From: Bacteroidota bacterium | GTDB taxonomy: Bacteria > Bacteroidota > Bacteroidia > Chitinophagales > Saprospiraceae | Direction of reading: 5' to 3' | Length of the DNA stretch: 60,525 nucleotides | NCBI GenBank assembly: GCA_963169325.1 | Contig: CAUJEY010000100.1 | Coordinates: 1-60,525 of the forward strand | Shown here: positions 1 through 60,525 of the stretch, in pieces | Layout: every line of letters begins with the position of its first letter | How positions within the stretch are numbered: position 1 is the stretch's first letter | The notes under the pieces: generated by a model | What the model saw: the letters and a program-made list of their open reading frames with translations, nothing else | Database searches by the model: none | What the model was told of the DNA's origin: nothing | Position numbers and translations under genes: made by a program

Positions 1-515
1 ATGACCGACATGGGCGTGATGGTCACGTCTTTTTTTGCGGTGATTTCCACAATGCTCAGCGCACAAAAGGGCAGGTGCCGCAGCGCCATGACGGTGTGGC
101 TGACCGCAATTTTGTCGCCAACGTTGAACGTCGTCGTCAGTTGGGCCTGCCGCATATCCAGTGTTTGGCGGTAGCCGGAAATACTGCCTCGGCCGACGCG
201 CTGACCGTCTACGTCGAGGTCCATGTTCACGAAATTGAACCCTTTGAGGATATTACTCACCCGGCCGCGCTGGTAATTGTCGTAAGCGCCGTTGAGCACC
301 ACGTCTTTCACCTTCATCGGGTCGGGGCTGGATACCAGGCCGATCATGCCGTTGGCCACGGTGATGCCGTAGTAGTTGGCAGGGTCGATGTTTTCGCCGA
401 CGATTTTCCAGGCGTCGGATTGCGGATTTCGGATTTCGGATTTCGGATTGGTTTGCGCGGGCAGAGTGATGCCCACAAAAACCAGGCATGAGAGCAGGAA
501 GTACAATGATTTCAT
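1..515 (-). CDS. GH65-like glycoside hydrolase, N-terminal part (cut by window edge)
   Basis: The frame is open from the ATG at 515 to the window edge, giving 171 residues of the amino end only. It starts with a signal peptide (MKSLYFLLSCLVFVGITLPAQ), so the protein is exported. The following sequence (motifs ANGMIGLVSSP, VLNGAYDNY, TFNVGDKIAVSHTV, MALRHLP) resembles the N-terminal beta-sandwich of family 65 glycoside hydrolases and phosphorylases; that assignment is from memory of the family, and the catalytic barrel lies outside the window. Residues 24-34 directly after the signal peptide are encoded by a heptamer array (416-450) and give the low-complexity stretch NPKSEIRNPQS, which is not part of the normal fold. 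Another secreted carbohydrate-active protein is possible. Confidence 0.6.
   Translation of the reverse strand, partial: MKSLYFLLSCLVFVGITLPAQTNPKSEIRNPQSDAWKIVGENIDPANYYGITVANGMIGLVSSPDPMKVKDVVLNGAYDNYQRGRVSNILKGFNFVNMDLDVDGQRVGRGSISGYRQTLDMRQAQLTTTFNVGDKIAVSHTVMALRHLPFCALSIVEITAKKDVTITPMSV
416..450. repeat. Five tandem heptamers inside a coding region
   Basis: Five exact 7-nt units on the plus strand (CGGATTG, then CGGATTT three times, then CGGATTG) lie inside the exported GH65-like gene, just after the signal-peptide codons. Three units equal 21 nt, so the encoded peptide has a period of seven residues. It belongs to the word-array class found across the window. Confidence 0.9.
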
Positions 516-552
516 GATGATGCGCTTTTACTGCCGTCTGAATTATATCTTT

Positions 553-579
553 GACAGGATTGACATGATTTGCAGGATA
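553..579. repeat. Three 9-mer word repeats (GACAGGATT type)
   Basis: Three consecutive 9-mers, GACAGGATT, GACATGATT and TGCAGGATA, lie in the divergent gap between the cut GH65-like gene and the PqqB-like gene. The same word returns as a fold-back pair at 14044-14113 and once at 28281. It probably lies in the leader of the downstream gene and makes an upstream ATG at 570 an unlikely start. Confidence 0.75.
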
Positions 580-611
580 ATACCTGCCGCAGCAAAGATC
601 AAAATAAGCTT

Positions 612-1568
612 ATGAACTCCATGCTTAAACATTTCATTTGGCTGTCTTTTCTCCTGCACTCCGCCTGCACTCCGCCCCGAAAGGCGCCTTCGCCACAACA
701 TGGCATCAGCCTGATGGTGCTCGGCGTCGCCCAGGACGGCGGTTATCCGCACGCCGGCTGTCGGCGTGACTGTTGCCGGCGCGTTTGGTCGGGCAGGCAA
801 CCTCAAAGTTCTCCGACTTGCCTGGCCATAGCCGATCACCGCTCCCGCAAGGTATGGATGTTCGAGGCAACTCCGGCTTACCCGGCACAATGGGAACGCC
901 TGACAGAAGCAACAGGCTGGGCGGATAAAAATGCGCCGGATGGCATTTTCCTAACCCATGCGCACATCGGCCATTACACGGGGCTGATGTACCTGGGTCG
1001 CGAGGCATTGGGCGCTACAGCCGTGCCGGTGTATGCGCTGCCGCGTATGAAAAATTTCCTCGAAACCAACGGCCCCTGGAGCCAGTTAGTCAGCCTGAAA
1101 AATATCGCGATACAACCCTTGCAACGCGATTCGGCGGTGGAGCCGGCGCCCGGTATCCGGGTGACGCCATTTATGGTGCCGCATCGCGACGAGTATTCCG
1201 AAACCGCGGGCTACCGCATCGAAGCCGGAGGCAAACGGATCTTATTCATCCCCGATATCGATAAATGGGAAAAATGGGAACGCGATATCAGCCGGGAAAT
1301 TGAGGCCGTGGATATCGCTTTTTTAGACGCTACTTTTTATAAAAACGGTGAATTGCAACGCGATATGCGCGAAATACCCCATCCCTTTGTAGAAGAATCC
1401 ATGCGCTTGTTTGATGTTTTACCGGCAACCGAAAAAGCCAAAGTGCATTTCATTCATTTCAACCACACCAATCCGTTGCTCTGGGACCCGGCCGAAGTAA
1501 AAGCCGTGGAAGCCCGGGGATTCCAAGTAGCGCAAGAGGGAGCGATTGTCCCTTTATCCGGGCAATAA
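612..1568 (+). CDS. PqqB-like metallo-beta-lactamase-fold lipoprotein
   Basis: 318 residues from the ATG at 612 (621 is also possible). An in-frame ATG at 570 lies in the 9-mer repeat and is less likely. The N-terminus is a lipoprotein signal with lipobox LHSAC. Motif GVAQDGGYPHAGC followed by a CC pair resembles the PqqB zinc-binding start. The metal motif reads THAHIGHYTGL: the two first histidines and the third are kept, but the usual Asp of HxHxDH is Gly. This fits the PqqB-like subfamily rather than a classical lactamase. C-terminal FNHTNP is also typical. No pqqA, C, D or E gene is nearby, so a role in PQQ synthesis is not supported; an unknown hydrolase anchored in the envelope is the safer call. 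The next gene follows after a 47-nt gap filled by a heptamer array, suggesting co-transcription. Confidence 0.8.
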   Translation: MNSMLKHFIWLSFLLHSACTPPRKAPSPQHGISLMVLGVAQDGGYPHAGCRRDCCRRVWSGRQPQSSPTCLAIADHRSRKVWMFEATPAYPAQWERLTEATGWADKNAPDGIFLTHAHIGHYTGLMYLGREALGATAVPVYALPRMKNFLETNGPWSQLVSLKNIAIQPLQRDSAVEPAPGIRVTPFMVPHRDEYSETAGYRIEAGGKRILFIPDIDKWEKWERDISREIEAVDIAFLDATFYKNGELQRDMREIPHPFVEESMRLFDVLPATEKAKVHFIHFNHTNPLLWDPAEVKAVEARGFQVAQEGAIVPLSGQ

Positions 1569-1573
1569 CATGT

Positions 1574-1615
1574 ACTTTTGACTTTTGCATTTTGACTCTT
1601 ACATTTTGACTTTAC
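1574..1615. repeat. Six heptamers filling an intergenic gap
   Basis: Six consecutive 7-nt units (ACTTTTG, ACTTTTG, CATTTTG, ACTCTTA, CATTTTG, ACTTTAC) run from 5 nt after the TAA at 1566-1568 to the base before the ATG at 1616. The same word family makes up the array at 9211-9297. Confidence 0.9.
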
Positions 1616-2389
1616 ATGATTTCCGCACTCATTCCGATCCTCATAGCCGGCGCAGTAGCCTTCACGGTTTTTTCTATAAAAAGAGCCCGCGACCGCGCCC
1701 GGCAAAAGGCCATGGAACAACTGGCCCTACACCTGGGCATGATCTTTTCGACCGACGATAGTTATGGCTTACTGCCACAATTGAAGGGTTTCGAACTCTT
1801 TCGCCGCGAACGCAGGTGGCTGGGCAGCGCCGGGCGGATCAAAAACGTGCTGCGCAGTACGGTAGGCGATACGGAAGTGTTTCTGTTTGATTACAGTTAT
1901 GTGGTTTCTACCGGAAAATCCGCCCGGCGCATCACACAAACCGTTTTTTTCGCCAATAACAAAAACTGGTACCTGCCAAACTTCCGGTTAAAACCCGAAA
2001 ACTGGTACGGGAAAGTATTGGCCGCGTTTGATAAAAGTGACATTAATTTTTCAGAGAGCCCGGAATTTTCGAATCGTTTTTGGCTCAGCGGCGAATTCGA
2101 ATCGTTGATTCGTAAAAAATTCAGCCCCACCGTACAGCAGTTTCTGGTCGAAAGCCCGCCCGCGCACCTCGAAGGCAATAACTACTACCTGTTGGCGTAT
2201 AAACCGCGTAAAATGCTGGATGCCCGGGAGGCCGAAGTATTTTTTCAGCATTGCTGCCAGTTGGTTAAATTGTTTCAGGAAGAAGGAAAACTCGAATTAC
2301 TGAACTTAGCCGAGGTAACGCCGGCGCCGGAAATCCCCCTCGAAATGCCGCCGATACCGGCGAAAGAAACCAGGCTGCAAGGAGATTAA
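1616..2389 (+). CDS. Unknown membrane-anchored protein
   Basis: 257 residues. One N-terminal transmembrane segment (about residues 3-22: ALIPILIAGAVAFTVFS) is followed by a basic stretch and a soluble region of about 220 residues rich in aromatic residues (FDYSYVV, KNWYLPNFRLKPENWYG, FLVESPPAHLEG). I do not recognise a family with certainty; the layout recalls DUF3137-like proteins. A charged N-out/C-in topology would place the soluble part in the cytoplasm. The start codon directly abuts the heptamer array, so any ribosome-binding sequence would have to lie inside the repeat. It is likely in an operon with the preceding lipoprotein. Confidence 0.75.
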   Translation: MISALIPILIAGAVAFTVFSIKRARDRARQKAMEQLALHLGMIFSTDDSYGLLPQLKGFELFRRERRWLGSAGRIKNVLRSTVGDTEVFLFDYSYVVSTGKSARRITQTVFFANNKNWYLPNFRLKPENWYGKVLAAFDKSDINFSESPEFSNRFWLSGEFESLIRKKFSPTVQQFLVESPPAHLEGNNYYLLAYKPRKMLDAREAEVFFQHCCQLVKLFQEEGKLELLNLAEVTPAPEIPLEMPPIPAKETRLQGD

Positions 2390-2559
2390 TTCGGGAAATC
2401 TTTTTTTCCTGCCTAAATCTGGCGAACTTTGGCCCGTTTTTTGACAAGTTACTTTTATAATCCATTTTAACGTTGCAAAACGACCTGAATTTCCCCCGAG
2501 CCCTCGGGGTTTTTCCAATCGACATCCTTTGTTATAATCCAAATCCAATTGTTATTCCC

Positions 2560-3357
2560 ATGATTCAACGGTTACTACTTATCCTAGTAAGCCTTTGGCC
2601 CACTGCTATTTCCACGCTTTCCGCCCAGGTAGGATTCTCTTTGCCTTTCCTCAACAATGTTGACTCGGGCACTACGGTCACAGTGCCGGTCCGGGTTTCC
2701 AATTTCGATAGCATTGTTGCCGCGCAGTTTGTGGTCCAGTGGGACCCCGAAGTGCTTTCTTTCGTAAAAGTCATCTTGTACAACCTGCCGGGTATGGATT
2801 ACCTGGATTTTGGTTTGACCGAAGCCCCGGACAGCGGCCTTATTCGCTTCGCCTGGGAAGCCCCGACCGGATCATTCAACTCCGGCGTCACCGTGCCGGA
2901 CCAGACGGCGATTTACAGAATACAATTTAATGTAGTAGGCCAGGTAAATGCGGGCACTCCATTGCTCATTACTGAAATTCCGCCTACGGATTTCGAGGTG
3001 GTTCGGGTAGGACACCCTGCGCTCACCATTGATTCCTGCAGTATTGAAAACGGTTTTGTAGCGGTCGGATACACCGTGGCTACACACGAGCCGGAAAAAA
3101 ATACACTGCCGGTCACAATTACGCCAAATCCCTTTTCCGACTCTTTTAGGGTAGTTTTTGACCTGGAAACCAACGAAATCGTGCATTTCCGGCTTACCGA
3201 CGCTGCCGGACGATTGGTCGAAGAAAAAAAAATGTCGCTGTCCCCCGGTCAACATGGCATGGAAATTGTCTCTGACCAATTACAAGAAAATGGCATCTAT
3301 TATTTGATAATCCGCACAGCCACCCGCTCGTGCATAAGTCCTTTGGTTAAGTTTTGA
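2560..3357 (+). CDS. Secreted cohesin-domain protein with T9SS type A sorting domain
   Basis: 265 residues from the ATG at 2560, chosen because it opens the signal peptide MIQRLLLILVSLWPTAIS; an in-frame ATG at 2473 would bury it. Residues about 25-165 are a cohesin-like beta-sandwich (VPVRVSNFDSIVAAQFVVQWDPEVLSF, then FAWEAP, then IYRIQFNVVG). The last about 85 residues (PVTITPNPFSDSFRVVFDL ... GIYYLIIRTATRSCISPLVKF) are a Por-secretion type A sorting domain, so the protein passes the outer membrane by T9SS and is cell-attached or released. It stands just before the giant adhesin, which carries three related cohesin-like domains, so the two probably act together at the surface. Confidence 0.85.
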   Translation: MIQRLLLILVSLWPTAISTLSAQVGFSLPFLNNVDSGTTVTVPVRVSNFDSIVAAQFVVQWDPEVLSFVKVILYNLPGMDYLDFGLTEAPDSGLIRFAWEAPTGSFNSGVTVPDQTAIYRIQFNVVGQVNAGTPLLITEIPPTDFEVVRVGHPALTIDSCSIENGFVAVGYTVATHEPEKNTLPVTITPNPFSDSFRVVFDLETNEIVHFRLTDAAGRLVEEKKMSLSPGQHGMEIVSDQLQENGIYYLIIRTATRSCISPLVKF

Positions 3358-3401
3358 CTAAAAATCTAAATTTTTTCATCATCCCTTTTTCCGCGTTAAA
3401 G

Positions 3402-6400
3402 ATGAGACCGATTCTTAGACACCTTTTCACGGCAGGTTTGCTTTTGTTAACACTTCCCGTCATCGGGCAGGCGTTAATCACAACTTTTGCACCTGCCACG
3501 GTAAATGCCACACTTGGTAGCACCGTGTCCCTCCAGTTGAAGGTGACGAACTTCACGAACATTACCTCCGTTCAACTCCCGATCACGTACAACAGTGCGG
3601 TGTTGCAATTCACTTCGATCAGCAACGCCACATTGCCGGGCTTCACAGCGGCAAACTACAATGCCACAACCGGCAAAGTAACCGTGTCCTGGTATCCGGA
3701 TCTGGGGTTGTATCCCAACGGTTTTACGATAGCGGACAACAGTTCGATCTTCACCGTCAACTTTACCGTATTAGCCAACGGCTCAAGTGCCGTAAATGTC
3801 GCCACCGTGTCGCCCGGCATCGAGGTCACGCGCAACAACAACGTGATCCAGGTCAATTTCGCCACCGGCGGCACCACCGTTACGGCGGGCTCCGGCGGCC
3901 CCGGCCCTTTGACCGGCTTTAGCATCCTGGCTAATACCATCAATATTCCGCAGGGCCAAACGGGCTGTATGCCGGTGACGGTGAACGATTTCGATAATAT
4001 CGTATCGGCGGCGTATGCTATGCACTGGAATACCAGTATTTTAGAATACCAGAATACCATGGCCTACAACCTGCCCGACCTTTCGGCCGGCAATTTTAAC
4101 CCCTTCGGCTCGGGTACCTTGCTGATGAGCTGGTACGACCAGACGCTCGTCGGCGTTACCCGCCCCGACGGTTCGGCTATCTATCAGGTTTGTTTTAAAG
4201 CCACCGGCCCGGTCGGCAGCACCTCTATGGTAACAATCGACGGCGTCGGTTTCCCGCCCGGCGGCGGTGGCGCAGAGGTCATCAATGCGTCCAGCCAAAA
4301 CGTCTGGACGAACGGCGCAGGCATATCGGACACGATATTCGTCGTGACGGCCCCGCCGCCCGCGAATGCCGTTACCTTTACCGCCGATAAAGACACCGTA
4401 TCAACCGGTCAAACGACCTGCGTGGATGTAACGGTGACGAATTTCACCGATGTCATCTCCATGCAGTTGGGTATGACTTACGATGTGACTAAAATTCAAT
4501 TCCAGTCCTTCCAGTTCGGCGCCAACCCATTGGGTTTGAGCAACGCCAACTTTAACCCGAATATCCCGGGTGAAATCAAATTCACCTGGTTCGATGCGCA
4601 GGCATTGGGCGTGGATTTACCGAATAACACCGTCATTTTCTCCGTATGCTATACGGCCGTAGGCGCCGCAGGCATGACATCGCCCTTCACTTTTACCAGT
4701 TTGCCGGGTTTCGCCGTGGAAATTGTAAAAGAACCGGGTGGCGAGGTTATCCCGGCGCTGAATAACGGCAGCGTTTTTATTTCGGATTTCCAACCACCAA
4801 AAGTCGTGGTGGATAGCGTTACCATGGTATCCTGTACCGGCGCTGCTACCGGCGCAGTATTTATCTCTACACTAAACGGCACGCCGACCCAGTACAACTG
4901 GTCGGGTAATATGATGGGCAACCCGGATGATCTGATGGGCATTCCGGCCAATACGTACACCGTTACCGTCACCTTTGCCGGTGGCGCTACGGCTACTGCC
5001 ACGGCCACGGTCAATCAACCGACGACGGCACTCGCGCTTGCCACGCCCACGGTCACTAATGTAAAATGTTTTGGGGGCCTGGACGGGGCTATCACCGTAT
5101 CGCCTTCCGGCGGTACCACGCCCTATACCTCTTATAAATGGGCCGGCAATACCAGTCCGCCCTTCGCTCTTACCACCACCGTGCCGACCGTTACCGGATT
5201 AAAACCCGGCTTGTACACGGTCACAGTCACGGATACGAGAGGATGCACCATCACCAGTACCGCAACGATCGCCCAACCTTCGGCAGATATCAGCGTACCT
5301 GGTGGACAGGTTTCGATAACGACGGTCAGCTGTTTCGGGATGACCAACGGCTCAATCACGATCCTCAACCCCACCGGCGGTACGCCGCCTTACGCTTCCT
5401 ACAGCTGGGCCGGTACGGGTGGTTTTACCGCCGCTACCAAAAGTATAACCAACCTCGGCCCCGGCAGTTACACCCTGACCATTACCGACAGCAACGGATG
5501 TACCAAGGCGATCGCGCCCTATACGATTACTGCGCCTTCCGCGCCGCTTCAGGCTTCGCAAACAGGTGCGGTGACGGATGTTACCTGCGCCGGCGCCAAC
5601 AATGGAAAAGCAAGTGTTACGGCTACCGGCGGCACACCGAACTATACCTACTCGTGGCGCCTCGGATCGCCTACCGGCCAGATATTCGGGAACGGCGACT
5701 CGCCGAATAGCCTCGTGCCAGGCACGTATCATGTCGTGGTTACTGATGCCAGAAGCTGCACCGCGGTGGCCAGTCCTCTTATTGTTGTCGGAGGCCCTGT
5801 TGATCCGATTGCCATCAGCACCCCGACGGTGACCCACGTCAAATGCGCCGGCGACGACGACGGCTGCATCACCATAGCACCGAACGGCGGTAATGGCGCA
5901 CCTTTTACCGTGAGCTGGTCGAATACCACACAAACGACGATGCAAATCTGCAACTTGTCCGGCGGAACATACACACCGGTGGTAACAGATAGCAAAGGGT
6001 GCTCTTATACCTTTGATAACATTACAGTCAATGAACCTTCAATCATAAAAATTGACAGCACGCATAGCACGCCACAAAATGGGCTTACGGCAAATGGAGC
6101 AATTGAAGTAATCGGACTTACCGGTGGCACTACACCCTACTCTTATCTCTGGTCGGATGGTAAAATGACCAAAGATATATCCGGATTGACAGCCGGCACC
6201 TATACGCTTACCGTTACAGATGCCAACGGATGTAAATTTACCGTCACGGCTGAAGTGAAAAATACGAACCTGCTGGTACTCACCACCTACACGGTTACCC
6301 CGGCCTGCAATGTCGACGGTTGTATCAACCTGACCATCCCGCAGGGCGCACCGCCGCCATTCATTGTCTCCTGGAGTGGTAACTCCAAGGTAGATACCAG

Positions 6401-8054
6401 CTACCAGATTTCGATCTGCGGCCTGGCGCCCATCGCCTATTCGGTAACGATTACGGATGCCGGCGGCAATGCGCATACGATAACCGCGGTGGTGACGAAG
6501 TTGGATGCCGCATTGGTCGGTTCCTCTATCACACAACCTTTTGACGATTCTCAAAACGGCTCGATCGTACTGACGCCCATTCCGCAGGGTACCCCCCTGA
6601 CCTATGCCTGGGCACACGATGCTACGCTCACGACCGGTACATTGATGGGGCTCGACTCCGGAACTTACGTCGTTACGGTGACTAACCCGGCATCCGGTTG
6701 TACGAGTGTGTTCTCTTACACGCTGGGTCGTACCTATTTGCCCTTTTTGGTCAATCAGGCGCAGGCTACCCCCGCCAACTGTCTGAATACGGCCAACGGC
6801 GCCATCGTCATCAATGTGCAGGGCGGCAAAGCCCCTTACACCTTTCTGTGGACCGGCCCGAACGGCTACACGGCTAACACTAAAGATATTTCCGGATTGC
6901 TTCCGGGTGACTATACGTATGTTTTCACGGACTTTAATGGCATGGTAAAGACCGGGACCATCCCCGTAGGCTCGCAATCCAACCTCCAGGTCACCAATGT
7001 AAACGAGTTATCGGATTACAGCGGCTACCAGGTGAGCAGCACGGCCTCCTGCGACGGCGAGGCTTCGGTGGTATTCACCGGCGCCAGCGGCAGCGTGTCC
7101 ATCCTGTGGAGCAACGGCGTCAGCGGCCCAAACAACCTCGACCTGTGCGGCGGCGCATACACGGTGACGGTAACGGATAACCTGGGTTGTACCTCTGTTT
7201 GGTCCGACTCGCTCACGGTGCCGGCCTCGGTAGTATCGGCGTTCACGGTGATTACTGACTTCGACGGTTTCGGCGTGCCTTGCAACGGCAGCTGCATCGG
7301 CAAAGCCCGGGTAACGGTAGCCGGCGGTATTCCGCCCTATACGGTACGCTGGCCGAGCGGCCAAACGGACCAGATCACGACGGTGAATGGCATTTCGCAG
7401 GCTGAACAACTCTGTGGCGGCGATTACACCGTCACGATCACTGATGCCTACTCCGCCACCAACGGCCTGAATTACACGTTCACGGGCACGATCACCGAGC
7501 CCGAGCCTTTGGTGATCGAATTCGCAGACATCACACCGGAAACACTGAACTCCTGCGACGGACAGATCATCGCTTCCGCTCCGGCAGCCAACGGCGATAT
7601 CACGTTCATCTGGTCGAATAAAAACACCGGCGCCAACGGCGACGGCCCAAGGGTCGAAGACCTCTGCGCCGGCCATTTCGTCGAGTTTATCGTGGAAGAC
7701 GAACAAGGCTGTATCGCCAACGCTACCCACCAGGTACCGTATCCCAACTGCTTGGACGTGCGCCCGATCATCACGCCCGGCCAGCAAGACGGTTTGAATG
7801 ATTATATCCTGATCACCTGCATCGAAGACTTCCCGAACAATACCTTCGAATTGTTCAACCGCTGGGGTCAATTAGTCTTCCAACTGCGGGGCTATAAAAA
7901 CGAGCCCTCGCTCGACAACTTCCGGGGTACGGGTAATATCGGCGCGACCAATGGCCGCGATCTGCCTGAAGGCGCGTACTTCTTCGTCCTCAAATACGTC
8001 GACGACCAGGGCAACGACCAGACCCGTAAAGGTTACATCAACCTCCTGCGCTAA
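3402..8054 (+). CDS. Giant cohesin/SprB-repeat surface adhesin, T9SS type B sorting domain
   Basis: 1550 residues from the ATG at 3402, which opens the signal peptide MRPILRHLFTAGLLLLTLPV; the frame also extends back to a TTG overlapping the previous stop. Rough layout: three cohesin-like domains (25-165, 170-310, 325-465), then about twelve SprB/PKD-like repeats of 75-90 residues (465-1440), each with the pattern GGTxPYxYxW, GLxxGTYTVTVTDxxGC, then a CHU_C gliding-type domain (about the last 95 residues: ITPGQQDGLNDYILI, FELFNRWGQLVF, LPEGAYFFVLKY, GYINLLR). SprB of Flavobacterium is the mobile gliding adhesin secreted by T9SS; type B cargo is typically paired with a PorP/SprF protein, and one is encoded next. 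Inferred role: surface adhesion or gliding. Repeats are divergent from each other, so this is an old expansion. Confidence 0.92.
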   Translation: MRPILRHLFTAGLLLLTLPVIGQALITTFAPATVNATLGSTVSLQLKVTNFTNITSVQLPITYNSAVLQFTSISNATLPGFTAANYNATTGKVTVSWYPDLGLYPNGFTIADNSSIFTVNFTVLANGSSAVNVATVSPGIEVTRNNNVIQVNFATGGTTVTAGSGGPGPLTGFSILANTINIPQGQTGCMPVTVNDFDNIVSAAYAMHWNTSILEYQNTMAYNLPDLSAGNFNPFGSGTLLMSWYDQTLVGVTRPDGSAIYQVCFKATGPVGSTSMVTIDGVGFPPGGGGAEVINASSQNVWTNGAGISDTIFVVTAPPPANAVTFTADKDTVSTGQTTCVDVTVTNFTDVISMQLGMTYDVTKIQFQSFQFGANPLGLSNANFNPNIPGEIKFTWFDAQALGVDLPNNTVIFSVCYTAVGAAGMTSPFTFTSLPGFAVEIVKEPGGEVIPALNNGSVFISDFQPPKVVVDSVTMVSCTGAATGAVFISTLNGTPTQYNWSGNMMGNPDDLMGIPANTYTVTVTFAGGATATATATVNQPTTALALATPTVTNVKCFGGLDGAITVSPSGGTTPYTSYKWAGNTSPPFALTTTVPTVTGLKPGLYTVTVTDTRGCTITSTATIAQPSADISVPGGQVSITTVSCFGMTNGSITILNPTGGTPPYASYSWAGTGGFTAATKSITNLGPGSYTLTITDSNGCTKAIAPYTITAPSAPLQASQTGAVTDVTCAGANNGKASVTATGGTPNYTYSWRLGSPTGQIFGNGDSPNSLVPGTYHVVVTDARSCTAVASPLIVVGGPVDPIAISTPTVTHVKCAGDDDGCITIAPNGGNGAPFTVSWSNTTQTTMQICNLSGGTYTPVVTDSKGCSYTFDNITVNEPSIIKIDSTHSTPQNGLTANGAIEVIGLTGGTTPYSYLWSDGKMTKDISGLTAGTYTLTVTDANGCKFTVTAEVKNTNLLVLTTYTVTPACNVDGCINLTIPQGAPPPFIVSWSGNSKVDTSYQISICGLAPIAYSVTITDAGGNAHTITAVVTKLDAALVGSSITQPFDDSQNGSIVLTPIPQGTPLTYAWAHDATLTTGTLMGLDSGTYVVTVTNPASGCTSVFSYTLGRTYLPFLVNQAQATPANCLNTANGAIVINVQGGKAPYTFLWTGPNGYTANTKDISGLLPGDYTYVFTDFNGMVKTGTIPVGSQSNLQVTNVNELSDYSGYQVSSTASCDGEASVVFTGASGSVSILWSNGVSGPNNLDLCGGAYTVTVTDNLGCTSVWSDSLTVPASVVSAFTVITDFDGFGVPCNGSCIGKARVTVAGGIPPYTVRWPSGQTDQITTVNGISQAEQLCGGDYTVTITDAYSATNGLNYTFTGTITEPEPLVIEFADITPETLNSCDGQIIASAPAANGDITFIWSNKNTGANGDGPRVEDLCAGHFVEFIVEDEQGCIANATHQVPYPNCLDVRPIITPGQQDGLNDYILITCIEDFPNNTFELFNRWGQLVFQLRGYKNEPSLDNFRGTGNIGATNGRDLPEGAYFFVLKYVDDQGNDQTRKGYINLLR

Positions 8055-8064
8055 CTTCTGCTAA

Positions 8065-8124
8065 TTGGCAATAAGCAATTAAAACTGGCAAACTATTTGT
8101 AATGTATTAATTGCTTATTGCCAA
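8065..8124. repeat. 18-bp perfect inverted repeat between adhesin and PorP/SprF genes
   Basis: Arms 8065-8082 and 8107-8124 are exact reverse complements, separated by 24 nt. The arms contain the words GGCAATA and AGCAATT. It begins 11 nt after the adhesin stop. It could limit read-through into the downstream gene, but no T-run follows, so it may instead stabilise the adhesin mRNA end or be another fold-back word array. Confidence 0.85.
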
Positions 8125-8168
8125 CAGACAGTAACGTTCTTTTCCATCATTCCCAACCATCGATTATT

Positions 8169-9122
8169 ATGAAAAAGATATTTTTTACCCTAATATCAGG
8201 TTTGTATTTTTTAGCCGCTGCGAATGGCCAGGAGCAAGCCGTTTATCACCACTACCAGGTTTTCCCCACACTCGTCAACCCCGGCAGCGCCGGCTTCGAC
8301 AATAGCCACACTTTCCTGATCAATGCCCGCAGCAGCTGGACGGGTTTTCCCGGCTCGCCCACGACGTACACTGTTATGTACACCGGCCCGGTCGGTGACA
8401 AACTGGGTTTGGGCGGCAGTGTTTTTTCCGAAAAAGTAGGCGCCCAAACGGTGACCCGTCTGCAAGGCATGTATTCCTTTCGTTTTCAGTTGCAAAAAGC
8501 CCGCATCGGGCTGGGGCTGACCACCGAATTCCTGCGCCGCCGGGTTGACAGCGACATACTGAACAACCCCCTGGTGCAACCGACCGACGAAGTACTGGAA
8601 GGCTGGGTTGATGGACAACGCGTGTTTACCTCTTCTTTCGGCGCTAATTTTATGTACGACGACCGCGTGTTCGCGCACCTGGTGTTACCCAGCGCCATTC
8701 GCGCCCGTTTGGATGAAATACCGGTAGACGAGGAAGAAACCAGCGGCTCCGGCATACAATATTATATTTTCCACCTGGGAACTATCCTCGACATACCGAG
8801 CCAAAACTTCAAACTCGTGCCCTCCATTGCCATCCGCAACCTGCGCGATGTGCCGTTTCAGGTCGACCTGAATCTGCAGGGCCGGTTCCTCGAAGACAAA
8901 CTTATCGCCGGCATGACCTATCGCCCCAGCACCGGCGGATCGATGGCCTTTTTGATTGGCACAAAATATAAACAGTTCAACCTGTACTACACCTACGATA
9001 TCTCCTTTGGACCCTTCCAGCAATACAACGGCGGCTCACACGAAATCAGCGCCGCCTATTCCTTCGAACGCAAAAAACCGCGTATTCCGCTGGAAAACAC
9101 CGATTTGTATCAGCAGGATTAA
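8169..9122 (+). CDS. PorP/SprF family type IX secretion outer-membrane protein
   Basis: 317 residues from the ATG at 8169, which opens the signal peptide MKKIFFTLISGLYFLAAANG; the upstream in-frame ATG at 8118 lies in the inverted repeat. The mature start QEQAVYHHYQVFPTLVNPGSAGFDN is the hallmark of PorP/SprF (QxxxYxxYxxxPxxxNPAxxG). The rest alternates as an outer-membrane beta-barrel (SFRFQLQKARIGLGLTTEF, KLIAGMTYRPSTGGSMAFLIG, YTYDISFGPFQQYNGGSHEISAAYSF). In the family this protein helps secretion or anchoring of the neighbouring type B cargo, here the giant adhesin. A terminator lies 52 nt after the stop. Confidence 0.92.
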   Translation: MKKIFFTLISGLYFLAAANGQEQAVYHHYQVFPTLVNPGSAGFDNSHTFLINARSSWTGFPGSPTTYTVMYTGPVGDKLGLGGSVFSEKVGAQTVTRLQGMYSFRFQLQKARIGLGLTTEFLRRRVDSDILNNPLVQPTDEVLEGWVDGQRVFTSSFGANFMYDDRVFAHLVLPSAIRARLDEIPVDEEETSGSGIQYYIFHLGTILDIPSQNFKLVPSIAIRNLRDVPFQVDLNLQGRFLEDKLIAGMTYRPSTGGSMAFLIGTKYKQFNLYYTYDISFGPFQQYNGGSHEISAAYSFERKKPRIPLENTDLYQQD

Positions 9123-9173
9123 AATGTCTGCTGTCTCTTAAGATAGATGTCTTTAACAATTGGTTTTTGGGAT

Positions 9174-9208
9174 GGCCTCTCTGCGAAAAGTCGCTGAGGG
9201 GCTTTTTT
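9174..9208 (+). terminator. Rho-independent terminator after PorP/SprF
   Basis: A stem of about 12 bp (GCCTCTCTGCGA with TCGCTGAGGGGC, one G-U pair and one mismatch) with a short loop is followed by six T at 9203-9208. It ends the adhesin/PorP block. Confidence 0.8.
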
Positions 9209-9210
9209 AA

Positions 9211-9297
9211 TGTAAAAGTCAAAATGTAAAAGGGCCGGGCGAGCGCCCCTTTTACATTTTACATTTTGACTTTTACATTTTGACTTTACATTTTGCC
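9211..9297. repeat. Fold-back heptamer array between convergent genes
   Basis: Three plus-sense units (TGTAAAA, GTCAAAA, TGTAAAA) at 9211-9231, a GC-rich hairpin core (GGGC...GCCC) at 9232-9249, then seven complementary units (TTTTACA, TTTTGAC, with one 6-nt unit TTTACA) to 9297. The array runs into hemC: the hemC stop codon and last two codons (KM) are made of array words. It may act as a bidirectional transcription end. Confidence 0.88.
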
Positions 9298-10176
9298 TTT
9301 CCTCAGCCTTTCCACTATTTTTTCTGCCAATCCAAAACTGGTGCTTTGTGAAATTTGTGCCTGTATTAGTTCGCCCTCCAGTTCGCAGGCGGCAAACACG
9401 TGGTAATTGCCCGAGGCATCCCGGGAGGCATGCACCCCGAGTGGCAGTTGGCAGCCGCCGTCCATCAACTGGAGCGCCCGGCGTTCCACATTGGTGACGG
9501 CCGAAATTTCCGGATGATGCAATTGTTTCAGGATTCGGCGGGTGGGCAGGTCGTCGCGATGCGTTTGCCAGGCCAAAACGCCCTGGGCCGGGGCGGGCAC
9601 GAATTCGCGGGGGTTGAGTTCCACGACTTCCAATCCGGACAGGCCCAATCCCAGGCGGCCCACGCCGGCGGCGGCCAGAAAAATGGCGTCGTACTCCCCG
9701 CGGTGGAGTTTTTCCAACCGGGTGGGCACGTTGCCGCGCAGGTCTTTTAATTCCACATCGGGCCGGTAATGGTGCATTTGCGCTTTACGCCGCGCCGCCG
9801 AGGTGCCCACTATGGCGCCGGGTTTTAGTTTAAATATTTGTCCGGGCGTCACCGCTTCCGGGCGAATCAGGAGCAGGTCCGCCGGGTTGTCGCGATACGA
9901 CACAGCGGTGATGACCAATCCTTCCAGCTGGCTGGTCGGCAGGTCTTTCATGGAATGAACGGCCAGGTCCACCTCGCCGCGAAGGAGGGCGTCTTCTATT
10001 TCTTTGGTAAAAAAACCCTTGCCCTCCATTTTGTCGAAACTCAGGTGCTGCACGAGGTCGCCTTTGGTCTTGATAATGACCAGTTCGCTCTCTACGCCGA
10101 TACGGCGGAGTTCAGCCTGGGTGAATTCGGCCTGCCAAAGGGCCAGTTTACTACCGCGGGTACCTATCCTAAGCAT
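9286..10176 (-). CDS. hemC: Hydroxymethylbilane synthase (porphobilinogen deaminase)
   Basis: 296 residues, close to the usual 300-315. The enzyme joins four porphobilinogen units into hydroxymethylbilane in haem synthesis, in the cytoplasm. Visible signatures: MLRIGTRGSKLALWQA at the start, VDLAVHSMKDLPT (catalytic Asp region), GTSAARRKAQ and LRGNVPTRL (substrate-binding arginines), FVPAPAQGVLAWQ, and MDGGCQLPLG with the Cys at about residue 242 that holds the dipyrromethane cofactor. No other haem gene is adjacent. It lies downstream of bshA on the same strand with a 105-nt gap filled by heptamers. Its last codons are contributed by the repeat array on its 3' side. Confidence 0.97.
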   Translation of the reverse strand: MLRIGTRGSKLALWQAEFTQAELRRIGVESELVIIKTKGDLVQHLSFDKMEGKGFFTKEIEDALLRGEVDLAVHSMKDLPTSQLEGLVITAVSYRDNPADLLLIRPEAVTPGQIFKLKPGAIVGTSAARRKAQMHHYRPDVELKDLRGNVPTRLEKLHRGEYDAIFLAAAGVGRLGLGLSGLEVVELNPREFVPAPAQGVLAWQTHRDDLPTRRILKQLHHPEISAVTNVERRALQLMDGGCQLPLGVHASRDASGNYHVFAACELEGELIQAQISQSTSFGLAEKIVERLRKGKM

Positions 10177-10182
10177 TAGATT

Positions 10183-10283
10183 AGTTTGAAGTTTGAAGTT
10201 CGAAGTTTGAAGTTCGAAGTTTGGAGTTCGAAGTTTGGAGTTCGAGGTTTGAACTTCGAACTTTAAACTTCAAACTTCAAACT
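10183..10283. repeat. Fourteen-unit heptamer fold-back array between bshA and hemC
   Basis: Fourteen uninterrupted 7-nt units fill the gap: ten of the AGTTTGA/AGTTCGA/AGTTTGG type (10183-10252) followed by four of the complementary ACTTCAA/ACTTCGA type (10253-10280) and a partial unit that overlaps the bshA stop codon (10282-10284). It starts 7 nt from the hemC start. The two halves can pair into a long hairpin in the bshA-hemC transcript. The word returns at 14137-14164. Confidence 0.93.
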
Positions 10284-11424
10284 ACTCCACTTTAACCACA
10301 CTTCGCTCCAACACTTCCTCATAGTATCTTTCATAATCCGGGAGGATTTTGTGCAAGTCGAAACGTTTGGCCTGGGTGAGGGCATTTTGCCGGAATTGCT
10401 GGAGCATTTCGTCGTTTTGCAGGAGTTGTATGGCGTAGCCGGCCATTTCGTCGGTTTTTCCGGGATCGCTGAGAAAACCAGTGACGCCGTGAATATTCAC
10501 CTCGGGCAAGCCGCCGCTGTTGGAAGAGATGACGGGCACTTCGCAGGCCATGGCTTCCAGGGCCGAGAGGCCGAAACTTTCGCTTTCGGAAGGGATCAGA
10601 AACAGGTCGCAGATGGCCAGCAATTCCTCGATAGGGTCTTGTTTGCCAAGGAAACGTACGTCATCGCAGATACCCAGTTGGCGCGACAGGCGCTCGCTGT
10701 TTTGCCGCTCCGGGCCGTCGCCGATCATCAGGAGTTTGGACGGCACCTGATCGTGTACTTTTTTGAAAATATGGATGACGTCTTCCACCCGTTTTACCTT
10801 GCGAAAATTGGACGTATGGGCTAAAATACGTTCGCCGTTGGGCGCCAGGATTTTTTTAAAATGGTCTTTATCCACTTTTCTAAAGCGCTCAAAATCAATA
10901 AAATTATAAATCACCCGGATATCCCGCTCGATGTTGAACAACCGTTGGGTGTCCTTTTTCAGGCTTTCCGAAACGGCCGTTACGCCGTCGCTTTTATTGA
11001 TGCTGAACTCCACTACCGGTGCAAATGCGCGGTTGTTGCCCACCAGGGTGATGTCGGTGCCGTGCAGGGTAGTGATTACCGGGACGTAGCGGCCCTGGCT
11101 GAGCAGGATTTTTTTGGCCATGTAAGCCACCGCGGCATGCGGGATGGCGTAGTGTACATGGAGCAAATCGATATTATGATATTGCACCACATCCACGATA
11201 CTGGACGTGAGTGCCGTATCGTACGGCGGATACTCGAACAGGGGGTAATCCTCATTGTCCACTTCGTGGTAAAATACGTTTTCGTGGAAATGGGCCAGCC
11301 GCACCGGACGGCGGTAGGTGATAAAATGTACTTCGTGGCCTTTGCGGGCCAGGCCGAGGCCCAGTTCGGTGGCAATTACACCGGAACCGCCATAGGTTGG
11401 GTAACAAACGATACCAATTTTCAT
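10282..11424 (-). CDS. bshA: N-acetyl-alpha-D-glucosaminyl L-malate synthase BshA (bacillithiol)
   Basis: 380 residues, the usual length. GT4-family glycosyltransferase that joins UDP-GlcNAc and L-malate, the first step of bacillithiol synthesis. Signatures: MKIGIVCYPTYGGSGVIATELG, HVHYAIPHAAVAYMAK, VITTLHGTDITLVG, FSINKSDGVTAVSESLK, VIYNFID, MIGDGPER and ESESFGLSALEAMACEVPVISSNSGGLPE (nucleotide-sugar binding). The combination is characteristic of BshA rather than a generic GT4. Likely first gene of a bshA-hemC unit. A sequence CACTTTTG, similar to the -7 box of the small RNAs at 38-39 kb, lies upstream on the minus strand at 11567-11574. Confidence 0.95.
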   Translation of the reverse strand: MKIGIVCYPTYGGSGVIATELGLGLARKGHEVHFITYRRPVRLAHFHENVFYHEVDNEDYPLFEYPPYDTALTSSIVDVVQYHNIDLLHVHYAIPHAAVAYMAKKILLSQGRYVPVITTLHGTDITLVGNNRAFAPVVEFSINKSDGVTAVSESLKKDTQRLFNIERDIRVIYNFIDFERFRKVDKDHFKKILAPNGERILAHTSNFRKVKRVEDVIHIFKKVHDQVPSKLLMIGDGPERQNSERLSRQLGICDDVRFLGKQDPIEELLAICDLFLIPSESESFGLSALEAMACEVPVISSNSGGLPEVNIHGVTGFLSDPGKTDEMAGYAIQLLQNDEMLQQFRQNALTQAKRFDLHKILPDYERYYEEVLERSVVKVE

Positions 11425-11596
11425 GGAGACTTTCCTGCTGATGATGCACCGTTCAGGTATTCAGACGTGGCGTATATTTTCCATGCCTGCGTACCCCCGC
11501 GGTGTGTATTGTTTTCTTTGTCGGTTGAATAAACAACGAAAATCGGGAATGGGTCGAAAATTCCGACAAAAGTGCAGAAAATTACCCGCAAGGCGT

Positions 11597-12445
11597 CTAT
11601 TTCACATGGACTGTATATGTTTTTTCAAAAACGCGGAGCGTATCGTTATGCCTGTTGCGTGTCTCAATACGGATAAACAATGGTTGGGCGCCGGCTTTAT
11701 CAAAGGAAGTAGTAAATTCAGCATATCCGTTTTTAATTGGGGCTTCTTTTGCGTTCATGAATACTTTCGTGTTGCGTAGGCGCAAATAGAGGTGCGAATA
11801 AGTGCTGAGAAAGCCGGTCATAATAAGCGCCTCATTAGCTGTGGGGCATATTATTTCCGGTTGTAAAAAGAGAGAATATTTGTCGATCATTCCACAAAAG
11901 GAAATTTGTTGCATCAGGTAATTCAAAACCTTCCATCTGGCGAGATGGATATTTATCTGCAAGTCACTGCGGAGTGTGGTTTGTTGAGTACCCCCTGCAT
12001 CTGACAGAAAACGCATCAAATCTAGTTTGCCGGACCGCATCAAAGATGCACGGAACTGCGCGCTTAATTCCGGATCAAAATCCACACAGGCGCTCAATGA
12101 ATCGGACAGGATAGATAAATATTGCGCTGCCGTTTCAGCAGGTAATTGCGCATTATTCAGCACTTGTATTACGCTGTCGCAAAATATATCCATCTGGGTA
12201 GTCTTACTCCAAAATGCCTGATTAAGACTGTTATTATAAGCGTCTGTTATTCGGCGCACATAAACCAGTTGAATTTCGCTGGCTTCTTCCAGTCTCTCCC
12301 GGGCTAATAAGTGGGTCTCTTTAATAGTATGAAACAGATGGTCTTCGCCATCCCGACGAAGGTCCTGCCAGACGAAATAACCGAGTACGGCGAGGGCCAA
12401 CACGTGCAGGCAATGCACTATTAAGGTTCGGATTCGGGTATTCAT
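11597..12445 (-). CDS. Unknown single-span envelope protein (second of a pair)
   Basis: 282 residues. One N-terminal transmembrane helix (about 8-26: LIVHCLHVLALAVLGYFVW), then a mostly helical periplasmic region (30-200) and a short beta-rich end (VFMNAKEAPIKNGYAEFTTSFDKAGAQPLFIRIETRN). I do not recognise a family. Its layout matches that of the gene before it, from which it is separated by 2 nt, so the two are translated together and probably form a complex. The order helix, helical region, beta domain recalls the N-terminal half of GldM/PorM of the type IX motor; this is inference. Confidence 0.7.
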   Translation of the reverse strand: MNTRIRTLIVHCLHVLALAVLGYFVWQDLRRDGEDHLFHTIKETHLLARERLEEASEIQLVYVRRITDAYNNSLNQAFWSKTTQMDIFCDSVIQVLNNAQLPAETAAQYLSILSDSLSACVDFDPELSAQFRASLMRSGKLDLMRFLSDAGGTQQTTLRSDLQINIHLARWKVLNYLMQQISFCGMIDKYSLFLQPEIICPTANEALIMTGFLSTYSHLYLRLRNTKVFMNAKEAPIKNGYAEFTTSFDKAGAQPLFIRIETRNRHNDTLRVFEKTYTVHVK

Positions 12446-12447
12446 GG

Positions 12448-13329
12448 CTATTGAACGGTTATTTTAAAGTCTTTCAGGTAGGTCCTGATTTCTTGGGTTA
12501 GCGGGTATAATACTTGTACTTTGACTCGCCGGGTGTGTACGCCGGGGTTTGGAAAACGTTCCTGGTATTGCACTAATCCCGCAGTAGCGTGGTATTCCCG
12601 GCCATCGATGAAGTACCGGACGTTTTCAGCATATTTGGAATAGCCGCGGAGGTATATCTTTCCCGAAAAGGGTTTGCCGGCCTCCGCGCAGTTTTCGACT
12701 TCCAAAACGGGGAAATAATCATCAAAGCGAATATCGTACTTTTCCATCTTTCCCAAGATATCGCCCAACACAAGTCGCAGGGCCAGTTCCGTTTTCCAGA
12801 TTTGGTCATCCAGGTATAATTTGGTTTGTGCGTCGCGGGCATTTTTGAAAAACCCTGCCATACCCGGTGTTTCCATCCCGGCTGCCGGCTGATAAAGCAG
12901 CGCCGTGAGGTCGGCGGTGGCGCTGGAATCCTGGCTGGAAAATGTGAGCAGGGAATCCGCCAATTGCCGCAGTGTATTGGCTAATTGGTTTAGTTCCATG
13001 CGGTGTATGGCATTTCGTTTCGCCTGTATTGCCCGTATCTTATTTTGGCAGGTATCGGTTTGTTTCCTGGCGGCTAATGCCTGTCTCCACAATGTTTCAT
13101 TTCCATTCGTCCGGTAAGTTTCGACGTTTTTCTGCACTTCATTGAGGAACCATCCATTCACCCGTTGGGTGACTTTTAACCCCAAGGCATTGGTGTTTTC
13201 TAAAACCGGCGCTATTTCGTCATAATGATCCGTGTAACGGTCATACGCCATGTAGCCGGCCAACGGTAGGATCAGCAGCCAGTAAAACAGGAAAATACCT
13301 TTCTTTTGAAAAATGGGCGGGAGCGGCAT
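12448..13329 (-). CDS. Unknown single-span envelope protein (first of a pair, GldM-like layout)
   Basis: 293 residues. One transmembrane helix near the N-terminus (about 11-27: IFLFYWLLILPLAGYMA), a helical region (30-195) and a beta-sandwich-like end (FPVLEVENCAEAGKPFSGKI, VRYFIDGREYHATAGLVQYQ, NPGVHTRRVKVQVLYP). The end resembles the first beta domain of GldM-type proteins (a raised-chain domain with a short 'x-NG-x' turn), but the full GldM has about 500 residues and its helix carries a conserved Glu that I do not see. A truncated or paralogous GldM-like subunit is one reading; a generic envelope protein the other. Confidence 0.65.
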   Translation of the reverse strand: MPLPPIFQKKGIFLFYWLLILPLAGYMAYDRYTDHYDEIAPVLENTNALGLKVTQRVNGWFLNEVQKNVETYRTNGNETLWRQALAARKQTDTCQNKIRAIQAKRNAIHRMELNQLANTLRQLADSLLTFSSQDSSATADLTALLYQPAAGMETPGMAGFFKNARDAQTKLYLDDQIWKTELALRLVLGDILGKMEKYDIRFDDYFPVLEVENCAEAGKPFSGKIYLRGYSKYAENVRYFIDGREYHATAGLVQYQERFPNPGVHTRRVKVQVLYPLTQEIRTYLKDFKITVQ

Positions 13330-13387
13330 CGGGCAGGCGTTTTATGCCGGATAAAACGCCCTTGTGCGGTCGCTATTGCATTAAACT

Positions 13388-14011
13388 CTAATGCTTCTTC
13401 TCTCCCTTAAAATTACGTTCCCCGGCGTCTACTGCCAGTTCCAAATGATTTTCCGGCGGCGGAATCGGGCAATTATACCCGTCGCTGTAGGCGCACCAGG
13501 GGTTGTAACATTTGTTGAAATCGAGCATCAGCGTACCGTCGGCCGTGATGTCGCCGGCATGCAGGTCGAAATAGCGCCCGCCGCCGTACGTGCTGTCGCC
13601 GTTGGTGTGGTCTTTGAACGGCAGAAACAGGTGGTCTTTATACGCCTCTTGTTGGATCAGGGTCAGGTTTTGGTACACCGACAATTCGTACGGTTTTCCC
13701 GAAACCTCGAATCGCAACACGCCGTATTTCACATACCGCCGGGTAATGCCGCTGTAAGTGGGCAGATCAAAGGGCTGCGCATCGGGTGTGCGTTCGAACC
13801 GGGTGGCCACGCGCCAGGCGGGATCGGCGGCAAAAAAATCCAGAAAAGCCGTGTCGGGGGCTTTCAGCGGCGAACGCGGCTCGGTCAGAAATTCCTGTTT
13901 GTAGTGCTCGCGGTGACCGGCGATTTCGGCCGTGAAAGCGGAGTCGGGATTCTGGGCAGCTATCCAGGTATTGGCCAGGAGACCGATTAGCGACAAGATG
14001 TACCGGATCAT
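13388..14011 (-). CDS. DUF1684 secreted protein
   Basis: 207 residues with signal peptide MIRYILSLIGLLANTWIAAQ. The family signature is clear: FLPFKDHTNGDSTYGGGRYFDLHAG, LDFNKCYNPWCAYSDGYNCPIPPPENHLELAVDAGERNF, with conserved Asn/Tyr/Cys residues around CAY...CP. Biochemical function of DUF1684 is not established. The gene lies between the unknown envelope pair and the ABC permease, all on the minus strand; the 155-nt gap upstream is filled with two kinds of word repeat. Confidence 0.9.
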   Translation of the reverse strand: MIRYILSLIGLLANTWIAAQNPDSAFTAEIAGHREHYKQEFLTEPRSPLKAPDTAFLDFFAADPAWRVATRFERTPDAQPFDLPTYSGITRRYVKYGVLRFEVSGKPYELSVYQNLTLIQQEAYKDHLFLPFKDHTNGDSTYGGGRYFDLHAGDITADGTLMLDFNKCYNPWCAYSDGYNCPIPPPENHLELAVDAGERNFKGEKKH

Positions 14012-14043
14012 TTGAATTGTGATGGTGTTTTTTAAAAAATTTG

Positions 14044-14113
14044 GACAGGATCGACAGGATTTGCAGGATTTTTATTTCGAAAAACTGATCCTGCAAACCC
14101 TGTCGATCCTGTC
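14044..14113. repeat. Fold-back 9-mer array (GACAGGATT word)
   Basis: Left arm 14044-14070 consists of three 9-mers (GACAGGATC, GACAGGATT, TGCAGGATT); right arm 14087-14113 is their reverse complement with 2 mismatches in 27. The loop is 16 nt. Same word as 553-579. Confidence 0.9.
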
Positions 14114-14136
14114 TAATTTATGCGTTCCGGATGGCT

Positions 14137-14164
14137 CGAACTTCAAACTCCAAACTTCGAACTT
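14137..14164. repeat. Four heptamers (CGAACTT word)
   Basis: Units CGAACTT, CAAACTC, CAAACTT, CGAACTT end 2 nt before the stop codon of the ABC permease (14167-14169). The same word forms the large array between bshA and hemC. Confidence 0.85.
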
Positions 14165-14166
14165 AC

Positions 14167-15396
14167 TTATTCCCTCCGGATAGCCTCCACGGGGTCCAGT
14201 TTAGAAGCTTTCATCGCCGGGTAGGTGCCAAAGATAATGCCCACCAAAATGGCGATGACCGAAATGGTAAAAAAGGTATTCCAGGTGTAGGCCGCGTCGA
14301 AGGGCAGGTCGGTCAGCGCTTTGATAATCGGGATGATTGCCATGGTGGCGAGTACACCGATAGCCAAGCCCAGGAAGCTGCCGAATGCCGACACGGTGAT
14401 GGATTCGGCCAGAAAAAGCCGCAGGATATCGCGGCGATTGGCGCCCACGGCCTTGCGGATGCCGATTTCCGAGGTGCGTTCGTTGACGGAGATCAGCAGG
14501 ACGTTCATCACGCCGATACCGCCCACCAGGATGGAGATGCCGACGATGAGGCCCATGACGATGCGAAACAACATGAATCCCTTGGCCGCTTGCTCTACCT
14601 GAATGTCGTTGGTGAAAATTTCAAAATCAGCGTATTGCGGGCCGAAACGGCTTTTCAGGCGCTCTTGAACCAGTGTTTTTAGTCCGGGCAGGGTTTCTAC
14701 CGTGGCGGCTTCGATGAAGCAGGTCGGCGGCTCCTCCCGCAGTTCCTCCGGAGTAAGTAGGGTGACCGGCAGGAAGGCTTGCGGCGTATGGCGTTCATCG
14801 GTTGTTTTGATCACCCCGGCAATGACGAGTGAACGGTTGCCAAAACGCAACGTTTTGCCGATCAGTTCACCGTATCGCTCGTGTTTGAGCGCCTGTTTGG
14901 CCAGGTCCTGATTCACGACGATTACCGGTTTCCGTTCGGTTACTTCAGCGGCGCCCCATTTTTGTCCGGCGGCGAGTTCTATTTTTTCGCTCAGGTTATC
15001 CGTTTGTGCATGCAGGAGCGCGCCGATCGTATCGGTATTACCTTCTACCATCACCGCTCCGGCCATCCGGGTACCGAGCGCCGATTTGAGCATATTGGGA
15101 AGCCCTGCCGTTAGTTCGCTGTAGGTTGCATAGTCGAGCAAGGCAAAGCTGTCTTTTTTCAAACTGATTGCACCCACTTGCCGGCGTTCCACCGTGCGGA
15201 TCATGATGGTATTCAGGCTGGTAGACTCCGTAATCTGGTCTTTTGCAAATTTTTCCAGTCCGTCGATGAAGGACAGAATAGACACCAGGGCCGCGACGCC
15301 GATGACGATGCCCAGTACCGAGAGCATCGTGTGAAACAGGTTGGAGCGGATGTTTTGGATGGCGAGCGCGAAGGAAAGGATTGTTTTTTTCAACAT
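14167..15396 (-). CDS. MacB-like ABC transporter permease (FtsX family)
   Basis: 409 residues. Starts with an inner-membrane anchor segment (LKKTILSFALAIQNIRSNLFHTMLSVLGIVIGVAALVSILSF), a periplasmic MacB core domain (about 45-270), and three further helices (IVMGLIVGISILVGGIGVMNVLL, FGSFLGLAIGVLATMAIIPI, FTISVIAILVGIIFGTYPAMKASKLDPVEAIRRE). The end PVEAIRRE is the standard FtsX/MacB cytoplasmic motif. No ATPase or membrane-fusion gene lies beside it in this window, so its partner subunits are elsewhere or upstream partners were separated. It follows the methyltransferase gene with a 4-nt gap. Confidence 0.9.
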   Translation of the reverse strand: MLKKTILSFALAIQNIRSNLFHTMLSVLGIVIGVAALVSILSFIDGLEKFAKDQITESTSLNTIMIRTVERRQVGAISLKKDSFALLDYATYSELTAGLPNMLKSALGTRMAGAVMVEGNTDTIGALLHAQTDNLSEKIELAAGQKWGAAEVTERKPVIVVNQDLAKQALKHERYGELIGKTLRFGNRSLVIAGVIKTTDERHTPQAFLPVTLLTPEELREEPPTCFIEAATVETLPGLKTLVQERLKSRFGPQYADFEIFTNDIQVEQAAKGFMLFRIVMGLIVGISILVGGIGVMNVLLISVNERTSEIGIRKAVGANRRDILRLFLAESITVSAFGSFLGLAIGVLATMAIIPIIKALTDLPFDAAYTWNTFFTISVIAILVGIIFGTYPAMKASKLDPVEAIRRE

Positions 15397-15400
15397 CGTT

Positions 15401-16594
15401 TTACAACAGTTTTTCTAAATAATGCTCCCGGATACCAAATCCCGCTTTCAGCGCCGCCACCTTTTTCAGTGCCTCCTCCCGCCGTCCGCCGTCCACCGCC
15501 CGCCGTCCACCGTCCACCGTCTCCCGTCCACCGTCCACTGCCGTGATCATCACATTTTTAGCCGTATGTTCGGTGGAAATAAATTCGAATACGTTGGTTT
15601 TGTATCCGTTGGCTTCGAGCAGCAGCGCCCGTATACCGTCGGTCACGATTTCGGCTTGTCGTTCTTCGAGGATGCCGTGGCGGAGGATCGGCGCCAGTTC
15701 GTTGTGGGTTTCCATGTCGCGGCGGACTTGCTTGTGGCAGCAGGGCGCTACGATCACGATGCCCGCCCGGGCATGGATACCTTTGGCTAAGGCCAGGTCG
15801 GTGGCGGTATCGCAGGCATGCAGGGCGATCAACAGGTCGAGGCGTTCGGGCTGGAAGTCGTTAATATCGTTGGCGATGAATTGTAAGCCGGCGAAACCCG
15901 CTTTTTGGGCTATTTTATTGCAAAAATCTACTAAATTTTGCCGCAACTCAATGCCGGTAACGCTCGGGCTGAGTCCTGGCCGGCGGCTCAAAAAGTCATA
16001 AAGGGCAAACGTGAGGTATCCTTTGCCGCTGCCCATGTCGGCTATTTGGGCATTCGGCGGCAGGGGGTGGTCCCGCAGCAGGCTATCTACTATTTCGAGG
16101 AACTTGTTAATCTGTTTCCATTTGTCTTGTGCGGTGGACAACACTTCCCCTTTGGCGTTGGTAATACCCAAGTCGTGCAGCCAGGGGGCGGCAGGGTCGA
16201 GCAGGCGGTGTTTTTCGCGGTCGTGACGGGTATCGGCGGGTTCGGTTTGGGTGGGCTTTTTGGCAGAAAGGGTGGCCTTGCCGTTTTTCGCGAAGGAAAG
16301 GGTGACGTCCTGTTCGGTTGTAAACAGATCGGCATTCAAAAACAGGGCGCCGAGCAGTTGTTCCAATTGTTGTTTTGCTTCTGCCAGGGTGAAATTTTTT
16401 ACCTCGTCGCGGGTTTTATAGCGATACGTGAAGGCAATGCGCGGCCCGGCTTTGAGTGCCACGGGACGCAGGTAAATATTTTTCAAACCTTCCGGTGCGG
16501 TGGGCACGGGTTTGCTGAGGGTACATTTAAGAAATTGACCGGAAGAAAAAGCCGTTTCGAAAATGTCCGGAAAACGCTGAATAACAGGCTCCAA
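15401..16594 (-). CDS. Class I SAM-dependent methyltransferase with an in-frame heptamer insert
   Basis: 397 residues. An N-terminal domain (1-150) precedes the Rossmann methyltransferase core: motif I IADMGSGKGYLTFAL, LIALHACDTATDLAL, then VIVAPCCHKQVRRDM. The PCCHK motif points to the Methyltransf_32-type group; substrate unknown (RNA or protein). Between the core and the C-terminal helix lies a seven-residue-period repeat (VDGGRET, VDGGRRA, VDGGRRE) encoded by eight heptamers at 15483-15538. The reading frame continues normally after it to ALKKVAALKAGFGIREHYLEKLL, so the insert is tolerated. The downstream permease starts 4 nt after the stop, suggesting co-transcription. Confidence 0.85.
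   Translation of the reverse strand: MEPVIQRFPDIFETAFSSGQFLKCTLSKPVPTAPEGLKNIYLRPVALKAGPRIAFTYRYKTRDEVKNFTLAEAKQQLEQLLGALFLNADLFTTEQDVTLSFAKNGKATLSAKKPTQTEPADTRHDREKHRLLDPAAPWLHDLGITNAKGEVLSTAQDKWKQINKFLEIVDSLLRDHPLPPNAQIADMGSGKGYLTFALYDFLSRRPGLSPSVTGIELRQNLVDFCNKIAQKAGFAGLQFIANDINDFQPERLDLLIALHACDTATDLALAKGIHARAGIVIVAPCCHKQVRRDMETHNELAPILRHGILEERQAEIVTDGIRALLLEANGYKTNVFEFISTEHTAKNVMITAVDGGRETVDGGRRAVDGGRREEALKKVAALKAGFGIREHYLEKLL
15483..15538. repeat. Eight heptamers inside the methyltransferase coding region
   Basis: Eight 7-nt units in phase on the plus strand, five CGTCCAC and three variants (CGTCTCC, CGCCCGC, CGTCCGC). The array is part of the open frame and encodes the VDGGR repeat near the carboxyl end of the methyltransferase. 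Confidence 0.93.
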
Positions 16595-16615
16595 ACTTAA
16601 AACTTAGGATGAATA

Positions 16616-16680
16616 AATGACCAATGACGCAATGACAATAATGACCAATGACGTAATGACAATAATGACGCAATGTCAAC
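16616..16680. repeat. AATGAC word array with 24-bp higher-order period
   Basis: Words AATGACC, AATGACGC and AATGACAAT (7+8+9 = 24 nt) occur twice in order (16616-16639 and 16640-16663, one difference) and start a third time. The array lies between the methyltransferase start and the small membrane-protein gene. The AATGAC word also builds the decamer array at 31131-31180. Confidence 0.88.
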
Positions 16681-16697
16681 AACAACCAAAACTCCCC

Positions 16698-17120
16698 TTA
16701 CATCCGCGCGCTCCGGCCGAGTTTGGCGGCGCGGCGGCGCAGTTCGTCTTCAATGGTGCGGAGGGTAAATTCCAGTTCGCCGCGGCTCTCAAATTTGATT
16801 TTTAAAATCCATGCGCCCACCAGAAAACCTAGCAGCGAAAGTATCATGACGCCGAATGCCAGGCGCGCCAGAATGCCTTCCCCGGCCCAGGCGGAAAACC
16901 CGCCTAACAGCAACCAGCCTGCGGCGGTAGCGCCGATCAGCAAATTGAACCGCCGCCAGCGATCGAACCGCGCCAGACGCCAATGCATCCGGTCGCGCAA
17001 TTCGACCAAATGCTCAGCACCGAAGTCCTCCGGGCCCAATTCGGCCAGCAGACGGAAGTCGTCGTTGCCTTCGCGTTCCAGGCGTTCGAGGGAGGATTCG
17101 TTAGATTTGCGGAAAAACAT
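16698..17120 (-). CDS. Small two-helix membrane protein, unknown
   Basis: 140 residues. A charged, helical N-terminus (SLERLEREGNDDFRLLAELGPEDFGAEHLVELRDRMHWRLARFDRWRRFNL) is followed by two transmembrane helices (LLIGATAAGWLLLGGFSAW and LARLAFGVMILSLLGFLVGAWIL) and a basic C-terminal helix. No family is recognised. Same strand as the methyltransferase and permease, but separated from the methyltransferase by a 103-nt repeat-filled gap. Confidence 0.65.
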   Translation of the reverse strand: MFFRKSNESSLERLEREGNDDFRLLAELGPEDFGAEHLVELRDRMHWRLARFDRWRRFNLLIGATAAGWLLLGGFSAWAGEGILARLAFGVMILSLLGFLVGAWILKIKFESRGELEFTLRTIEDELRRRAAKLGRSARM

Positions 17121-17366
17121 GATACGTAACAGGCGCTTGTGTTTATTTCATATAAACGAAAAACCGGTTCAAAAGGTTGGTACGCAGAATGAAGAATCAG
17201 GGTTGCGTTTTCAATACAAAAATTGATTACGCAAAATAAATCTGTTTTTCTGACGAATCTCAAACAAAAGGCCTTTTTTGTTGAAAAAAGTCGGGTTTCC
17301 ATCACTTACAACCAATATTTTTTCAAGTATGCTACATTTGGCTTTCGAAAAAACGACTTTTCGTTT

Positions 17367-19076
17367 ATGAAGACTCCTTGCCTGTTCTTTTTCACTGTTT
17401 ACGCGACGGCGCTCATGTCCCAACCTTCATTTTCCATCACCTTCCCGGCCGGCCTGGGCCCTGCCCCCGCGGATGGCCGTTTATTGCTGTTATTTTCCAA
17501 AAATGATACTGCCGAACCCCGCTTTCAGGTCAACGAGGAATACTCCAGCGCGCAGGTATTCGGCCTGAATGTAGACGGCTGGTCCGCTGGACAGGCGCAA
17601 ATATTTCGGGGCGATGAGTCCGGCTACCCGGTACGCAGCCTGCGCGACCTGCCGCCCGGCGAATACCTGGTGCAGGCGCTCTTGCACCGCTACGAAACGT
17701 TTCACCGCAAAGACGGTCATGTCGTGAAACTGCCGATGGACCGCGGTGAAGGCCAGCAGTGGAACCTGGCCCCCGGTAACCTGTACTCGGTACCGGTTAA
17801 AATTCAATTCGACCCTAAAAAGAGCGACATTTTCCGGATTAATCTGGACCAGGTCATTCCACCCATCGCGGAACCAGAAGACACCAAATACATCAAACAC
17901 ATCAAAATTCAGAGCAAACTGCTCACGGAGTTCTGGGGACGGCCCATGCACCTGGGCGCACACGTGCTGCTGCCCGAAGGCTGGGCGGAGCACCCCGACG
18001 TACACTATCCCCTCGCAATCTATCATGGGCATTTCCCGGCTGATTTTTCCGGCTTCCGCACCGAACCGCCCGACCCCAACCTGGCGCCCGATTACAGCGA
18101 ACGCTTTCACCTGCACGGCTACAACCGAATCGTGCAGCAAGAGGCGTACGATTTTTATAACATGTGGAGCGGGCCCAACTTTCCCCGGGTACTGGCGGTG
18201 GAAATCCAGCATCCCTGCCCGTATTACGACGACTCATACGCCGTCAACTCCGCCAACGTGGGGCCCTACGGCGATGCCATCATGTACGAACTGATTCCCG
18301 AAATCGAACGCCGCTTCCGGGGTATCGGCGAAGGCTGGGCGCGGTTTACTTATGGTGGCAGCACCGGCGGCTGGGAAGCCCTTGCCGTACAAACTTTTTA
18401 CCCCGACGAATTCAACGGCTGCTATGCCGCCTGCCCTGACCCCGTCGACTTTCGGGCCTTTGTGACCGTCAACCTGTACGAAGATAAAAACGCTTATTAC
18501 CGGCAGGGGGATTTCGATCGTATCCTGCGCCCCTCCAAACGGAATTACCTGGGACACCTTTCGGCCACGCTCCAAAGCTCCAGTCACCTGGAATTGGCCC
18601 TGGGCGACAAAAGCCGCAGTGGCGGGCAGTTCGATATCTGGGAAGCGGTGAATTCACCCGTCGGCCCCGACGGCTACCCCGTACCGGTATGGGACAAAGA
18701 AACCGGCGAAATCAATACCGCTGTGACGGCGCACTGGCGTGAAAACTACGACCTGGCCTATATCCTGAAACGCGACTGGGCCATTCTGGGCCCCAAGCTC
18801 CGGGGCAAAATCCACGTTTACTGCGGCGATATGGACAACTTCTACCTCAACAACAGTGTGTACCTGCTCGAAGACATCCTCAAAGCCCTCGACAACCCGC
18901 CCTACGACGGCGAAGTGGCCTACGGCGACCGCGCCGAACACTGCTGGAATGGCGATCCCACGCAACCCAATGCCATCAGCCGGTTGCGGTATCACCGGTA
19001 TTTTATTCCAAAATGGACGGAAGAGATGCAGAAAAGAGCGCCGAAGGGAGTGGATTTGATGGGGTGGCGGTATTAG
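17367..19076 (+). CDS. Secreted alpha/beta-hydrolase, putative esterase
   Basis: 569 residues from the ATG at 17367, which opens the signal peptide MKTPCLFFFTVYATALMSQP; the frame extends upstream to 17223 but with no signal. An N-terminal beta-rich domain (20-190) precedes an esterase-D-like core: HVLLPEGWAEHP, YPLAIYHGHFPADF, and nucleophile elbow YGGSTGGWEAL (Ser in GGSTGG). CPYYDDSYAVNSANVGPYGDAIMYELIPEIE resembles the segment before the elbow in this fold; RAEHCWNG near the end probably supplies the catalytic His. Substrate is unknown. A perfect -7 box TACATTTG lies at 17333-17340, 27 nt before the start, though I see no good -33 TTG. Confidence 0.82.
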   Translation: MKTPCLFFFTVYATALMSQPSFSITFPAGLGPAPADGRLLLLFSKNDTAEPRFQVNEEYSSAQVFGLNVDGWSAGQAQIFRGDESGYPVRSLRDLPPGEYLVQALLHRYETFHRKDGHVVKLPMDRGEGQQWNLAPGNLYSVPVKIQFDPKKSDIFRINLDQVIPPIAEPEDTKYIKHIKIQSKLLTEFWGRPMHLGAHVLLPEGWAEHPDVHYPLAIYHGHFPADFSGFRTEPPDPNLAPDYSERFHLHGYNRIVQQEAYDFYNMWSGPNFPRVLAVEIQHPCPYYDDSYAVNSANVGPYGDAIMYELIPEIERRFRGIGEGWARFTYGGSTGGWEALAVQTFYPDEFNGCYAACPDPVDFRAFVTVNLYEDKNAYYRQGDFDRILRPSKRNYLGHLSATLQSSSHLELALGDKSRSGGQFDIWEAVNSPVGPDGYPVPVWDKETGEINTAVTAHWRENYDLAYILKRDWAILGPKLRGKIHVYCGDMDNFYLNNSVYLLEDILKALDNPPYDGEVAYGDRAEHCWNGDPTQPNAISRLRYHRYFIPKWTEEMQKRAPKGVDLMGWRY

Positions 19077-19084
19077 CCCTAACG

Positions 19085-19405
19085 TTATACGTTAGGGACC
19101 GGACTCATCTCTAATGATAATACTAATCTACCCCCAAGACCTCTTTGTACTATGCGCATCAAGGTAGATAAACGGATGTCGGAGCCATCGTTTTCAATGC
19201 GGGAAATATATGCCTTGGTCGTACCGGCTCGTTCGGCTAATTCTTGCTGTGTCATGTTGAGGCTTCTGCGAGCCTCTCCAATCAGTACCCCTAGTTTGAA
19301 TGCTTCGTATTCTTGCTCGAACCGTGTCCGACGGGGTTCCCCTCGTTTGCCATACTTCTTTTCCAGATGGGATTCAAAAGTGGTAATATTTTCATTTTTT
19401 TTCAT
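19085..19405 (-). CDS. XRE-family helix-turn-helix regulator, antitoxin-like
   Basis: 106 residues. Helix-turn-helix at about 42-95 (LGVLIGEARRSLNMTQQELAERAGTTKAYISRIENDGSDIRLSTLMRIVQRGLGGRL), the HigA/XRE type. The charged N-terminus (HLEKKYGKRGEPRRTRFEQEYEAFKLG) is typical of antitoxins that sit downstream of RelE/HigB-like toxins. No full toxin gene is present; only a nine-codon frame overlapping the start remains (19392-19421). It converges on the esterase gene with 8 nt between the stops. Confidence 0.88.
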   Translation of the reverse strand: MKKNENITTFESHLEKKYGKRGEPRRTRFEQEYEAFKLGVLIGEARRSLNMTQQELAERAGTTKAYISRIENDGSDIRLSTLMRIVQRGLGGRLVLSLEMSPVPNV

Positions 19406-19421
19406 CGAAGTATTCTTTCAT
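19392..19421 (-). pseudogene. Possible remnant of a toxin gene (nine codons)
   Basis: A nine-codon frame, MKEYFDEKK, ends inside the antitoxin start region in the overlapping ATGA-type arrangement common for toxin-antitoxin pairs. It looks like the carboxyl tail of a RelE/HigB-type toxin. An in-frame stop lies two codons upstream, and no longer toxin sequence was seen. A chance frame is a real alternative. Confidence 0.25.
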
Positions 19422-19600
19422 AATTTAGGGTTTGAAAATGAGAATAGTTCTCATGGCACAAAGTTATCTAATTAGGAAACTTTTTACAAATTTGTTTTTA
19501 TGTGTCGCGCAAATTTAAAACAAAAAAGTATTTTTTAAAACAAAAAGGTTTAAGTTAGTAACTTATTCTTAAAATGCTTTTGAACAAAATTATTAAGCAA

Positions 19601-22600
19601 ATGAAACCATCCATCTCCCTCCTTCTCCTCTCCCTCACCACCACATTCCTCTCCGCCCAAACCGACGCCCGCCTCTTCCGCATGCCCGACGTATCGGCCA
19701 CGCAGATCACGTTTGTGTACGGCGACGACGTATGGATTGTGTCGAAACAAGGCGGCACGGCAACCAAAATCAGCTCGCCGCCCGGCTCGGAAATGTTTCC
19801 GCGTTTTTCACCGGATGGCCGCAGCATCGCCTTTACCGGCAACTACGACGGCAACCCCGACATCTACACCATTCCCGCCGCCGGCGGTATCCCCACCCGC
19901 GTAACACACCACGGCATGTCTGACATCCTGCAGGATTGGTTTCCCGACGGGAAAAGCCTGCTGTATACGTCCAGTATGCACAGCGGCAAACAGCGGTTTT
20001 CGCAATTTTACAAAGTATCCGCCGCAGGCGGGCTGCCCGAAAAAATGCCGCCGGCTTTTGGCGAGTTTGCTTGCTTTTCTCCCGACGGGAGCAAAATCGC
20101 GTTCGTACTCAAATCGCAGGCCTTTCGCACCTGGAAACGGTACCGGGGCGGCACGGCAGCCGATGTGCATACCTTCGACCTGAACACGCTGGCTTCTGAA
20201 AACATCACGAAAAACGACGCCAACGACGAATTTCCCATGTGGCACGGCAACCTTATTTATTACCTCTCCGATGCCGGACCGGAAAAACGCCTCAACATTT
20301 GGTCGTACGACCTGCGGTCGAAAAAACGGGAACAAATCACCAAATTCAAAGACTTCGACATCGCGTTCCCAGCCCTGGGCCCGGAAGATATCGTCTTTAC
20401 CGCCGGCGGTAAAATGTACCTGCTGAAGCTGGCCGGCGAATCGCTCTCCGAAGTGAATATCCGGGTGGTAGCCGATTTTGCTGCCGTCAAACCCCGCCGG
20501 GAAAACGTTCGCAAGTTGGTCGCCAATTACAGCCTGGCGCCCGACGGCAACCGGCTGCTGGTGGAAGCCCGGGGCGAAGTATTTAATGTACCGGCGCAAA
20601 AAGGATTTACAACTAACCTCTCGCAAAACAGCGGCTCGGCGGAACGTTTCCCGGCCTGGTCGCCCGACGGCCGGTATGCCGCCTGGTGGTCCGACAAAAA
20701 AGGCGAATACCAACTGGAACTGCACGATCTGACCCGCCCCAACCAAACCGAAACCCTGACCAACTTCACGTCCGGCTTCCGGTACAACCTCTATTGGTCG
20801 CCCGACAGCAAAAAATTGGTTTTTGTGGATCAGGCGATGAAAATTCAGGTGTACGACCGCGATACAAAAACCACCACTGTCATGGACCAGGCGCTGGATT
20901 TTTTCGAAGGCGCCCTGCGCAATTTCCGCGTATCCTGGTCGGCCGACAGCCGCTGGATCACGTATGACAGGGGGCTGGACAATGGCAATCCGGCCATTTT
21001 TCTGTACGATACCCGGGATAAAAAACTTCACCAGGTGACCTCCGGTTTTTACGCGGACTACGGTCCGGTGTTCGACCGGGAAGGGAAATACCTCTACTTC
21101 CTCACCAACCGGCAGTTTAGCCCCACGTACAGCGAGTTTGAAAATGCCTGGGTGTACAATAAGTCCAGCCAGATCGCCGCAGTTACGCTGCGTAAGGATG
21201 TCGTTTCGCCAGTGTATATCCAAAACGATACGGTGGCGCTAAAAACAGATAAAAAGGAGGACTTAAAAGAAAAGGCCGATGAGCAGAAAGACTCTACGAA
21301 GGTAGAGCCGGTCAATATCGATCTGGACGGTTTTGAGCGCCGGGTAGTTATCCTGCCACCGCAAGCCGGCAACTACGGCGCCCTTTCCGTTTCCGGTGAT
21401 AAGTTGTTGTTTTTGAAAGTTCTGCCACCGTCTGCCGAAGGAGAACAGAACGTTGCATTAAAGTTTTTCGACTTTAAAGCACGCGAGGAAAAACAAATCA
21501 TGGACGGTGTGAATGGTTATGAACTCTCGGCCGACGGCAAAAAAGTGCTGGTGATCAAAAAGGACGCTGTGGCAGTAGTGGCGCCGGAGCCCGATCAAAA
21601 AATGGACAAGCCGGTGCCGCTCGACAACCTGGAAATGACGCTGGCGCCCCGCGATGAATGGCAGCAGATTTTTGCCGATGTCTGGCGCCTGGAGCGCGAT
21701 TTTTTTTATGAAAAAGAAATGCACGGCGTCGACTGGCCGGCCATGCGCAAACAATACGGCGACCTGATCGCTTATGCCGCTACCCGCAGCGATGTTAACT
21801 TCCTCATCGGCGAACTGATCGGCGAACTCAACGCCTCCCATACCTATCGCGGCGGCGGCGACCTGGAACAGCCCAAACAAAAAAATACCGGTTATCTGGG
21901 CGTTGATTGGGTTGCGGAAAACGGTTACTACCGGATCAAAAAAATCGTACGCAGCGCCCCTTGGGATACGGAAGTACGTTCTTCGCTGGATGCGCCCGGC
22001 CTCAACGTAAACGAAGGTGATTATATCCTGGCCGTGAACGGACAACCCTTAGATACCCGTACGGATCCCTGGGCAACCTTCGAAGGACTGGCCGGCGTCA
22101 CGGTCGAGCTCACGGTCAGCACCACTCCCGGGTGGAACAATGCCCGGAACATTGTGGTGACCACCCTCAAAGACGAAACGCGTCTGCGAAACTTGGCCTG
22201 GATTGAAGAAAACCGCCGGCTGGTGGATCAGGCTTCGGGCGGCAAAATCGGCTATATCTACGTGCCCAGTACGGGCATCGACGGGCAAAACGAACTGGTG
22301 CGGATGTTTTATGCGCAGTGGAACAAGGATGGCCTGATCGTGGATGAGCGGTTCAACAACGGCGGCCAGATACCCGACCGCTTTATCGAACTGCTCAATC
22401 GCAAACCGCTGGCTTTCTGGGCCGTGCGCGACGGCAAAACCTGGCGTTGGCCACCGGTGGGGCATTTTGGACCAAAAGCCATGCTCATCAACGGCTGGAG
22501 TGGTTCGGGCGGCGATGCTTTCCCCGACTATTTCCGCAAGGCCGGTCTGGGCCCATTGATCGGCACCCGCACCTGGGGCGGCCTGATCGGGATCAGCGGC

Positions 22601-22843
22601 TCTCCTCAACTCATCGACGGGGGTAGCGTGACCGTGCCCACTTTCCGGATGTATAACCCCGATGGAACCTGGTTTAAGGAAGGCTACGGAGTAGATCCCG
22701 ATATCGAAGTGTTGGAAGACCCCACGGCGCTGGCTCGCGGGAAAGACCCACAACTGGAACGCGCTATTCAGGAAGTGATGCTGAAACTAAAGGACGCGAA
22801 ACCGGTGGTGCCGCCGCCGCCGGCGAAGGAGAACCGGCAATGA
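19601..22843 (+). CDS. Tricorn-type protease (beta-propellers, PDZ, S41 peptidase)
   Basis: 1080 residues from the ATG at 19601, which opens the signal peptide MKPSISLLLLSLTTTFLSAQ; 19574 is an alternative ATG that would place a basic stretch before it. Layout: two beta-propellers with repeated SPDG / SADS blades (about 25-340 and 340-660), a helical S41 N-terminal segment (DEWQQIFADVWRLERDFFYE), a PDZ domain (about 760-850: GYLGVDW, DYILAVNGQPL) and the S41 peptidase core with the nucleophile in NGWSGSGGDAFPDYF and TWGGLIGISG. It acts in the periplasm or outside on peptides. Stands alone between the antitoxin-like gene and metK. Confidence 0.93.
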   Translation: MKPSISLLLLSLTTTFLSAQTDARLFRMPDVSATQITFVYGDDVWIVSKQGGTATKISSPPGSEMFPRFSPDGRSIAFTGNYDGNPDIYTIPAAGGIPTRVTHHGMSDILQDWFPDGKSLLYTSSMHSGKQRFSQFYKVSAAGGLPEKMPPAFGEFACFSPDGSKIAFVLKSQAFRTWKRYRGGTAADVHTFDLNTLASENITKNDANDEFPMWHGNLIYYLSDAGPEKRLNIWSYDLRSKKREQITKFKDFDIAFPALGPEDIVFTAGGKMYLLKLAGESLSEVNIRVVADFAAVKPRRENVRKLVANYSLAPDGNRLLVEARGEVFNVPAQKGFTTNLSQNSGSAERFPAWSPDGRYAAWWSDKKGEYQLELHDLTRPNQTETLTNFTSGFRYNLYWSPDSKKLVFVDQAMKIQVYDRDTKTTTVMDQALDFFEGALRNFRVSWSADSRWITYDRGLDNGNPAIFLYDTRDKKLHQVTSGFYADYGPVFDREGKYLYFLTNRQFSPTYSEFENAWVYNKSSQIAAVTLRKDVVSPVYIQNDTVALKTDKKEDLKEKADEQKDSTKVEPVNIDLDGFERRVVILPPQAGNYGALSVSGDKLLFLKVLPPSAEGEQNVALKFFDFKAREEKQIMDGVNGYELSADGKKVLVIKKDAVAVVAPEPDQKMDKPVPLDNLEMTLAPRDEWQQIFADVWRLERDFFYEKEMHGVDWPAMRKQYGDLIAYAATRSDVNFLIGELIGELNASHTYRGGGDLEQPKQKNTGYLGVDWVAENGYYRIKKIVRSAPWDTEVRSSLDAPGLNVNEGDYILAVNGQPLDTRTDPWATFEGLAGVTVELTVSTTPGWNNARNIVVTTLKDETRLRNLAWIEENRRLVDQASGGKIGYIYVPSTGIDGQNELVRMFYAQWNKDGLIVDERFNNGGQIPDRFIELLNRKPLAFWAVRDGKTWRWPPVGHFGPKAMLINGWSGSGGDAFPDYFRKAGLGPLIGTRTWGGLIGISGSPQLIDGGSVTVPTFRMYNPDGTWFKEGYGVDPDIEVLEDPTALARGKDPQLERAIQEVMLKLKDAKPVVPPPPAKENRQ

Positions 22844-22875
22844 AGGAAGGGGTTATTGGGGTTGTGAGAAAACAA

Positions 22876-23167
22876 TAGTCCAGGATTTTAAGAGTGGGGC
22901 TGTGTCAAAAGGGCATTCTACATTTTTCCCGCAGTAGATTATTTTAATTCACCACGGAAGTAGAATATCGAATGTCGAACAAGGAATATCGAATGTCGAA
23001 GTTGCGTAGAGTACACCGCATCACGGAACGCACTACGGGTATTTCGACATTCGATATTTCTTGTTCGACATTCGATATTCTCCGTGTCTCTGTGGTAAAA
23101 AATTTGTCGCAGTCTTCTTGCAAAAGACTTTTGACACAACCTCACTCTAAAACTGCCCGGACTATTA
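22876..23167. repeat. Nested inverted repeat, MITE-like, between Tricorn and metK genes
   Basis: Outer arms 22891-22911 and 23128-23148 match 19 of 21 positions as reverse complements and contain TGTGTCAAAAG, a sequence resembling insertion-sequence ends; pairing continues imperfectly outward to the metK stop. Inner arms 22963-23000 and 23043-23080 match 37 of 38 and are built from the words GAATATCGAA and TGTCGAA. No transposase frame is inside. This fills the 321-nt gap between two convergent genes and could also end transcription from both sides. Confidence 0.75.
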
Positions 23168-24412
23168 ATTCAACTGAAATGCCTTTTGGATATCCGCCAC
23201 GGCGTCCAGTTTTTCCCAGGTAAACGTCTCGACCTCCCGTTTTTCCGCCTTGCCGTTGAGGCCGATGAGTACGGTTTTCTTCTGCGGCTCCCGGCCGAAG
23301 TGGCCATAAGCGGCAGTTTCAGAGAAGATCGGATTTTTCAGTCCGTAACGTTTTACGATGGCTGCCGGGCGCAGGTCGAATATTGCCGACAATTTTTGGG
23401 CGATTTCGCCGTCGCTCAGACCTTTTATTTTACAAGTGCCGTAGGTGGTAACATACAAGCCCACGGGTTTGGAAACGCCGATGGCATACGCCACCTGTAC
23501 CAAAGCCTGGCTGCACAGGCCCGAGGCCACTAAGTTTTTAGCAATATGGCGGGTGGCATAAGCCGCCGAGCGGTCCACTTTGGAGGCGTCTTTACCACTG
23601 AACGCGCCGCCGCCGTGGGCGCCTTTGCCGCCGTAGGTATCCACAATAATTTTGCGGCCGGTGAGGCCGGTATCACCGTGCGGGCCGCCGATAACGAACT
23701 TGCCCGTCGGGTTGATATAGTATTGGATATCGGCCGTAAAGAGGCGTTGCAGCCGTTTCGGCAGATTCTTTTTAACACGTGGGATCACGATCCGCTGAAT
23801 GTCGCGGGAAATTTGTTCCTGGCCGACGTTTTCGTCGTGCTGGGTGCTGACCACGATGGTGTCGATTTTTTTCGGCACGTGTTTGTCGGTGTATTCGATG
23901 GTCACCTGACTTTTAGCATCGGGGCGCAGGTATTTCATTTGTTTACCTTCGTGGCGGATGGCCGATAGTTCGAGCAGGATGCTGTGGGCCAGGTCGAGGG
24001 CCAGCGGCATGTAATTATCCGTTTCGTCGGTGGCATAGCCGAACATCATGCCCTGGTCGCCGGCGCCCTGGTCATTTTCGCTTTTACCAACGTCAACGCC
24101 TTGGGCTATATCGGCGCTTTGTTCGTGTATAGCGCTGATTACGCCGCAACTTTTCGCCTCGAAGTAGTACTCGGCCTTAGTGTAGCCGATGCGTTCGATG
24201 GTGCGGCGCGCGGTTTCCTGCACGTCAACATAGGCATGCGAGCGCACTTCACCGGCCACGACCACGAGGCCGGTGGTGACGAGCGTTTCGCAAGCGACTT
24301 TGGAGTTAGGATCCTGTTTCAGAAACTCATCGAGAATGGCGTCGCTGATCTGGTCCGCTACTTTATCGGGATGTCCTTCGGATACGGATTCGGAAGTGAA
24401 TAGGTATGACAT
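23165..24412 (-). CDS. metK: S-adenosylmethionine synthase
   Basis: 415 residues from the ATG at 24412 ([17 protein letters not shown]). A longer frame to 24487 exists, but its extra codons are translated word repeats, so it is rejected. Makes SAM from methionine and ATP in the cytoplasm. Signatures: [69 protein letters not shown] (ATP/phosphate loop), [19 protein letters not shown] and the C-terminal FGREPQ motif. Length is slightly above the usual 380-400. A -7 box (TACCTTTG) lies at 24525-24532, so the mRNA would carry the heptamer array in its leader. Confidence 0.97.
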
Positions 24413-24417
24413 GAAAA

Positions 24418-24510
24418 AGTTTTGAGTTTTGAGTTTTGAGTTTTGAGTGGTGGGTTTTGAGTTAATGGGTTGGTTTAAACAACTCAAAACTCATTACTCA
24501 CCACTCAAAC
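24418..24510. repeat. Heptamer array in the metK leader, partly fold-back
   Basis: Six units (AGTTTTG four times, AGTGGTG, GGTTTTG) at 24418-24459 are followed by complementary words (ACTCAAA, ACTCACC) at 24481-24510. It starts 5 nt upstream of the metK ATG (minus strand) and would form a hairpin in the leader, close to the ribosome entry site. Confidence 0.88.
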
Positions 24511-24524
24511 CTGTAAAAGCGGCG

Positions 24525-24532
24525 CAAAGGTA
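24525..24532 (-). promoter_or_regulatory. Candidate -7 promoter box for metK
   Basis: Read on the minus strand the sequence is TACCTTTG, fitting the Bacteroidota -7 consensus TAnnTTTG, about 113 nt before the metK start. I see no good -33 TTG at the right distance. Confidence 0.4.
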
Positions 24533-24663
24533 GAGATTCCCCGGCGGAAAAACAGGTTTGAAAAGATCGACTAACCAAAAAGTGTGCCACCCACAGCAAA
24601 ATGCGGCGGAATAACAAAATGTGGCGCGAGGTTATTGATTGAAGGATTTTGACCGGATTGTTT

Positions 24664-25047
24664 TTAAAATTCTGCAAGGAGCGCGTCGATCTCTTTAAAC
24701 GCTTGTAAATCCTTGATCACATACTGTACTGCCCCGGAAGCAATAGTCTGCAACGCTACGCCGTAATGTTCCTGGGCGGAGAGCATAATGACCTTTTGGT
24801 CGGGCGCAGTTTTGTGAATCGTTTGCAGAATGGCCAGGCCGTTTTTAGCGTCCTTTACATTGGAATCCAGGTAATAATCGAGAATGATGACATCGGGGTA
24901 TTCATCGAGGTGCTCTAAACATGCTTCACCGGTGGAGAAGGTGGTAACGGTGTATCCGCCCTGTTCTTCCAGGTGATCGGCCAGCATGGTAGCGAACATT
25001 TTGTCATCATCCACTACGAATATCTTCTTGCTTGTATTTTCCATCAC
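24664..25047 (-). CDS. Stand-alone response-regulator receiver domain
   Basis: 127 residues, a CheY-like receiver with nothing attached. Acidic pocket VVDDDKMFA, phosphoacceptor Asp in VIILDYYLDS, switch Ser in VIMLSAQEH and Lys in YVIKDLQAF are all visible. The first two codons are both ATG, so the start is 25047 or 25044. No kinase gene is adjacent; the hybrid kinase at 28.7 kb carries its own receiver and HPt and could share a relay, which is inference. Such single receivers often act on protein partners rather than DNA. Confidence 0.92.
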   Translation of the reverse strand: MMENTSKKIFVVDDDKMFATMLADHLEEQGGYTVTTFSTGEACLEHLDEYPDVIILDYYLDSNVKDAKNGLAILQTIHKTAPDQKVIMLSAQEHYGVALQTIASGAVQYVIKDLQAFKEIDALLAEF

Positions 25048-25088
25048 TTCGTTTGTTTTGCCGCGAAGATAAACAGAAAAGTAAATAA

Positions 25089-26021
25089 TCAGCAGATCAA
25101 CGTTTTACGGAAATGGCTGGGCGGCCGGCCTTCAAATTTTTTAAATTGCAGGGTGAAATAGGCCAGGTTGTTGAATCCGGAGCGGTAGCAAACATCGGTG
25201 ACGCTGGTTTGTGGTTGGGTGAGCAATTGTTTGGCTAATTTGATGCGCTCCTGTAAAATAAATTCCAATGGGGAAATACCGAGTTCCTGCTTGAACCGCC
25301 GGAAAAAGTGGGGTTTGCTCATACAGGCCAGCCGGGCCAGTTGCTGGATGCTCAGGTTTTCAGTCAGGTGTTCGCGAATAAACTGAACAACATAAGCGAA
25401 ACGATGGCGGGTCTGTAAAACGGTGCATTGTTCCAGAAAAAGGGTGCGGACCTGGGTTTGCAACAGCCGGATCAACAACTCCTGAAGCGTAACATTGGCC
25501 AGTGCATCCTTTGCGATGTTGGTTTCGCCGGGAATGCGGATCAGGCGGCCCACCGTGTCGGCCAATTCATGCGAATTCCGAATATGAAACTGGTCCGGAT
25601 TGACCGCCCAAAGACCGCTTTCTTCCATGCGGGGGTACTTTTCGTTGAGCAGGTCGAGCGTGTTTTTTACCTGTTGCCGGTCAATTTCGAGGGCAACACA
25701 CTGAGTTGGATTATCCGGACGGGATTCCGGGAAATCGATCACCATGGGCGATGATTCGGGTACGATCACCGATTCGCCCGGCAAATATTCAAAGGGTTCT
25801 GCCCGCGGCAAATACATAACTTTTTTCCCGCGCAACATCGCAGTATATACCATGCCCTGAAACCGCAGTAACACCTGTTCGGTCGTTTGATGCGTTTCAA
25901 AAATGTTCAGTTCACAGTTATTGAACGAATAAACCGTACGGTTTTCCACCAGCGTCTTCAGGTCCCGTTCGGGTGTCAGCGCCACGGGTCGCAAGGGTAT
26001 TCCTTTCAGTAAGGTATCCAT
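25089..26021 (-). CDS. AraC-family regulator of the adjacent aldehyde dehydrogenase
   Basis: 310 residues. N-terminal sensing domain of the AraC_N type (VLLRFQGMVYTAMLRGKKVMYLPR, GESVIVPESSPMVIDFPES, CVALEIDRQQVKNTLDLLNEKYP) and C-terminal double helix-turn-helix (about 205-305: IREHLTENLSIQQLARLACMSKPHFFRRFKQELGISPLEFILQERI, CYRSGFNNLAYFTLQFKKFEGRPPSHFRK). It is transcribed away from the aldehyde dehydrogenase over a 258-nt gap. In many bacteria this trio (AraC_N regulator, aldehyde dehydrogenase, DUF779) forms an acetaldehyde-responsive module, so it probably activates the neighbouring pair. Confidence 0.9.
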   Translation of the reverse strand: MDTLLKGIPLRPVALTPERDLKTLVENRTVYSFNNCELNIFETHQTTEQVLLRFQGMVYTAMLRGKKVMYLPRAEPFEYLPGESVIVPESSPMVIDFPESRPDNPTQCVALEIDRQQVKNTLDLLNEKYPRMEESGLWAVNPDQFHIRNSHELADTVGRLIRIPGETNIAKDALANVTLQELLIRLLQTQVRTLFLEQCTVLQTRHRFAYVVQFIREHLTENLSIQQLARLACMSKPHFFRRFKQELGISPLEFILQERIKLAKQLLTQPQTSVTDVCYRSGFNNLAYFTLQFKKFEGRPPSHFRKTLIC

Positions 26022-26168
26022 ATCAAAGTTCGGTGAATCTCAATCGGGTGCTATTTCTTATGGCATTATAGCCCGGTTATTGCAGCCTTATTCGGCTTTT
26101 TTTCTCAAAAGTAAAGGGCATTATCCAATTCTTGTTCGTTTCGGGGCTTTGAATGCAAAAAAATGATA

Positions 26169-26229
26169 CGATCCTTATAAAATTGGATAGGATCGGGGAA
26201 TAGCGCCGGCAGACAGTGAAATAATTTTG
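26169..26229 (+). promoter_or_regulatory. Candidate activator site and -7 box before the aldehyde dehydrogenase
   Basis: An inverted pair CGATCC (26169-26174) and GGATCG (26190-26195), embedded in GATACGATCC / GATAGGATCG, lies upstream of a perfect -7 box TAATTTTG at 26222-26229. No -33 TTG is present at 17-23 nt from the box, which fits a promoter needing an activator such as the divergent AraC protein. Confidence 0.45.
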
Positions 26230-26279
26230 TGTATCAAATTTTTTATAAAATTTTTTAACACAAAATAACAATATAGAAG

Positions 26280-27803
26280 ATGGAAACATTGGAAATGAGC
26301 AAAGTGCGCGTCGGCTTTCCCGACTTTAAAAACCGCTACGGCAACTTTATAGGCGGGAAATGGGTGGCCCCCGTACGGGGCGAATATTTCGACAATATTT
26401 CGCCCATCGACGGCAAACCTTTCACGCAGGCTGCCCGATCCACAAAAGAGGACGTGGAACTCGCCCTCGACGCGGCCCATGCCGCCTTCCCTTCCTGGTC
26501 CAAAACTTCGGCTACGCAGCGCAGCAACCTGTTGCTCAAAATCGCCGACATCATGGAACGCAACCTCGACTACCTGGCCCGGGTGGAAACCGTGGACAAC
26601 GGCAAGCCTATCCGTGAAACCAGTGCCGCCGACATCCCCCTCTGCATCGACCACTTCCGGTATTTCGCCGGCGTCATCCGGGCCGACGAAAGTTCCGTGG
26701 CTGAACTCGATGAGAGCACCGTTTCGATCAATATTCATGAGCCCCTTGGCGTAGTCGGACAGATCATCCCCTGGAATTTCCCGCTGCTGATGGCTTCGTG
26801 GAAAGTTGCGCCCGCCCTCGCTGCGGGTTGCTGTGTCGTACTGAAACCGGCCGAGCAAACCCCCACCAGCATTGTTTGTCTGATGGAACTGATCCAGGAA
26901 GTGTTGCCCCCGGGTGTGCTGAACATCGTGACGGGATTCGGCGTGGAAGCCGGCAAACCACTGGCTTCCTCCCCACGCGTGGCAAAAGTGGCGTTCACCG
27001 GCGAAACCACTACCGGCCGGCTGATTCTGCAATATGCTTCCGAGAACATCATTCCGGTAACGATGGAGCTGGGCGGGAAATCACCTAACGTCTTCTTTCC
27101 CAGCGTGATGGATGCCGACGACGAATTTCTAGACAAGGCAATCGAAGGCGCTGTGTTGTTTGCTTTCAACCAGGGAGAGGTGTGTACCTGCCCTTCCCGC
27201 ATTCTGGTGCATGAATCTATTTACGAACCCTTTATGCAGCGGGTGATCGACCGGGTGCGCCGGATCAAAATGGGCGACCCGCTCGACGCTTCAACCATGA
27301 TGGGCGCCCAGGCATCGAACGACCAGTATGAAAAAATACTCAACTACCTGGATATTGGTCGCGACGAAGGTGCGGAAGTGCTGGTGGGCGGCGCTGCGCA
27401 TTTCCAAAACAGCGGCCTGGAAAAAGGTTATTACATCCAGCCGACCATCCTGAAAGGCAACAACAAAATGCGGGTATTCCAGGAAGAAATATTTGGCCCG
27501 GTTACTTGTGTCACTACTTTTAAAACCACGGAAGAGGCCATCCAAATTGCCAACGATACCTTTTACGGTCTTGGCGCCGGCGTTTGGACGCGCGACGCCC
27601 ACGAAATGTACACCGTGCCGCGCGCCATACAGGCCGGTCGTGTGTGGGTCAACTGCTACCATGCCTATCCGGCTCATGCACCGTTCGGTGGGTATAAAAA
27701 ATCAGGATTTGGTCGTGAAACGCACAAGATGATGCTCAACCACTACCGGCAAAACAAGAACCTGCTGGTTTCCTTTAATAAAAACAAACTGGGTTTTTTC
27801 TAA
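26280..27803 (+). CDS. NAD(P)-dependent aldehyde dehydrogenase (acetaldehyde type)
   Basis: 507 residues, usual length. Oxidises an aldehyde, probably acetaldehyde, to the acid in the cytoplasm. Signatures: [34 protein letters not shown] (cofactor site), [20 protein letters not shown] (NAD loop), [12 protein letters not shown] (general base Glu) and [12 protein letters not shown] (catalytic Cys). The ExaC/AldB-like start and the adjoining DUF779 and AraC genes point to the acetaldehyde group; substrate is inferred. The next gene follows after 84 nt holding a hairpin, so read-through is likely controlled. Confidence 0.95.
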
Positions 27804-27843
27804 AAACAAACACACGCATTCACCTTTGTTTTCCAGTGCGGTT

Positions 27844-27866
27844 CCCGCCGGGTTTCATCCGGCGGG
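27844..27866 (+). terminator. GC-rich hairpin between aldehyde dehydrogenase and DUF779 genes
   Basis: Perfect 8-bp stem CCCGCCGG / CCGGCGGG with a 7-nt loop. It is followed only by TATTTATT, not a clean T-run, so it may attenuate rather than stop transcription into the DUF779 gene. Confidence 0.45.
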
Positions 27867-27887
27867 GCCGTATTTATTCGCCCTGTT

Positions 27888-28286
27888 ATGAAAAAAATAA
27901 AACGTGTACTGGTTTCAAGCGAAGCGGCGCAAGTAATTGAGCGACTGCGCCGGGAGCACGGCCCCCTGCTTTTTCACCAAAGCGGCGGGTGTTGCGATGG
28001 TTCGGCGCCCATGTGTTTTCCCCGGGGCGAGTTCCGGGTAGGCGCCAGCGATGTATGGGTGGGCGAGATTGCGGGCTGCCCTTTTTTTATGAATGATTTT
28101 CAGTTCGAATATTGGCAACATACCCAGTTAACAATCGATGTGACGCCGGGGCGGGGCGCCAGTTTTTCGCTGGAAATTCCACTGGGCCTACGTTTTGTAG
28201 TCAAATCGCGTTTGTTTACGGCGGAAGAGGAGGGGTTGCTGGAAGCCGTTTTTTCGGGCGAAGTATATGAAACCAAAGAATATTGA
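27888..28286 (+). CDS. DUF779 protein linked to aldehyde dehydrogenase
   Basis: 132 residues. Family motifs: LLFHQSGGCCDGSAPMCF (conserved Cys pair and Cys), GEIAGCPFFMNDFQFEYWQHTQLTIDVTPGRG and FSLEIPLGLRFVVKSRLFT. DUF779 proteins are repeatedly encoded beside acetaldehyde dehydrogenases; their exact role is not settled, and metal or cofactor handling via the cysteines is only a guess. The stop codon TGA opens a short GACAGGATT-like word (28284-28305). Confidence 0.92.
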   Translation: MKKIKRVLVSSEAAQVIERLRREHGPLLFHQSGGCCDGSAPMCFPRGEFRVGASDVWVGEIAGCPFFMNDFQFEYWQHTQLTIDVTPGRGASFSLEIPLGLRFVVKSRLFTAEEEGLLEAVFSGEVYETKEY

Positions 28287-28416
28287 CAGGATTTCACAAT
28301 ATGATTTTTTAAAAGGTGGTGCCGGAAAACATGTTTTCTTCCAACCTTTTACCGGACAAGCTATGTCTTGGTTTTCAGAATCTGCTTGCAACGGATTATT
28401 AAAAAATTTAATTACC

Positions 28417-28668
28417 ATGAAACCCAGCAACCTATTTTTTTCGGCATTTTGTTTTTTCAGTATCTGCCTTTTATCAACTGCGTGCAGTAAAGATGATAAG
28501 ACGAACAACGATCGCTGCCAGTTGAACCCTCAGCCTGGCCCCTGCCTTGCTTCATTCCGGCGGTATTACTACGATAAACAGGAAAAGAAATGTAAGGAAT
28601 TTATTTGGGGTGGATGCGGAGGTGTTGTCCCGTTTGAGACACTGGAAGAATGTAAAGCATGCGAATGA
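28417..28668 (+). CDS. Small lipoprotein with a Kunitz/BPTI-type inhibitor domain
   Basis: 83 residues from the ATG at 28417, which opens a lipoprotein signal (lipobox LSTAC, Cys 23). The mature part has six cysteines at 34, 43, 59, 67, 79 and 82; the gaps 8, 15, 7, 11, 2 match the Kunitz pattern 8, 15, 7, 12, 3 with one residue lost in each of the last two. The motifs GPC, FRRYYYD, FIWGGCGG and the final EEC also match. The residue after GPC (the P1 position) is Leu, which would suit chymotrypsin- or elastase-like proteases. Kunitz domains are mainly animal proteins and are uncommon in bacteria. A surface protease inhibitor is the likely role; target unknown. Confidence 0.88.
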   Translation: MKPSNLFFSAFCFFSICLLSTACSKDDKTNNDRCQLNPQPGPCLASFRRYYYDKQEKKCKEFIWGGCGGVVPFETLEECKACE

Positions 28669-28733
28669 TTAGGTGCTGCAACAACAGTATAAATTCATTT
28701 GCCGCAGATGTGAGAGATTCGCAAGGTAAACCA

Positions 28734-30845
28734 TCATTTCAAAAACGGCTGAAAAACTGCCAGAGAATGGCGAATTGCGGTCAGCAATTGCTCCACATTA
28801 CCCGGCAATGTATCCAAAGCCATCCCTTCCACCGCCTGTGTTTCAATAACCTGTGCCAGATCGGCTGTCTCTGTCATCCCGATCATACGAAGCTGGGGTT
28901 TGATCGTATGCACTGCCCGGCGTAGCGCTTCGCGGTCTTCTGCCGCCAGGGCCGATTCTATATTGGCCAGGCTTGCCAATGCCGATTCGAGGTACAGGCC
29001 GATATATTTACGCAGGCGGGCCGGATTGCCGCCGGTGAGTTGTTCCAGGAAGGTGAGTTGGGGCAAAACGGTATGTTCAGGCTGGAGATCAACCGTTTCT
29101 TCCGTTTGGTCAGGTGATTGCTGCATCTCGGCTACCGTAACATTCGATCCGGTCACGGCTACTAAGGCGCCGAGGAGTTCAGATTCTTTGAAGGGCTTGG
29201 GGACGCACGCATTCATGCCGGTGCTGAGGCATCGTTTCACCTCTTTGTTCGTCACCGAGGCAGTAAAAGCGATGATGGGTATCAATTTTTGCGGTCCGGG
29301 CAGCACTCTGATGGCCCGGGTGGCCTCCAGACCGTCCATTATCGGCATCGTTACGTCCATCAGGACGACATCATACTGCTCCGTTTTGACCCGTTCCAAC
29401 GCTTGAAGGCCATTTTCCACGGCATGCACGACAACTTCAGGAATCAGCAATTCCAGGGTTTCGATGGCTACAATTTGGTTGAAATAGTTGTCTTCGGCCA
29501 ACAGGATACGCATACCGCGCAGGGCCTGTACAGCCTCTGCGATGCTGGTTTCCGCTTTCCGTTGTTCCGTGCTGACGGCCAGTTCGATATCGAAGCGGAA
29601 AGTGGATCCGGCGCCCAGCGTACTTTCCACTTCGATGCGGCCGCCGAACAATTCAACCAATTGTTTGGAGATGGAAAGCCCCAGGCCGGTGCCTCCGTAT
29701 TTACGCGTGGTGTCGCCGGATGCCTGGCGGAAACTTTCGAATACAATGCTCAGTTGTTCCGGCGTCATGCCGATGCCAGTGTCGGTTACTTCAAAACGGA
29801 GGCGACAACGCCCGGCATTTTGTTCCAGTACCCGGGCAGTCACGTTTACCCGCCCTTTTTCGGTAAATTTTACGGCATTGCCGGCCAGATTGATCAAAAT
29901 TTGCTGCAAGCGCACCGGATCACCGGTGAGTGCAGGGGGCATGTCCGGGTCGCAGTCGACCTGAAACGACAGTCCTTTTTCTTCGGCCCGGAATTGCAGG
30001 GTGGTGTACATGCCGTCGAGGATTTCCGGTACACGCATTTCCGTCCACTCCAGTTCCATCCGGCCGGCTTGTATTTTGGAGATGTCGAGGATGTCGTTCA
30101 GGATGACCAGCAAGGCTTCCGACGACTGGCGGATGCTATCGAGGTAGCGCCGCTGATCGTCGCGCGGATTTTTTTGCAACAACAGGTTGGTCATGCCCAT
30201 TACGGCGTTCATGGGCGTACGCAATTCGTGGCTCATGTTGGCTAAGAATTGCTGCTCGAAACGCTCGCTTTGTTCGGCGCGCTGGCGCTGGAATTCGGCT
30301 TCCCGCATTTGGGACTCGGCTTTGGCGCGCAATTGTTCGGCTTCTTCTTTTTGCCGCATCAGTTCGGCGGTACGCTCGTCTACCAGCAGCGTCAGTTCTT
30401 CTTCGCGCCGGCGCAGCTGTTCCAGGGTTTGATCGGTCTGGTGCCGCAGCCGTTGGGTAAGCAGGCCGACTATTTTCTCCATCACACCGGGGTAATCGCC
30501 CAATACTTCGAAAAACACCTCACGATCAATGCGGGCCAGCAGGGTGTGCGCTGTGGCCGTGACCGACATGGAGCGCGGGCCCTCGTCGAGAAGTGCCATT
30601 TCACCAAAACAACTCCCGGCGCTCATCTGCGCCACCACATAGTCGCCGTCGTGCACTTTGGCGTCGCCTTCCAGCAGCAGGTAGAACGAGCGGCCCGGTT
30701 CATCTTTGTTAAAAATGGTCACCCCGGGGGCTACTTGTTCCTGACTGCTTTTTTCCGCCAGTTCCAGCAAAATGGGCTCGGGGATGGACCGGAAGAGGTC
30801 CATTCCGCGGAGTTTGAAGGCAAGGGCGGCGGTGGTGATATGCAT
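28734..30845 (-). CDS. Hybrid sensor histidine kinase with cyclic-nucleotide domain, receiver and HPt
   Basis: 703 residues from the ATG at 30845 (30872 is an alternative start). Order: cyclic-nucleotide-binding domain (about 10-130: IFNKDEPGRSFYLLLEGDAKVHDG, GSCFGEMALLDEGPRSMSVTA), coiled coil (140-205), HisKA with FLANMSHELRTPMN, HATPase (NLAGNAVKFTEKG, DTGIGMTPEQL, GGTGLGLSISKQL), receiver (ILLAEDNYFNQ, VVLMDVTMP, PKPF) and C-terminal HPt with AVHTIKPQ (His). No transmembrane segment, so it is cytoplasmic. cAMP is a plausible ligand because an adenylate cyclase is encoded at 56.8 kb, but the link is inference. Confidence 0.93.
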   Translation of the reverse strand: MHITTAALAFKLRGMDLFRSIPEPILLELAEKSSQEQVAPGVTIFNKDEPGRSFYLLLEGDAKVHDGDYVVAQMSAGSCFGEMALLDEGPRSMSVTATAHTLLARIDREVFFEVLGDYPGVMEKIVGLLTQRLRHQTDQTLEQLRRREEELTLLVDERTAELMRQKEEAEQLRAKAESQMREAEFQRQRAEQSERFEQQFLANMSHELRTPMNAVMGMTNLLLQKNPRDDQRRYLDSIRQSSEALLVILNDILDISKIQAGRMELEWTEMRVPEILDGMYTTLQFRAEEKGLSFQVDCDPDMPPALTGDPVRLQQILINLAGNAVKFTEKGRVNVTARVLEQNAGRCRLRFEVTDTGIGMTPEQLSIVFESFRQASGDTTRKYGGTGLGLSISKQLVELFGGRIEVESTLGAGSTFRFDIELAVSTEQRKAETSIAEAVQALRGMRILLAEDNYFNQIVAIETLELLIPEVVVHAVENGLQALERVKTEQYDVVLMDVTMPIMDGLEATRAIRVLPGPQKLIPIIAFTASVTNKEVKRCLSTGMNACVPKPFKESELLGALVAVTGSNVTVAEMQQSPDQTEETVDLQPEHTVLPQLTFLEQLTGGNPARLRKYIGLYLESALASLANIESALAAEDREALRRAVHTIKPQLRMIGMTETADLAQVIETQAVEGMALDTLPGNVEQLLTAIRHSLAVFQPFLK

Positions 30846-30955
30846 GATAAAGCGGCGGGTTATTATGTGCAAAGCAAAAGTAGGGGTTTGCGGGGAGTGT
30901 AAAGCATCGCATGTTTACATCCCGATTTAATTGATCTTTTTAAACCCTTTTCTAA

Positions 30956-31078
30956 ATGAACTACATCACTCAATTTAGCTGCATTAAAACTAATGCGGAG
31001 GATGTCTTCCATCAATTCGAAAATACCGCCATTCCAATCCTTTCAAAGTATTCATCTGAAAGAACTCAGTTCGCCTAA
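30956..31078 (+). CDS. Possible 40-residue small ORF, unknown
   Basis: A 40-codon frame (MNYITQFSCIKTNAEDVFHQ and on to ERTQFA) lies alone in the gap between the hybrid kinase and the phosphoesterase. Its composition looks protein-like (balanced charges, few rare residues) but no family is recognised. It may be a small protein, a fragment of a larger lost gene, or chance. Apart from this frame and the decamer array, the 323-nt gap holds nothing I can name. Confidence 0.25.
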   Translation: MNYITQFSCIKTNAEDVFHQFENTAIPILSKYSSERTQFA

Positions 31079-31130
31079 TTTTTAGGGGTGCGAATGTCCT
31101 TATTAATCGCCTAACGACGACTAACAACCC

Positions 31131-31180
31131 AATGACAACCAATGACGTTCAATGACGACCAATGACGATCAATAACGTTC
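31131..31180. repeat. Five decamers (AATGACGTTC word) overlapping a gene end
   Basis: Exactly five 10-nt units, AATGACAACC, AATGACGTTC, AATGACGACC, AATGACGATC, AATAACGTTC. The last units include the stop codon and final codons of the phosphoesterase gene (stop at 31169-31171). Confidence 0.9.
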
Positions 31181-33610
31181 ATCCTCCGCCTTCAAAAAAG
31201 CCGCCCTGCGTGGTGCAGGCATCTCTGAATCTTCGCCTTTGATGGCTTTCCACAACACTTCGTTGAATTCCAAATCCGGCACGCGGTCTTCCTGCGACAT
31301 GTCGAAGTTTTCCGAGCGCCGTTGCAGGTCGTTGACAACCGCATTCCGATCGTCCAGATTGACGTTAGCCCCGCGGGCTTTGTAAGGCGTCAAATCCATT
31401 GTATTGGTAAAACAACGCCACATCGGGGTGGCCGCCGCGTTCTGCTGGCTCATGGGCGGCAATCCGAGAATGAGCTCGATGGTGCGCAACATCGAATTGG
31501 TGGAGTACATGGTTTGATCCACGTAGTTCCGGCGGGTAAACGGGCTGATGACATAAGCCACGGACCGGTGGGCATCCACGTGGTCGGCGCCGTTTTGCGC
31601 ATCGTCTTCGAGCACAAAAACCGCCGATGATGCCCACGCCGGGCTGTTGGATAAATGTTCGATGAACAACCCCAGGGCCAGGTCGTTGTCGGCCATCTGG
31701 GCAAAGGGAGTAGGTTTGCCAAGCCGCAGGCCTTCCGTATGGTCGTTTATCAGCCGCAAGGTATTCAGGCGAGGCAAGGCGCCCGCCACAACGAGGGAAT
31801 CGAAATCCTGTTTCCATTGCGAAACACGTGTGGTGTCTTTTACCGAAGTCACCCAACCGGTGTAATACGGGCAAAAATGCCCCTCCAACGCCGGAATATT
31901 GGCTTTGTAATCATCGGCAAACTCGCCGTAAGTGCGGTAACTGACGCCTGCGCGCCGGCAATGATCCCAGATAAATCCATCTTTTGGCCAGGCCACGGGG
32001 TTTTGGCCTTCGTAAACGTATTCGCCGCCCCGGCCGCCGTAACTCGTCACCCATGTTTTTTCGGTGTAGTCGTTGGCATATCCGGCCGTGCTCCAGTTGT
32101 GGCCGTCGGCGCTGACTTCTGCGCTGACGTAAAAGTTGTCCAGCAACACAAATTCGCGGGCCAGTGCATGGTGGTTGGGGGTTATCTTTTCGGGGAACAG
32201 GCACAACGACTTGTCGCCGTTGCCCTCCGGCATATCGCCCAGCACCTGGTCGTAGGTCCGGTTTTCTTTGATGATATAAAAAACGTGTTTAATGGGCGAA
32301 GGGTCGCCCACGCGCTGCGGGATGGGGTTGCCCGGTTCTCCCTCGGCCAGGCGCTCGCGCGCTTTGGTGTACGGCGAATTGTGATACACCTGTCGCGTAT
32401 ATTCCTCCAGTTCCTCCTCACCCGGCGCCGTAATGATGCTCATGGTGCCCTTCATCAGTCCGCCGATATATTCAATTTTTGCAATAGCTTCAGTGTCGCC
32501 CTTTTGGTAGGCCACACGTTGTTCTTTACTGGTCGGGTCGGGGCCGTTCGGGTTGGGAAAAGAGGAAAATCCTTTACCATTGGCTACAAACACCTTTTTG
32601 CCCACGATGCGCACGCCCGTCGGGTACCAGCCCGTCGGGATAAAACCCAAAGAACGGCTTTGCCCGGGTGTAGACACGTTGAAAACCGCCAGGCAGTTGT
32701 TGTCGGCGTTGGCGACATAAAGCGTTTTTTCATCGGGAGAGAGCGCCACACCGTTGGAGGTAGAACCGGTAGGCGAATCGGGAAATAATGCGGCCACGAG
32801 CGTTTCCACTACTTTTTCCCGGTACAGGTCTACTACGCTCACGGAATTGTCGTCGGCGCAGGCGACGTAGGCATATTGGCCGTTTTGGCTGATTACCAGA
32901 TCGTTCGGGTTGTCGCCGACGGGGATACGGGTGGTCGTTCGGCGTGTTTCAGTGTCCCACACCACCAATTCGTTGCCGCCCCAGTGTGTCAGGTATAGTT
33001 TGCGGCGGTCGGGCGAAAGCGCACAGGTGTACAATTCCTTGCCGATGCTGTCGCGATGCACAATGGCTTTGGTGCGGGTGTCCAACACGTAGAGGCTATG
33101 GTTTTCTTTTGTCACGACGTATAGCAGGTTGCGGGCATCGTCTACGCAAAGTCCGGCCGGCGATATTCGCACCGGCCAGGGTTTTCCGAGCGTAAGGGTG
33201 TCCTGCAGGATCAGCCGTTTTTTCGCCACCTGGTAACGCAGGATGGCATTGCTGTTACCACCCGACACGTACAACGTGCGGTTGTCGGCGGCAAAAGCGA
33301 GCCCGACCCAGGCGATCGGGATTTCAAACGAGTGTAGGAGTTTGCCTTTGCGCGCATCGATCAGTTGCAGTGATTGCCGTCCCTGGCCGTTGTTGGTCAC
33401 GGCGAGGTATTTTTTATCGGGAGAAACGGCGATGTTGAGGGGCAGGTCGCCCAGGGGTAATGATTTACCGGCCGGCGTAAGCGACCAGCCCGTGGGCAAA
33501 AGGACTGCCGTGTTTTTCGCTTGTTTTTCTGGTTTTTGCTGCGCAAAGAGGGGGGATTGTGCCCATAAAATGGTTGCGGCGAATAACGCGGCGGACAAGT
33601 ATTTTTTCAT
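31169..33610 (-). CDS. Exported beta-propeller/phosphoesterase fusion
   Basis: 813 residues with signal peptide MKKYLSAALFAATILWAQS. Residues about 45-400 are a seven-bladed YVTN/NHL-like propeller (SPDKKYLAVTNNGQG, DNRTLYVSGGNSNAI, SPDRRKLYLTHWGGNELVVWD, DNSVSVVDLYREKVV). Residues about 440-790 form a phosphoesterase domain of the acid phosphatase/phospholipase C group: IKHVFYIIKENRTYDQVLGD, VSADGHNWSTAGYANDY and VFVLEDDAQNGADHVDAHRSVAYVISPFTRR with metal-binding Asp and His. Substrate unknown. The last residues (ERY) come from the decamer array. Confidence 0.9.
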   Translation of the reverse strand: MKKYLSAALFAATILWAQSPLFAQQKPEKQAKNTAVLLPTGWSLTPAGKSLPLGDLPLNIAVSPDKKYLAVTNNGQGRQSLQLIDARKGKLLHSFEIPIAWVGLAFAADNRTLYVSGGNSNAILRYQVAKKRLILQDTLTLGKPWPVRISPAGLCVDDARNLLYVVTKENHSLYVLDTRTKAIVHRDSIGKELYTCALSPDRRKLYLTHWGGNELVVWDTETRRTTTRIPVGDNPNDLVISQNGQYAYVACADDNSVSVVDLYREKVVETLVAALFPDSPTGSTSNGVALSPDEKTLYVANADNNCLAVFNVSTPGQSRSLGFIPTGWYPTGVRIVGKKVFVANGKGFSSFPNPNGPDPTSKEQRVAYQKGDTEAIAKIEYIGGLMKGTMSIITAPGEEELEEYTRQVYHNSPYTKARERLAEGEPGNPIPQRVGDPSPIKHVFYIIKENRTYDQVLGDMPEGNGDKSLCLFPEKITPNHHALAREFVLLDNFYVSAEVSADGHNWSTAGYANDYTEKTWVTSYGGRGGEYVYEGQNPVAWPKDGFIWDHCRRAGVSYRTYGEFADDYKANIPALEGHFCPYYTGWVTSVKDTTRVSQWKQDFDSLVVAGALPRLNTLRLINDHTEGLRLGKPTPFAQMADNDLALGLFIEHLSNSPAWASSAVFVLEDDAQNGADHVDAHRSVAYVISPFTRRNYVDQTMYSTNSMLRTIELILGLPPMSQQNAAATPMWRCFTNTMDLTPYKARGANVNLDDRNAVVNDLQRRSENFDMSQEDRVPDLEFNEVLWKAIKGEDSEMPAPRRAAFLKAEDERY

Positions 33611-33827
33611 AACACAGAGCAGTTTGAACCTACGAAATGGTAGTGGTCAAAAAAGCATAAATGTCAGCATGACCGGCGCAACGGCGGTCTTTTTTGCAGC
33701 TAAGTCAGCGTTAATTTATGCGTCGGATTATTAATACGGACTTAATGGCGCAAATTATCAAAGGCGGTGTCACTTACCCAATTTTGCCGGCGAAATGTTC
33801 ATTCTCTCACACTTAAAAGAAAAAACA

Positions 33828-34073
33828 ATGTTCAACGAAACACAATTTGAGTCCGCAACCGCGCTTTCTGACGCTGAATTGGAAGTAGTAGCCCTGTTGG
33901 ATGGCGAAGAAGAAACGACGGAAGAATCTGTAGAAGAAGAATTGCTTGACGACGACGCTGAAGCGGAGGGAGAGGAAGAAGAAATGGAAGAGGGCGACGA
34001 CGAAGACCTGGAAGAGGAAGGCGACGACGAAGCGGCAAGCGATGACGCTTCTGATGAGCAAGCAGAGGGTTAA
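33828..34073 (+). CDS. Extremely acidic small protein
   Basis: 81 residues from the ATG at 33828 (an upstream in-frame ATG at 33795 gives a basic start and is less likely). By hand count, 40 of 81 residues are Asp or Glu and there is no Lys, Arg or His. A short normal segment (MFNETQFESATALSDAELEVVALLDGE in two pieces) precedes an almost unbroken acidic tail. No signal peptide. It may be a nucleic-acid mimic, a metal or cation binder, or a solubility tail. The ALSDAELEVVALL stretch recalls leaders of some modified peptides, but no modifying enzyme or Gly-Gly site is nearby. It is convergent with the PspC gene. Confidence 0.7.
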   Translation: MFNETQFESATALSDAELEVVALLDGEEETTEESVEEELLDDDAEAEGEEEEMEEGDDEDLEEEGDDEAASDDASDEQAEG

Positions 34074-34097
34074 TTCCTGGCGGTTTAGAGGTTTTTG

Positions 34098-34198
34098 AAC
34101 CACATTAGGCCACATTACCCGATTTCGATTGGTTTGAACGACTACTTAGTACGCTCAAAAATCCCACTCGAAATCGGCTAATGTGGCCTACTGTGGTT
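34098..34198. repeat. 31-bp inverted repeat between convergent genes
   Basis: Arms 34098-34128 and 34168-34198 are reverse complements with a few mismatches, built from the repeated word CCACATTA followed by a CGATTTCGA end. It fills the gap between the acidic-protein gene and the PspC gene and probably ends transcription from both sides. Confidence 0.82.
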
Positions 34199-34200
34199 TC

Positions 34201-36336
34201 CTATTGTTCGTCCCCTTTCCGCACATTAGCGGTACCGTCCACTTTTACGGTGCTACTGCCGTCCGCTTTGACGAGGGCATCGGTATTCACGTTTAGTTTG
34301 GCCTTCGAGCCGTCAGAAGCGGATATTTCGACGCGGTCAGTACGCCATCCCGAGGCTTCCAGTTCAGCGCCGTCGCTTAGGTTGGCACTGATTTCGCTGC
34401 CCGATCCAATCAATTCGACGGAGCATTTACCATTGAGTGTCAGGTTCAGGTTACTGGCGTCCAGATATCCTTTTATGCGCGAATTGCCTTTTGCCGAAAT
34501 GGAGGCTTCTGTCACGTCGAAACCACGAATGGTCACCAATCCGGTGTTTTCAGCAAAAATGGAGTTAAAATCCGGTGTTTTTATGATGCATCGCAGTTGG
34601 CCCGACAGGTTTTTGCCACGGGTGGTCAGGGTGAGGTTTTCACCTGTACGGATCGACTCCACCGCGTCGCGATCGGTTTGTGGCCCTTCAAATTCGATGC
34701 TAAAATCATCATCCTTTATAATTTCCGTATCGAAATTGCCTTCGAGCATAAACTTCTCATAGTACCGGCCGCTGCGGTAACGCCGGTCGCCGAATTGCGG
34801 GCAGTCGCTGCAAACCAGCCCCCGGTTGGTCATCCGGAATACCCTGTCCGGATAATCGTAAATGTTGTAATCATTATCGGATTCGGCATAGTCCACATCG
34901 CGGACGCGGTTGTTAATCCCCTCGCCAAAAACGACTGATTTCCCTTCCGGTACGCTGATGGTAATTTTGACCTCTTGCACCCGCCACTTATTCCCTTCTT
35001 TGATCTCATACCCATGCGGTACCCGCAAAATTTTGCCGTCAAAGGTTACGTCAAAATCCGTTTTTGCGGCATTTTCTTCAGCTTCGCCGCCGGTAGCGCC
35101 GCGAGCGCGTATCGTTTGTGTACATTCGAAACGGCCCGTCTCACTTTTCCGAATGTTAATACGAATCATCTCTTTTACTCTCATGCCTTTGCCACCGATA
35201 TAAAAACCGTCGTCGCCGTTGAACCAATAGTCCTGCTCGCCCGGCAGCCCTTTGCTGGCCCATTCCAGCCGCAGCGTATCGGAGTCTATCTCCGACAGGT
35301 CCATATTCCTGGAAACCGAGCCTCCCTGGCGAAAGCTTTGGGCGGCCCAGCCTCCAAGTAACAGCAGCGAAATAAAGTTTAGTACCCAAAATATACTCAA
35401 ACCAGAGCCTAACCAGGCCGGTGATTTAAAACGGAAAATAGTACGGCCCAACCACAACACCAACCCGACAATTGGAATGCCGATCAGGAAAAAGGCGTTG
35501 AAAAACGCGATATAGGTACTGCCCGTGGAGAGCGGGCTGAAATAGGAAACGTAGGGTTGGGCGGTCATAAATGCCCAGATACCGGCCACCCAGGCCGAGC
35601 CCAGCCCCAAAACCATCATAATGGCCACAAAAATGACCAACCCGAGAATCAGTTTGCCAAATACCGTCAGGCATCCTCCGGCAACCGACGCCGTGGTACG
35701 CCCGGCCGAACTGACAGCCTCTGACGAGCCGAATTCATTGACTTTTTTGGACAGTCGCTCGAATCCCTGCTCGATCTCGCGGGCGATATTTTCCACATTG
35801 GCGGTTTCGCCACGCATCGCCAGCCGCTCGGCAGCGGTGCGTGCCGGTGGGACCAATATCCACAACAGCAGATAGGCCGGCACCCAGAAGCCGAACGAAA
35901 CCAGTGCCAGCAGCACAAAAATCAGCCGCATCCAGATCGATTCCTGCATACCGAAATAGGCTGTCAGGCCCGAACAAACACCGCCGATGACGGCATCCTC
36001 TTCGTCGCGGAACAGTTTTTTGCCGGGGCGGAAGGCTTTTTTGCCCGAGGCGCCGGCGCCGGGTTTTTCTACCGGCTCACCGCCGAAATCTTCGGGTTTA
36101 CCCATCACCTCAATCGCGGCTTCCACGTCGGGCAACATCACGATGGTGCGATTGCCCATGCCGTTGGTGATGAGCTCGCCCAGACGCGATTCAATATCGT
36201 GCATAATCTCGTCGCGCCCTTCGCTTTCGCTGAACCGCCGTCGGATGCTGTCGAGATACGACGAAAGATATTCGTAAGCATCGTCATCTATGGTGACAGC
36301 ATATCCGCCAAGATTGATATTCAGTATCTTATTCAT
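34201..36336 (-). CDS. PspC-domain membrane protein with DUF2807 adhesin-head domain
   Basis: 711 residues. Order: conserved N-terminal domain (1-85: VTIDDDAYEYLSSYLDSIRRRF, DIESRLGELI), PspC domain (about 105-165: LFRDEEDAVIGGVCSGLTAYFGM, helix IWMRLIFVLLALVSFGFWVPAYLLLWIL), several further membrane helices (about 225-345) and a large soluble beta-helical end of the DUF2807 type (about 500-700: regular ISAKGNSRIKGYLDASNLNLTLNGKCSVELIGSGSEISA pattern in short rungs). PspC proteins act in envelope stress. The upstream PadR gene (same strand, 124 nt away) probably represses both. Confidence 0.9.
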   Translation of the reverse strand: MNKILNINLGGYAVTIDDDAYEYLSSYLDSIRRRFSESEGRDEIMHDIESRLGELITNGMGNRTIVMLPDVEAAIEVMGKPEDFGGEPVEKPGAGASGKKAFRPGKKLFRDEEDAVIGGVCSGLTAYFGMQESIWMRLIFVLLALVSFGFWVPAYLLLWILVPPARTAAERLAMRGETANVENIAREIEQGFERLSKKVNEFGSSEAVSSAGRTTASVAGGCLTVFGKLILGLVIFVAIMMVLGLGSAWVAGIWAFMTAQPYVSYFSPLSTGSTYIAFFNAFFLIGIPIVGLVLWLGRTIFRFKSPAWLGSGLSIFWVLNFISLLLLGGWAAQSFRQGGSVSRNMDLSEIDSDTLRLEWASKGLPGEQDYWFNGDDGFYIGGKGMRVKEMIRINIRKSETGRFECTQTIRARGATGGEAEENAAKTDFDVTFDGKILRVPHGYEIKEGNKWRVQEVKITISVPEGKSVVFGEGINNRVRDVDYAESDNDYNIYDYPDRVFRMTNRGLVCSDCPQFGDRRYRSGRYYEKFMLEGNFDTEIIKDDDFSIEFEGPQTDRDAVESIRTGENLTLTTRGKNLSGQLRCIIKTPDFNSIFAENTGLVTIRGFDVTEASISAKGNSRIKGYLDASNLNLTLNGKCSVELIGSGSEISANLSDGAELEASGWRTDRVEISASDGSKAKLNVNTDALVKADGSSTVKVDGTANVRKGDEQ

Positions 36337-36361
36337 TGTTTGAAGTTGGTTGAAAAAGTAA

Positions 36362-36411
36362 AAGGTTTCTAAGGTTACTGGTTTCTAAGGTTTCTGGTTG
36401 GAGGGTTGGGG
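36362..36411. repeat. AAGGTTTCT word array between PadR and PspC genes
   Basis: Units AAGGTTTCT, AAGGTTACT, GGTTTCT, AAGGTTTCT (9, 9, 7, 9 nt) followed by degenerate GGTTGG words. It lies in the PadR-PspC transcript, about 25 nt upstream of the PspC start. Confidence 0.75.
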
Positions 36412-36460
36412 ACATAGGTTGCGTTTGTAGGCCAGGCTTTTAATCCGGACACTTTTGCGT

Positions 36461-36874
36461 TTAAGCGTCTGGCAGCAGGGGTTCGATATTGAGGGCGCGG
36501 GGGGCATCCGGTTCACTGGCATTGCCGGGGTCGTTGTTTTGCGCGGGGTTGCCTGCAATGGTCTGATCCACGGCATGTACCAATTGCTGCCAGCTGCCGG
36601 TGAGCTCCTCCAGAAACTTTTTACCGTTTCCGGTGATGGTGAAATATTTGCGCGGCGGGCCTTTGACGCCTTCGCGCCAGATGGTGTCCACCAAACCATC
36701 GTTCTTCAGGCGGATCAGCAGCGGGTACAGGGTACCTTCCTTGACGAAAAGGTTGGTGCCTTCCAGTTTGTCGATAATTTCCGGGGGGTAGGTTTCCCGC
36801 CCGGCAATGACCGCCAACACACACATCTCCAGTACACCCTTCCGCATTTGTGCCTTGGCATTTTCCAAATCCAT
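36461..36874 (-). CDS. PadR-family repressor
   Basis: 137 residues from the ATG at 36874; the frame runs to 36976, but the start MDLENAKAQMRKGVLEMCVLAVI is the standard PadR opening and the upstream part overlaps the promoter. Winged-helix signatures: ETYPPEIIDKLEGTNLFVKEGTLYPLLIRLKNDGLV and GPPRKYFTITGNGKKFLEEL. The C-terminus is a Pro/Asn/Glu-rich tail. PadR-PspC/DUF2807 pairs are a common arrangement in Bacteroidota. An inverted repeat over its -33 box (36991-37026) is the likely operator. Confidence 0.92.
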   Translation of the reverse strand: MDLENAKAQMRKGVLEMCVLAVIAGRETYPPEIIDKLEGTNLFVKEGTLYPLLIRLKNDGLVDTIWREGVKGPPRKYFTITGNGKKFLEELTGSWQQLVHAVDQTIAGNPAQNNDPGNASEPDAPRALNIEPLLPDA

Positions 36875-36969
36875 GTTTTTGTTTTTTAGTTGTTGCCTCG
36901 ATTGCGGCAGGACTAAGCGGTTGTAGGAAATTCCCCGTTGTTCCCAGCCCTGCCAGCTATTTGATGGCA

Positions 36970-37026
36970 CAAACATACGGTCAAGTCAAGTATTATGCAA
37001 TACAAGGAACTAAATTTTGCATAATA
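36970..37026 (-). promoter_or_regulatory. PadR promoter with overlapping inverted-repeat operator
   Basis: On the minus strand: TTG (36998-37000), 20 nt, then TATGTTTG (36970-36977), a full Bacteroidota promoter. A perfect 10-bp inverted repeat TATTATGCAA (36991-37000) and TTGCATAATA (37017-37026), spacer 16 nt, covers the -33 box. This is where an autoregulating PadR dimer would be expected to bind. Confidence 0.65.
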
Positions 37027-37168
37027 TTTTTTCTAAAAAGATGCCTTGTTTGTTTTAAAAACCTGTTTATCAGATAATTGTGAAAAATATTTATTTTAAA
37101 ATTTTTTTAAGAAAAAAAGTGGCCGTCCTGAGAAAAGGCGGCGCGTTATCTGACGTCTATTTTTCACC

Positions 37169-37204
37169 TTAACATTCTTAACATAATTTTAAGAAAACCT
37201 TAAC
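37169..37204 (+). promoter_or_regulatory. Phased TTAAC repeats upstream of a lipoprotein gene
   Basis: TTAAC at 37169, TTAAC at 37178, TTAAG at 37189 and TTAAC at 37200, spaced 9, 11 and 11 nt, with a 7-bp palindrome (TTCTTAA, 7 nt, TTAAGAA) at 37175-37195. The roughly 11-nt spacing resembles sites of OmpR/PhoB-type regulators; which regulator binds is unknown. Confidence 0.35.
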
Positions 37205-37243
37205 GTTGTAATCTCAATTCTTAACTAAACCCATTTCCAGCAC

Positions 37244-38128
37244 ATGAAATCCGCAATAAGATTATCCAGTTTGTCCGCAGGGTGCAGCCTTCTTTTTCTG
37301 CTTGTTTTTGCAAGTTCCTGCGCCAATGTTTATTTTGAAAACCCGGTACCGCAGGGCGGTGATGCGCTGCGGTCCTTTCCTGCCGAATGGGCCGGTGTGT
37401 ACGAGGAACCGAATTCCGGAGAAGAAAAGGCCATTTTTCTCAATTGCCTGCGGCTTGAGCGCCTGAGCGATACTGAATTGATGGTATCGGGAGAAACGCG
37501 TATTGCCCGGGAAGACCTGCCGGCACTCCGGGCAGATCTGGAGGCGCAGAAAAAAAGCGGCAAACTGATCAGCTACCTGCTGACGGAGCGATTTCTGATT
37601 ACGACTGCCCCGGTCGCGGATGAAAACCGGCCGGGCGTGTCGGAAGAGCAGCACTTTACGCAGTTATATAAAGAAGGCAACTGGTACATATTGGGAAAAA
37701 CGCCTGAGCCGATGATCCTTTTTGACCTGGAGTCAGCCCGGATGACCCGTTTTGAAAAACAAGGGCAGGGAAAATCCGATAGCGGGTTGTTTCCGCAGGC
37801 CGACAGCCTGTCTTCCGAACAAACCCGGCTCGTAGCCAGGCAAAAGGGCAACGGAATTTATTTGAATATGCTGAAAGATGACAACAGCTTGTGGGAATTG
37901 TACTACATCACACAACCCGCTAAAAGCGAGCTCGTGGTAAAAACCTCCGTACTGCAAGATGAAAAGACCCTGGACCGGCGCCTGGATTTTTATAACGGGA
38001 TTACGCCGTTCGTCAAATTACAGGACGGAAAGAATTACAAAATCGCGCCGACCGATCGGGCATTGGAACAATTACTTGCGGAAAAAGACCTCTTGCAAAC
38101 GACAGTGCTGAAAAAAATCAGTGAATAA
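37244..38128 (+). CDS. Unknown lipoprotein
   Basis: 294 residues with a lipoprotein signal ending in lipobox FASSC. The mature part is about 265 residues, mixed alpha/beta and hydrophilic (LRSFPAEWAGVYEEP, YKEGNWYILGKTPEPMILFDLE, LWELYYITQPAKSELVVKTSV). I do not recognise the family. It stands alone on the plus strand. The hairpin of the first small-RNA candidate (38147-38186) lies just after its stop and could serve as its terminator from the other side. Confidence 0.75.
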   Translation: MKSAIRLSSLSAGCSLLFLLVFASSCANVYFENPVPQGGDALRSFPAEWAGVYEEPNSGEEKAIFLNCLRLERLSDTELMVSGETRIAREDLPALRADLEAQKKSGKLISYLLTERFLITTAPVADENRPGVSEEQHFTQLYKEGNWYILGKTPEPMILFDLESARMTRFEKQGQGKSDSGLFPQADSLSSEQTRLVARQKGNGIYLNMLKDDNSLWELYYITQPAKSELVVKTSVLQDEKTLDRRLDFYNGITPFVKLQDGKNYKIAPTDRALEQLLAEKDLLQTTVLKKISE

Positions 38129-38140
38129 CAATACTGCCCC

Positions 38141-38268
38141 AAAAGGGGCGTGGGCCACAGTGCTCTTTCGCACCGCGGCCCACGCCTATAATAATCTCAT
38201 GAAAAGTCGAATTTGTTGGTCAAGGTTAATCCCGATCGCTGCGCCTCACTTGCTATTCTTTCCTTGAC
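38141..38268 (-). ncRNA. Candidate small RNA, copy 1 (divergent)
   Basis: Most diverged of three related minus-strand elements. Promoter: TTGTCCTTT, 18 nt, GCACCTTTG (box 38273-38280). The RNA would start near 38268. A 7-bp helix joins GTCAAGG at its 5' end (38262-38268) to CCTTGAC (38219-38225). The core (AAATTCGA, ACTTTTCATGAGATTAT) follows, then a 17-bp terminator stem (38147-38163 with 38170-38186) and TTTT. The helix differs in sequence from the other copies but stays paired. Confidence 0.6.
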
Positions 38269-38458
38269 AATACAAAGGTGCAAGATATTTTTTATAAAAA
38301 AAGGACAATTTTAGCAAATTCATTCGGAGATGTTTTCAAGAAATTTATCGCCTTTTTTACACCTAAAAAACTCATTATCAATATACTAACTAATTATAAA
38401 AGTGAATTTTTCTACCTTTTCAAGATATCTTATTTTAAAATTTTGTTCGGGTATGGGC

Positions 38459-38581
38459 AAAAAAAAACCGCGGCACTCGTTTGTGCCGCGGCGGTTTCCC
38501 GTATAATCTCATGAAAAGTCTCGAATTTGGTGGTCAATTTTTCCGCTTCTTTTCGTTTCGCCGCCGTTATCTCTTATTGAC
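38459..38581 (-). ncRNA. Candidate small RNA, copy 2
   Basis: Nearly identical to copy 3 over about 190 bp (38451-38642). Minus-strand promoter: TTGTCCTTT, 19 nt, GCACTTTTG (box 38586-38593). A helix joins GTCAAT (38576-38581) with ATTGAC (38533-38538); then the conserved core, then a perfect 9-bp terminator stem CCGCGGCAC / GTGCCGCGG (38468-38491) and nine T on the minus strand (38459-38467). The ATG in the core opens no conserved reading frame in copy 1, so it is not a leader peptide. The rest of the 38.13-38.86 kb gap is AT-rich with nothing I can name. Confidence 0.7.
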
Positions 38582-38861
38582 AGTACAAAAGTGCAGCGTA
38601 TCCGTCCAGTACCAAAGGACAAAATAAAGGCTTTGTTGAGTATTATTTCAGATCAAAAAAATGCCTACTATTCACCATTTTTTATATAATTATTTATTAA
38701 TCAAAGATTTATCTAAAAATAAAATTATCCGCGACTTGACGTATTTTCCAATTTTGTTGAAAATAAAATAATTTTAAGTGGCGAAAATTTTGTAAAAAAA
38801 ATTTCCAGAGAGGATAAAATGCCTTTCCACGATCATCTTGTTCCTTTTTAAACTCAACCGC

Positions 38862-39464
38862 ATGAACAAAATCTACCTGCTCCGATACTGCCCTGGCCTT
38901 TTTTCTATTTTCTTTTCCATTACGGCATCCGGACAAATTCCGGCCGACACCCTCCTGCAAAAACTCCTGGGCCGCTGGGAAGTGGTTGCCTACTCGGAGC
39001 AAGGCGTGCAGGTGGACAAAAAAGCGCCCCCCCTGCCACAAGCCCTGGAAGTATACGAACATGTTCGTCGGCAACGGGCTGAACAATGGTATGGATACCA
39101 CGAGTATACCGAAATGAGCCGACGCGAAAACCGTGATTTCCAGCAATGGCAGGAGCGGGACAGTAGTATGGAGGTTCGCCGGTTGGCCGAGGCTATTGAA
39201 ATGCCTTATTACGCCGTCTTTTTTGCCGACAGCACCATCTCCATCTACAATAAAGAAGCCACGACCAGCCGCATATTTTTCCCGGAGGCAAGGCATTATT
39301 CCTTTGCCCCGTCCTTCATGAGCATCGACATATTTAACCCGGGCGGATTTGGAGTACAGTGGAAAGCGCAGGTATTGCAACTCAGCAGCGACCGGATGAC
39401 CTTGTTTCTGCCGGAGGAAGCAGAAATCGTTGAGTTGGTTAAAACCATGTTTTCATTGCCCTGA
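38862..39464 (+). CDS. Unknown secreted protein, lipocalin-like in length
   Basis: 200 residues from the ATG at 38862, which opens the signal peptide MNKIYLLRYCPGLFSIFFSITASG. The mature start (LLQKLLGRWEVVAY) resembles the GxW opening of lipocalin-like domains, and the remainder alternates beta strands (YYAVFFADSTISIYN, FGVQWKAQVLQLSSDRMTLFLPE), but there is an unusually helical, Glu/Arg-rich middle (YEHVRRQRAEQWYGYHEY). No neighbour explains it. It sits between two near-identical small-RNA copies, as if carried or bracketed by the duplication. Confidence 0.72.
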   Translation: MNKIYLLRYCPGLFSIFFSITASGQIPADTLLQKLLGRWEVVAYSEQGVQVDKKAPPLPQALEVYEHVRRQRAEQWYGYHEYTEMSRRENRDFQQWQERDSSMEVRRLAEAIEMPYYAVFFADSTISIYNKEATTSRIFFPEARHYSFAPSFMSIDIFNPGGFGVQWKAQVLQLSSDRMTLFLPEEAEIVELVKTMFSLP

Positions 39465-39528
39465 GCACTGTAAGCGCATCAAATCGGAAAGTCTTTTAGA
39501 AAACAGTCTGACATGTATACGTATGGGC

Positions 39529-39652
39529 AAAAAAAAACCGCGGCACTCGTTTGTGCCGCGGCGGTTTCCCGTATAATCTCATGAAAAGTCTCGAATTTGG
39601 TGGTCAATGTTTTCCGCTTCTTTTCGTTTCGCCGCCGTTATCTCTTATTGAC
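39529..39652 (-). ncRNA. Candidate small RNA, copy 3
   Basis: Repeats copy 2 about 1.07 kb away (39521-39713). Same elements: TTGTCCTTT, 19 nt, GCACTTTTG (box 39657-39664); helix GTCAAT (39647-39652) with ATTGAC; core; stem CCGCGGCAC / GTGCCGCGG (39538-39561) and nine T (39529-39537). Differences from copy 2 fall mainly in the promoter spacer, with a base inserted at the helix end. The AT-rich stretch beyond it (39714-39990) contains a weak echo of the sequence beyond copy 2 (CAATTTTGTTGA). Confidence 0.7.
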
Positions 39653-39999
39653 AGTACAAAAGTGCAGCACATCCATCCGCTGCCAAAGGACAAAATAAAG
39701 GTCTTGTTGAGTAACTTTTTCGTACACGAGTGATGGATTATCTGCTTATTTTATAAACTAAAATATTGATAAACAGTATTTTAGTATTATTAATTTAAGA
39801 GTTAAAAAATCAATTTTGTTGAGAAAAAATTATTTTTTCGACTCCATTTTTTTTAAAAACATTTTTACCAATCCGAGGGGAGGAAAACAATATTTGCGGT
39901 TGAAATGCGCATATAGTGCTGTAAATGAGATAATTGTATAAATTACCTCTGCATCACCAGCAATTTCTAATGTAAAATATTTACGCGGTTACGCCCGTG

Positions 40000-40145
40000 C
40001 TACCCCTATCCCCTTTCCCCCCCGAACTTGTCATCCCGGAGGGAACCGTCCGCTCTACGAGGGGAAAACCCGCAGGTGAGGCCCTTGTAGAGCGGACGGT
40101 TCCCTCCGGGATGACAAGTTCGGGGGGGAAAGGGGATAGGGGTAG
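40000..40145. repeat. 59-bp perfect inverted repeat
   Basis: Arms 40000-40058 and 40087-40145 are exact reverse complements over all 59 bp, separated by 28 nt. The arm contains a run of seven C and is far richer in GC than its surroundings. Any transcript across it would form a very long hairpin. It lies in the 918-nt gap after the lipocalin-like gene; the remaining 40146-40382 has no gene I can support. Confidence 0.93.
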
Positions 40146-40382
40146 TTCGCGGGTTATGTACGGCTGAGGCTGGGATAGCGGCTGATGACAAACAGGAGGA
40201 AAGAAGAGGAAGAGGGGACAGCATGGGCGTAATTGTTTTAATGACCTCTCCGCAACTATAAGATACCGGTCATAACGGCTCGTTCAGGACTTGAAGGTTT
40301 ATATTCGCACTTGCATGCCAGGCACACCCAATATTTGACCTCTCCGAGGTCGTCCAGAATTTTGATATGTTTGCCCCTTCCC

Positions 40383-40988
40383 CTACGGCTTTTTTATCTT
40401 CAAATGAAACCTCCCCTCCGTCATAGCAATACTGTCCGGAATATTGGGCCAATAAGTATTCATCGGTTCCTTTTTCAAAAACACCTGAAAACGCCCTTCG
40501 ACGGTTTGCTCCACCGAATCGTAACGGATGATCTCTACGAAATGATCATTACGGGTTGTATCAGCACGAAAATTACCGACCGGGATATCGTAATCTCTAA
40601 TGTAGGAGAAAGATGCTTGTGGAATTTTATTAGTCAAACTTGCCTGTGTAGTAGGGTATTCTATGGGATATTTTCCCACCTCACACGGTATATCCTGTAT
40701 CGTAAATGAATCGTATGATAAGTAGGAAAGAACAGCTTTTGCACCGAAATAAAACCTTGCAGTGGTTTTATAATGAAACGTTGCTTCAAAAGTCGGACTC
40801 CAATCTACGCCATTGTTCAAAGCAAAACCTTTTCCAAGATCGATTATATGCGTGGAAACCGGCGGAGTATCTATCGGGACTTTTATGGTATCCACGGGGT
40901 CTACTGGTTCATAGATGGGCGGCTGATTTTTTTTGCAATTTGAAAAAACCAGCAGGAAAAGGGCGACATAAAAGAAGATTTTATTCAT
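40383..40988 (-). CDS. Unknown lipoprotein
   Basis: 201 residues; lipoprotein signal ending in lipobox FSNC followed by KK. A proline-rich linker (PPIYEPVDPVDTIKVPIDTPP) leads to a beta-rich domain of about 150 residues (GVDWSPTFEATFHYKTTARFYF, TIQDIPCEVGKYPIEYP, EGRFQVFLKK) that resembles Bacteroidota DUF6252-like lipoproteins, but the match is uncertain. It starts 7 nt after a lone sorting-domain frame, so both may share a transcript. Confidence 0.78.
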   Translation of the reverse strand: MNKIFFYVALFLLVFSNCKKNQPPIYEPVDPVDTIKVPIDTPPVSTHIIDLGKGFALNNGVDWSPTFEATFHYKTTARFYFGAKAVLSYLSYDSFTIQDIPCEVGKYPIEYPTTQASLTNKIPQASFSYIRDYDIPVGNFRADTTRNDHFVEIIRYDSVEQTVEGRFQVFLKKEPMNTYWPNIPDSIAMTEGRFHLKIKKP

Positions 40989-40994
40989 GGCGGG

Positions 40995-41264
40995 TTAATT
41001 TTGAGCGATAATAAATTTGAAATTTTTAGGCTGCGCGGAGGTCGGCAACAATCGAAGCAGGTAAAGACCCGGGGGAAGTGTTTGTGCGTTTATTCGCAAG
41101 CGACCCGCTGCATCCGCGACGTTACTGCCGGATAATAAAATGCGTCCGCTTATGTCGGCAATCGAATAATGCAGGTTGTCCTCTGATAAACTTTTTGTTT
41201 CCAGATTGAGAAGTTTAACACTTAACAAAGATAAAAAATTTATACGAAAAAACCATTTCCACAA
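40995..41264 (-). pseudogene. Lone T9SS type A sorting domain, probable gene fragment
   Basis: 89 codons. Residues about 25-89 (HYSIADISGRILLSGSNVADAAGRLRINAQTLPPGLYLLRLLP, KNFKFIIAQN) are a clear Por-secretion C-terminal sorting domain, but no cargo and no convincing signal peptide precede it: the first 24 codons (MWKWFFRINFLSLL...) run into the divergent promoter region of the TonB receptor. Most likely the tail of a deleted secreted protein. A very short intact protein is the alternative. Confidence 0.6.
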
Positions 41265-41271
41265 TATTTAG

Positions 41272-41334
41272 TTGCACTGAATAAATTTTAAGATTACTTT
41301 TGTAAAAAATTTAGGTTAATCTAAAAATTAGATT
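41272..41334 (+). promoter_or_regulatory. TonB-receptor promoter with DtxR-like operator
   Basis: TTG (41272-41274), 20 nt, TACTTTTG (41295-41302): a full promoter. Directly downstream lie TTAGGTTAATCTAA (41311-41324) and an overlapping perfect palindrome AATCTAA, 3 nt, TTAGATT (41318-41334), ending 2 nt before the ATG. The half-site TTAGGTTA is that of iron- or manganese-sensing DtxR/IdeR/MntR proteins, so metal repression is likely. Confidence 0.6.
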
Positions 41335-41336
41335 CA

Positions 41337-43580
41337 ATGCTGCGAAAAATACTTGTGTCGGCTTTGTTCTTTCTGGTATATAACACGGGTTGGAGTCAAA
41401 ATGCCTCCTTTCAACTTCAAATTGTTGACGCCCGCACGGGCGAACCGCTGGCCTTTGCCACGATAAAAATACCGGAACTAACCACCGGCGCGGTGGCCGA
41501 CAGCGCCGGCCGGGTAGAATTGGCGTTGCCGGCCGGTACCGCCTCGGTAGAGCTCAGTGCCCACATGCTCGGCTATGCATCAAAAACCCTGCGCATACGG
41601 CCCAGCCACGAGCCGGTGCGCATCCACCTCGAATCCCTGGCTGAAACGCTTGGCGAAGTAGTCGTCAGCGGCACGCTCAAGCCCATGGCCCGATCCGAAA
41701 GTCCCGTACCTATCGAGGTGTACAGCCCGAAATTCTTTCGCGCCAACCCGACACCCAGTCTGTTTGAAGGGCTGGGCATCGTGAATGGCGTAAAACCCCA
41801 ACTTAACTGCAACGTGTGCAACACCGGCGACATCCACATCAACGGTCTGGAAGGCCCCTACACGATGGTGCTCATCGACGGCATGCCGATCGTGTCGGCC
41901 CTGTCTACGGTGTACGGCCTGCAGGGAATTCCCAACAGTCTGGTGGAGCGGATGGAGGTGGTGAAAGGCCCGGCGTCGACGCTCTATGGCTCGGAGGCGG
42001 TGGGCGGCCTGATCAATGTGATTACCAAAGACCCCCGCAACGCCCCGCGTTTCAGTCTCGACCTCAACCAGACCTCCTTTGGCGAAACCGGCGCCGACCT
42101 GTCTGGGCGCGTCGGCAAGGGCAAGGCAACCGGCCTGGTTGCAGCCAACCTGTTCCATTTTCAACGCCGCTGGGATGTGAACAACGATAATTTCACCGAC
42201 GTAACCCTGCAAAAGCGCGCCTCCGTTTTTGGAAAAATCGCCTTTGAGCGCCCGCAAAACCGCATCGCCAACATAGCCGGCCGCTATGTGTGGGAAGACC
42301 GCTTTGGTGGCGAACTGCAATGGACGCCCCGCTGGTACGGTTCCGACAGTATCTACGGCGAAGCTATCCGGACTAACCGTGCCGAACTGATCGGCAACTG
42401 GCAATTACCGATGGAGGAAAAAGTGACCCTGGCCTATTCCTGGAACCTGCACGACCAGCGCTCGGCCTACGGCACCACGAACTACAACGGCCGCCAATCC
42501 ATCGCTTTTGCCCAGATGATCTGGGATAAAAAATTCTGCGCCCGCCACGATGCCCTGCTGGGCCTGGCCACACGCTTCACCTGGTTCGACGACAATACCC
42601 CGGTGACGGCAGCCCCGGAAACCGCCCAAAACCGCCCCTCCCGTACCTGGCTGCCCGGCCTGTTCGCGCAGGACGACATCCGCTTTTCCGACCGGCACCG
42701 CCTGCTGCTGGGCCTGCGCTACGACTGGAACTCCACGCACGGACATGTGCTCTCGCCACGCGCCAACTGGAAATACAACCCCAACGAATTCAATACCTTT
42801 CGCCTCTCGGTAGGCAACGGCTACCGTGTAGCCAATGTATTCAGCGAAGAACACGCCGCCCTCACCGGCTCGCGCCGGGTGGTGCTGGCCGCCGACCTGC
42901 GCCCCGAGCGCTCCTGGAATGCCAACCTGAATTACACCACCAAATTTTTCCCGGCTTTTGGCTTCGTCGGGCTGGACGCCACGGTGTTTTATACCCATTT
43001 TTCCAACCGTATTCTCGCCGATTACAACACCGATCCCGACCTGGTCGTCTTCGACAACCTCGACGGCTACGCCGTGTCGCGCGGCCTCACGTTGAACACC
43101 GACTGGAACTTTATCCACGGCCTGAAAATTTTAGCCGGATTCACCTTGATGGACGTGTTTGCTGAAGAAAACGGCGCGCGCGCGGCGCAAATTCACGCTC
43201 CGCCGTTTTCAGGCACCTGGTCGGCTTCCTACACGATTCCCAAATGGAAACTGACGGTCGACTACACCGGCTCCGTGACCGGCCCTATGCCCCTGCCGGT
43301 GGTACCCAACGATTTCCGGCCCGACCGTTCGCCGTGGTTTAGTTTGCAAAACGTCCAGTTTTCGCGAAAATTTAATCAGTTGGAAGTGTACGCCGGCGTC
43401 AAAAACCTGTTCAACTTCCTGCCCCGCGACCCACTGCTGCGCCCCTTCGATCCTTTCGATAAATACGTGAACGACCCGGTGAACAACCCGCACGGGTACA
43501 CCTTCGATACGACGTACAATTATGCGCCGATGCAGGGGAGACGGGTGATGCTGGGAGTAAGGTGGGGGATTTCGTCATAG
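41337..43580 (+). CDS. TonB-dependent outer-membrane receptor
   Basis: 747 residues with signal peptide MLRKILVSALFFLVYNTGWS. Layout: carboxypeptidase-like beta domain (22-105: VDARTGEPLAFATIKIPE), plug domain (110-235: LNCNVCNTGDIHINGLEGPYTMVLIDG, RMEVVKGPASTLYGSEAVGGLINVIT) and a 22-strand barrel to the aromatic C-terminal strand (RRVMLGVRWGISS). The CNVCNTGDIHINGLEG box suggests a subgroup separate from SusC-like receptors. No SusD partner is present. The DtxR-like site before the start makes a metal complex or siderophore the likely substrate; this is inference. Its last 6 nt overlap the convergent barrel gene. Confidence 0.93.
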   Translation: MLRKILVSALFFLVYNTGWSQNASFQLQIVDARTGEPLAFATIKIPELTTGAVADSAGRVELALPAGTASVELSAHMLGYASKTLRIRPSHEPVRIHLESLAETLGEVVVSGTLKPMARSESPVPIEVYSPKFFRANPTPSLFEGLGIVNGVKPQLNCNVCNTGDIHINGLEGPYTMVLIDGMPIVSALSTVYGLQGIPNSLVERMEVVKGPASTLYGSEAVGGLINVITKDPRNAPRFSLDLNQTSFGETGADLSGRVGKGKATGLVAANLFHFQRRWDVNNDNFTDVTLQKRASVFGKIAFERPQNRIANIAGRYVWEDRFGGELQWTPRWYGSDSIYGEAIRTNRAELIGNWQLPMEEKVTLAYSWNLHDQRSAYGTTNYNGRQSIAFAQMIWDKKFCARHDALLGLATRFTWFDDNTPVTAAPETAQNRPSRTWLPGLFAQDDIRFSDRHRLLLGLRYDWNSTHGHVLSPRANWKYNPNEFNTFRLSVGNGYRVANVFSEEHAALTGSRRVVLAADLRPERSWNANLNYTTKFFPAFGFVGLDATVFYTHFSNRILADYNTDPDLVVFDNLDGYAVSRGLTLNTDWNFIHGLKILAGFTLMDVFAEENGARAAQIHAPPFSGTWSASYTIPKWKLTVDYTGSVTGPMPLPVVPNDFRPDRSPWFSLQNVQFSRKFNQLEVYAGVKNLFNFLPRDPLLRPFDPFDKYVNDPVNNPHGYTFDTTYNYAPMQGRRVMLGVRWGISS

Positions 43581-45134
43581 TTTTTTAACCTGATACACCA
43601 CCCCTGCCTGCACGCCGAAATTGAAATACCGCTGCTTCAGTTCATAATCCGTTTTGGTAACTGGTGACAAAGGCATTTGAATATTGGCCGATACCTGCCA
43701 GCGCAGTTTGTCCGTCAGTTTTCTGCCGTAGGCAAACGAGGCCCACCCACCCAAACCGGTGCTGCGCCGGAACACTTCATCGTAAAACATACTTCCACCC
43801 TTCAGGGGTGTCGGTTCGTTGAAGCGGTTGTAAATCGTACCGGCGGCGCGGAAGAACAGATTGACATCTACCCCGGCGGACAATTCCCAATGGCTCTTTT
43901 TCCCGGCCTGCCGGTGTCCTATCCCTACTGGCAGGTTGACAAACCGGTAGTGGTTGTACGCGGTATTGGCGTATTCTGTTGTTTTGGTAATTGTTTTTGG
44001 ACCGGTAGTTTGTCCAATGATATTGCCGGAACCGTCCACGGTCACGGTCACTACGCCGTTCAGTTGTATGGTTTCTGTTTCGGTAAAAGCCAGATGAAAT
44101 TTTTCATTCGTTTGCCGGTAGTCCAGCCCGGCTTTTAGTACCAAACCTTTGCGGGTGCTGGCAGAATAGAAAAAGCCGGCGGTAAAGGATTCCAGGCTTT
44201 TCTCCGTTGATTTACGCCCTGCCAGGTACCCGTCTGCCGGATCGCTTAGCCCGCTGCGCGCACGCAGTTGTCTGACAGCCAGGGCAGGTCCGGCCTGCAC
44301 ACTCAGGTGTTCCTCCCATTTAAACTTGCGTTTTTTCCGCTTTTTACCCGGCTCTTTTGGCTTGTCCTTCGACGTCTTTTTATCCGTCTTTTCATTCACC
44401 TCCTTTTCGCTCCTTTCCGACGCGGTATGCTCCTTTTCAATATTTACAGGCTTTTCCGGGTCACCCTCTCCGGTAAACTCGGAGTTGCCCGGTTCCTCAT
44501 TTGCGGCAACTTCGCGATTTCCCGGCGTGTCGTTTTCGGCTATTCCCGGCGCTGCTGTTTCCGGAACGGCATTATGACGCGTTTCTTCTGACATCGGTAT
44601 TGCGCTCTTTGATACCTCCACCGGCCGTCGCTCAGCGACCGGGGACTCCGTTATGATAGCGTTTGTAGTCTTTGGTCCGCTATTTTCCGCCGTTCCGGCA
44701 AATTTTACAGCGACGCTTTTATCCACCGGAATGGGTTTCACCTGCGGTACAGCGGCCGGGTTTTTGGCAAAACGAGTGGCTGAGTCTCCAGTGTCTGCGG
44801 CCTTATTCCGGCTCCGGGGTTTAGCCGCTGTTTTTTCAGGTGTGGAAAACGCGGGCATTTTGTCCGGCGCCGCCTTTTCCGGCGGAGGTACCACCACACG
44901 CTTTTCGATAGCGGAAGAGGCCTTTGGCGGAGCGGCGGGTTCCCGTTCGGAAACCCACCAAAAGAGCATCAGAAAGCCAAGGCCCAAACCCCACCAAAAG
45001 AAAATGATGGCCCGGCGCTTCTTTTTCTTTTTAAGATGCGGTTCGATGTTTTCCCAAATGGCATCGTTGTCGGTGGCCGGGCGATGGCGCCCGAAGGCTT
45101 CTTTTATCCGGTCCTCAAAATTATCGATATTCAT
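43575..45134 (-). CDS. Inner-membrane anchor fused to outer-membrane barrel (anti-sigma-like)
   Basis: 519 residues. A cytoplasmic N-terminus (1-37: FEDRIKEAFGRHRPATDNDAIWENI) and a basic stretch lead to one transmembrane helix (about 40-58: AIIFFWWGLGLGFLMLFWW). Residues 60-275 form a Pro/Ala/Glu/Lys-rich linker ending in a KKTSKDKPKEPGKKRKKRK block. The last about 230 residues form a PorT-like outer-membrane beta-barrel (LSVQAGPALAVRQL, GLVLKAGLDYRQTNEKFH, RYFNFGVQAGVVYQVKKL). Its start overlaps the ECF sigma gene by 14 nt, so the short N-terminus may bind that sigma factor. One chain would span both membranes. Confidence 0.85.
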   Translation of the reverse strand: MNIDNFEDRIKEAFGRHRPATDNDAIWENIEPHLKKKKKRRAIIFFWWGLGLGFLMLFWWVSEREPAAPPKASSAIEKRVVVPPPEKAAPDKMPAFSTPEKTAAKPRSRNKAADTGDSATRFAKNPAAVPQVKPIPVDKSVAVKFAGTAENSGPKTTNAIITESPVAERRPVEVSKSAIPMSEETRHNAVPETAAPGIAENDTPGNREVAANEEPGNSEFTGEGDPEKPVNIEKEHTASERSEKEVNEKTDKKTSKDKPKEPGKKRKKRKFKWEEHLSVQAGPALAVRQLRARSGLSDPADGYLAGRKSTEKSLESFTAGFFYSASTRKGLVLKAGLDYRQTNEKFHLAFTETETIQLNGVVTVTVDGSGNIIGQTTGPKTITKTTEYANTAYNHYRFVNLPVGIGHRQAGKKSHWELSAGVDVNLFFRAAGTIYNRFNEPTPLKGGSMFYDEVFRRSTGLGGWASFAYGRKLTDKLRWQVSANIQMPLSPVTKTDYELKQRYFNFGVQAGVVYQVKKL

Positions 45135-45669
45135 TGTTCAAAGTTTCTTTCTTCGTGATCAATACCTGCAGCGCCGCCCTGGCGCGGGTGAGCAAGGCTC
45201 TGGAGTTGCTTTCTCCGATGTTTAGTTCCCGGCTGATCTCTGCATGGGAGTAGCCGTCCAACACGTTGAGGTTGAAAACCAGCCGCTGGTTTTCGGGGAG
45301 CGCGTCGAGGATTTGTAAAATGTCGTCGACGCCCATTTTGCTGAAAATGCCGGGCGATACGGCGGGGTCGGCGCCGGTTTCCAACGATTCCGTCAGGAGG
45401 GCCTTTTTCCGGAATTTTTGCAGGCAAACGTTGATCGCAATACGCCGGCACCAGCACATAAAGGCCTTTTCTTCACCGCGGCACTGTTCAATATTGTTGA
45501 AAATAAGGATCAGCGCTTCCTGTACGAGGTCTTGCACGTTGGGGTGCGACCTTTCGTAGCGTTTGCAAACCGCAGACAGGAAAGGCGCCAGCAGATCGAC
45601 CATCTGTCGCTGCGCCTTCCTGTCGTAGTTTTTGCAGGATTTCAAGATTTGATTGAAATCTGATCGCAT
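45121..45669 (-). CDS. ECF RNA polymerase sigma factor
   Basis: 182 residues. Region 2 (about 20-90: NVQDLVQEALILIFNNIEQCRGEEKAFMCWCRRIAINVCLQKFRKK) and region 4 (about 118-170: LPENQRLVFNLNVLDGYSHAEISRELNIGESNSRALLTRARAAL) are clear. Its ATG follows the TAA of the lipoprotein gene with no base between, and its end overlaps the barrel gene by 14 nt, so all three are one translationally coupled operon. It probably answers to the anchor-barrel protein; no FecI-like TonB pairing is visible. Confidence 0.95.
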   Translation of the reverse strand: MRSDFNQILKSCKNYDRKAQRQMVDLLAPFLSAVCKRYERSHPNVQDLVQEALILIFNNIEQCRGEEKAFMCWCRRIAINVCLQKFRKKALLTESLETGADPAVSPGIFSKMGVDDILQILDALPENQRLVFNLNVLDGYSHAEISRELNIGESNSRALLTRARAALQVLITKKETLNNEYR

Positions 45670-47412
45670 TTAGAATTCCTTTTTGACCTTGAAATCCCCG
45701 CTGATGGCGTGGGGGGTGCTAAAGTTGTCGTATGCCGTTCCGGTGATGCTGCCGCTGATGAACTGGCCATCGTCAGCCGTTACGGTTACGATAATATCGG
45801 GGCTGGCAGCATCCAACACCGGGTACTGCGGCGCGTCGGGTTTGTCGGTGAGGTGGAAAAAGGCGTTTGTGTTGTATAGGCCCACACCGGCGTATTGCCG
45901 CAATTCGATGCTGAACGTGCCTCCTGTGGTGATGCCTTCCAGCACCATCCAGTGGGTTGTGACATTATTTTTCAGGTAAAATCGCGTTGGTGCGGCGTTA
46001 TAGGTAATTCCGTCGGAGCTGAGGTGAATATAATCGCCGGGGTCTTCGCAGGCTGTCAGTACGCCGAGGTCCACATCGCTGGCGTCGCTGTAAAACTGTA
46101 CCGGCGTCGCCTTAAAAGCGGTGAGGTCGTAGCCGGTGATTTGCAGTTCCGGGAATTCGATACAGTTCAAGGCCAGGTCGAAACCGAATACGCCGGGGGA
46201 GCTGAGGGGGAACAGACGGATTTTCCCGGGGTATTGCACGGCAATTTGCCCCCCGGTTACCGGCACGCCTGCGCAATCGTTCAATTGCCCGGCAATATGA
46301 ATAAAATACTGTTGCAGGGTTTGGGTAAGGTAAATATCCCCCAGATCGGTATCCATGGAGTACGGCCCGATATTCGCTTCGTAGAGGATGTTGTCGCAGA
46401 GGTCTTTGACCGTGATTTTCAGCGGCGCGCCTTTCGGCACAGCGCCGCAGAAAAAGCCGTTGAGGTCGGTATAACCCCAGTAGATAAAATTGTCGGTGAG
46501 GTCTTCCACGATCACTTTTGTATAAAGCGCCGGGGTACTGTCGCTTTGGAAAAAAGTACCTGAAAGGCAGATGGGCTCCAGTGGGATGTCGCAGTTCCAG
46601 TAGCCGCCTTTGCCTACCTTACAGATATAGGCCATGCCTGTTTTTTTGCAGGTGCCTTCCAGCAGCCAGCGTTCTTCCTCCAGGTCGAAGTACCAGAGCG
46701 GAATTTCAGTGGGCGCCGTTCCGGCCAGTTCGGCGGGAATAGGTATTTCGATTTCCACAAATTGGCCGCTTTTCAGCACGAGGTCTTCGCCGGCGGGCGT
46801 TTTCAGTTCGAATGCTGCCATACCGTAGGTAGCGAGCACCCGTTCCCGGCCATCGTCGTCGCGGGCCATGAGCGCGCCGGGCATCAGGGCGCCCAGTTCC
46901 GGGCTGGTTGGATCGAGCCAGCGGGCATACACTTCGGCGGGGCCATTGTACAGGCTGCCATCGGCGCGCTGCAAGGTATTGGGTTGTATTCTGACGGTAA
47001 GGCCGCCCGGCCAGTTGAGTGTAGCGCCGGCGCCGGCATTGATCATCTGCGCCGCGCCTTTTTTCATCAGGGTGACGCGGACGTAGTTTTGACCGCCGGC
47101 GCTGTTGCCGCTCATGGCGGAGCCTGTGAAATAGCCGTCTTTTTCCACCTTTACCAGGGCGGCGTCCTTTGGTGCTTCGATGTTTTTAAATTCGAAAAGT
47201 CCTTTCTGGTTGGTCATGGTGGTCTCGTTGAACACACGCACCCGGGCGCCGGGTACGGGTTCGCCGTTTTCGTCCACTATTTTACCCTTGAAGGAACCTG
47301 CCACCAGCACCAGGGGCGGATCCTCATCGATGGTCACTTTATTGATGAGTTCGCCTTTCCGGCAGCTGAACAGCAGCAGGATCATGACGGACAACAAGCA
47401 TATTTTTTGCAT
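45670..47412 (-). CDS. Large lipoprotein with carboxypeptidase-like regulatory domain
   Basis: 580 residues. Lipoprotein signal with lipobox LLFSC. Residues about 38-115 form a carboxypeptidase-like beta domain (GSFKGKIVDENGEPVPGARVRVFNETTMTNQKGLFEFKNI). A middle region (125-260: GATLNWPGGLTVRIQPNTLQRADGSLYNGPAEVYARWLDP) resembles ZU5-like surface domains, and the carboxyl half contains further Ig-like parts with paired cysteines. First gene of the sigma-factor operon, so it may be a sensor or surface component of the system the ECF factor controls. Ligand unknown. Confidence 0.85.
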   Translation of the reverse strand: MQKICLLSVMILLLFSCRKGELINKVTIDEDPPLVLVAGSFKGKIVDENGEPVPGARVRVFNETTMTNQKGLFEFKNIEAPKDAALVKVEKDGYFTGSAMSGNSAGGQNYVRVTLMKKGAAQMINAGAGATLNWPGGLTVRIQPNTLQRADGSLYNGPAEVYARWLDPTSPELGALMPGALMARDDDGRERVLATYGMAAFELKTPAGEDLVLKSGQFVEIEIPIPAELAGTAPTEIPLWYFDLEEERWLLEGTCKKTGMAYICKVGKGGYWNCDIPLEPICLSGTFFQSDSTPALYTKVIVEDLTDNFIYWGYTDLNGFFCGAVPKGAPLKITVKDLCDNILYEANIGPYSMDTDLGDIYLTQTLQQYFIHIAGQLNDCAGVPVTGGQIAVQYPGKIRLFPLSSPGVFGFDLALNCIEFPELQITGYDLTAFKATPVQFYSDASDVDLGVLTACEDPGDYIHLSSDGITYNAAPTRFYLKNNVTTHWMVLEGITTGGTFSIELRQYAGVGLYNTNAFFHLTDKPDAPQYPVLDAASPDIIVTVTADDGQFISGSITGTAYDNFSTPHAISGDFKVKKEF

Positions 47413-47589
47413 GGAAATGATTTTGTAACGTTATAGATTTGATTTGGGAAGCTTCCTTTCTGTTAAGGATGCAGGATGGGGGAAAAACGCTACAAGGCGG
47501 GTGGGCTGAAAAAAAATCGATTCCGCTTCATATTAAAATATTTGGCCTACCTTCACTGCCGCAGCCAGTATAACCCAAACTTATGTACT

Positions 47590-49293
47590 ATGCCATCTTA
47601 CCGCTGGCGCCAGCTACCTGCCGACGAAACCCTCGCGTCGGAACTACATGAAACCTTGCGCATTCAGCCCGTGTTCTGCCGCTTGCTGGCACAACGGGAT
47701 ATTACCAACTACGATGCAGCCCGGTCCTTTTTTCGTCCAAGGCTCGACGAACTCCATCACCCTTTTCTGATGACCGATATGGAGCGCGCCGTAGAACGGC
47801 TCGACCGGGCTATTCGCGAAAACGAACGTATCCTCCTGTACGGCGACTACGACGTGGACGGCACCACCAGTGTGGCGCTGATGTATTCCTTCCTTTCCAA
47901 CCTCCACAAAAATCTCGACTATTACCTGCCCGATCGCGATAAAGAAGGGTACGGCGTCAGCTTCGCCAGCGTGGAATATGCACGCACTACCGGTGCAACG
48001 CTCGTGGTGGCGATGGATTGCGGAATCAAGGCGCATCAAGCGATTGCACTGGCCAAATCATACGGCATCGATTTTATCGTCTGCGACCACCATTTGCCGG
48101 AAGGCGAATTGCCCACCGCAGTGGCCAACCTCGATCCGAAACGCCCCGATTGCCCATATCCGTACAAGGAACTGAGCGGATGCGGCATTGCTTTCAAATT
48201 AGCCCAGGCGCTGGCTCTGCGCCACAATACCCCGGCAGAGGAAATCAGCCATCTGCTCGATCTGGTGGCCGTCAGTATTGCCTGCGACATTGTGCCGATG
48301 ACCGGTGAGAACCGCATTCTGGCTTATTACGGCCTTCAAAAACTCAATCGCGACCCGCGGCTTGGCTTCTGGGCCCTCATACAGCGCAGCGGACGTCAAT
48401 ATCCGCTCACGATAACCGACGTCGTGTTCGGTCTCGGCCCGCTGATCAATGCCGCCGGCCGCCTCGGCGACGCCCGCGACGCCGTGCGCCTGTTATTGGC
48501 CGAAGAACGCAACAGCGCCCTGGAGGCCGCCGGAACCCTGGTACAACGCAACCGTCAACGCCGGGAAGTGGACCATGCAACAACAGCCGCGGCCAAACGA
48601 CTTGTGGAATCGGACCCCCAACTACCGGCGCGCAAAAGTATTGTGCTCTACGACCCCTCCTGGCACAAGGGCATCATCGGCATTGCGGCCAGCCGCATGG
48701 TAGAGACCTTTCACCGGCCGGCCGTGGTGCTCACCCACAGTGAAGGGCGGGCTGTGGGGTCGGCGCGTTCCGTGCCGGGTTTCGACCTGTATGAAGCCCT
48801 GGGCAGGTGCGAGCATCTCTTTTTATCCTTTGGGGGCCATGCACATGCCGCCGGCATACAATTATTGGAAGAAAACGTGCCGGCTTTTATCCAGTTATTC
48901 GAAGAGATTGCCCGTGAAACGATGCCGCCCGAAGCGGAAACGCCCGAGTTAGCCATCGCTGCAACTATTGATTTTGCCGACATCACGCCCAAATTCTGGC
49001 GCACCCTGCAACAATTTGCGCCCTTCGGCCCTGGGAACATGAATCCCGTTTTCCAGGCAACCGGCGTCACAGATACCGGACAAAGCCGGATGCTGGCCAA
49101 CAACCACGTGCGGTTGTCGGTACGGCAGGGCAACGGCCCGGTGTTTACCGGGGTGGGGTTCGGGCTGGGTGAGGCATTCGCCGCCGTGGAAGGGCAACCT
49201 TTTAACCTGGCGTTCAACCTGTATGAGGACGCCTGGCACGGGGAAAAGATCGTCGCGATGATGGTAAAGGACATTTCGCTGTTAACATTTTGA
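47590..49293 (+). CDS. recJ: Single-stranded-DNA-specific exonuclease RecJ
   Basis: 567 residues from the ATG at 47590 (MPSYRWRQLPADE); the open frame runs back to 47476 but the RecJ family start matches here. Degrades single-stranded DNA 5' to 3' in repair. DHH phosphoesterase motifs: LLYGDYDVDGTTSVALMY (motif I), VVAMDCGI (II), FIVCDHHLPEG (III, DHH), and DIVPMTGENR with GPLINAAGRLGDARDAV (IV). DHHA1 domain: HKGIIGIAASRMVETFHRPAVVLT and FGGHAHAAGIQL. C-terminal OB domain (FAPFGPGNMNPVF). Independent transcript, divergent from the sigma operon. Confidence 0.97.
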   Translation: MPSYRWRQLPADETLASELHETLRIQPVFCRLLAQRDITNYDAARSFFRPRLDELHHPFLMTDMERAVERLDRAIRENERILLYGDYDVDGTTSVALMYSFLSNLHKNLDYYLPDRDKEGYGVSFASVEYARTTGATLVVAMDCGIKAHQAIALAKSYGIDFIVCDHHLPEGELPTAVANLDPKRPDCPYPYKELSGCGIAFKLAQALALRHNTPAEEISHLLDLVAVSIACDIVPMTGENRILAYYGLQKLNRDPRLGFWALIQRSGRQYPLTITDVVFGLGPLINAAGRLGDARDAVRLLLAEERNSALEAAGTLVQRNRQRREVDHATTAAAKRLVESDPQLPARKSIVLYDPSWHKGIIGIAASRMVETFHRPAVVLTHSEGRAVGSARSVPGFDLYEALGRCEHLFLSFGGHAHAAGIQLLEENVPAFIQLFEEIARETMPPEAETPELAIAATIDFADITPKFWRTLQQFAPFGPGNMNPVFQATGVTDTGQSRMLANNHVRLSVRQGNGPVFTGVGFGLGEAFAAVEGQPFNLAFNLYEDAWHGEKIVAMMVKDISLLTF

Positions 49294-49392
49294 AAACTCC
49301 CACTCCTGACGCCTCATTTCCGGCTGCTTTCCTAACTTTGCCGACCTTTTTTGCAATTTTTTTCCAGCTTATAAAAAACTGTCCTTTCCATT

Positions 49393-51381
49393 ATGGTCAA
49401 ACAGTTCATCGCCTCGACCTGCCTGCTTTTTCTGCTCGCTGCTCCCGGTACCGCTCTGCTTCGGGCTCAATCTACCGACCCGGTACTTTTCACTGTAAAA
49501 AACAACCCCGTTTATCTCTCCGAATTCCGACAGATTTACGCTAAAACCAACCAGCAAAAGGCCGACTTTTCGGAAGCTTCGCTGCGGGAATACCTTGACT
49601 TGTATGTCAAGTTCAAACTTAAGGTGCAAAAAGCCCGCGATATGCACCTGGACACCGTAGAAGCCTTCAAATCCGAGCTCGACGGCTACCGGCGGCAACT
49701 GGCTGCCACCTACCTGGTGGATAAAGAAGTGACCGACAAACTCATCCATGAGGCCTACGAGCACATGAAACGGGATGCCGACATCAGCCATATCTTTATC
49801 GCCTGCGACAAAAATGCTAAAGCCGCCGACACGCTCATCGCGTACAACCGGGTCATGAACCTGTTAAAAATGATTCAGAACGGCGCGGCTTTCGAACAGG
49901 TGGCCCGCGATAGTTCGGAGGACAAATCGGCTAAGGAGAACAGCGGAAATCTCGGCTACGTGACCGCCATGCTGCCCGACGGCTATTATAACCTGGAAAA
50001 AGCTGTTTATAGCGCCAAACCCAGCGAAATACTCCACCCGGTGCGGACCAATGCCGGCTACCATATCGTGCGGGTGCATGCTTTCCGCCCGGCCCGCGGA
50101 GAAATGGAAGTGTCGCAAATCCTGCTGCGCAAAGGCAGCAGTGAAGAGGAAAATGCGAGAAAACGCCTTCGCGCCGACAGCATTTATGCCGCCCTGAAAG
50201 CGGGGGCCAAATGGGACGATATCTGCGCGCAGACGTCGGAAGATCAGATGAGCGCCGGAAAAGGCGGATATATCGGTTTTTTTGGAATCAACCGCTACCA
50301 ACGTGCCTTCGAGGATGCCGCGTTCGCACTAAAAAATGACGGCGACATTTCAGGACCGGTAGAAACCTCCATTGGTTATCACGTGATCAAACGCATCAGC
50401 CATCGCGGCGTGGGCAGCTTCGACGATTTCCGGCGCCCGCTCACCGAGCGCGTAAAACGCGACAGCCGCAGCGAAGTAGCCAAACAAAGCATGATTAACC
50501 GCATCCAAAAAGATGGCAACTTTAAGGAATACCCCGATGCATTGGCCCAGTGGACGGCGCAGCAGGTCGACTCCGTTTTCCTGACCTTTAAATGGAAACC
50601 AGACCCGGCCAAACCGCAAACGCCGCTTCAACGCTACGGCGATGCCAAAGCCTACACGGTAGCCGATTTTGAAGAATTCTGCGCACGCGCCAGCCGCGAT
50701 CGGATGCGCGGTATCGGCAACCCCGTGAAAGAAATGGTGGACAAACTGTATAAAAACTGGTCGGACGAAGTAGCCCTTCAGTTTGAAGAAAGCCAGCTGG
50801 ACAAAAAATACCCCGAGTTCAGGTCGCTGATGCGCGAATACGAAGAAGGCATGCTGCTCTTTGACGCCGCCAAACAGGAAGTATGGGATCGCGCCAACTC
50901 CGACTCTACCGGTCTGGAGCAATACTTCAACCAGAACCTGTCGAACAAGTACAAATGGGACGAGCGCGCCCGCGTGAGCATCTACACCCTCAAATCGGAC
51001 GACCCACAACTGTTACTTAAGGTGCGGGAGTTTTCGGCTAAAAAGTCCGCTGAAGACGTGTTGAAGAAGTTTAATAAAAAAGAAAATGTGCTGACTGTAA
51101 TCGAAAAGATCTACGAAAAAGGCAAGAACAAAGACCTAAACGACGTTTGGAAAGCCGGAAGCCTCACCAATGCCAAAACCGACGCCGGCACCAAAACGGC
51201 CAACTTTATTAAGGTGGAAGAAATCATTCCGCCGACGGCTAAAACACTCGGCGAATCGCGGGGTTACGCGGTTGCGGACTACCAGGATAATCTGGAAAAA
51301 CAGTGGGTGGAAAAATTGAAGACAGAATATCCGGTGAAAATACAAGAGGGTGCATTCCAGACTTTGATCAAAAAGCCGTAA
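49393..51381 (+). CDS. PpiC/SurA-type peptidyl-prolyl isomerase, copy 1
   Basis: 662 residues with signal peptide MVKQFIASTCLLFLLAAPGT. A helical N-terminal arm (LYVKFKLKVQKARDM), two adjacent PpiC rotamase domains (about 120-235: DISHIFIACDK, SGNLGYVTAMLPDGYYNLEKAVYSAKPSEI; about 235-350: MEVSQILLRKGS, GGYIGFFGINRYQRAFEDAAF), then a long helical tail. It folds outer-membrane or secreted proteins in the periplasm, a need made plausible by the many barrels and T9SS proteins here. The gene is followed by a terminator and by a second copy. Confidence 0.93.
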   Translation: MVKQFIASTCLLFLLAAPGTALLRAQSTDPVLFTVKNNPVYLSEFRQIYAKTNQQKADFSEASLREYLDLYVKFKLKVQKARDMHLDTVEAFKSELDGYRRQLAATYLVDKEVTDKLIHEAYEHMKRDADISHIFIACDKNAKAADTLIAYNRVMNLLKMIQNGAAFEQVARDSSEDKSAKENSGNLGYVTAMLPDGYYNLEKAVYSAKPSEILHPVRTNAGYHIVRVHAFRPARGEMEVSQILLRKGSSEEENARKRLRADSIYAALKAGAKWDDICAQTSEDQMSAGKGGYIGFFGINRYQRAFEDAAFALKNDGDISGPVETSIGYHVIKRISHRGVGSFDDFRRPLTERVKRDSRSEVAKQSMINRIQKDGNFKEYPDALAQWTAQQVDSVFLTFKWKPDPAKPQTPLQRYGDAKAYTVADFEEFCARASRDRMRGIGNPVKEMVDKLYKNWSDEVALQFEESQLDKKYPEFRSLMREYEEGMLLFDAAKQEVWDRANSDSTGLEQYFNQNLSNKYKWDERARVSIYTLKSDDPQLLLKVREFSAKKSAEDVLKKFNKKENVLTVIEKIYEKGKNKDLNDVWKAGSLTNAKTDAGTKTANFIKVEEIIPPTAKTLGESRGYAVADYQDNLEKQWVEKLKTEYPVKIQEGAFQTLIKKP

Positions 51382-51415
51382 AATTTCAGTTAGGAACGGC
51401 ATAAACGCAAAAAAC

Positions 51416-51445
51416 AAGAGCCACCCCAGACCCGGGGTGGCTCTT
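51416..51445 (+). terminator. Terminator between the two PpiC genes
   Basis: Perfect 12-bp stem AAGAGCCACCCC / GGGGTGGCTCTT with loop AGACCC, followed by ATTTTG. It separates the tandem copies, so the second copy needs its own promoter. Confidence 0.85.
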
Positions 51446-51546
51446 ATTTTGAGCAGGCGTTGAACACTGCCTGCCGTTGATATCCTGAAAAATTGCTGTT
51501 CAACTTTATATAACCTTTTTCTCTACATAAAACTGCCCTTCCCGTT

Positions 51547-53535
51547 ATGGTCAAACAGTTCATCGCCTCGACCTGCCTGCTTTTTCTGATCGCTGCTCCC
51601 GGTAGCGCTCCGCTTCGCGCTCAAACTACCGATCCGGTACTTTTCACGGTAAAAAACAACCCTGTATATCTTTCTGAGTTCCGGCAGCTTTACACCAAAA
51701 CCCACCAGCAAAAAGCCGATTTTTCGGAAGTTTCGTTGCGGGCATACCTGGATTTGTATGTCAAATTCAAATTAAAGGTGCAAAAAGCCCGCGATATGCG
51801 CCTCGACACTTTGGAAGCCTTCGTGACCGAAATAGATGGTCAACGCCGGCAATTGGCGGCTTCCTACCTGGTAGATAAAGAAGTGACTGACAAGCTTGTC
51901 CTGGAGGCTTACGAGCGTATGAAACAGGATGCCGACATCAGCCACATCTTTATCGCCTGCGACAAAAACGCTAAAGCCGCCGATACGCTCATCGCATACA
52001 ACAGAGCGATGAACCTTTTTAAAATGCTCCAAAACGGCGCTTCTTTTGAACAGGTGGCCCGCGATAGTTCGGAAGATAAGTCGGCTAAGGAGAACAGCGG
52101 AAATCTCGGCTTTGTAACCGCCATGTTGCCCGACGGCTATTACAACCTGGAAAAAGCGGTTTACAGTGCCAAACCCGACGAACTACTCCGCCCGGTACGC
52201 ACCAATGCCGGCTACCATATCGTGCGGGTGCATAGCTTTCGCCCGGCCCGCGGCGAAATGGAAGTGTCGCAAATCATGTTGCGTAAAGGAACCAGTGAAA
52301 CCGAAAATGCCATAAAACGCCTGCGTGCCGATAGTATTTATGCCGCCCTTCAAGCCGGCGCCAAATGGGATGATATCTGTGCGCGGACTTCGGAAGATCA
52401 GATGAGCGCCGGGAAAGGCGGATATATCGGCTTTTTCGGGATCAACCGCTACCAACGTGCGTTCGAAGATGCCGCGTTTGGGCTAAAAAACGACGGCGAT
52501 ATTTCAGCGCCTGCTGAAACCTCTCTCGGTTGGCACCTGATCAAACGAATCAGTCACCGCGGCGTGGACAGCTTCGAAAACTTCCGGCGCCCGCTCACCG
52601 AACGAGTCAAACGCGACAGCCGCAGCGAAGAAGCCAAAAAAAGCATGATCGCCCGCATCCAAAAGGAGGGTGATTTCCAGGAATACCCCGACGTTTTGGC
52701 CCGGTGGACGGCGCAGCAGGTCGACTCTATTTTCCTGACCTTTAAATGGAACCCCGACCCGGCCAAACCGCAAACGACGCTCCAACGATATGGCGATGCC
52801 AAAACCTACACGGTGGCCGATTTTGAAGAATACTGCGCCCGCGCCAGCCGAGACCGGATGCGCGGCATCGGCAATCCCGTGAAAGAAATGGTGGATAAAC
52901 TGTATAAAAACTGGTCGGATGAAGTAGCCATACATTTTGAAGAAGGCCGACTGGAGGATAAATATCCTGAATTCAGGGCGCTGATGCGGGAGTTCAAGGA
53001 AGGAACATTGATGTTTGAAGCCACCAACCTGGAGGTGCGGGAACGCGCCAGTTCAGACTCTGTCGGCTTGCAGCAATATTTCAACCAGAACCTGGCGAGC
53101 AAGTATAAATGGGACGAACGCGCCCGCGTGAGCATCTACACCCTCAAATCGGAAGACCCGCAACTACTGCTTAAGGTGCGGGAATTTGCTACTAAAAACG
53201 CCCCCGAAGCCGTATTAAAGCAGTTTAACAAAAATGAAGCGGTACTAATCGTATTGGATAAAACCTACGAAAAGGGTAAAAATAAAGACCTGAACGACGT
53301 CTGGAAAGCAGGAAGCCTCACTAACGCCAGGGCCGACGCCAGCACCAAAACGGCTTACTTTATAAAGGTGGAAGAAATTATTCCGCCGACGGCGAAAACG
53401 CTCGGCGAATCGCGGGGTTACGCGGTGGCGGACTATCAGGATTATTTAGAAAAACAGTGGCTGGAAAAATTGAGATCAGAATATCCGGTAAAAATAGAGG
53501 AGGCCGTGTTTCAAACCCTGATTAAAAAACAGTAA
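51547..53535 (+). CDS. PpiC/SurA-type peptidyl-prolyl isomerase, copy 2
   Basis: 662 residues, colinear with copy 1 without gaps on visual alignment and with most positions identical (first 17 residues differ at one). Same domains: signal peptide, two rotamase domains, helical tail. Similarity starts about 20 nt upstream of the ATG, so the duplication covered the start region but not the terminator. Conserved length and frame show both copies are under selection. Substitutions cluster in the helical tail (for example EEGMLLFDAAKQE versus KEGTLMFEATNLE) and near residues 90-110, which may give different client ranges. It is followed by a 64-nt gap to the GH3-family gene. Confidence 0.93.
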   Translation: MVKQFIASTCLLFLIAAPGSAPLRAQTTDPVLFTVKNNPVYLSEFRQLYTKTHQQKADFSEVSLRAYLDLYVKFKLKVQKARDMRLDTLEAFVTEIDGQRRQLAASYLVDKEVTDKLVLEAYERMKQDADISHIFIACDKNAKAADTLIAYNRAMNLFKMLQNGASFEQVARDSSEDKSAKENSGNLGFVTAMLPDGYYNLEKAVYSAKPDELLRPVRTNAGYHIVRVHSFRPARGEMEVSQIMLRKGTSETENAIKRLRADSIYAALQAGAKWDDICARTSEDQMSAGKGGYIGFFGINRYQRAFEDAAFGLKNDGDISAPAETSLGWHLIKRISHRGVDSFENFRRPLTERVKRDSRSEEAKKSMIARIQKEGDFQEYPDVLARWTAQQVDSIFLTFKWNPDPAKPQTTLQRYGDAKTYTVADFEEYCARASRDRMRGIGNPVKEMVDKLYKNWSDEVAIHFEEGRLEDKYPEFRALMREFKEGTLMFEATNLEVRERASSDSVGLQQYFNQNLASKYKWDERARVSIYTLKSEDPQLLLKVREFATKNAPEAVLKQFNKNEAVLIVLDKTYEKGKNKDLNDVWKAGSLTNARADASTKTAYFIKVEEIIPPTAKTLGESRGYAVADYQDYLEKQWLEKLRSEYPVKIEEAVFQTLIKKQ

Positions 53536-53599
53536 AAAAGCCCTCTTTTTCCGCTACTTTTGCGGGAAAAATGCCCTTTATCCGGGCCAAGACAAAAAA

Positions 53600-55108
53600 A
53601 TGGGATTTCGCGCTACCCTCATCCGCCCCTTTGCTCGCCTTGTTGCCCGCCGTATCAATCGTATGGCCGCAAATGCTGTGGCCAGCCAGGAAAAAATATT
53701 TCAGCAACTCCTGATTAAAGCCCGGAACACAGCCTTCGGCCTGGACCACAACTTTATGGAAATCAACGATTATCGCGATTATACGGCGGCAGTTCCCATC
53801 CGCGACTACGAAGACCTGAAACCATATATCGAGCGGATCAAACAGGGCGAATCGGACGTACTCTGGCCGGGAAAGCCGGCCTACTTCGCCAAAACGTCGG
53901 GTACTACCTCCGGCGTAAAATACATTCCGATGAGCCGGGAAAGCACCCCTTTGCACTTCGGAACCGCCCGCGATGCGCTATTCAATTATTTTGCCCAAAC
54001 GGGCAACGGCCAATGGCTCGACGGCAAAATCATCTTTCTTTCCGGCAGTCCCGAACTGGAAGAAGTGGCGGGTATTCCAACCGGACGTCTGAGCGGCATC
54101 AGCAACCACCTCGTACCGGCCTGGCTGCGCACCAACCAATTGCCCGGCTGGCGGACCAATTGTATCGAAGATTGGGAAGAAAAACTCGAACGGATAGTAG
54201 ATGAAACGATTGACGCCGATATGCGCCTGATTTCCGGTATCCCGCCCTGGGTGCAGATGTATTACGAACGCCTGCTGGCCCGAACGGGTAAAAACGCCGT
54301 GCGCGATATTTTTCCAAACTATTCGGTATTTGTGTACGGCGGCGTCAACTTCGAGCCGTATCGCGCCAAATTGGAGGAACTCGTCGGCGGCCGTATCGAT
54401 ACGGTGGAAACCTACCCCGCATCGGAGGGCTTTATCGCTTTTCAGGACACATTCCCTTCTACTGACGGCGGGCTTTTGTTGAATGCTGATGCGGGTATGT
54501 TCTTCGAGTTTGTGCCTGCTGATGAAATATTCAACGAAAATCCAACGCGGCTCTGGCTCCGCGACGTGGAACTGGGTGTGAACTACGCCCTCATTCTCAA
54601 CACCAATGCCGGTCTTTGGGGGTATAATATCGGCGATACGGTGCAGTTCGTGAGCAAAAATCCGTACCGCCTGGTGGTAAGCGGGCGGGTAAAACATTTC
54701 ATTTCGGCTTTTGGGGAACACGTTATCGGAAAAGAAGTGGAAGAGGCGCTGCTGCCCGTGGCCAATGCCGCGGGGGTGCGTATAGTTGAATTCACGGTGG
54801 CCCCGCAGGTTAATCCGGCGGGCAGCGGACTGCCATTCCACGAGTGGTTTATCGAATTCGACAATCAACCCGCCGATCTCAACGCCTTTGCGCTCGATGT
54901 GGATGCCCGCTTGCGCGCGCAAAATATCTACTACGACGACCTGGTGACCGGCAATATTCTGCGCGCGCTGGTCATCCGCCCGTTGCGCCGCGACGCTTTC
55001 CGGGATTATATGAAAGCCGAGGGAAAACTGGGCGGGCAGAACAAAGTGCCGAGGTTGGCAAATGATCGGAAAATCGCCTCCGTTTTGGAAGGGTGGATAC
55101 GGGTATGA
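53600..55108 (+). CDS. GH3-family acyl-adenylate enzyme
   Basis: 502 residues, full length for the family. The plant relatives join amino acids to auxin or jasmonate via an acyl-adenylate. Nucleotide-binding motif YFAKTSGTTSGVKYIPMS, then YGGVNFEPYR, VETYPASEGFIAFQD, LNTNAGLWGYNIGDTVQFVSKNPYRLVVSGRVKHFISAFGEHVIGKEVEEAL (hinge and catalytic region) and the C-terminal domain with LGGQNKVPRLAND. Bacterial substrates are not known. It follows PpiC copy 2 on the same strand, but a shared function is not evident. Confidence 0.92.
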   Translation: MGFRATLIRPFARLVARRINRMAANAVASQEKIFQQLLIKARNTAFGLDHNFMEINDYRDYTAAVPIRDYEDLKPYIERIKQGESDVLWPGKPAYFAKTSGTTSGVKYIPMSRESTPLHFGTARDALFNYFAQTGNGQWLDGKIIFLSGSPELEEVAGIPTGRLSGISNHLVPAWLRTNQLPGWRTNCIEDWEEKLERIVDETIDADMRLISGIPPWVQMYYERLLARTGKNAVRDIFPNYSVFVYGGVNFEPYRAKLEELVGGRIDTVETYPASEGFIAFQDTFPSTDGGLLLNADAGMFFEFVPADEIFNENPTRLWLRDVELGVNYALILNTNAGLWGYNIGDTVQFVSKNPYRLVVSGRVKHFISAFGEHVIGKEVEEALLPVANAAGVRIVEFTVAPQVNPAGSGLPFHEWFIEFDNQPADLNAFALDVDARLRAQNIYYDDLVTGNILRALVIRPLRRDAFRDYMKAEGKLGGQNKVPRLANDRKIASVLEGWIRV

Positions 55109-55286
55109 AGATAAAAACCTCAAGGTTGCCGATTCCGGAAAGGCGGTTGAATGGAAGGTGTGGACTGTTTCCGACAATCAAATCGCAGAACAAGAGGGGG
55201 ATATTAACTATAACCTCCTTAAACGGTAATACTAGCTCCTGCTTTTCCAATGCTGACGTGCCTTTATTCACTAAATCCGCCTTGTT

Positions 55287-56282
55287 ATGATTAGAGTGTT
55301 TCTCCCAGGCATCTTTCTCGCTTTTTTTATCCCGTTCCTGATTTCTGCCCAGGCGCCGCTCCCGGTGGCCGATCAAACCTTCCGCATGGAAGGCGAGCAC
55401 GAATTTGTGTACGCCTTTGCCCGGGGCGACGAACTAACGCTTCATATTCAGTTGCTGGTAGGCAGACAGGTAAAAACAGTGGAGTTTGTGCAGCACGGCG
55501 GCCCGACGCTGTTCAGTACCTATGCCTTGGATTCTTCGCTTACCCAAACTATCCTGATCCCTCAAACGGGTATTTATCTGCTGCGCTTTCGGGAAAGCGG
55601 CATGGGAAAAAAGGTATGCCGGTTCAACCTGCACCGCGCGCCGGCCGACGAACTGACGAAACGTATGGATACGCGGGTGCCCTGGGATATCCGGCAGAAC
55701 CCGCAATTCCGGGAGCTACGGCGCCTGGTACCGGCCGGTAAAAAGACGGATGTACATACCTTGGGCGGGCAGATTACCGTGAATGCCGCCAAAATGGGCC
55801 TGAGCAAACCCGTGAGCGCCTATTATTTTACCCTGCCGCCCAACACCGTAAACTGGGCGTACCGGATTTCCGTCGGCCAGGCGCTCACCGAGGCCCGCAA
55901 AAAAGACGCGGATCAACTGACCAATGCGCTGAATTCCGGCGCGTCCAAACTGTTGCCTGTGAGCCCCCAAACTGCACTTGCCGCCTTTGCACTTGGTATG
56001 GCCATCGACCTCACCGTGCCAAAAGCCGGTGAAAACGTGGAATACGCCTTGCTAACAGCGGAAAACCTGCCCAAATTCAACAAACGGGAACGTTATGACG
56101 CCTTTATCTGGCAAGGCGATATTAGTGTGGACGTACAGCGCCGGTACAGTCCGCTGGAAGGCAGCTACTATTTTGCCTTTCGCAGCGACAATTGGGTAGA
56201 TGCCATTGCCATTACGATCGATATCGAGGCGGTGACTGAAACGCCCATATTCGGTGAAGAAATTTACTTAGCGCCGTTTTAG
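55287..56282 (+). CDS. Unknown secreted protein
   Basis: 331 residues with signal peptide MIRVFLPGIFLAFFIPFLIS and mature start QAPLPVADQTFRMEGEHEFVYAFARGDELTL. An N-terminal beta-sandwich (25-125) is followed by a region with a helix (EARKKDADQLTNALNSG) and a second beta-sandwich (AIDLTVPKAGENVEYALLTAENL, GSYYFAFRSDNWVDAIAITIDIEAV). It has no sorting domain at the end, so it is likely periplasmic. Family not recognised. The stop codon is the first part of the octamer array that follows. Confidence 0.72.
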   Translation: MIRVFLPGIFLAFFIPFLISAQAPLPVADQTFRMEGEHEFVYAFARGDELTLHIQLLVGRQVKTVEFVQHGGPTLFSTYALDSSLTQTILIPQTGIYLLRFRESGMGKKVCRFNLHRAPADELTKRMDTRVPWDIRQNPQFRELRRLVPAGKKTDVHTLGGQITVNAAKMGLSKPVSAYYFTLPPNTVNWAYRISVGQALTEARKKDADQLTNALNSGASKLLPVSPQTALAAFALGMAIDLTVPKAGENVEYALLTAENLPKFNKRERYDAFIWQGDISVDVQRRYSPLEGSYYFAFRSDNWVDAIAITIDIEAVTETPIFGEEIYLAPF

Positions 56283-56369
56283 TGTTTCGGTGTTTTAGTG
56301 TTTTCGTGCCTCAGTGTTTTAGTTCGCGTAGGCACTAAAACACTAAAACACCGAGGCACAAAAACACCT
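56282..56369. repeat. Eleven-octamer fold-back array
   Basis: Eleven contiguous 8-nt units: six of GTGTTTTA type (GTGTTTCG, GTGTTTTA, GTGTTTTC, GTGCCTCA, GTGTTTTA, GTTCGCGT) then five complementary (AGGCACTA, AAACACTA, AAACACCG, AGGCACAA, AAACACCT). The first base belongs to the stop codon of the gene before. Confidence 0.92.
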
Positions 56370-56378
56370 GAAAAAATG

Positions 56379-56425
56379 AAAAACCCCCGCTTCCCGGGAT
56401 TCGGGAAACGAGGGTTTGGGTTTTT
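56379..56425. terminator. Bidirectional terminator between convergent genes
   Basis: A GC-rich imperfect hairpin (AACCCCCGCTTCCCG with CGGGAAACGAGGGTT, small bulges) is flanked by A5 on the left and T5 on the right, which serves both the secreted-protein gene and the small gene on the minus strand. Confidence 0.75.
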
Positions 56426-56448
56426 CATGGTTTGGAGGCTGTATTTGG

Positions 56449-56685
56449 TTAGGGATAAGCCTCCAGAGCCGTTTTTGTGCTGTATTGCAGAATATTGTTG
56501 AGTACGGATGGGGATGGGTTGAAATGCGCCTTGGGCAATTGGGTTTTGGCTAAGATCAAATCGTCGAAAAGCGCCCGGGTATCCGGATTTTCATCAATTT
56601 GATCGGCCGTATCCACTGCTTCTGCGGCAGACATTTCGCGGTACAGAAACTGTACGAGGGAGTTGTATGTGTAGTTTTCTTTCAT
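56449..56685 (-). CDS. Small helical protein, anti-sigma-like, unknown
   Basis: 78 residues with no signal peptide or membrane segment. The sequence (YNSLVQFLYREMSAAEAVDTADQIDENPD, FDDLILAKTQLPKAHFNPSPSVLNNILQYS) recalls the short helical head of anti-sigma factors, where a few residues contact sigma, but lacks zinc ligands and a membrane anchor. Similar small proteins occur in Saprospiria; function is unknown. It is separated from the adenylate cyclase upstream by 102 nt on the same strand. Confidence 0.7.
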   Translation of the reverse strand: MKENYTYNSLVQFLYREMSAAEAVDTADQIDENPDTRALFDDLILAKTQLPKAHFNPSPSVLNNILQYSTKTALEAYP

Positions 56686-56787
56686 AGGCGGTAAAAAACG
56701 CAGATTTGGTAACTTGTGAAAAAAATCGGCTATAAAACTAAAGGAAGCGGTCGGTTATTTTACCAAACCGTATATAATTTTCCATAT

Positions 56788-58926
56788 TTAACATTTAGTT
56801 TTTATTAACGCGCCACAATCATATTCCACAAAATACATGTCTATTTCTCCTTTGTTCTTCGCGGCAAGGCGTCCGCGGTAAGTACAGGGGAAAATATCCT
56901 TCACCAGTTGGTAGGTAGTTTCTGAAACGTTGATTTTGGTCGGTTCGCTGCCTTGTTCCAGGCGGGCGGCGGTATTCACGGTGTCGCCCCAGATATCGTA
57001 GGCAAATTTGTGGCTGCCGACCACCCCGGCTACTACCGGGCCGGTATGAATCCCGATGCGCATTTCGAAGAGCCGTTTGCCCTCCGCCTGTTTTTGCTGC
57101 ATCAGGGCATGTAAGCGGCACTGCATCTCGATGGCTGCGCGCACGACGTCTACTGGGTGTGTTTGGTTGGCGACCGGCAGTCCGCCGGCACACATGTAGG
57201 AATCGCCGATGGTTTTTATTTTCTCCAGGTTAAATTCGGATACGATGTTGTCGAACAGCCGGAAACAGCCGTCTAATTCGGCGATCAACTCCTCGGGCGA
57301 TACGGATTCCGCGATTTTAGTAAAACTTTTAAAATCGGTAAACATCACGGTCACCGACTCGTATCGCACGGGTTTTACGGTAGCGTGGGTTTTGAGTTCG
57401 GCGGCCGTGGCGGCGGGCAGGATATTGAGGAGCAGCTCGTCGGAGCGTTGGCGTTCCTGCTCGATGAGTTTGTTTTTGGCATCCAGTTCGCGGTTTCTGC
57501 GGGCACGCATCCGGTTTCGGTTGAACAGTAAAGCGACCAGTAAGAGTAGGGCTGCGGCGCCGCCCAGCAAGGCAAACAGACCAATACGTGATTTAGCCAA
57601 TAAGGCTTCCTGAAGTTCTAAGGCACTCTTTTGTTGTTCGATTTGCTGTTGCTTCTTTTCATCAGCAAACAGCCTTTCATTTCGCACAAATGAGGTAACA
57701 AACTTACTATTCAGCCTTTTGTATCGTAATTCATCGTACTTAACCCGGTAATCGTAAGCTTTGTCGTAATCGCCTATTTTGGCGTACACTTCAGAGAAGT
57801 CCTTGTACGCGCTTTGGATAAATTTTTGGTCATCAATTTCATCTGCGATCTTATAATATCTTCGAATCAGTTCAAGCGATTTTTCCTGCTGGCCGGCGCG
57901 GGAATACACATCGCCCATGGTGTTATAACATTCCATGAGCCCCTCATTATACTCCAAATCCAGACAAATTTTTTCTGACTGGCGCAGGTAATCAAATGCA
58001 ATTTGGTAATTCCCGAGATGTTTGTGTGCATCGGCGAGATTGTTTAATATGTTGGCTTGACCTTGTAAATCGTCCAGTTTTTTCCACAAATCGAGTGCGC
58101 GGGCATAATACCGGAGTGCGACCCTGGAAGAGTCAAGGCTCCCCAGTTCATCAAGCGCATTGGCATAATCGCTCAACGCTTCTGCCAGCCGGACGGGATC
58201 GTTTAATTTCTGGCGCATAAGAAGCGCCTTTTCATACAAGGCACGGGCCTCCTCATATTGGTCTAACTCCAGTTGAATATGTCCAAGCAGGGTAGTCACT
58301 TTGGCCACGCCGTCCTGATCATTGAACGCTTCGAGAATACCCCGCGCATCGTATAAAGATTTCTGTGTTTCCAGATATTCCCCCATTTCCATACAAACCC
58401 CGGCGATGTTAAAATGCGCCCGCGCCATTCGAACCGTATCACGGCGTTCCTTTTGAATTTCCAGGTTTTTACGGTGATACACCAAGGCAGAGTCGAAGTG
58501 ACCGGTTGTTTCCAACAGTACGCCGATGTTGTTGAGAGTGGCGCCTATTTCCCCCAGATCGCCCAACCGGTTGCGCAAATCGAGCGCTTTTTGGTAGTTT
58601 TGTTGCGCAGCCGTGTAATTACCCCGGTTCTCTTCCACCACGCCGAGGCGGTTCCAGGCGGCGGCTTCCCCCTTGGTGAATTTAAGTTTTTGGGCCAGCG
58701 CAATAGCTTCCTGCAAATGTTGGGCAGCCTGGTCGGTGTGGGTTTCGTTGATCTCCCAGGCAATTTCGTTAAGCAGGTTTACTCGGTTTGTATCTGCCGG
58801 CGCAGTGACCAACACACGCGCGAGTGAGTCGGCAAGGGAAGTCTGTGCAGCGGCGCACAATACCTGAAGTAACGCCCAAAACAGCGCAGGCATGGACTTA
58901 TATATCGGGTATCGCCTGTATTTCAT
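56788..58926 (-). CDS. TPR-domain adenylate cyclase (class III)
   Basis: 712 residues from the ATG at 58926 (MKYRRYPIYKSMPALFW); the frame extends to 59019. A signal sequence (about 10-28) leads to a periplasmic array of about nine TPR repeats (30-400: AAAWNRLGVVEENRGNYTAAQQNYQKALDLRN and similar), a transmembrane helix (about 455-475: IGLFALLGGAAALLLLVALLF), a coiled-coil stretch and the class III cyclase domain (about 520-700). Metal Asp residues are in VMFTDFKSF and IGDSYMCAGG, the adenine-specific Lys in EKIKTIGDS, the Asp in AYDIWGDTVNTAARLE and the catalytic Asn and Arg in the same motif. It should make cAMP in response to envelope partners. Confidence 0.92.
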   Translation of the reverse strand: MKYRRYPIYKSMPALFWALLQVLCAAAQTSLADSLARVLVTAPADTNRVNLLNEIAWEINETHTDQAAQHLQEAIALAQKLKFTKGEAAAWNRLGVVEENRGNYTAAQQNYQKALDLRNRLGDLGEIGATLNNIGVLLETTGHFDSALVYHRKNLEIQKERRDTVRMARAHFNIAGVCMEMGEYLETQKSLYDARGILEAFNDQDGVAKVTTLLGHIQLELDQYEEARALYEKALLMRQKLNDPVRLAEALSDYANALDELGSLDSSRVALRYYARALDLWKKLDDLQGQANILNNLADAHKHLGNYQIAFDYLRQSEKICLDLEYNEGLMECYNTMGDVYSRAGQQEKSLELIRRYYKIADEIDDQKFIQSAYKDFSEVYAKIGDYDKAYDYRVKYDELRYKRLNSKFVTSFVRNERLFADEKKQQQIEQQKSALELQEALLAKSRIGLFALLGGAAALLLLVALLFNRNRMRARRNRELDAKNKLIEQERQRSDELLLNILPAATAAELKTHATVKPVRYESVTVMFTDFKSFTKIAESVSPEELIAELDGCFRLFDNIVSEFNLEKIKTIGDSYMCAGGLPVANQTHPVDVVRAAIEMQCRLHALMQQKQAEGKRLFEMRIGIHTGPVVAGVVGSHKFAYDIWGDTVNTAARLEQGSEPTKINVSETTYQLVKDIFPCTYRGRLAAKNKGEIDMYFVEYDCGALIKTKC

Positions 58927-59123
58927 TTTCGCCGGGAAAAATAAGGCATTCGGGTGGGTTGGGCGGCACATTATCCGTTTTTTCGGCCAACATCGGTTGG
59001 TCGTGCATGGTTTGGTCACCTACAGACTTTAATTTCCCGTAATTTTGTCGCCGAAAGCCGAACCTGAAAAAATCTTTTTTCTTTCCCCTGCGTTATCTAC
59101 GCTCAAATAAATATGACTCGCTT

Positions 59124-60404
59124 ATGCGCCGGATACTTTTTGCCTTAGCCCTGATGGCCTGCGCCGCCTCCCCACTACGCGCCACATACATGCTTATCCC
59201 GATGGATGAAAGCGCTCAAAACAATCACCTCAAGGCTTATGGAGTTACCTACTGGGTTATTTCGCAAGGGGTGGAAGCGTATTGGCTGCTGAATTACCGG
59301 GGCGGAAGTTTTGCGTTCCCGTACACGGCTACGTTTGATAAAGAATGTAAAACGCGGAACGTGAAATTCGAGGTGATTGCAGACGCCCAGTTTGCAGCCA
59401 TTCAAAATGAAATCCTGAACCCGGAGGTGAACATGGACGTCATCAAACTGGAAAAAGCGCCGAAAATCGCCGTTTACTCCCCGGATAAGGATGAAAAAGG
59501 TGAAATTATTCAACCCTGGGACGATGCCGTTACCCTCGTGCTGACCTACGCCGAAATACCCTACGACGTAATATACGACACGGATGTTTTGCAGGGCAAA
59601 CTGCTCGAATACGACTGGCTGCACCTGCACCACGAAGATTTTACCGGTATGTACGGTAAATTTTACGCCAGCCACAGCAACCAGCCCTGGTACCGCGACC
59701 ATGTGCGCATGATGGAAGGCCTGGCCCGGGAAAACGGATTCACCAAAGTGAGCCAGCTCAAATTAGCCGTGGCTAAAAGGATCGCCGAATACGTATCCGG
59801 CGGCGGATTTATGTTCGCGATGTGTTCCGCCACCGACACCTACGATATCGCCCTGGCCGCCGAAGGCCTGGATATCTGCGCCGAAATGTACGACGGCGAT
59901 CCCGCGGACCCCAACGCCCAAAACAAACTTGATTTCAGCAAAACCCTGGCCTTCGAAAATTTTCAGCTGATTCGCGACCCACTGACTTACGAACACTCCA
60001 CGATCGATCATAACCTGGGCCGCAATGTAAACCCCGAACAAGATTATTTCACGCTCTTCGATTTTTCCGCCAAATGGGACCCTGTGCCCACCATGCTGAC
60101 CCAATGCCACACCCGCACGGTGAAAGGATTTATGGGTCAAAGCACCGCTTTTATGAAGCCGACCATCAAACCGACCGTGCTCATTATGGGAGAAAACAAA
60201 CCTGCTAATGAGGCCCGGTATATTCACGGCACCTACGGCTACGGCTTCTGGACCTACTACGGCGGCCACGACCCGGAAGATTACCGGCACTTCGTCGGCG
60301 ACCCGCCCACCGACCTGGCCCTGCACCCCAATTCTCCGGGTTACCGCCTGATTCTCAATAATATATTGTTCCCTGCTGCGAAGAAAAAACACCAGAAAAC
60401 GTAA
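59124..60404 (+). CDS. Conserved secreted protein (homologs often labelled asparagine synthetase B)
   Basis: 426 residues with signal peptide MRRILFALALMACAASPLRA. Mature start TYMLIPMDESAQNNHLKAYGVTYW, then WLLNYRGGSFAFPY, a Rossmann-like region (KIAVYSPDKDEKGEIIQPWDDAVTLVLTYAEIPYDVIYD, YDWLHLHHEDFTG, GGGFMFAMCSATDTYDIALAAEG) and GTYGYGFWTYYGGHDPEDY near the end. The GGGFMFAMCSA segment resembles the nucleophile elbow of class I glutamine-amidotransferase-like (DJ-1/PfpI) folds, with Cys in place. Homologs carry the name asparagine synthetase B, but no synthetase domain is visible, so I do not adopt it. Function unknown. A -7-like box TAATTTTG lies at 59040-59047. Confidence 0.82.
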   Translation: MRRILFALALMACAASPLRATYMLIPMDESAQNNHLKAYGVTYWVISQGVEAYWLLNYRGGSFAFPYTATFDKECKTRNVKFEVIADAQFAAIQNEILNPEVNMDVIKLEKAPKIAVYSPDKDEKGEIIQPWDDAVTLVLTYAEIPYDVIYDTDVLQGKLLEYDWLHLHHEDFTGMYGKFYASHSNQPWYRDHVRMMEGLARENGFTKVSQLKLAVAKRIAEYVSGGGFMFAMCSATDTYDIALAAEGLDICAEMYDGDPADPNAQNKLDFSKTLAFENFQLIRDPLTYEHSTIDHNLGRNVNPEQDYFTLFDFSAKWDPVPTMLTQCHTRTVKGFMGQSTAFMKPTIKPTVLIMGENKPANEARYIHGTYGYGFWTYYGGHDPEDYRHFVGDPPTDLALHPNSPGYRLILNNILFPAAKKKHQKT

Positions 60405-60405
60405 G

Positions 60406-60525
60406 GGAGGTTTAGGGGTTTGGAGGTTTAGGGGGTTGGAGGTTTGGGGGTTTAGAGGTTTGGGGGTTTGGGGGGTTGGGGGTTTGGGGGGGGGGTGGGG
60501 CGGGGGGGGGGGAGGTAGGGAGGCG
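60406..60525. repeat. G-rich octamer array at the window end
   Basis: Ten 8-nt units (GGAGGTTT, AGGGGTTT, GGAGGTTT, AGGGGGTT and so on) run from 2 nt after the stop codon at 60404 to 60485, then pass into nearly pure G. The G runs could form quadruplexes on the plus strand. The final 40 bases may be unreliable, since sequence of this kind often ends a contig. Confidence 0.8.

Follow-up and report, generated by a model that had tools for sequence, protein, structure and literature searches.

We suggest that the arrays of short tandem words scattered over the 60,525 nt of DNA analysed here (the window) are very probably arms of mobile fold-back elements. The best overall explanation, and a probable one, is that such elements carry an S23/IVP four-helix-bundle gene as their sole gene and are accompanied by ORF-less derivatives; we read the arrays in the window as ORF-less members of these IVP element families. 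Several patterns seen at the level of sequence point this way: word arrays bracket the gene, word and protein covary, IVP loci and ORF-less arrays share words in excess, whole units are present or absent between relatives, and arrays lie close to stop codons.

An earlier note on this DNA had described a genome-wide family of 7–10 nt tandem words, constant in length, specific to the locus, often folded back as sense and antisense halves, and in excess over chance. This observation is confirmed on every one of these points, and its interpretation is partly supported. Strict arrays (period 6–12, score of at least 40, at least 2.8 copies) number 12 in the window by TRF, each at a site named in the note, and 0 in 20 dinucleotide shuffles; another 400 kb sampled from this genome gave 91, of which 57 are fold-backs by a 12-mer test, against 0 in one shuffle. 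The autocorrelation scan that the note had proposed, run on these 460 kb together, gave, per 100 kb, 217, 83, 20 and 23 matches for lags of 7, 8, 9 and 10, high values again at lags 14–16 and fewer than 8 per 100 kb at lags 4–6 and 11–13, with shuffled controls at no more than 1.1 per 100 kb overall and 0.0 at lag 7. The possibility, raised in the note, that arrays are no commoner than base composition predicts does not apply, since the shuffles are near zero. Assembly error is unlikely as a general cause because arrays also occur in relatives assembled into 7–9 contigs and in complete plasmids. The G-run at 60486–60525, at the contig end, does look suspect.

The 17 loci named in the note have TRF rows in 14 cases; those at 8065 and 34098 have little tandem character, and at 28281 there is a lone word. 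The recurrence of words at unlinked places is real for 10183/14137, 1574/9211, 553/14053 and 16616/31131; the GACAGGATT copy at 28285 is a single word. Single 7-mers such as CGAACTT also turn up alone elsewhere in the window. In six of the 17 window arrays the word is also that of an IVP element from this genome (Table 1). The array at 1574 begins 6 nt past the stop of the ORF at 570–1568 and extends into an ATG at 1616, and the fold-back at 10183 occupies the gap between ORF 10282–11424 (-), which we take to encode a glycosyltransferase, and ORF 9286–10176 (-), presumably hemC.

Table 1. Word arrays and inverted repeats of the window; L numbers denote IVP loci, of the same genome unless stated otherwise
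Feature	Position	Strand	Remarks
TCGGATT array, 5 copies	415..449		
Weak 9-nt array of GACAGGATT type, ~3 copies	551..578		TRF score 35
TTTTGAC/TTTTRCA array	1574..1617		12-mers in common with L016
Short inverted repeat	8065..8124		Tandem word unsupported (non-tandem in periodicity test)
TTTTACA/TTTTGAC fold-back	9209..9300		Arms 9209–9231 and 9257–9279, more words after; 12-mers in common with L016
ORF-less AGTTYGA fold-back	10183..10283		Word common to L010
9-nt word fold-back, GACAGGATC/GACAGGATT	14038..14119		Arms 41 nt, 83% complementary
Short AACTTCR array	14137..14164		Word family as at 10183
CCGTCCA array, ~8 copies	15478..15542		Within open frame 15401–16594 (-); word common to L009
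AATGAC array, mixed 7/8/9 nt	16616..16675		Detected by TRF
GAATATCGAATGTC fold-back	22962..23081		Arms 39 nt, 97% complementary
Constant 13-mer core CGTAGAGTACACC	23005..23017	+	Inner end of 5' arm of fold-back 22962..23081
AGTTTTG fold-back	24418..24517		Directly upstream of a putative gene that we take to be S-adenosylmethionine synthetase-like
10-nt CCAATGACGA array, ~5 copies	31129..31177		
Inverted repeat with CCACATTA words	34098..34198		Arms 35 nt, 91%; weakly tandem (non-tandem in periodicity test)
AAGGTTTCT/AAGGTTACT array	36362..36399		
8-nt fold-back, GTTTTAGT / GTTTCGGT	56276..56365		Word common to L038 of genome G028
GGAGGTTT/GGGGGTTT array, contig end	60406..60490		Word common to L013, whose contig (C231) begins inside such an array

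The note had also proposed looking for an enzyme gene whose presence tracks that of the arrays. Such a gene exists, and it is IVP/S23, not a known enzyme. All S23/IVP genes (PF05635) of the genome itself are flanked by word arrays on both sides (8/8). Among the 63 IVP loci of the genus with enough flanking sequence, arrays stand on both sides of 56 and on at least one side of all 63, compared with 20 and 92 of 217 control ORFs (221 minus 4 IVP ORFs); an inverted-repeat score of at least 40 was reached at 58/63 IVP loci and 6/217 control ORFs. The arms are arranged head-to-head, the G-rich one coming first in 69/76. Bracketing is less pronounced in the 80 best-scoring loci from GTDB as a whole (arrays on both sides in 21/77 vs 16/245 controls), and cyanobacterial plasmid IVP loci, counted with no control ORFs, have arrays on both sides in 11/11 cases (TRF score of at least 32), not all of them complementary. 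Array density follows IVP copy number over 23 genomes (rho 0.76; 0.67 given genome size), and IVP-free genomes had 0 arrays in their samples. The ORF itself, with a dN/dS of 0.03–0.16 in 7 pairs, is under purifying selection. The points that count against the element model include these: control ORFs, too, often have an array on at least one side (92/217), some genomes with IVP have few arrays (G029, with 0 in 20 kb, G012 and G007), and we know of no nuclease or polymerase motif in IVP.

Further to that, the word follows the protein. As identity between IVPs of different genomes falls from at least 75% to below 35%, the fraction of pairs with a common word goes from 18/18 through 25/37, 20/46, 8/50 and 13/226 to 31/1776, and the same trend is seen in pairs without detected flank homology (3/3, 16/24 and 13/41). 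Most of the closest pairs sit at homologous sites, and co-inheritance of gene and arms could account for the covariation without any binding. Words of the genome's own IVPs were found again as ORF-less arrays in 8/8 cases, those of relatives' IVPs in 5/18. Over 13 genomes, 85/234 arrays carry a word of an IVP of their own genome, where 21.3 are expected; for the other 149/234 no match exists among the fetched IVPs of the genome concerned, a set from which many IVPs are missing, and one genome (G006) lacks the enrichment (1/10 arrays, 2.2 expected). At one orthologous site, with homologous flanks on both sides and IVP proteins 72–73% identical, the word has switched from AGTCCTG in G027 and G034 to AGTSCGA in G006 and G016, or the reverse. 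Exact genome-wide counts differ in accord with this switch: 836, 731, 0 and 1 for AGTCCTGAGTC, and 14, 5, 157 and 60 for AGTCCGAAGTC, in G027, G034, G006 and G016, respectively. A search of open-licence PubMed Central found no paper stating a link between IVP and word; in the available text of PMC5524665 a four helix bundle gene is merely listed in a phage table.

Related cyanobacterial plasmids contain filled and empty element sites at gene ends, and at one filled site the ORF-less form is present. Possible target duplications are clear at 2/5 sites and unequal (3 and 5 bp); with these and with ends made of variable words, the elements do not qualify as MITEs, which have conserved TIRs and uniform target duplications. 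A candidate empty site for the IVP element of G007 was discarded, as the orthologous stretch of G009 is occupied by different DNA; in G007, the sequences that flank the G009 element lie at two separate places. Comparison of sister species revealed changes in array copy number at matching sites, which slippage can explain, along with presence or absence of whole units, seen also between related plasmids; a copying machinery acting by word, the speculative explanation of the earlier note, is so far unsupported. Loops of fold-backs with the same word differ and look unrelated by eye, which makes the copies unlike simple transposed units. The 13-mer core CGTAGAGTACACC occurs in 15/41 genomes and was rejected as a universal mark, being absent from the 8 IVP loci of the genome itself (one mismatch allowed). 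Three genomes (G011, G033 and G035) have a single core match each, and the sequence printed around it shows no fold-back of words.

The position of the arrays could instead mean that gene-end fold-backs are kept as bidirectional terminators or 3'-end stabilisers, the word being irrelevant. Arrays are indeed found at most 10 nt from a stop codon far more often than random intergenic placements (35/93 vs 5%), and at the 3' site of one gene 10 of the 22 genomes printed have word arrays, whose words differ (by eye), yet about 10 of those 22 have none there. A T5 run within 15 nt accompanies 9/78 tandem-word inverted repeats, above the 2/80 of other inverted repeats and too few for intrinsic terminators, and the link to IVP is left unexplained. 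We regard this as an unlikely main account; termination as a secondary role fits the element model. It is unlikely that the arrays are REP- or MITE-like elements in which IVP is cargo and a host transposase (that of an IS, or a Y1 transposase of RAYT type) does the moving: small palindromes are indeed dispersed, the constant core reaches up to 161 copies per genome, and two of these species differ by MITE-like and IS1-like insertions, but the ends are variable words in place of conserved TIRs, and none of the 3 Y1 transposase matches (PF01797) in the genome has arrays on both sides. Y1 transposases and RTs, few and unbracketed, were both rejected as the array-linked gene.

Slippage and template switching might also build arrays in tolerant intergenic gaps where IVP merely lands. 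The copy-number variation between sister species, the unrelated loops and some fold-back arms that mirror each other beyond the words (by eye), as template switching would give, all fit; the word, however, follows the IVP protein even where no flank homology was detected, own-IVP words are in excess among ORF-less arrays, and whole units are present in some related plasmids and absent from others, so that we hold this to be quite unlikely. Very improbable, finally, is templated word synthesis by a telomerase-like, retron or group II RT, which would suit the head-to-head polarity with its leading G-rich arm, the 4 RTs of the genome (RVT_1 matches, two of them group II-like and two retron-like) and the resemblance of IVP to the RT partner Avd, but for which no RNA template was identified, none of the 4 RTs being DGR-like and their loci having no arrays on both sides.

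Under the element model, a full element would consist of a 7–10 nt word arm (G-rich strand first), the S23/IVP gene (PF05635/TIGR02436) and a complementary word arm. In a structural model, a Bacteroidales protein from L193 that is related to the IVPs has the Avd fold (Foldseek probability 1.00, TM 0.70–0.85, against 4DWL, 8UBE and 8UB7, at 10–14% identity and E of 0.02 and above). It is quite possible, at somewhat under even chances, that the protein recognises the word: IVP, an Avd-like ring by fold, would bind it, most likely as RNA, with roughly one word to each subunit, an arrangement that would set the length of the word, and would protect or mobilise in trans the hairpins bearing its word. 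Slippage and arm-to-arm correction would keep the words uniform, and elements would enter sites by a putative insertion step. Reading a ring register from the words per arm failed, the medians (5.1, 4.5 and 4.8 for periods 7, 8 and 9; 7.0 for 6; 4.1 for 10) being a hint only, with a broad spread and a bias from the detection threshold. The model-based likeness to DGRs would end at this Avd-like accessory fold, there being no DGR-type RT among the four of the genome.

In RAYT-REP/REPIN systems, one gene stands between inverted repeats, many non-autonomous copies are served in trans and the repeat is matched to the protein lineage. By analogy, the elements described here would share the single gene in inverted repeats, the trans copies and the lineage-matched repeat, and they differ in the protein, which has no known catalytic motif, and in having tandem words, not a fixed palindrome. 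The 11 plasmid IVP loci resemble cyanobacterial STRRs in having tandem intergenic heptamers. In 23S rRNA intervening sequences (IVS), too, an S23/IVP ORF lies in a stem loop, and here the ORF family (PF05635) and the complementary flanks (58/63 vs 6/217) agree. The Coxiella IVS, as described in the accessible part of PMC4990558, has tandem GACAGAT heptamers in strain-variable number just upstream of the S23 ORF, lies within a 23S rRNA helix and is excised by RNase III, its origin and function being unclear according to its authors. Our elements, in contrast, occur many times over in the spaces between protein genes, have a word arm at each end and include ORF-less forms; an Rfam scan of the window gave no match, and the 11 annotated plasmid IVP loci sit among protein genes.

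The earlier note knew of no described system in this group, which was too strong: TAACTGA heptamer arrays are known from five Bacteroidetes (PMC4679880, in the sections available). These direct repeats, found in Beggiatoaceae, Cyanobacteria and Bacteroidetes near start or stop codons, differ in using one word, which in the main genome is nearly always direct and not inverted; a role in translational regulation was proposed, and the term S23 is absent from the text available. G-rich intergenic heptamers, GGGAATC in Xanthomonas and GGGGAYT in Nostoc, form convergent pairs, 70 and 75 of them in the two genomes of Xanthomonas examined (PMC4692102, likewise in part), which we infer to be the same head-to-head polarity by analogy; they differ in having one word family per organism, and are discussed as G-quadruplexes in a text that, as available, lacks the term S23. 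X. campestris encodes XCC0516, an S23 protein solved as 2GSC.

We tentatively propose that the rings formed by S23/IVP read words: the protein of each lineage would bind a 7–10 nt word of its own, one per subunit, and in this way define and spread a hairpin family over the genome. The arrays of the window, the GGGAATC repeats of Xanthomonas, cyanobacterial heptamer STRRs and rRNA intervening sequences might then form one mobile class with a changeable address word, word and protein switching together. The link between IVP and word arrays ties together things known separately and unexplained: the widespread four-helix-bundle protein S23, the heptamer arrays of xanthomonads, cyanobacteria and Bacteroidota, and the question of how rRNA intervening sequences arose. 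It would add a class of small mobile elements whose sole gene lacks a known catalytic domain, and makes it possible to ask directly whether an IVP binds its own word.

Word arrays, meaning tandem words of 7-10 nt, exceed chance in this DNA, as the earlier note had held: 12 strict arrays (TRF period 6-12, score ≥40, ≥2.8 copies) lie in the window and 0 in 20 shuffles of it. A further 91 were found in an additional 400 kb of the source genome G000, an 8.07-Mb draft of which the window is contig C100; by its protein content it is probably a member of the Bacteroidota. A lag scan gave match peaks at 7 and 8, lower at 9 and 10, and renewed at 14-16. Of the 17 loci named at the outset, 14 have a TRF row and one is a fold-back (sense arm, then antisense arm); the remaining two are tandem only weakly, and an extra site lacks an array.

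Features of the window
Feature	Position	Remarks
Fold-back	14038	
Weakly tandem loci	8065; 34098	
Single word, no array	28281	
CGTAGAGTACACC copy	23005	
Palindrome	39991-40154	inverted repeat 73 nt, complementarity 93%, loop 18 nt, no tandem word
Neighbouring paralogues	49393-51381; 51547-53535	662 aa each, strongly similar end to end
GGGGTTTG array at contig end	60406-60525	same array at start of contig C231 (L013)

The idea that four-helix-bundle genes are neighbours of such repeats provided the lead for a gene test. G000 contains eight matches to PF05635 (23S_rRNA_IVP, hereafter IVP), and all five of its IVP proteins scanned were assigned to TIGR02436 ("four helix bundle protein"). Word arrays stand on both sides of all eight genes, mostly with sense words on one side and antisense words opposite, and the words differ among the eight. 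One of these genes (L015, contig C190) has an in-frame stop, with both word arms retained. The IVP element of C231 may be the neighbour of the window end. Counting G000, an IVP gene was found in 54 of 60 genomes. Of 66 genus loci taken from the head of the match list, 65 yielded 68 IVP ORFs, 63 of them with adequate flank; arrays were present on both sides in 56/63 and on at least one side in 63/63, with an inverted-repeat score ≥40 in 58/63. The corresponding counts for control ORFs (221 minus 4 IVP genes, 213 being small ORFs of the sampled, or census, regions) were 20/217, 92/217 and 6/217, and for G000-only controls (n=82) 5, 33 and 1. Judged from sequence, IVP gene and word hairpin clearly constitute one unit.

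GTDB-wide, this bracketing is present but weaker than in the genus: of the best-scoring 80 loci of a pattern search, 77 had an ORF, and the inverted-repeat score was ≥36 in 29/75 vs 14/245 controls (medians 31 vs 20). At 12 plasmid IVP loci (11 cyanobacterial, one Gemmatirosa) from 25 matching records, arrays occurred on both sides within 300 nt (TRF score ≥32) in 12/12 and inverted-repeat scores ≥36 in 9/12, both counted at IVP loci only. IVP elements were also seen within CRISPR operons of cyanobacterial plasmids (L378, L380, L385), in the order cas6-IVP-cas4 twice and Cmr2-IVP-Cmr3 once.

The words of all eight G000 IVPs recur in arrays elsewhere in 460 kb of that genome, where words of 5/18 relatives' IVPs were seen. 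Across 13 genomes, 85/234 arrays matched one of the IVPs retrieved from the same genome, against 21.3 expected from other genomes' IVPs, with G006 an exception. By this comparison the IVP word evidently occurs beyond expectation in ORF-less forms, that is, arrays without the gene. Six of the 17 window loci have 12-mers in common with IVP elements of the same genome, four in number (a raw count without control). A gene tracking the arrays had been sought, and IVP is that gene: array density follows its copy number (rho 0.76, 23 genomes; partial correlation given genome size 0.67), with P values that are optimistic because samples ranged from 11.7 to 400 kb per genome and species are related. 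Arrays were absent from samples of three IVP-free genomes (82 kb in total).

By its substitution pattern the IVP ORF is under maintenance, dN/dS being 0.03 to 0.16 in the 7/11 pairs with finite dS (2 of 7 saturated). A structure model of a Bacteroidales relative, L193 (19 others in the alignment; pLDDT 95), best matched the S23 proteins 2GSC and 2RLD, each of five chains, and next Avd, alone and within the DGR ribonucleoprotein (4DWL, 8UBE, 8UB7). The Xanthomonas S23 protein is a toroidal homopentamer, according to PMC4990558.

Arm order was counted over the window and the census regions: of the inverted repeats built from tandem words, 69 begin with the G-rich arm and 7 with the C-rich arm, with 2 ties, compared with 41 and 33 of the non-tandem ones. 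A transcript from either side gives the G-rich arm first, because the hairpin is identical read on both strands. Arrays lay ≤5 nt from a stop codon in 23/93 (random placements, 2%) and ≤10 nt in 35/93 (5%). A constant 13-mer, CGTAGAGTACACC, closes the 5' arm on its inner side in fold-backs that, across the genus, use six or more different words; exact copies number 161 in G027, 120 in G034, 50 in G016, 38 in G006 and 7 in G000, and the reversed 13-mer matched once among 41 genomes. At L054 (G014), a hairpin of a 9-nt word, CAGGATTTA, is nested in an outer hairpin of different sequence at the same site.

Word and protein covary. Between IVPs of different genomes, counting a word as common at ≥4 shared 9-mers, the word was shared in 18/18 pairs at ≥75% identity, in 25/37, 20/46, 8/50 and 13/226 through descending intermediate bins, and in 31/1776 below 35%, the pairs being non-independent. 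Flank comparison indicates that this is owed in part to descent at one site, since 36 of the 104 pairs at ≥55% identity are flanked by homologous sequence, 32/36 with a common word. Those without a flank match shared it in 32/68 (3/3, 16/24 and 13/41 by falling identity), though a missing match is weak evidence of different sites because some flanks are short. At one orthologous site the word has switched, from AGTCCTG (G027, G034) to AGTGCGA/AGTCCGA (G006, G016) or the reverse; the proteins are 72-73% identical, both flanks are homologous in 4/4 cross pairs, and 1/4 meets the sharing rule, at the minimum of four 9-mers. Genome-wide, with the IVP elements' own arms included, the first word has 836, 731, 0 and 1 copies in G027, G034, G006 and G016, and the second 14, 5, 157 and 60; G030 has 0 and 67. 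In G027 and G034 the reversed first word numbers ~200, since the arrays contain it too.

As far as aligned sites tell, units are present at some gene ends and absent from their counterparts. At one gene's 3' site, compared by eye, words differ among 10/22 genomes, and there are genomes with none. Between G007 and G009 (~96% identical), some arrays at corresponding sites vary chiefly in copy number; each of two IVP elements tested was missing from the other species' corresponding flanks, with no clean empty site for either. These genomes are also separated by MITE-like insertions (GACTTGTTGCGG..CCGCAACAAGTC and ACACTACTGG..CCAGTAGTGT; L080-L119) and by a 771-bp element that we take to be IS1-like. 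The window palindrome, probably a distinct MITE family, is read so from its lack of a tandem word and from a look-alike with TTGTCATCCCG at 11486 of L201. On cyanobacterial plasmids ~86-96% identical, five filled sites have IVP-free counterparts; the elements occupy the junction of two adjacent genes, at the first gene's stop codon or a few codons away, flanked on both sides by ATG or TTCTA at two of the five. In plasmid L389 the TraM site shows the left junction together with words of GGGAAC, with no IVP gene: an ORF-less form in place.

Earlier work has described heptamer arrays on the one hand and S23 intervening sequences on the other; heptamers adjoin the S23 ORF in Coxiella (PMC4990558), and no publication joining the two was found in open-licence PubMed Central. 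We infer that a ring of IVP recognises the word by binding. The ring's geometry could set word length and leave the letters free to drift as the protein does. In both transcripts, the G-first order would present the same kind of arm first.
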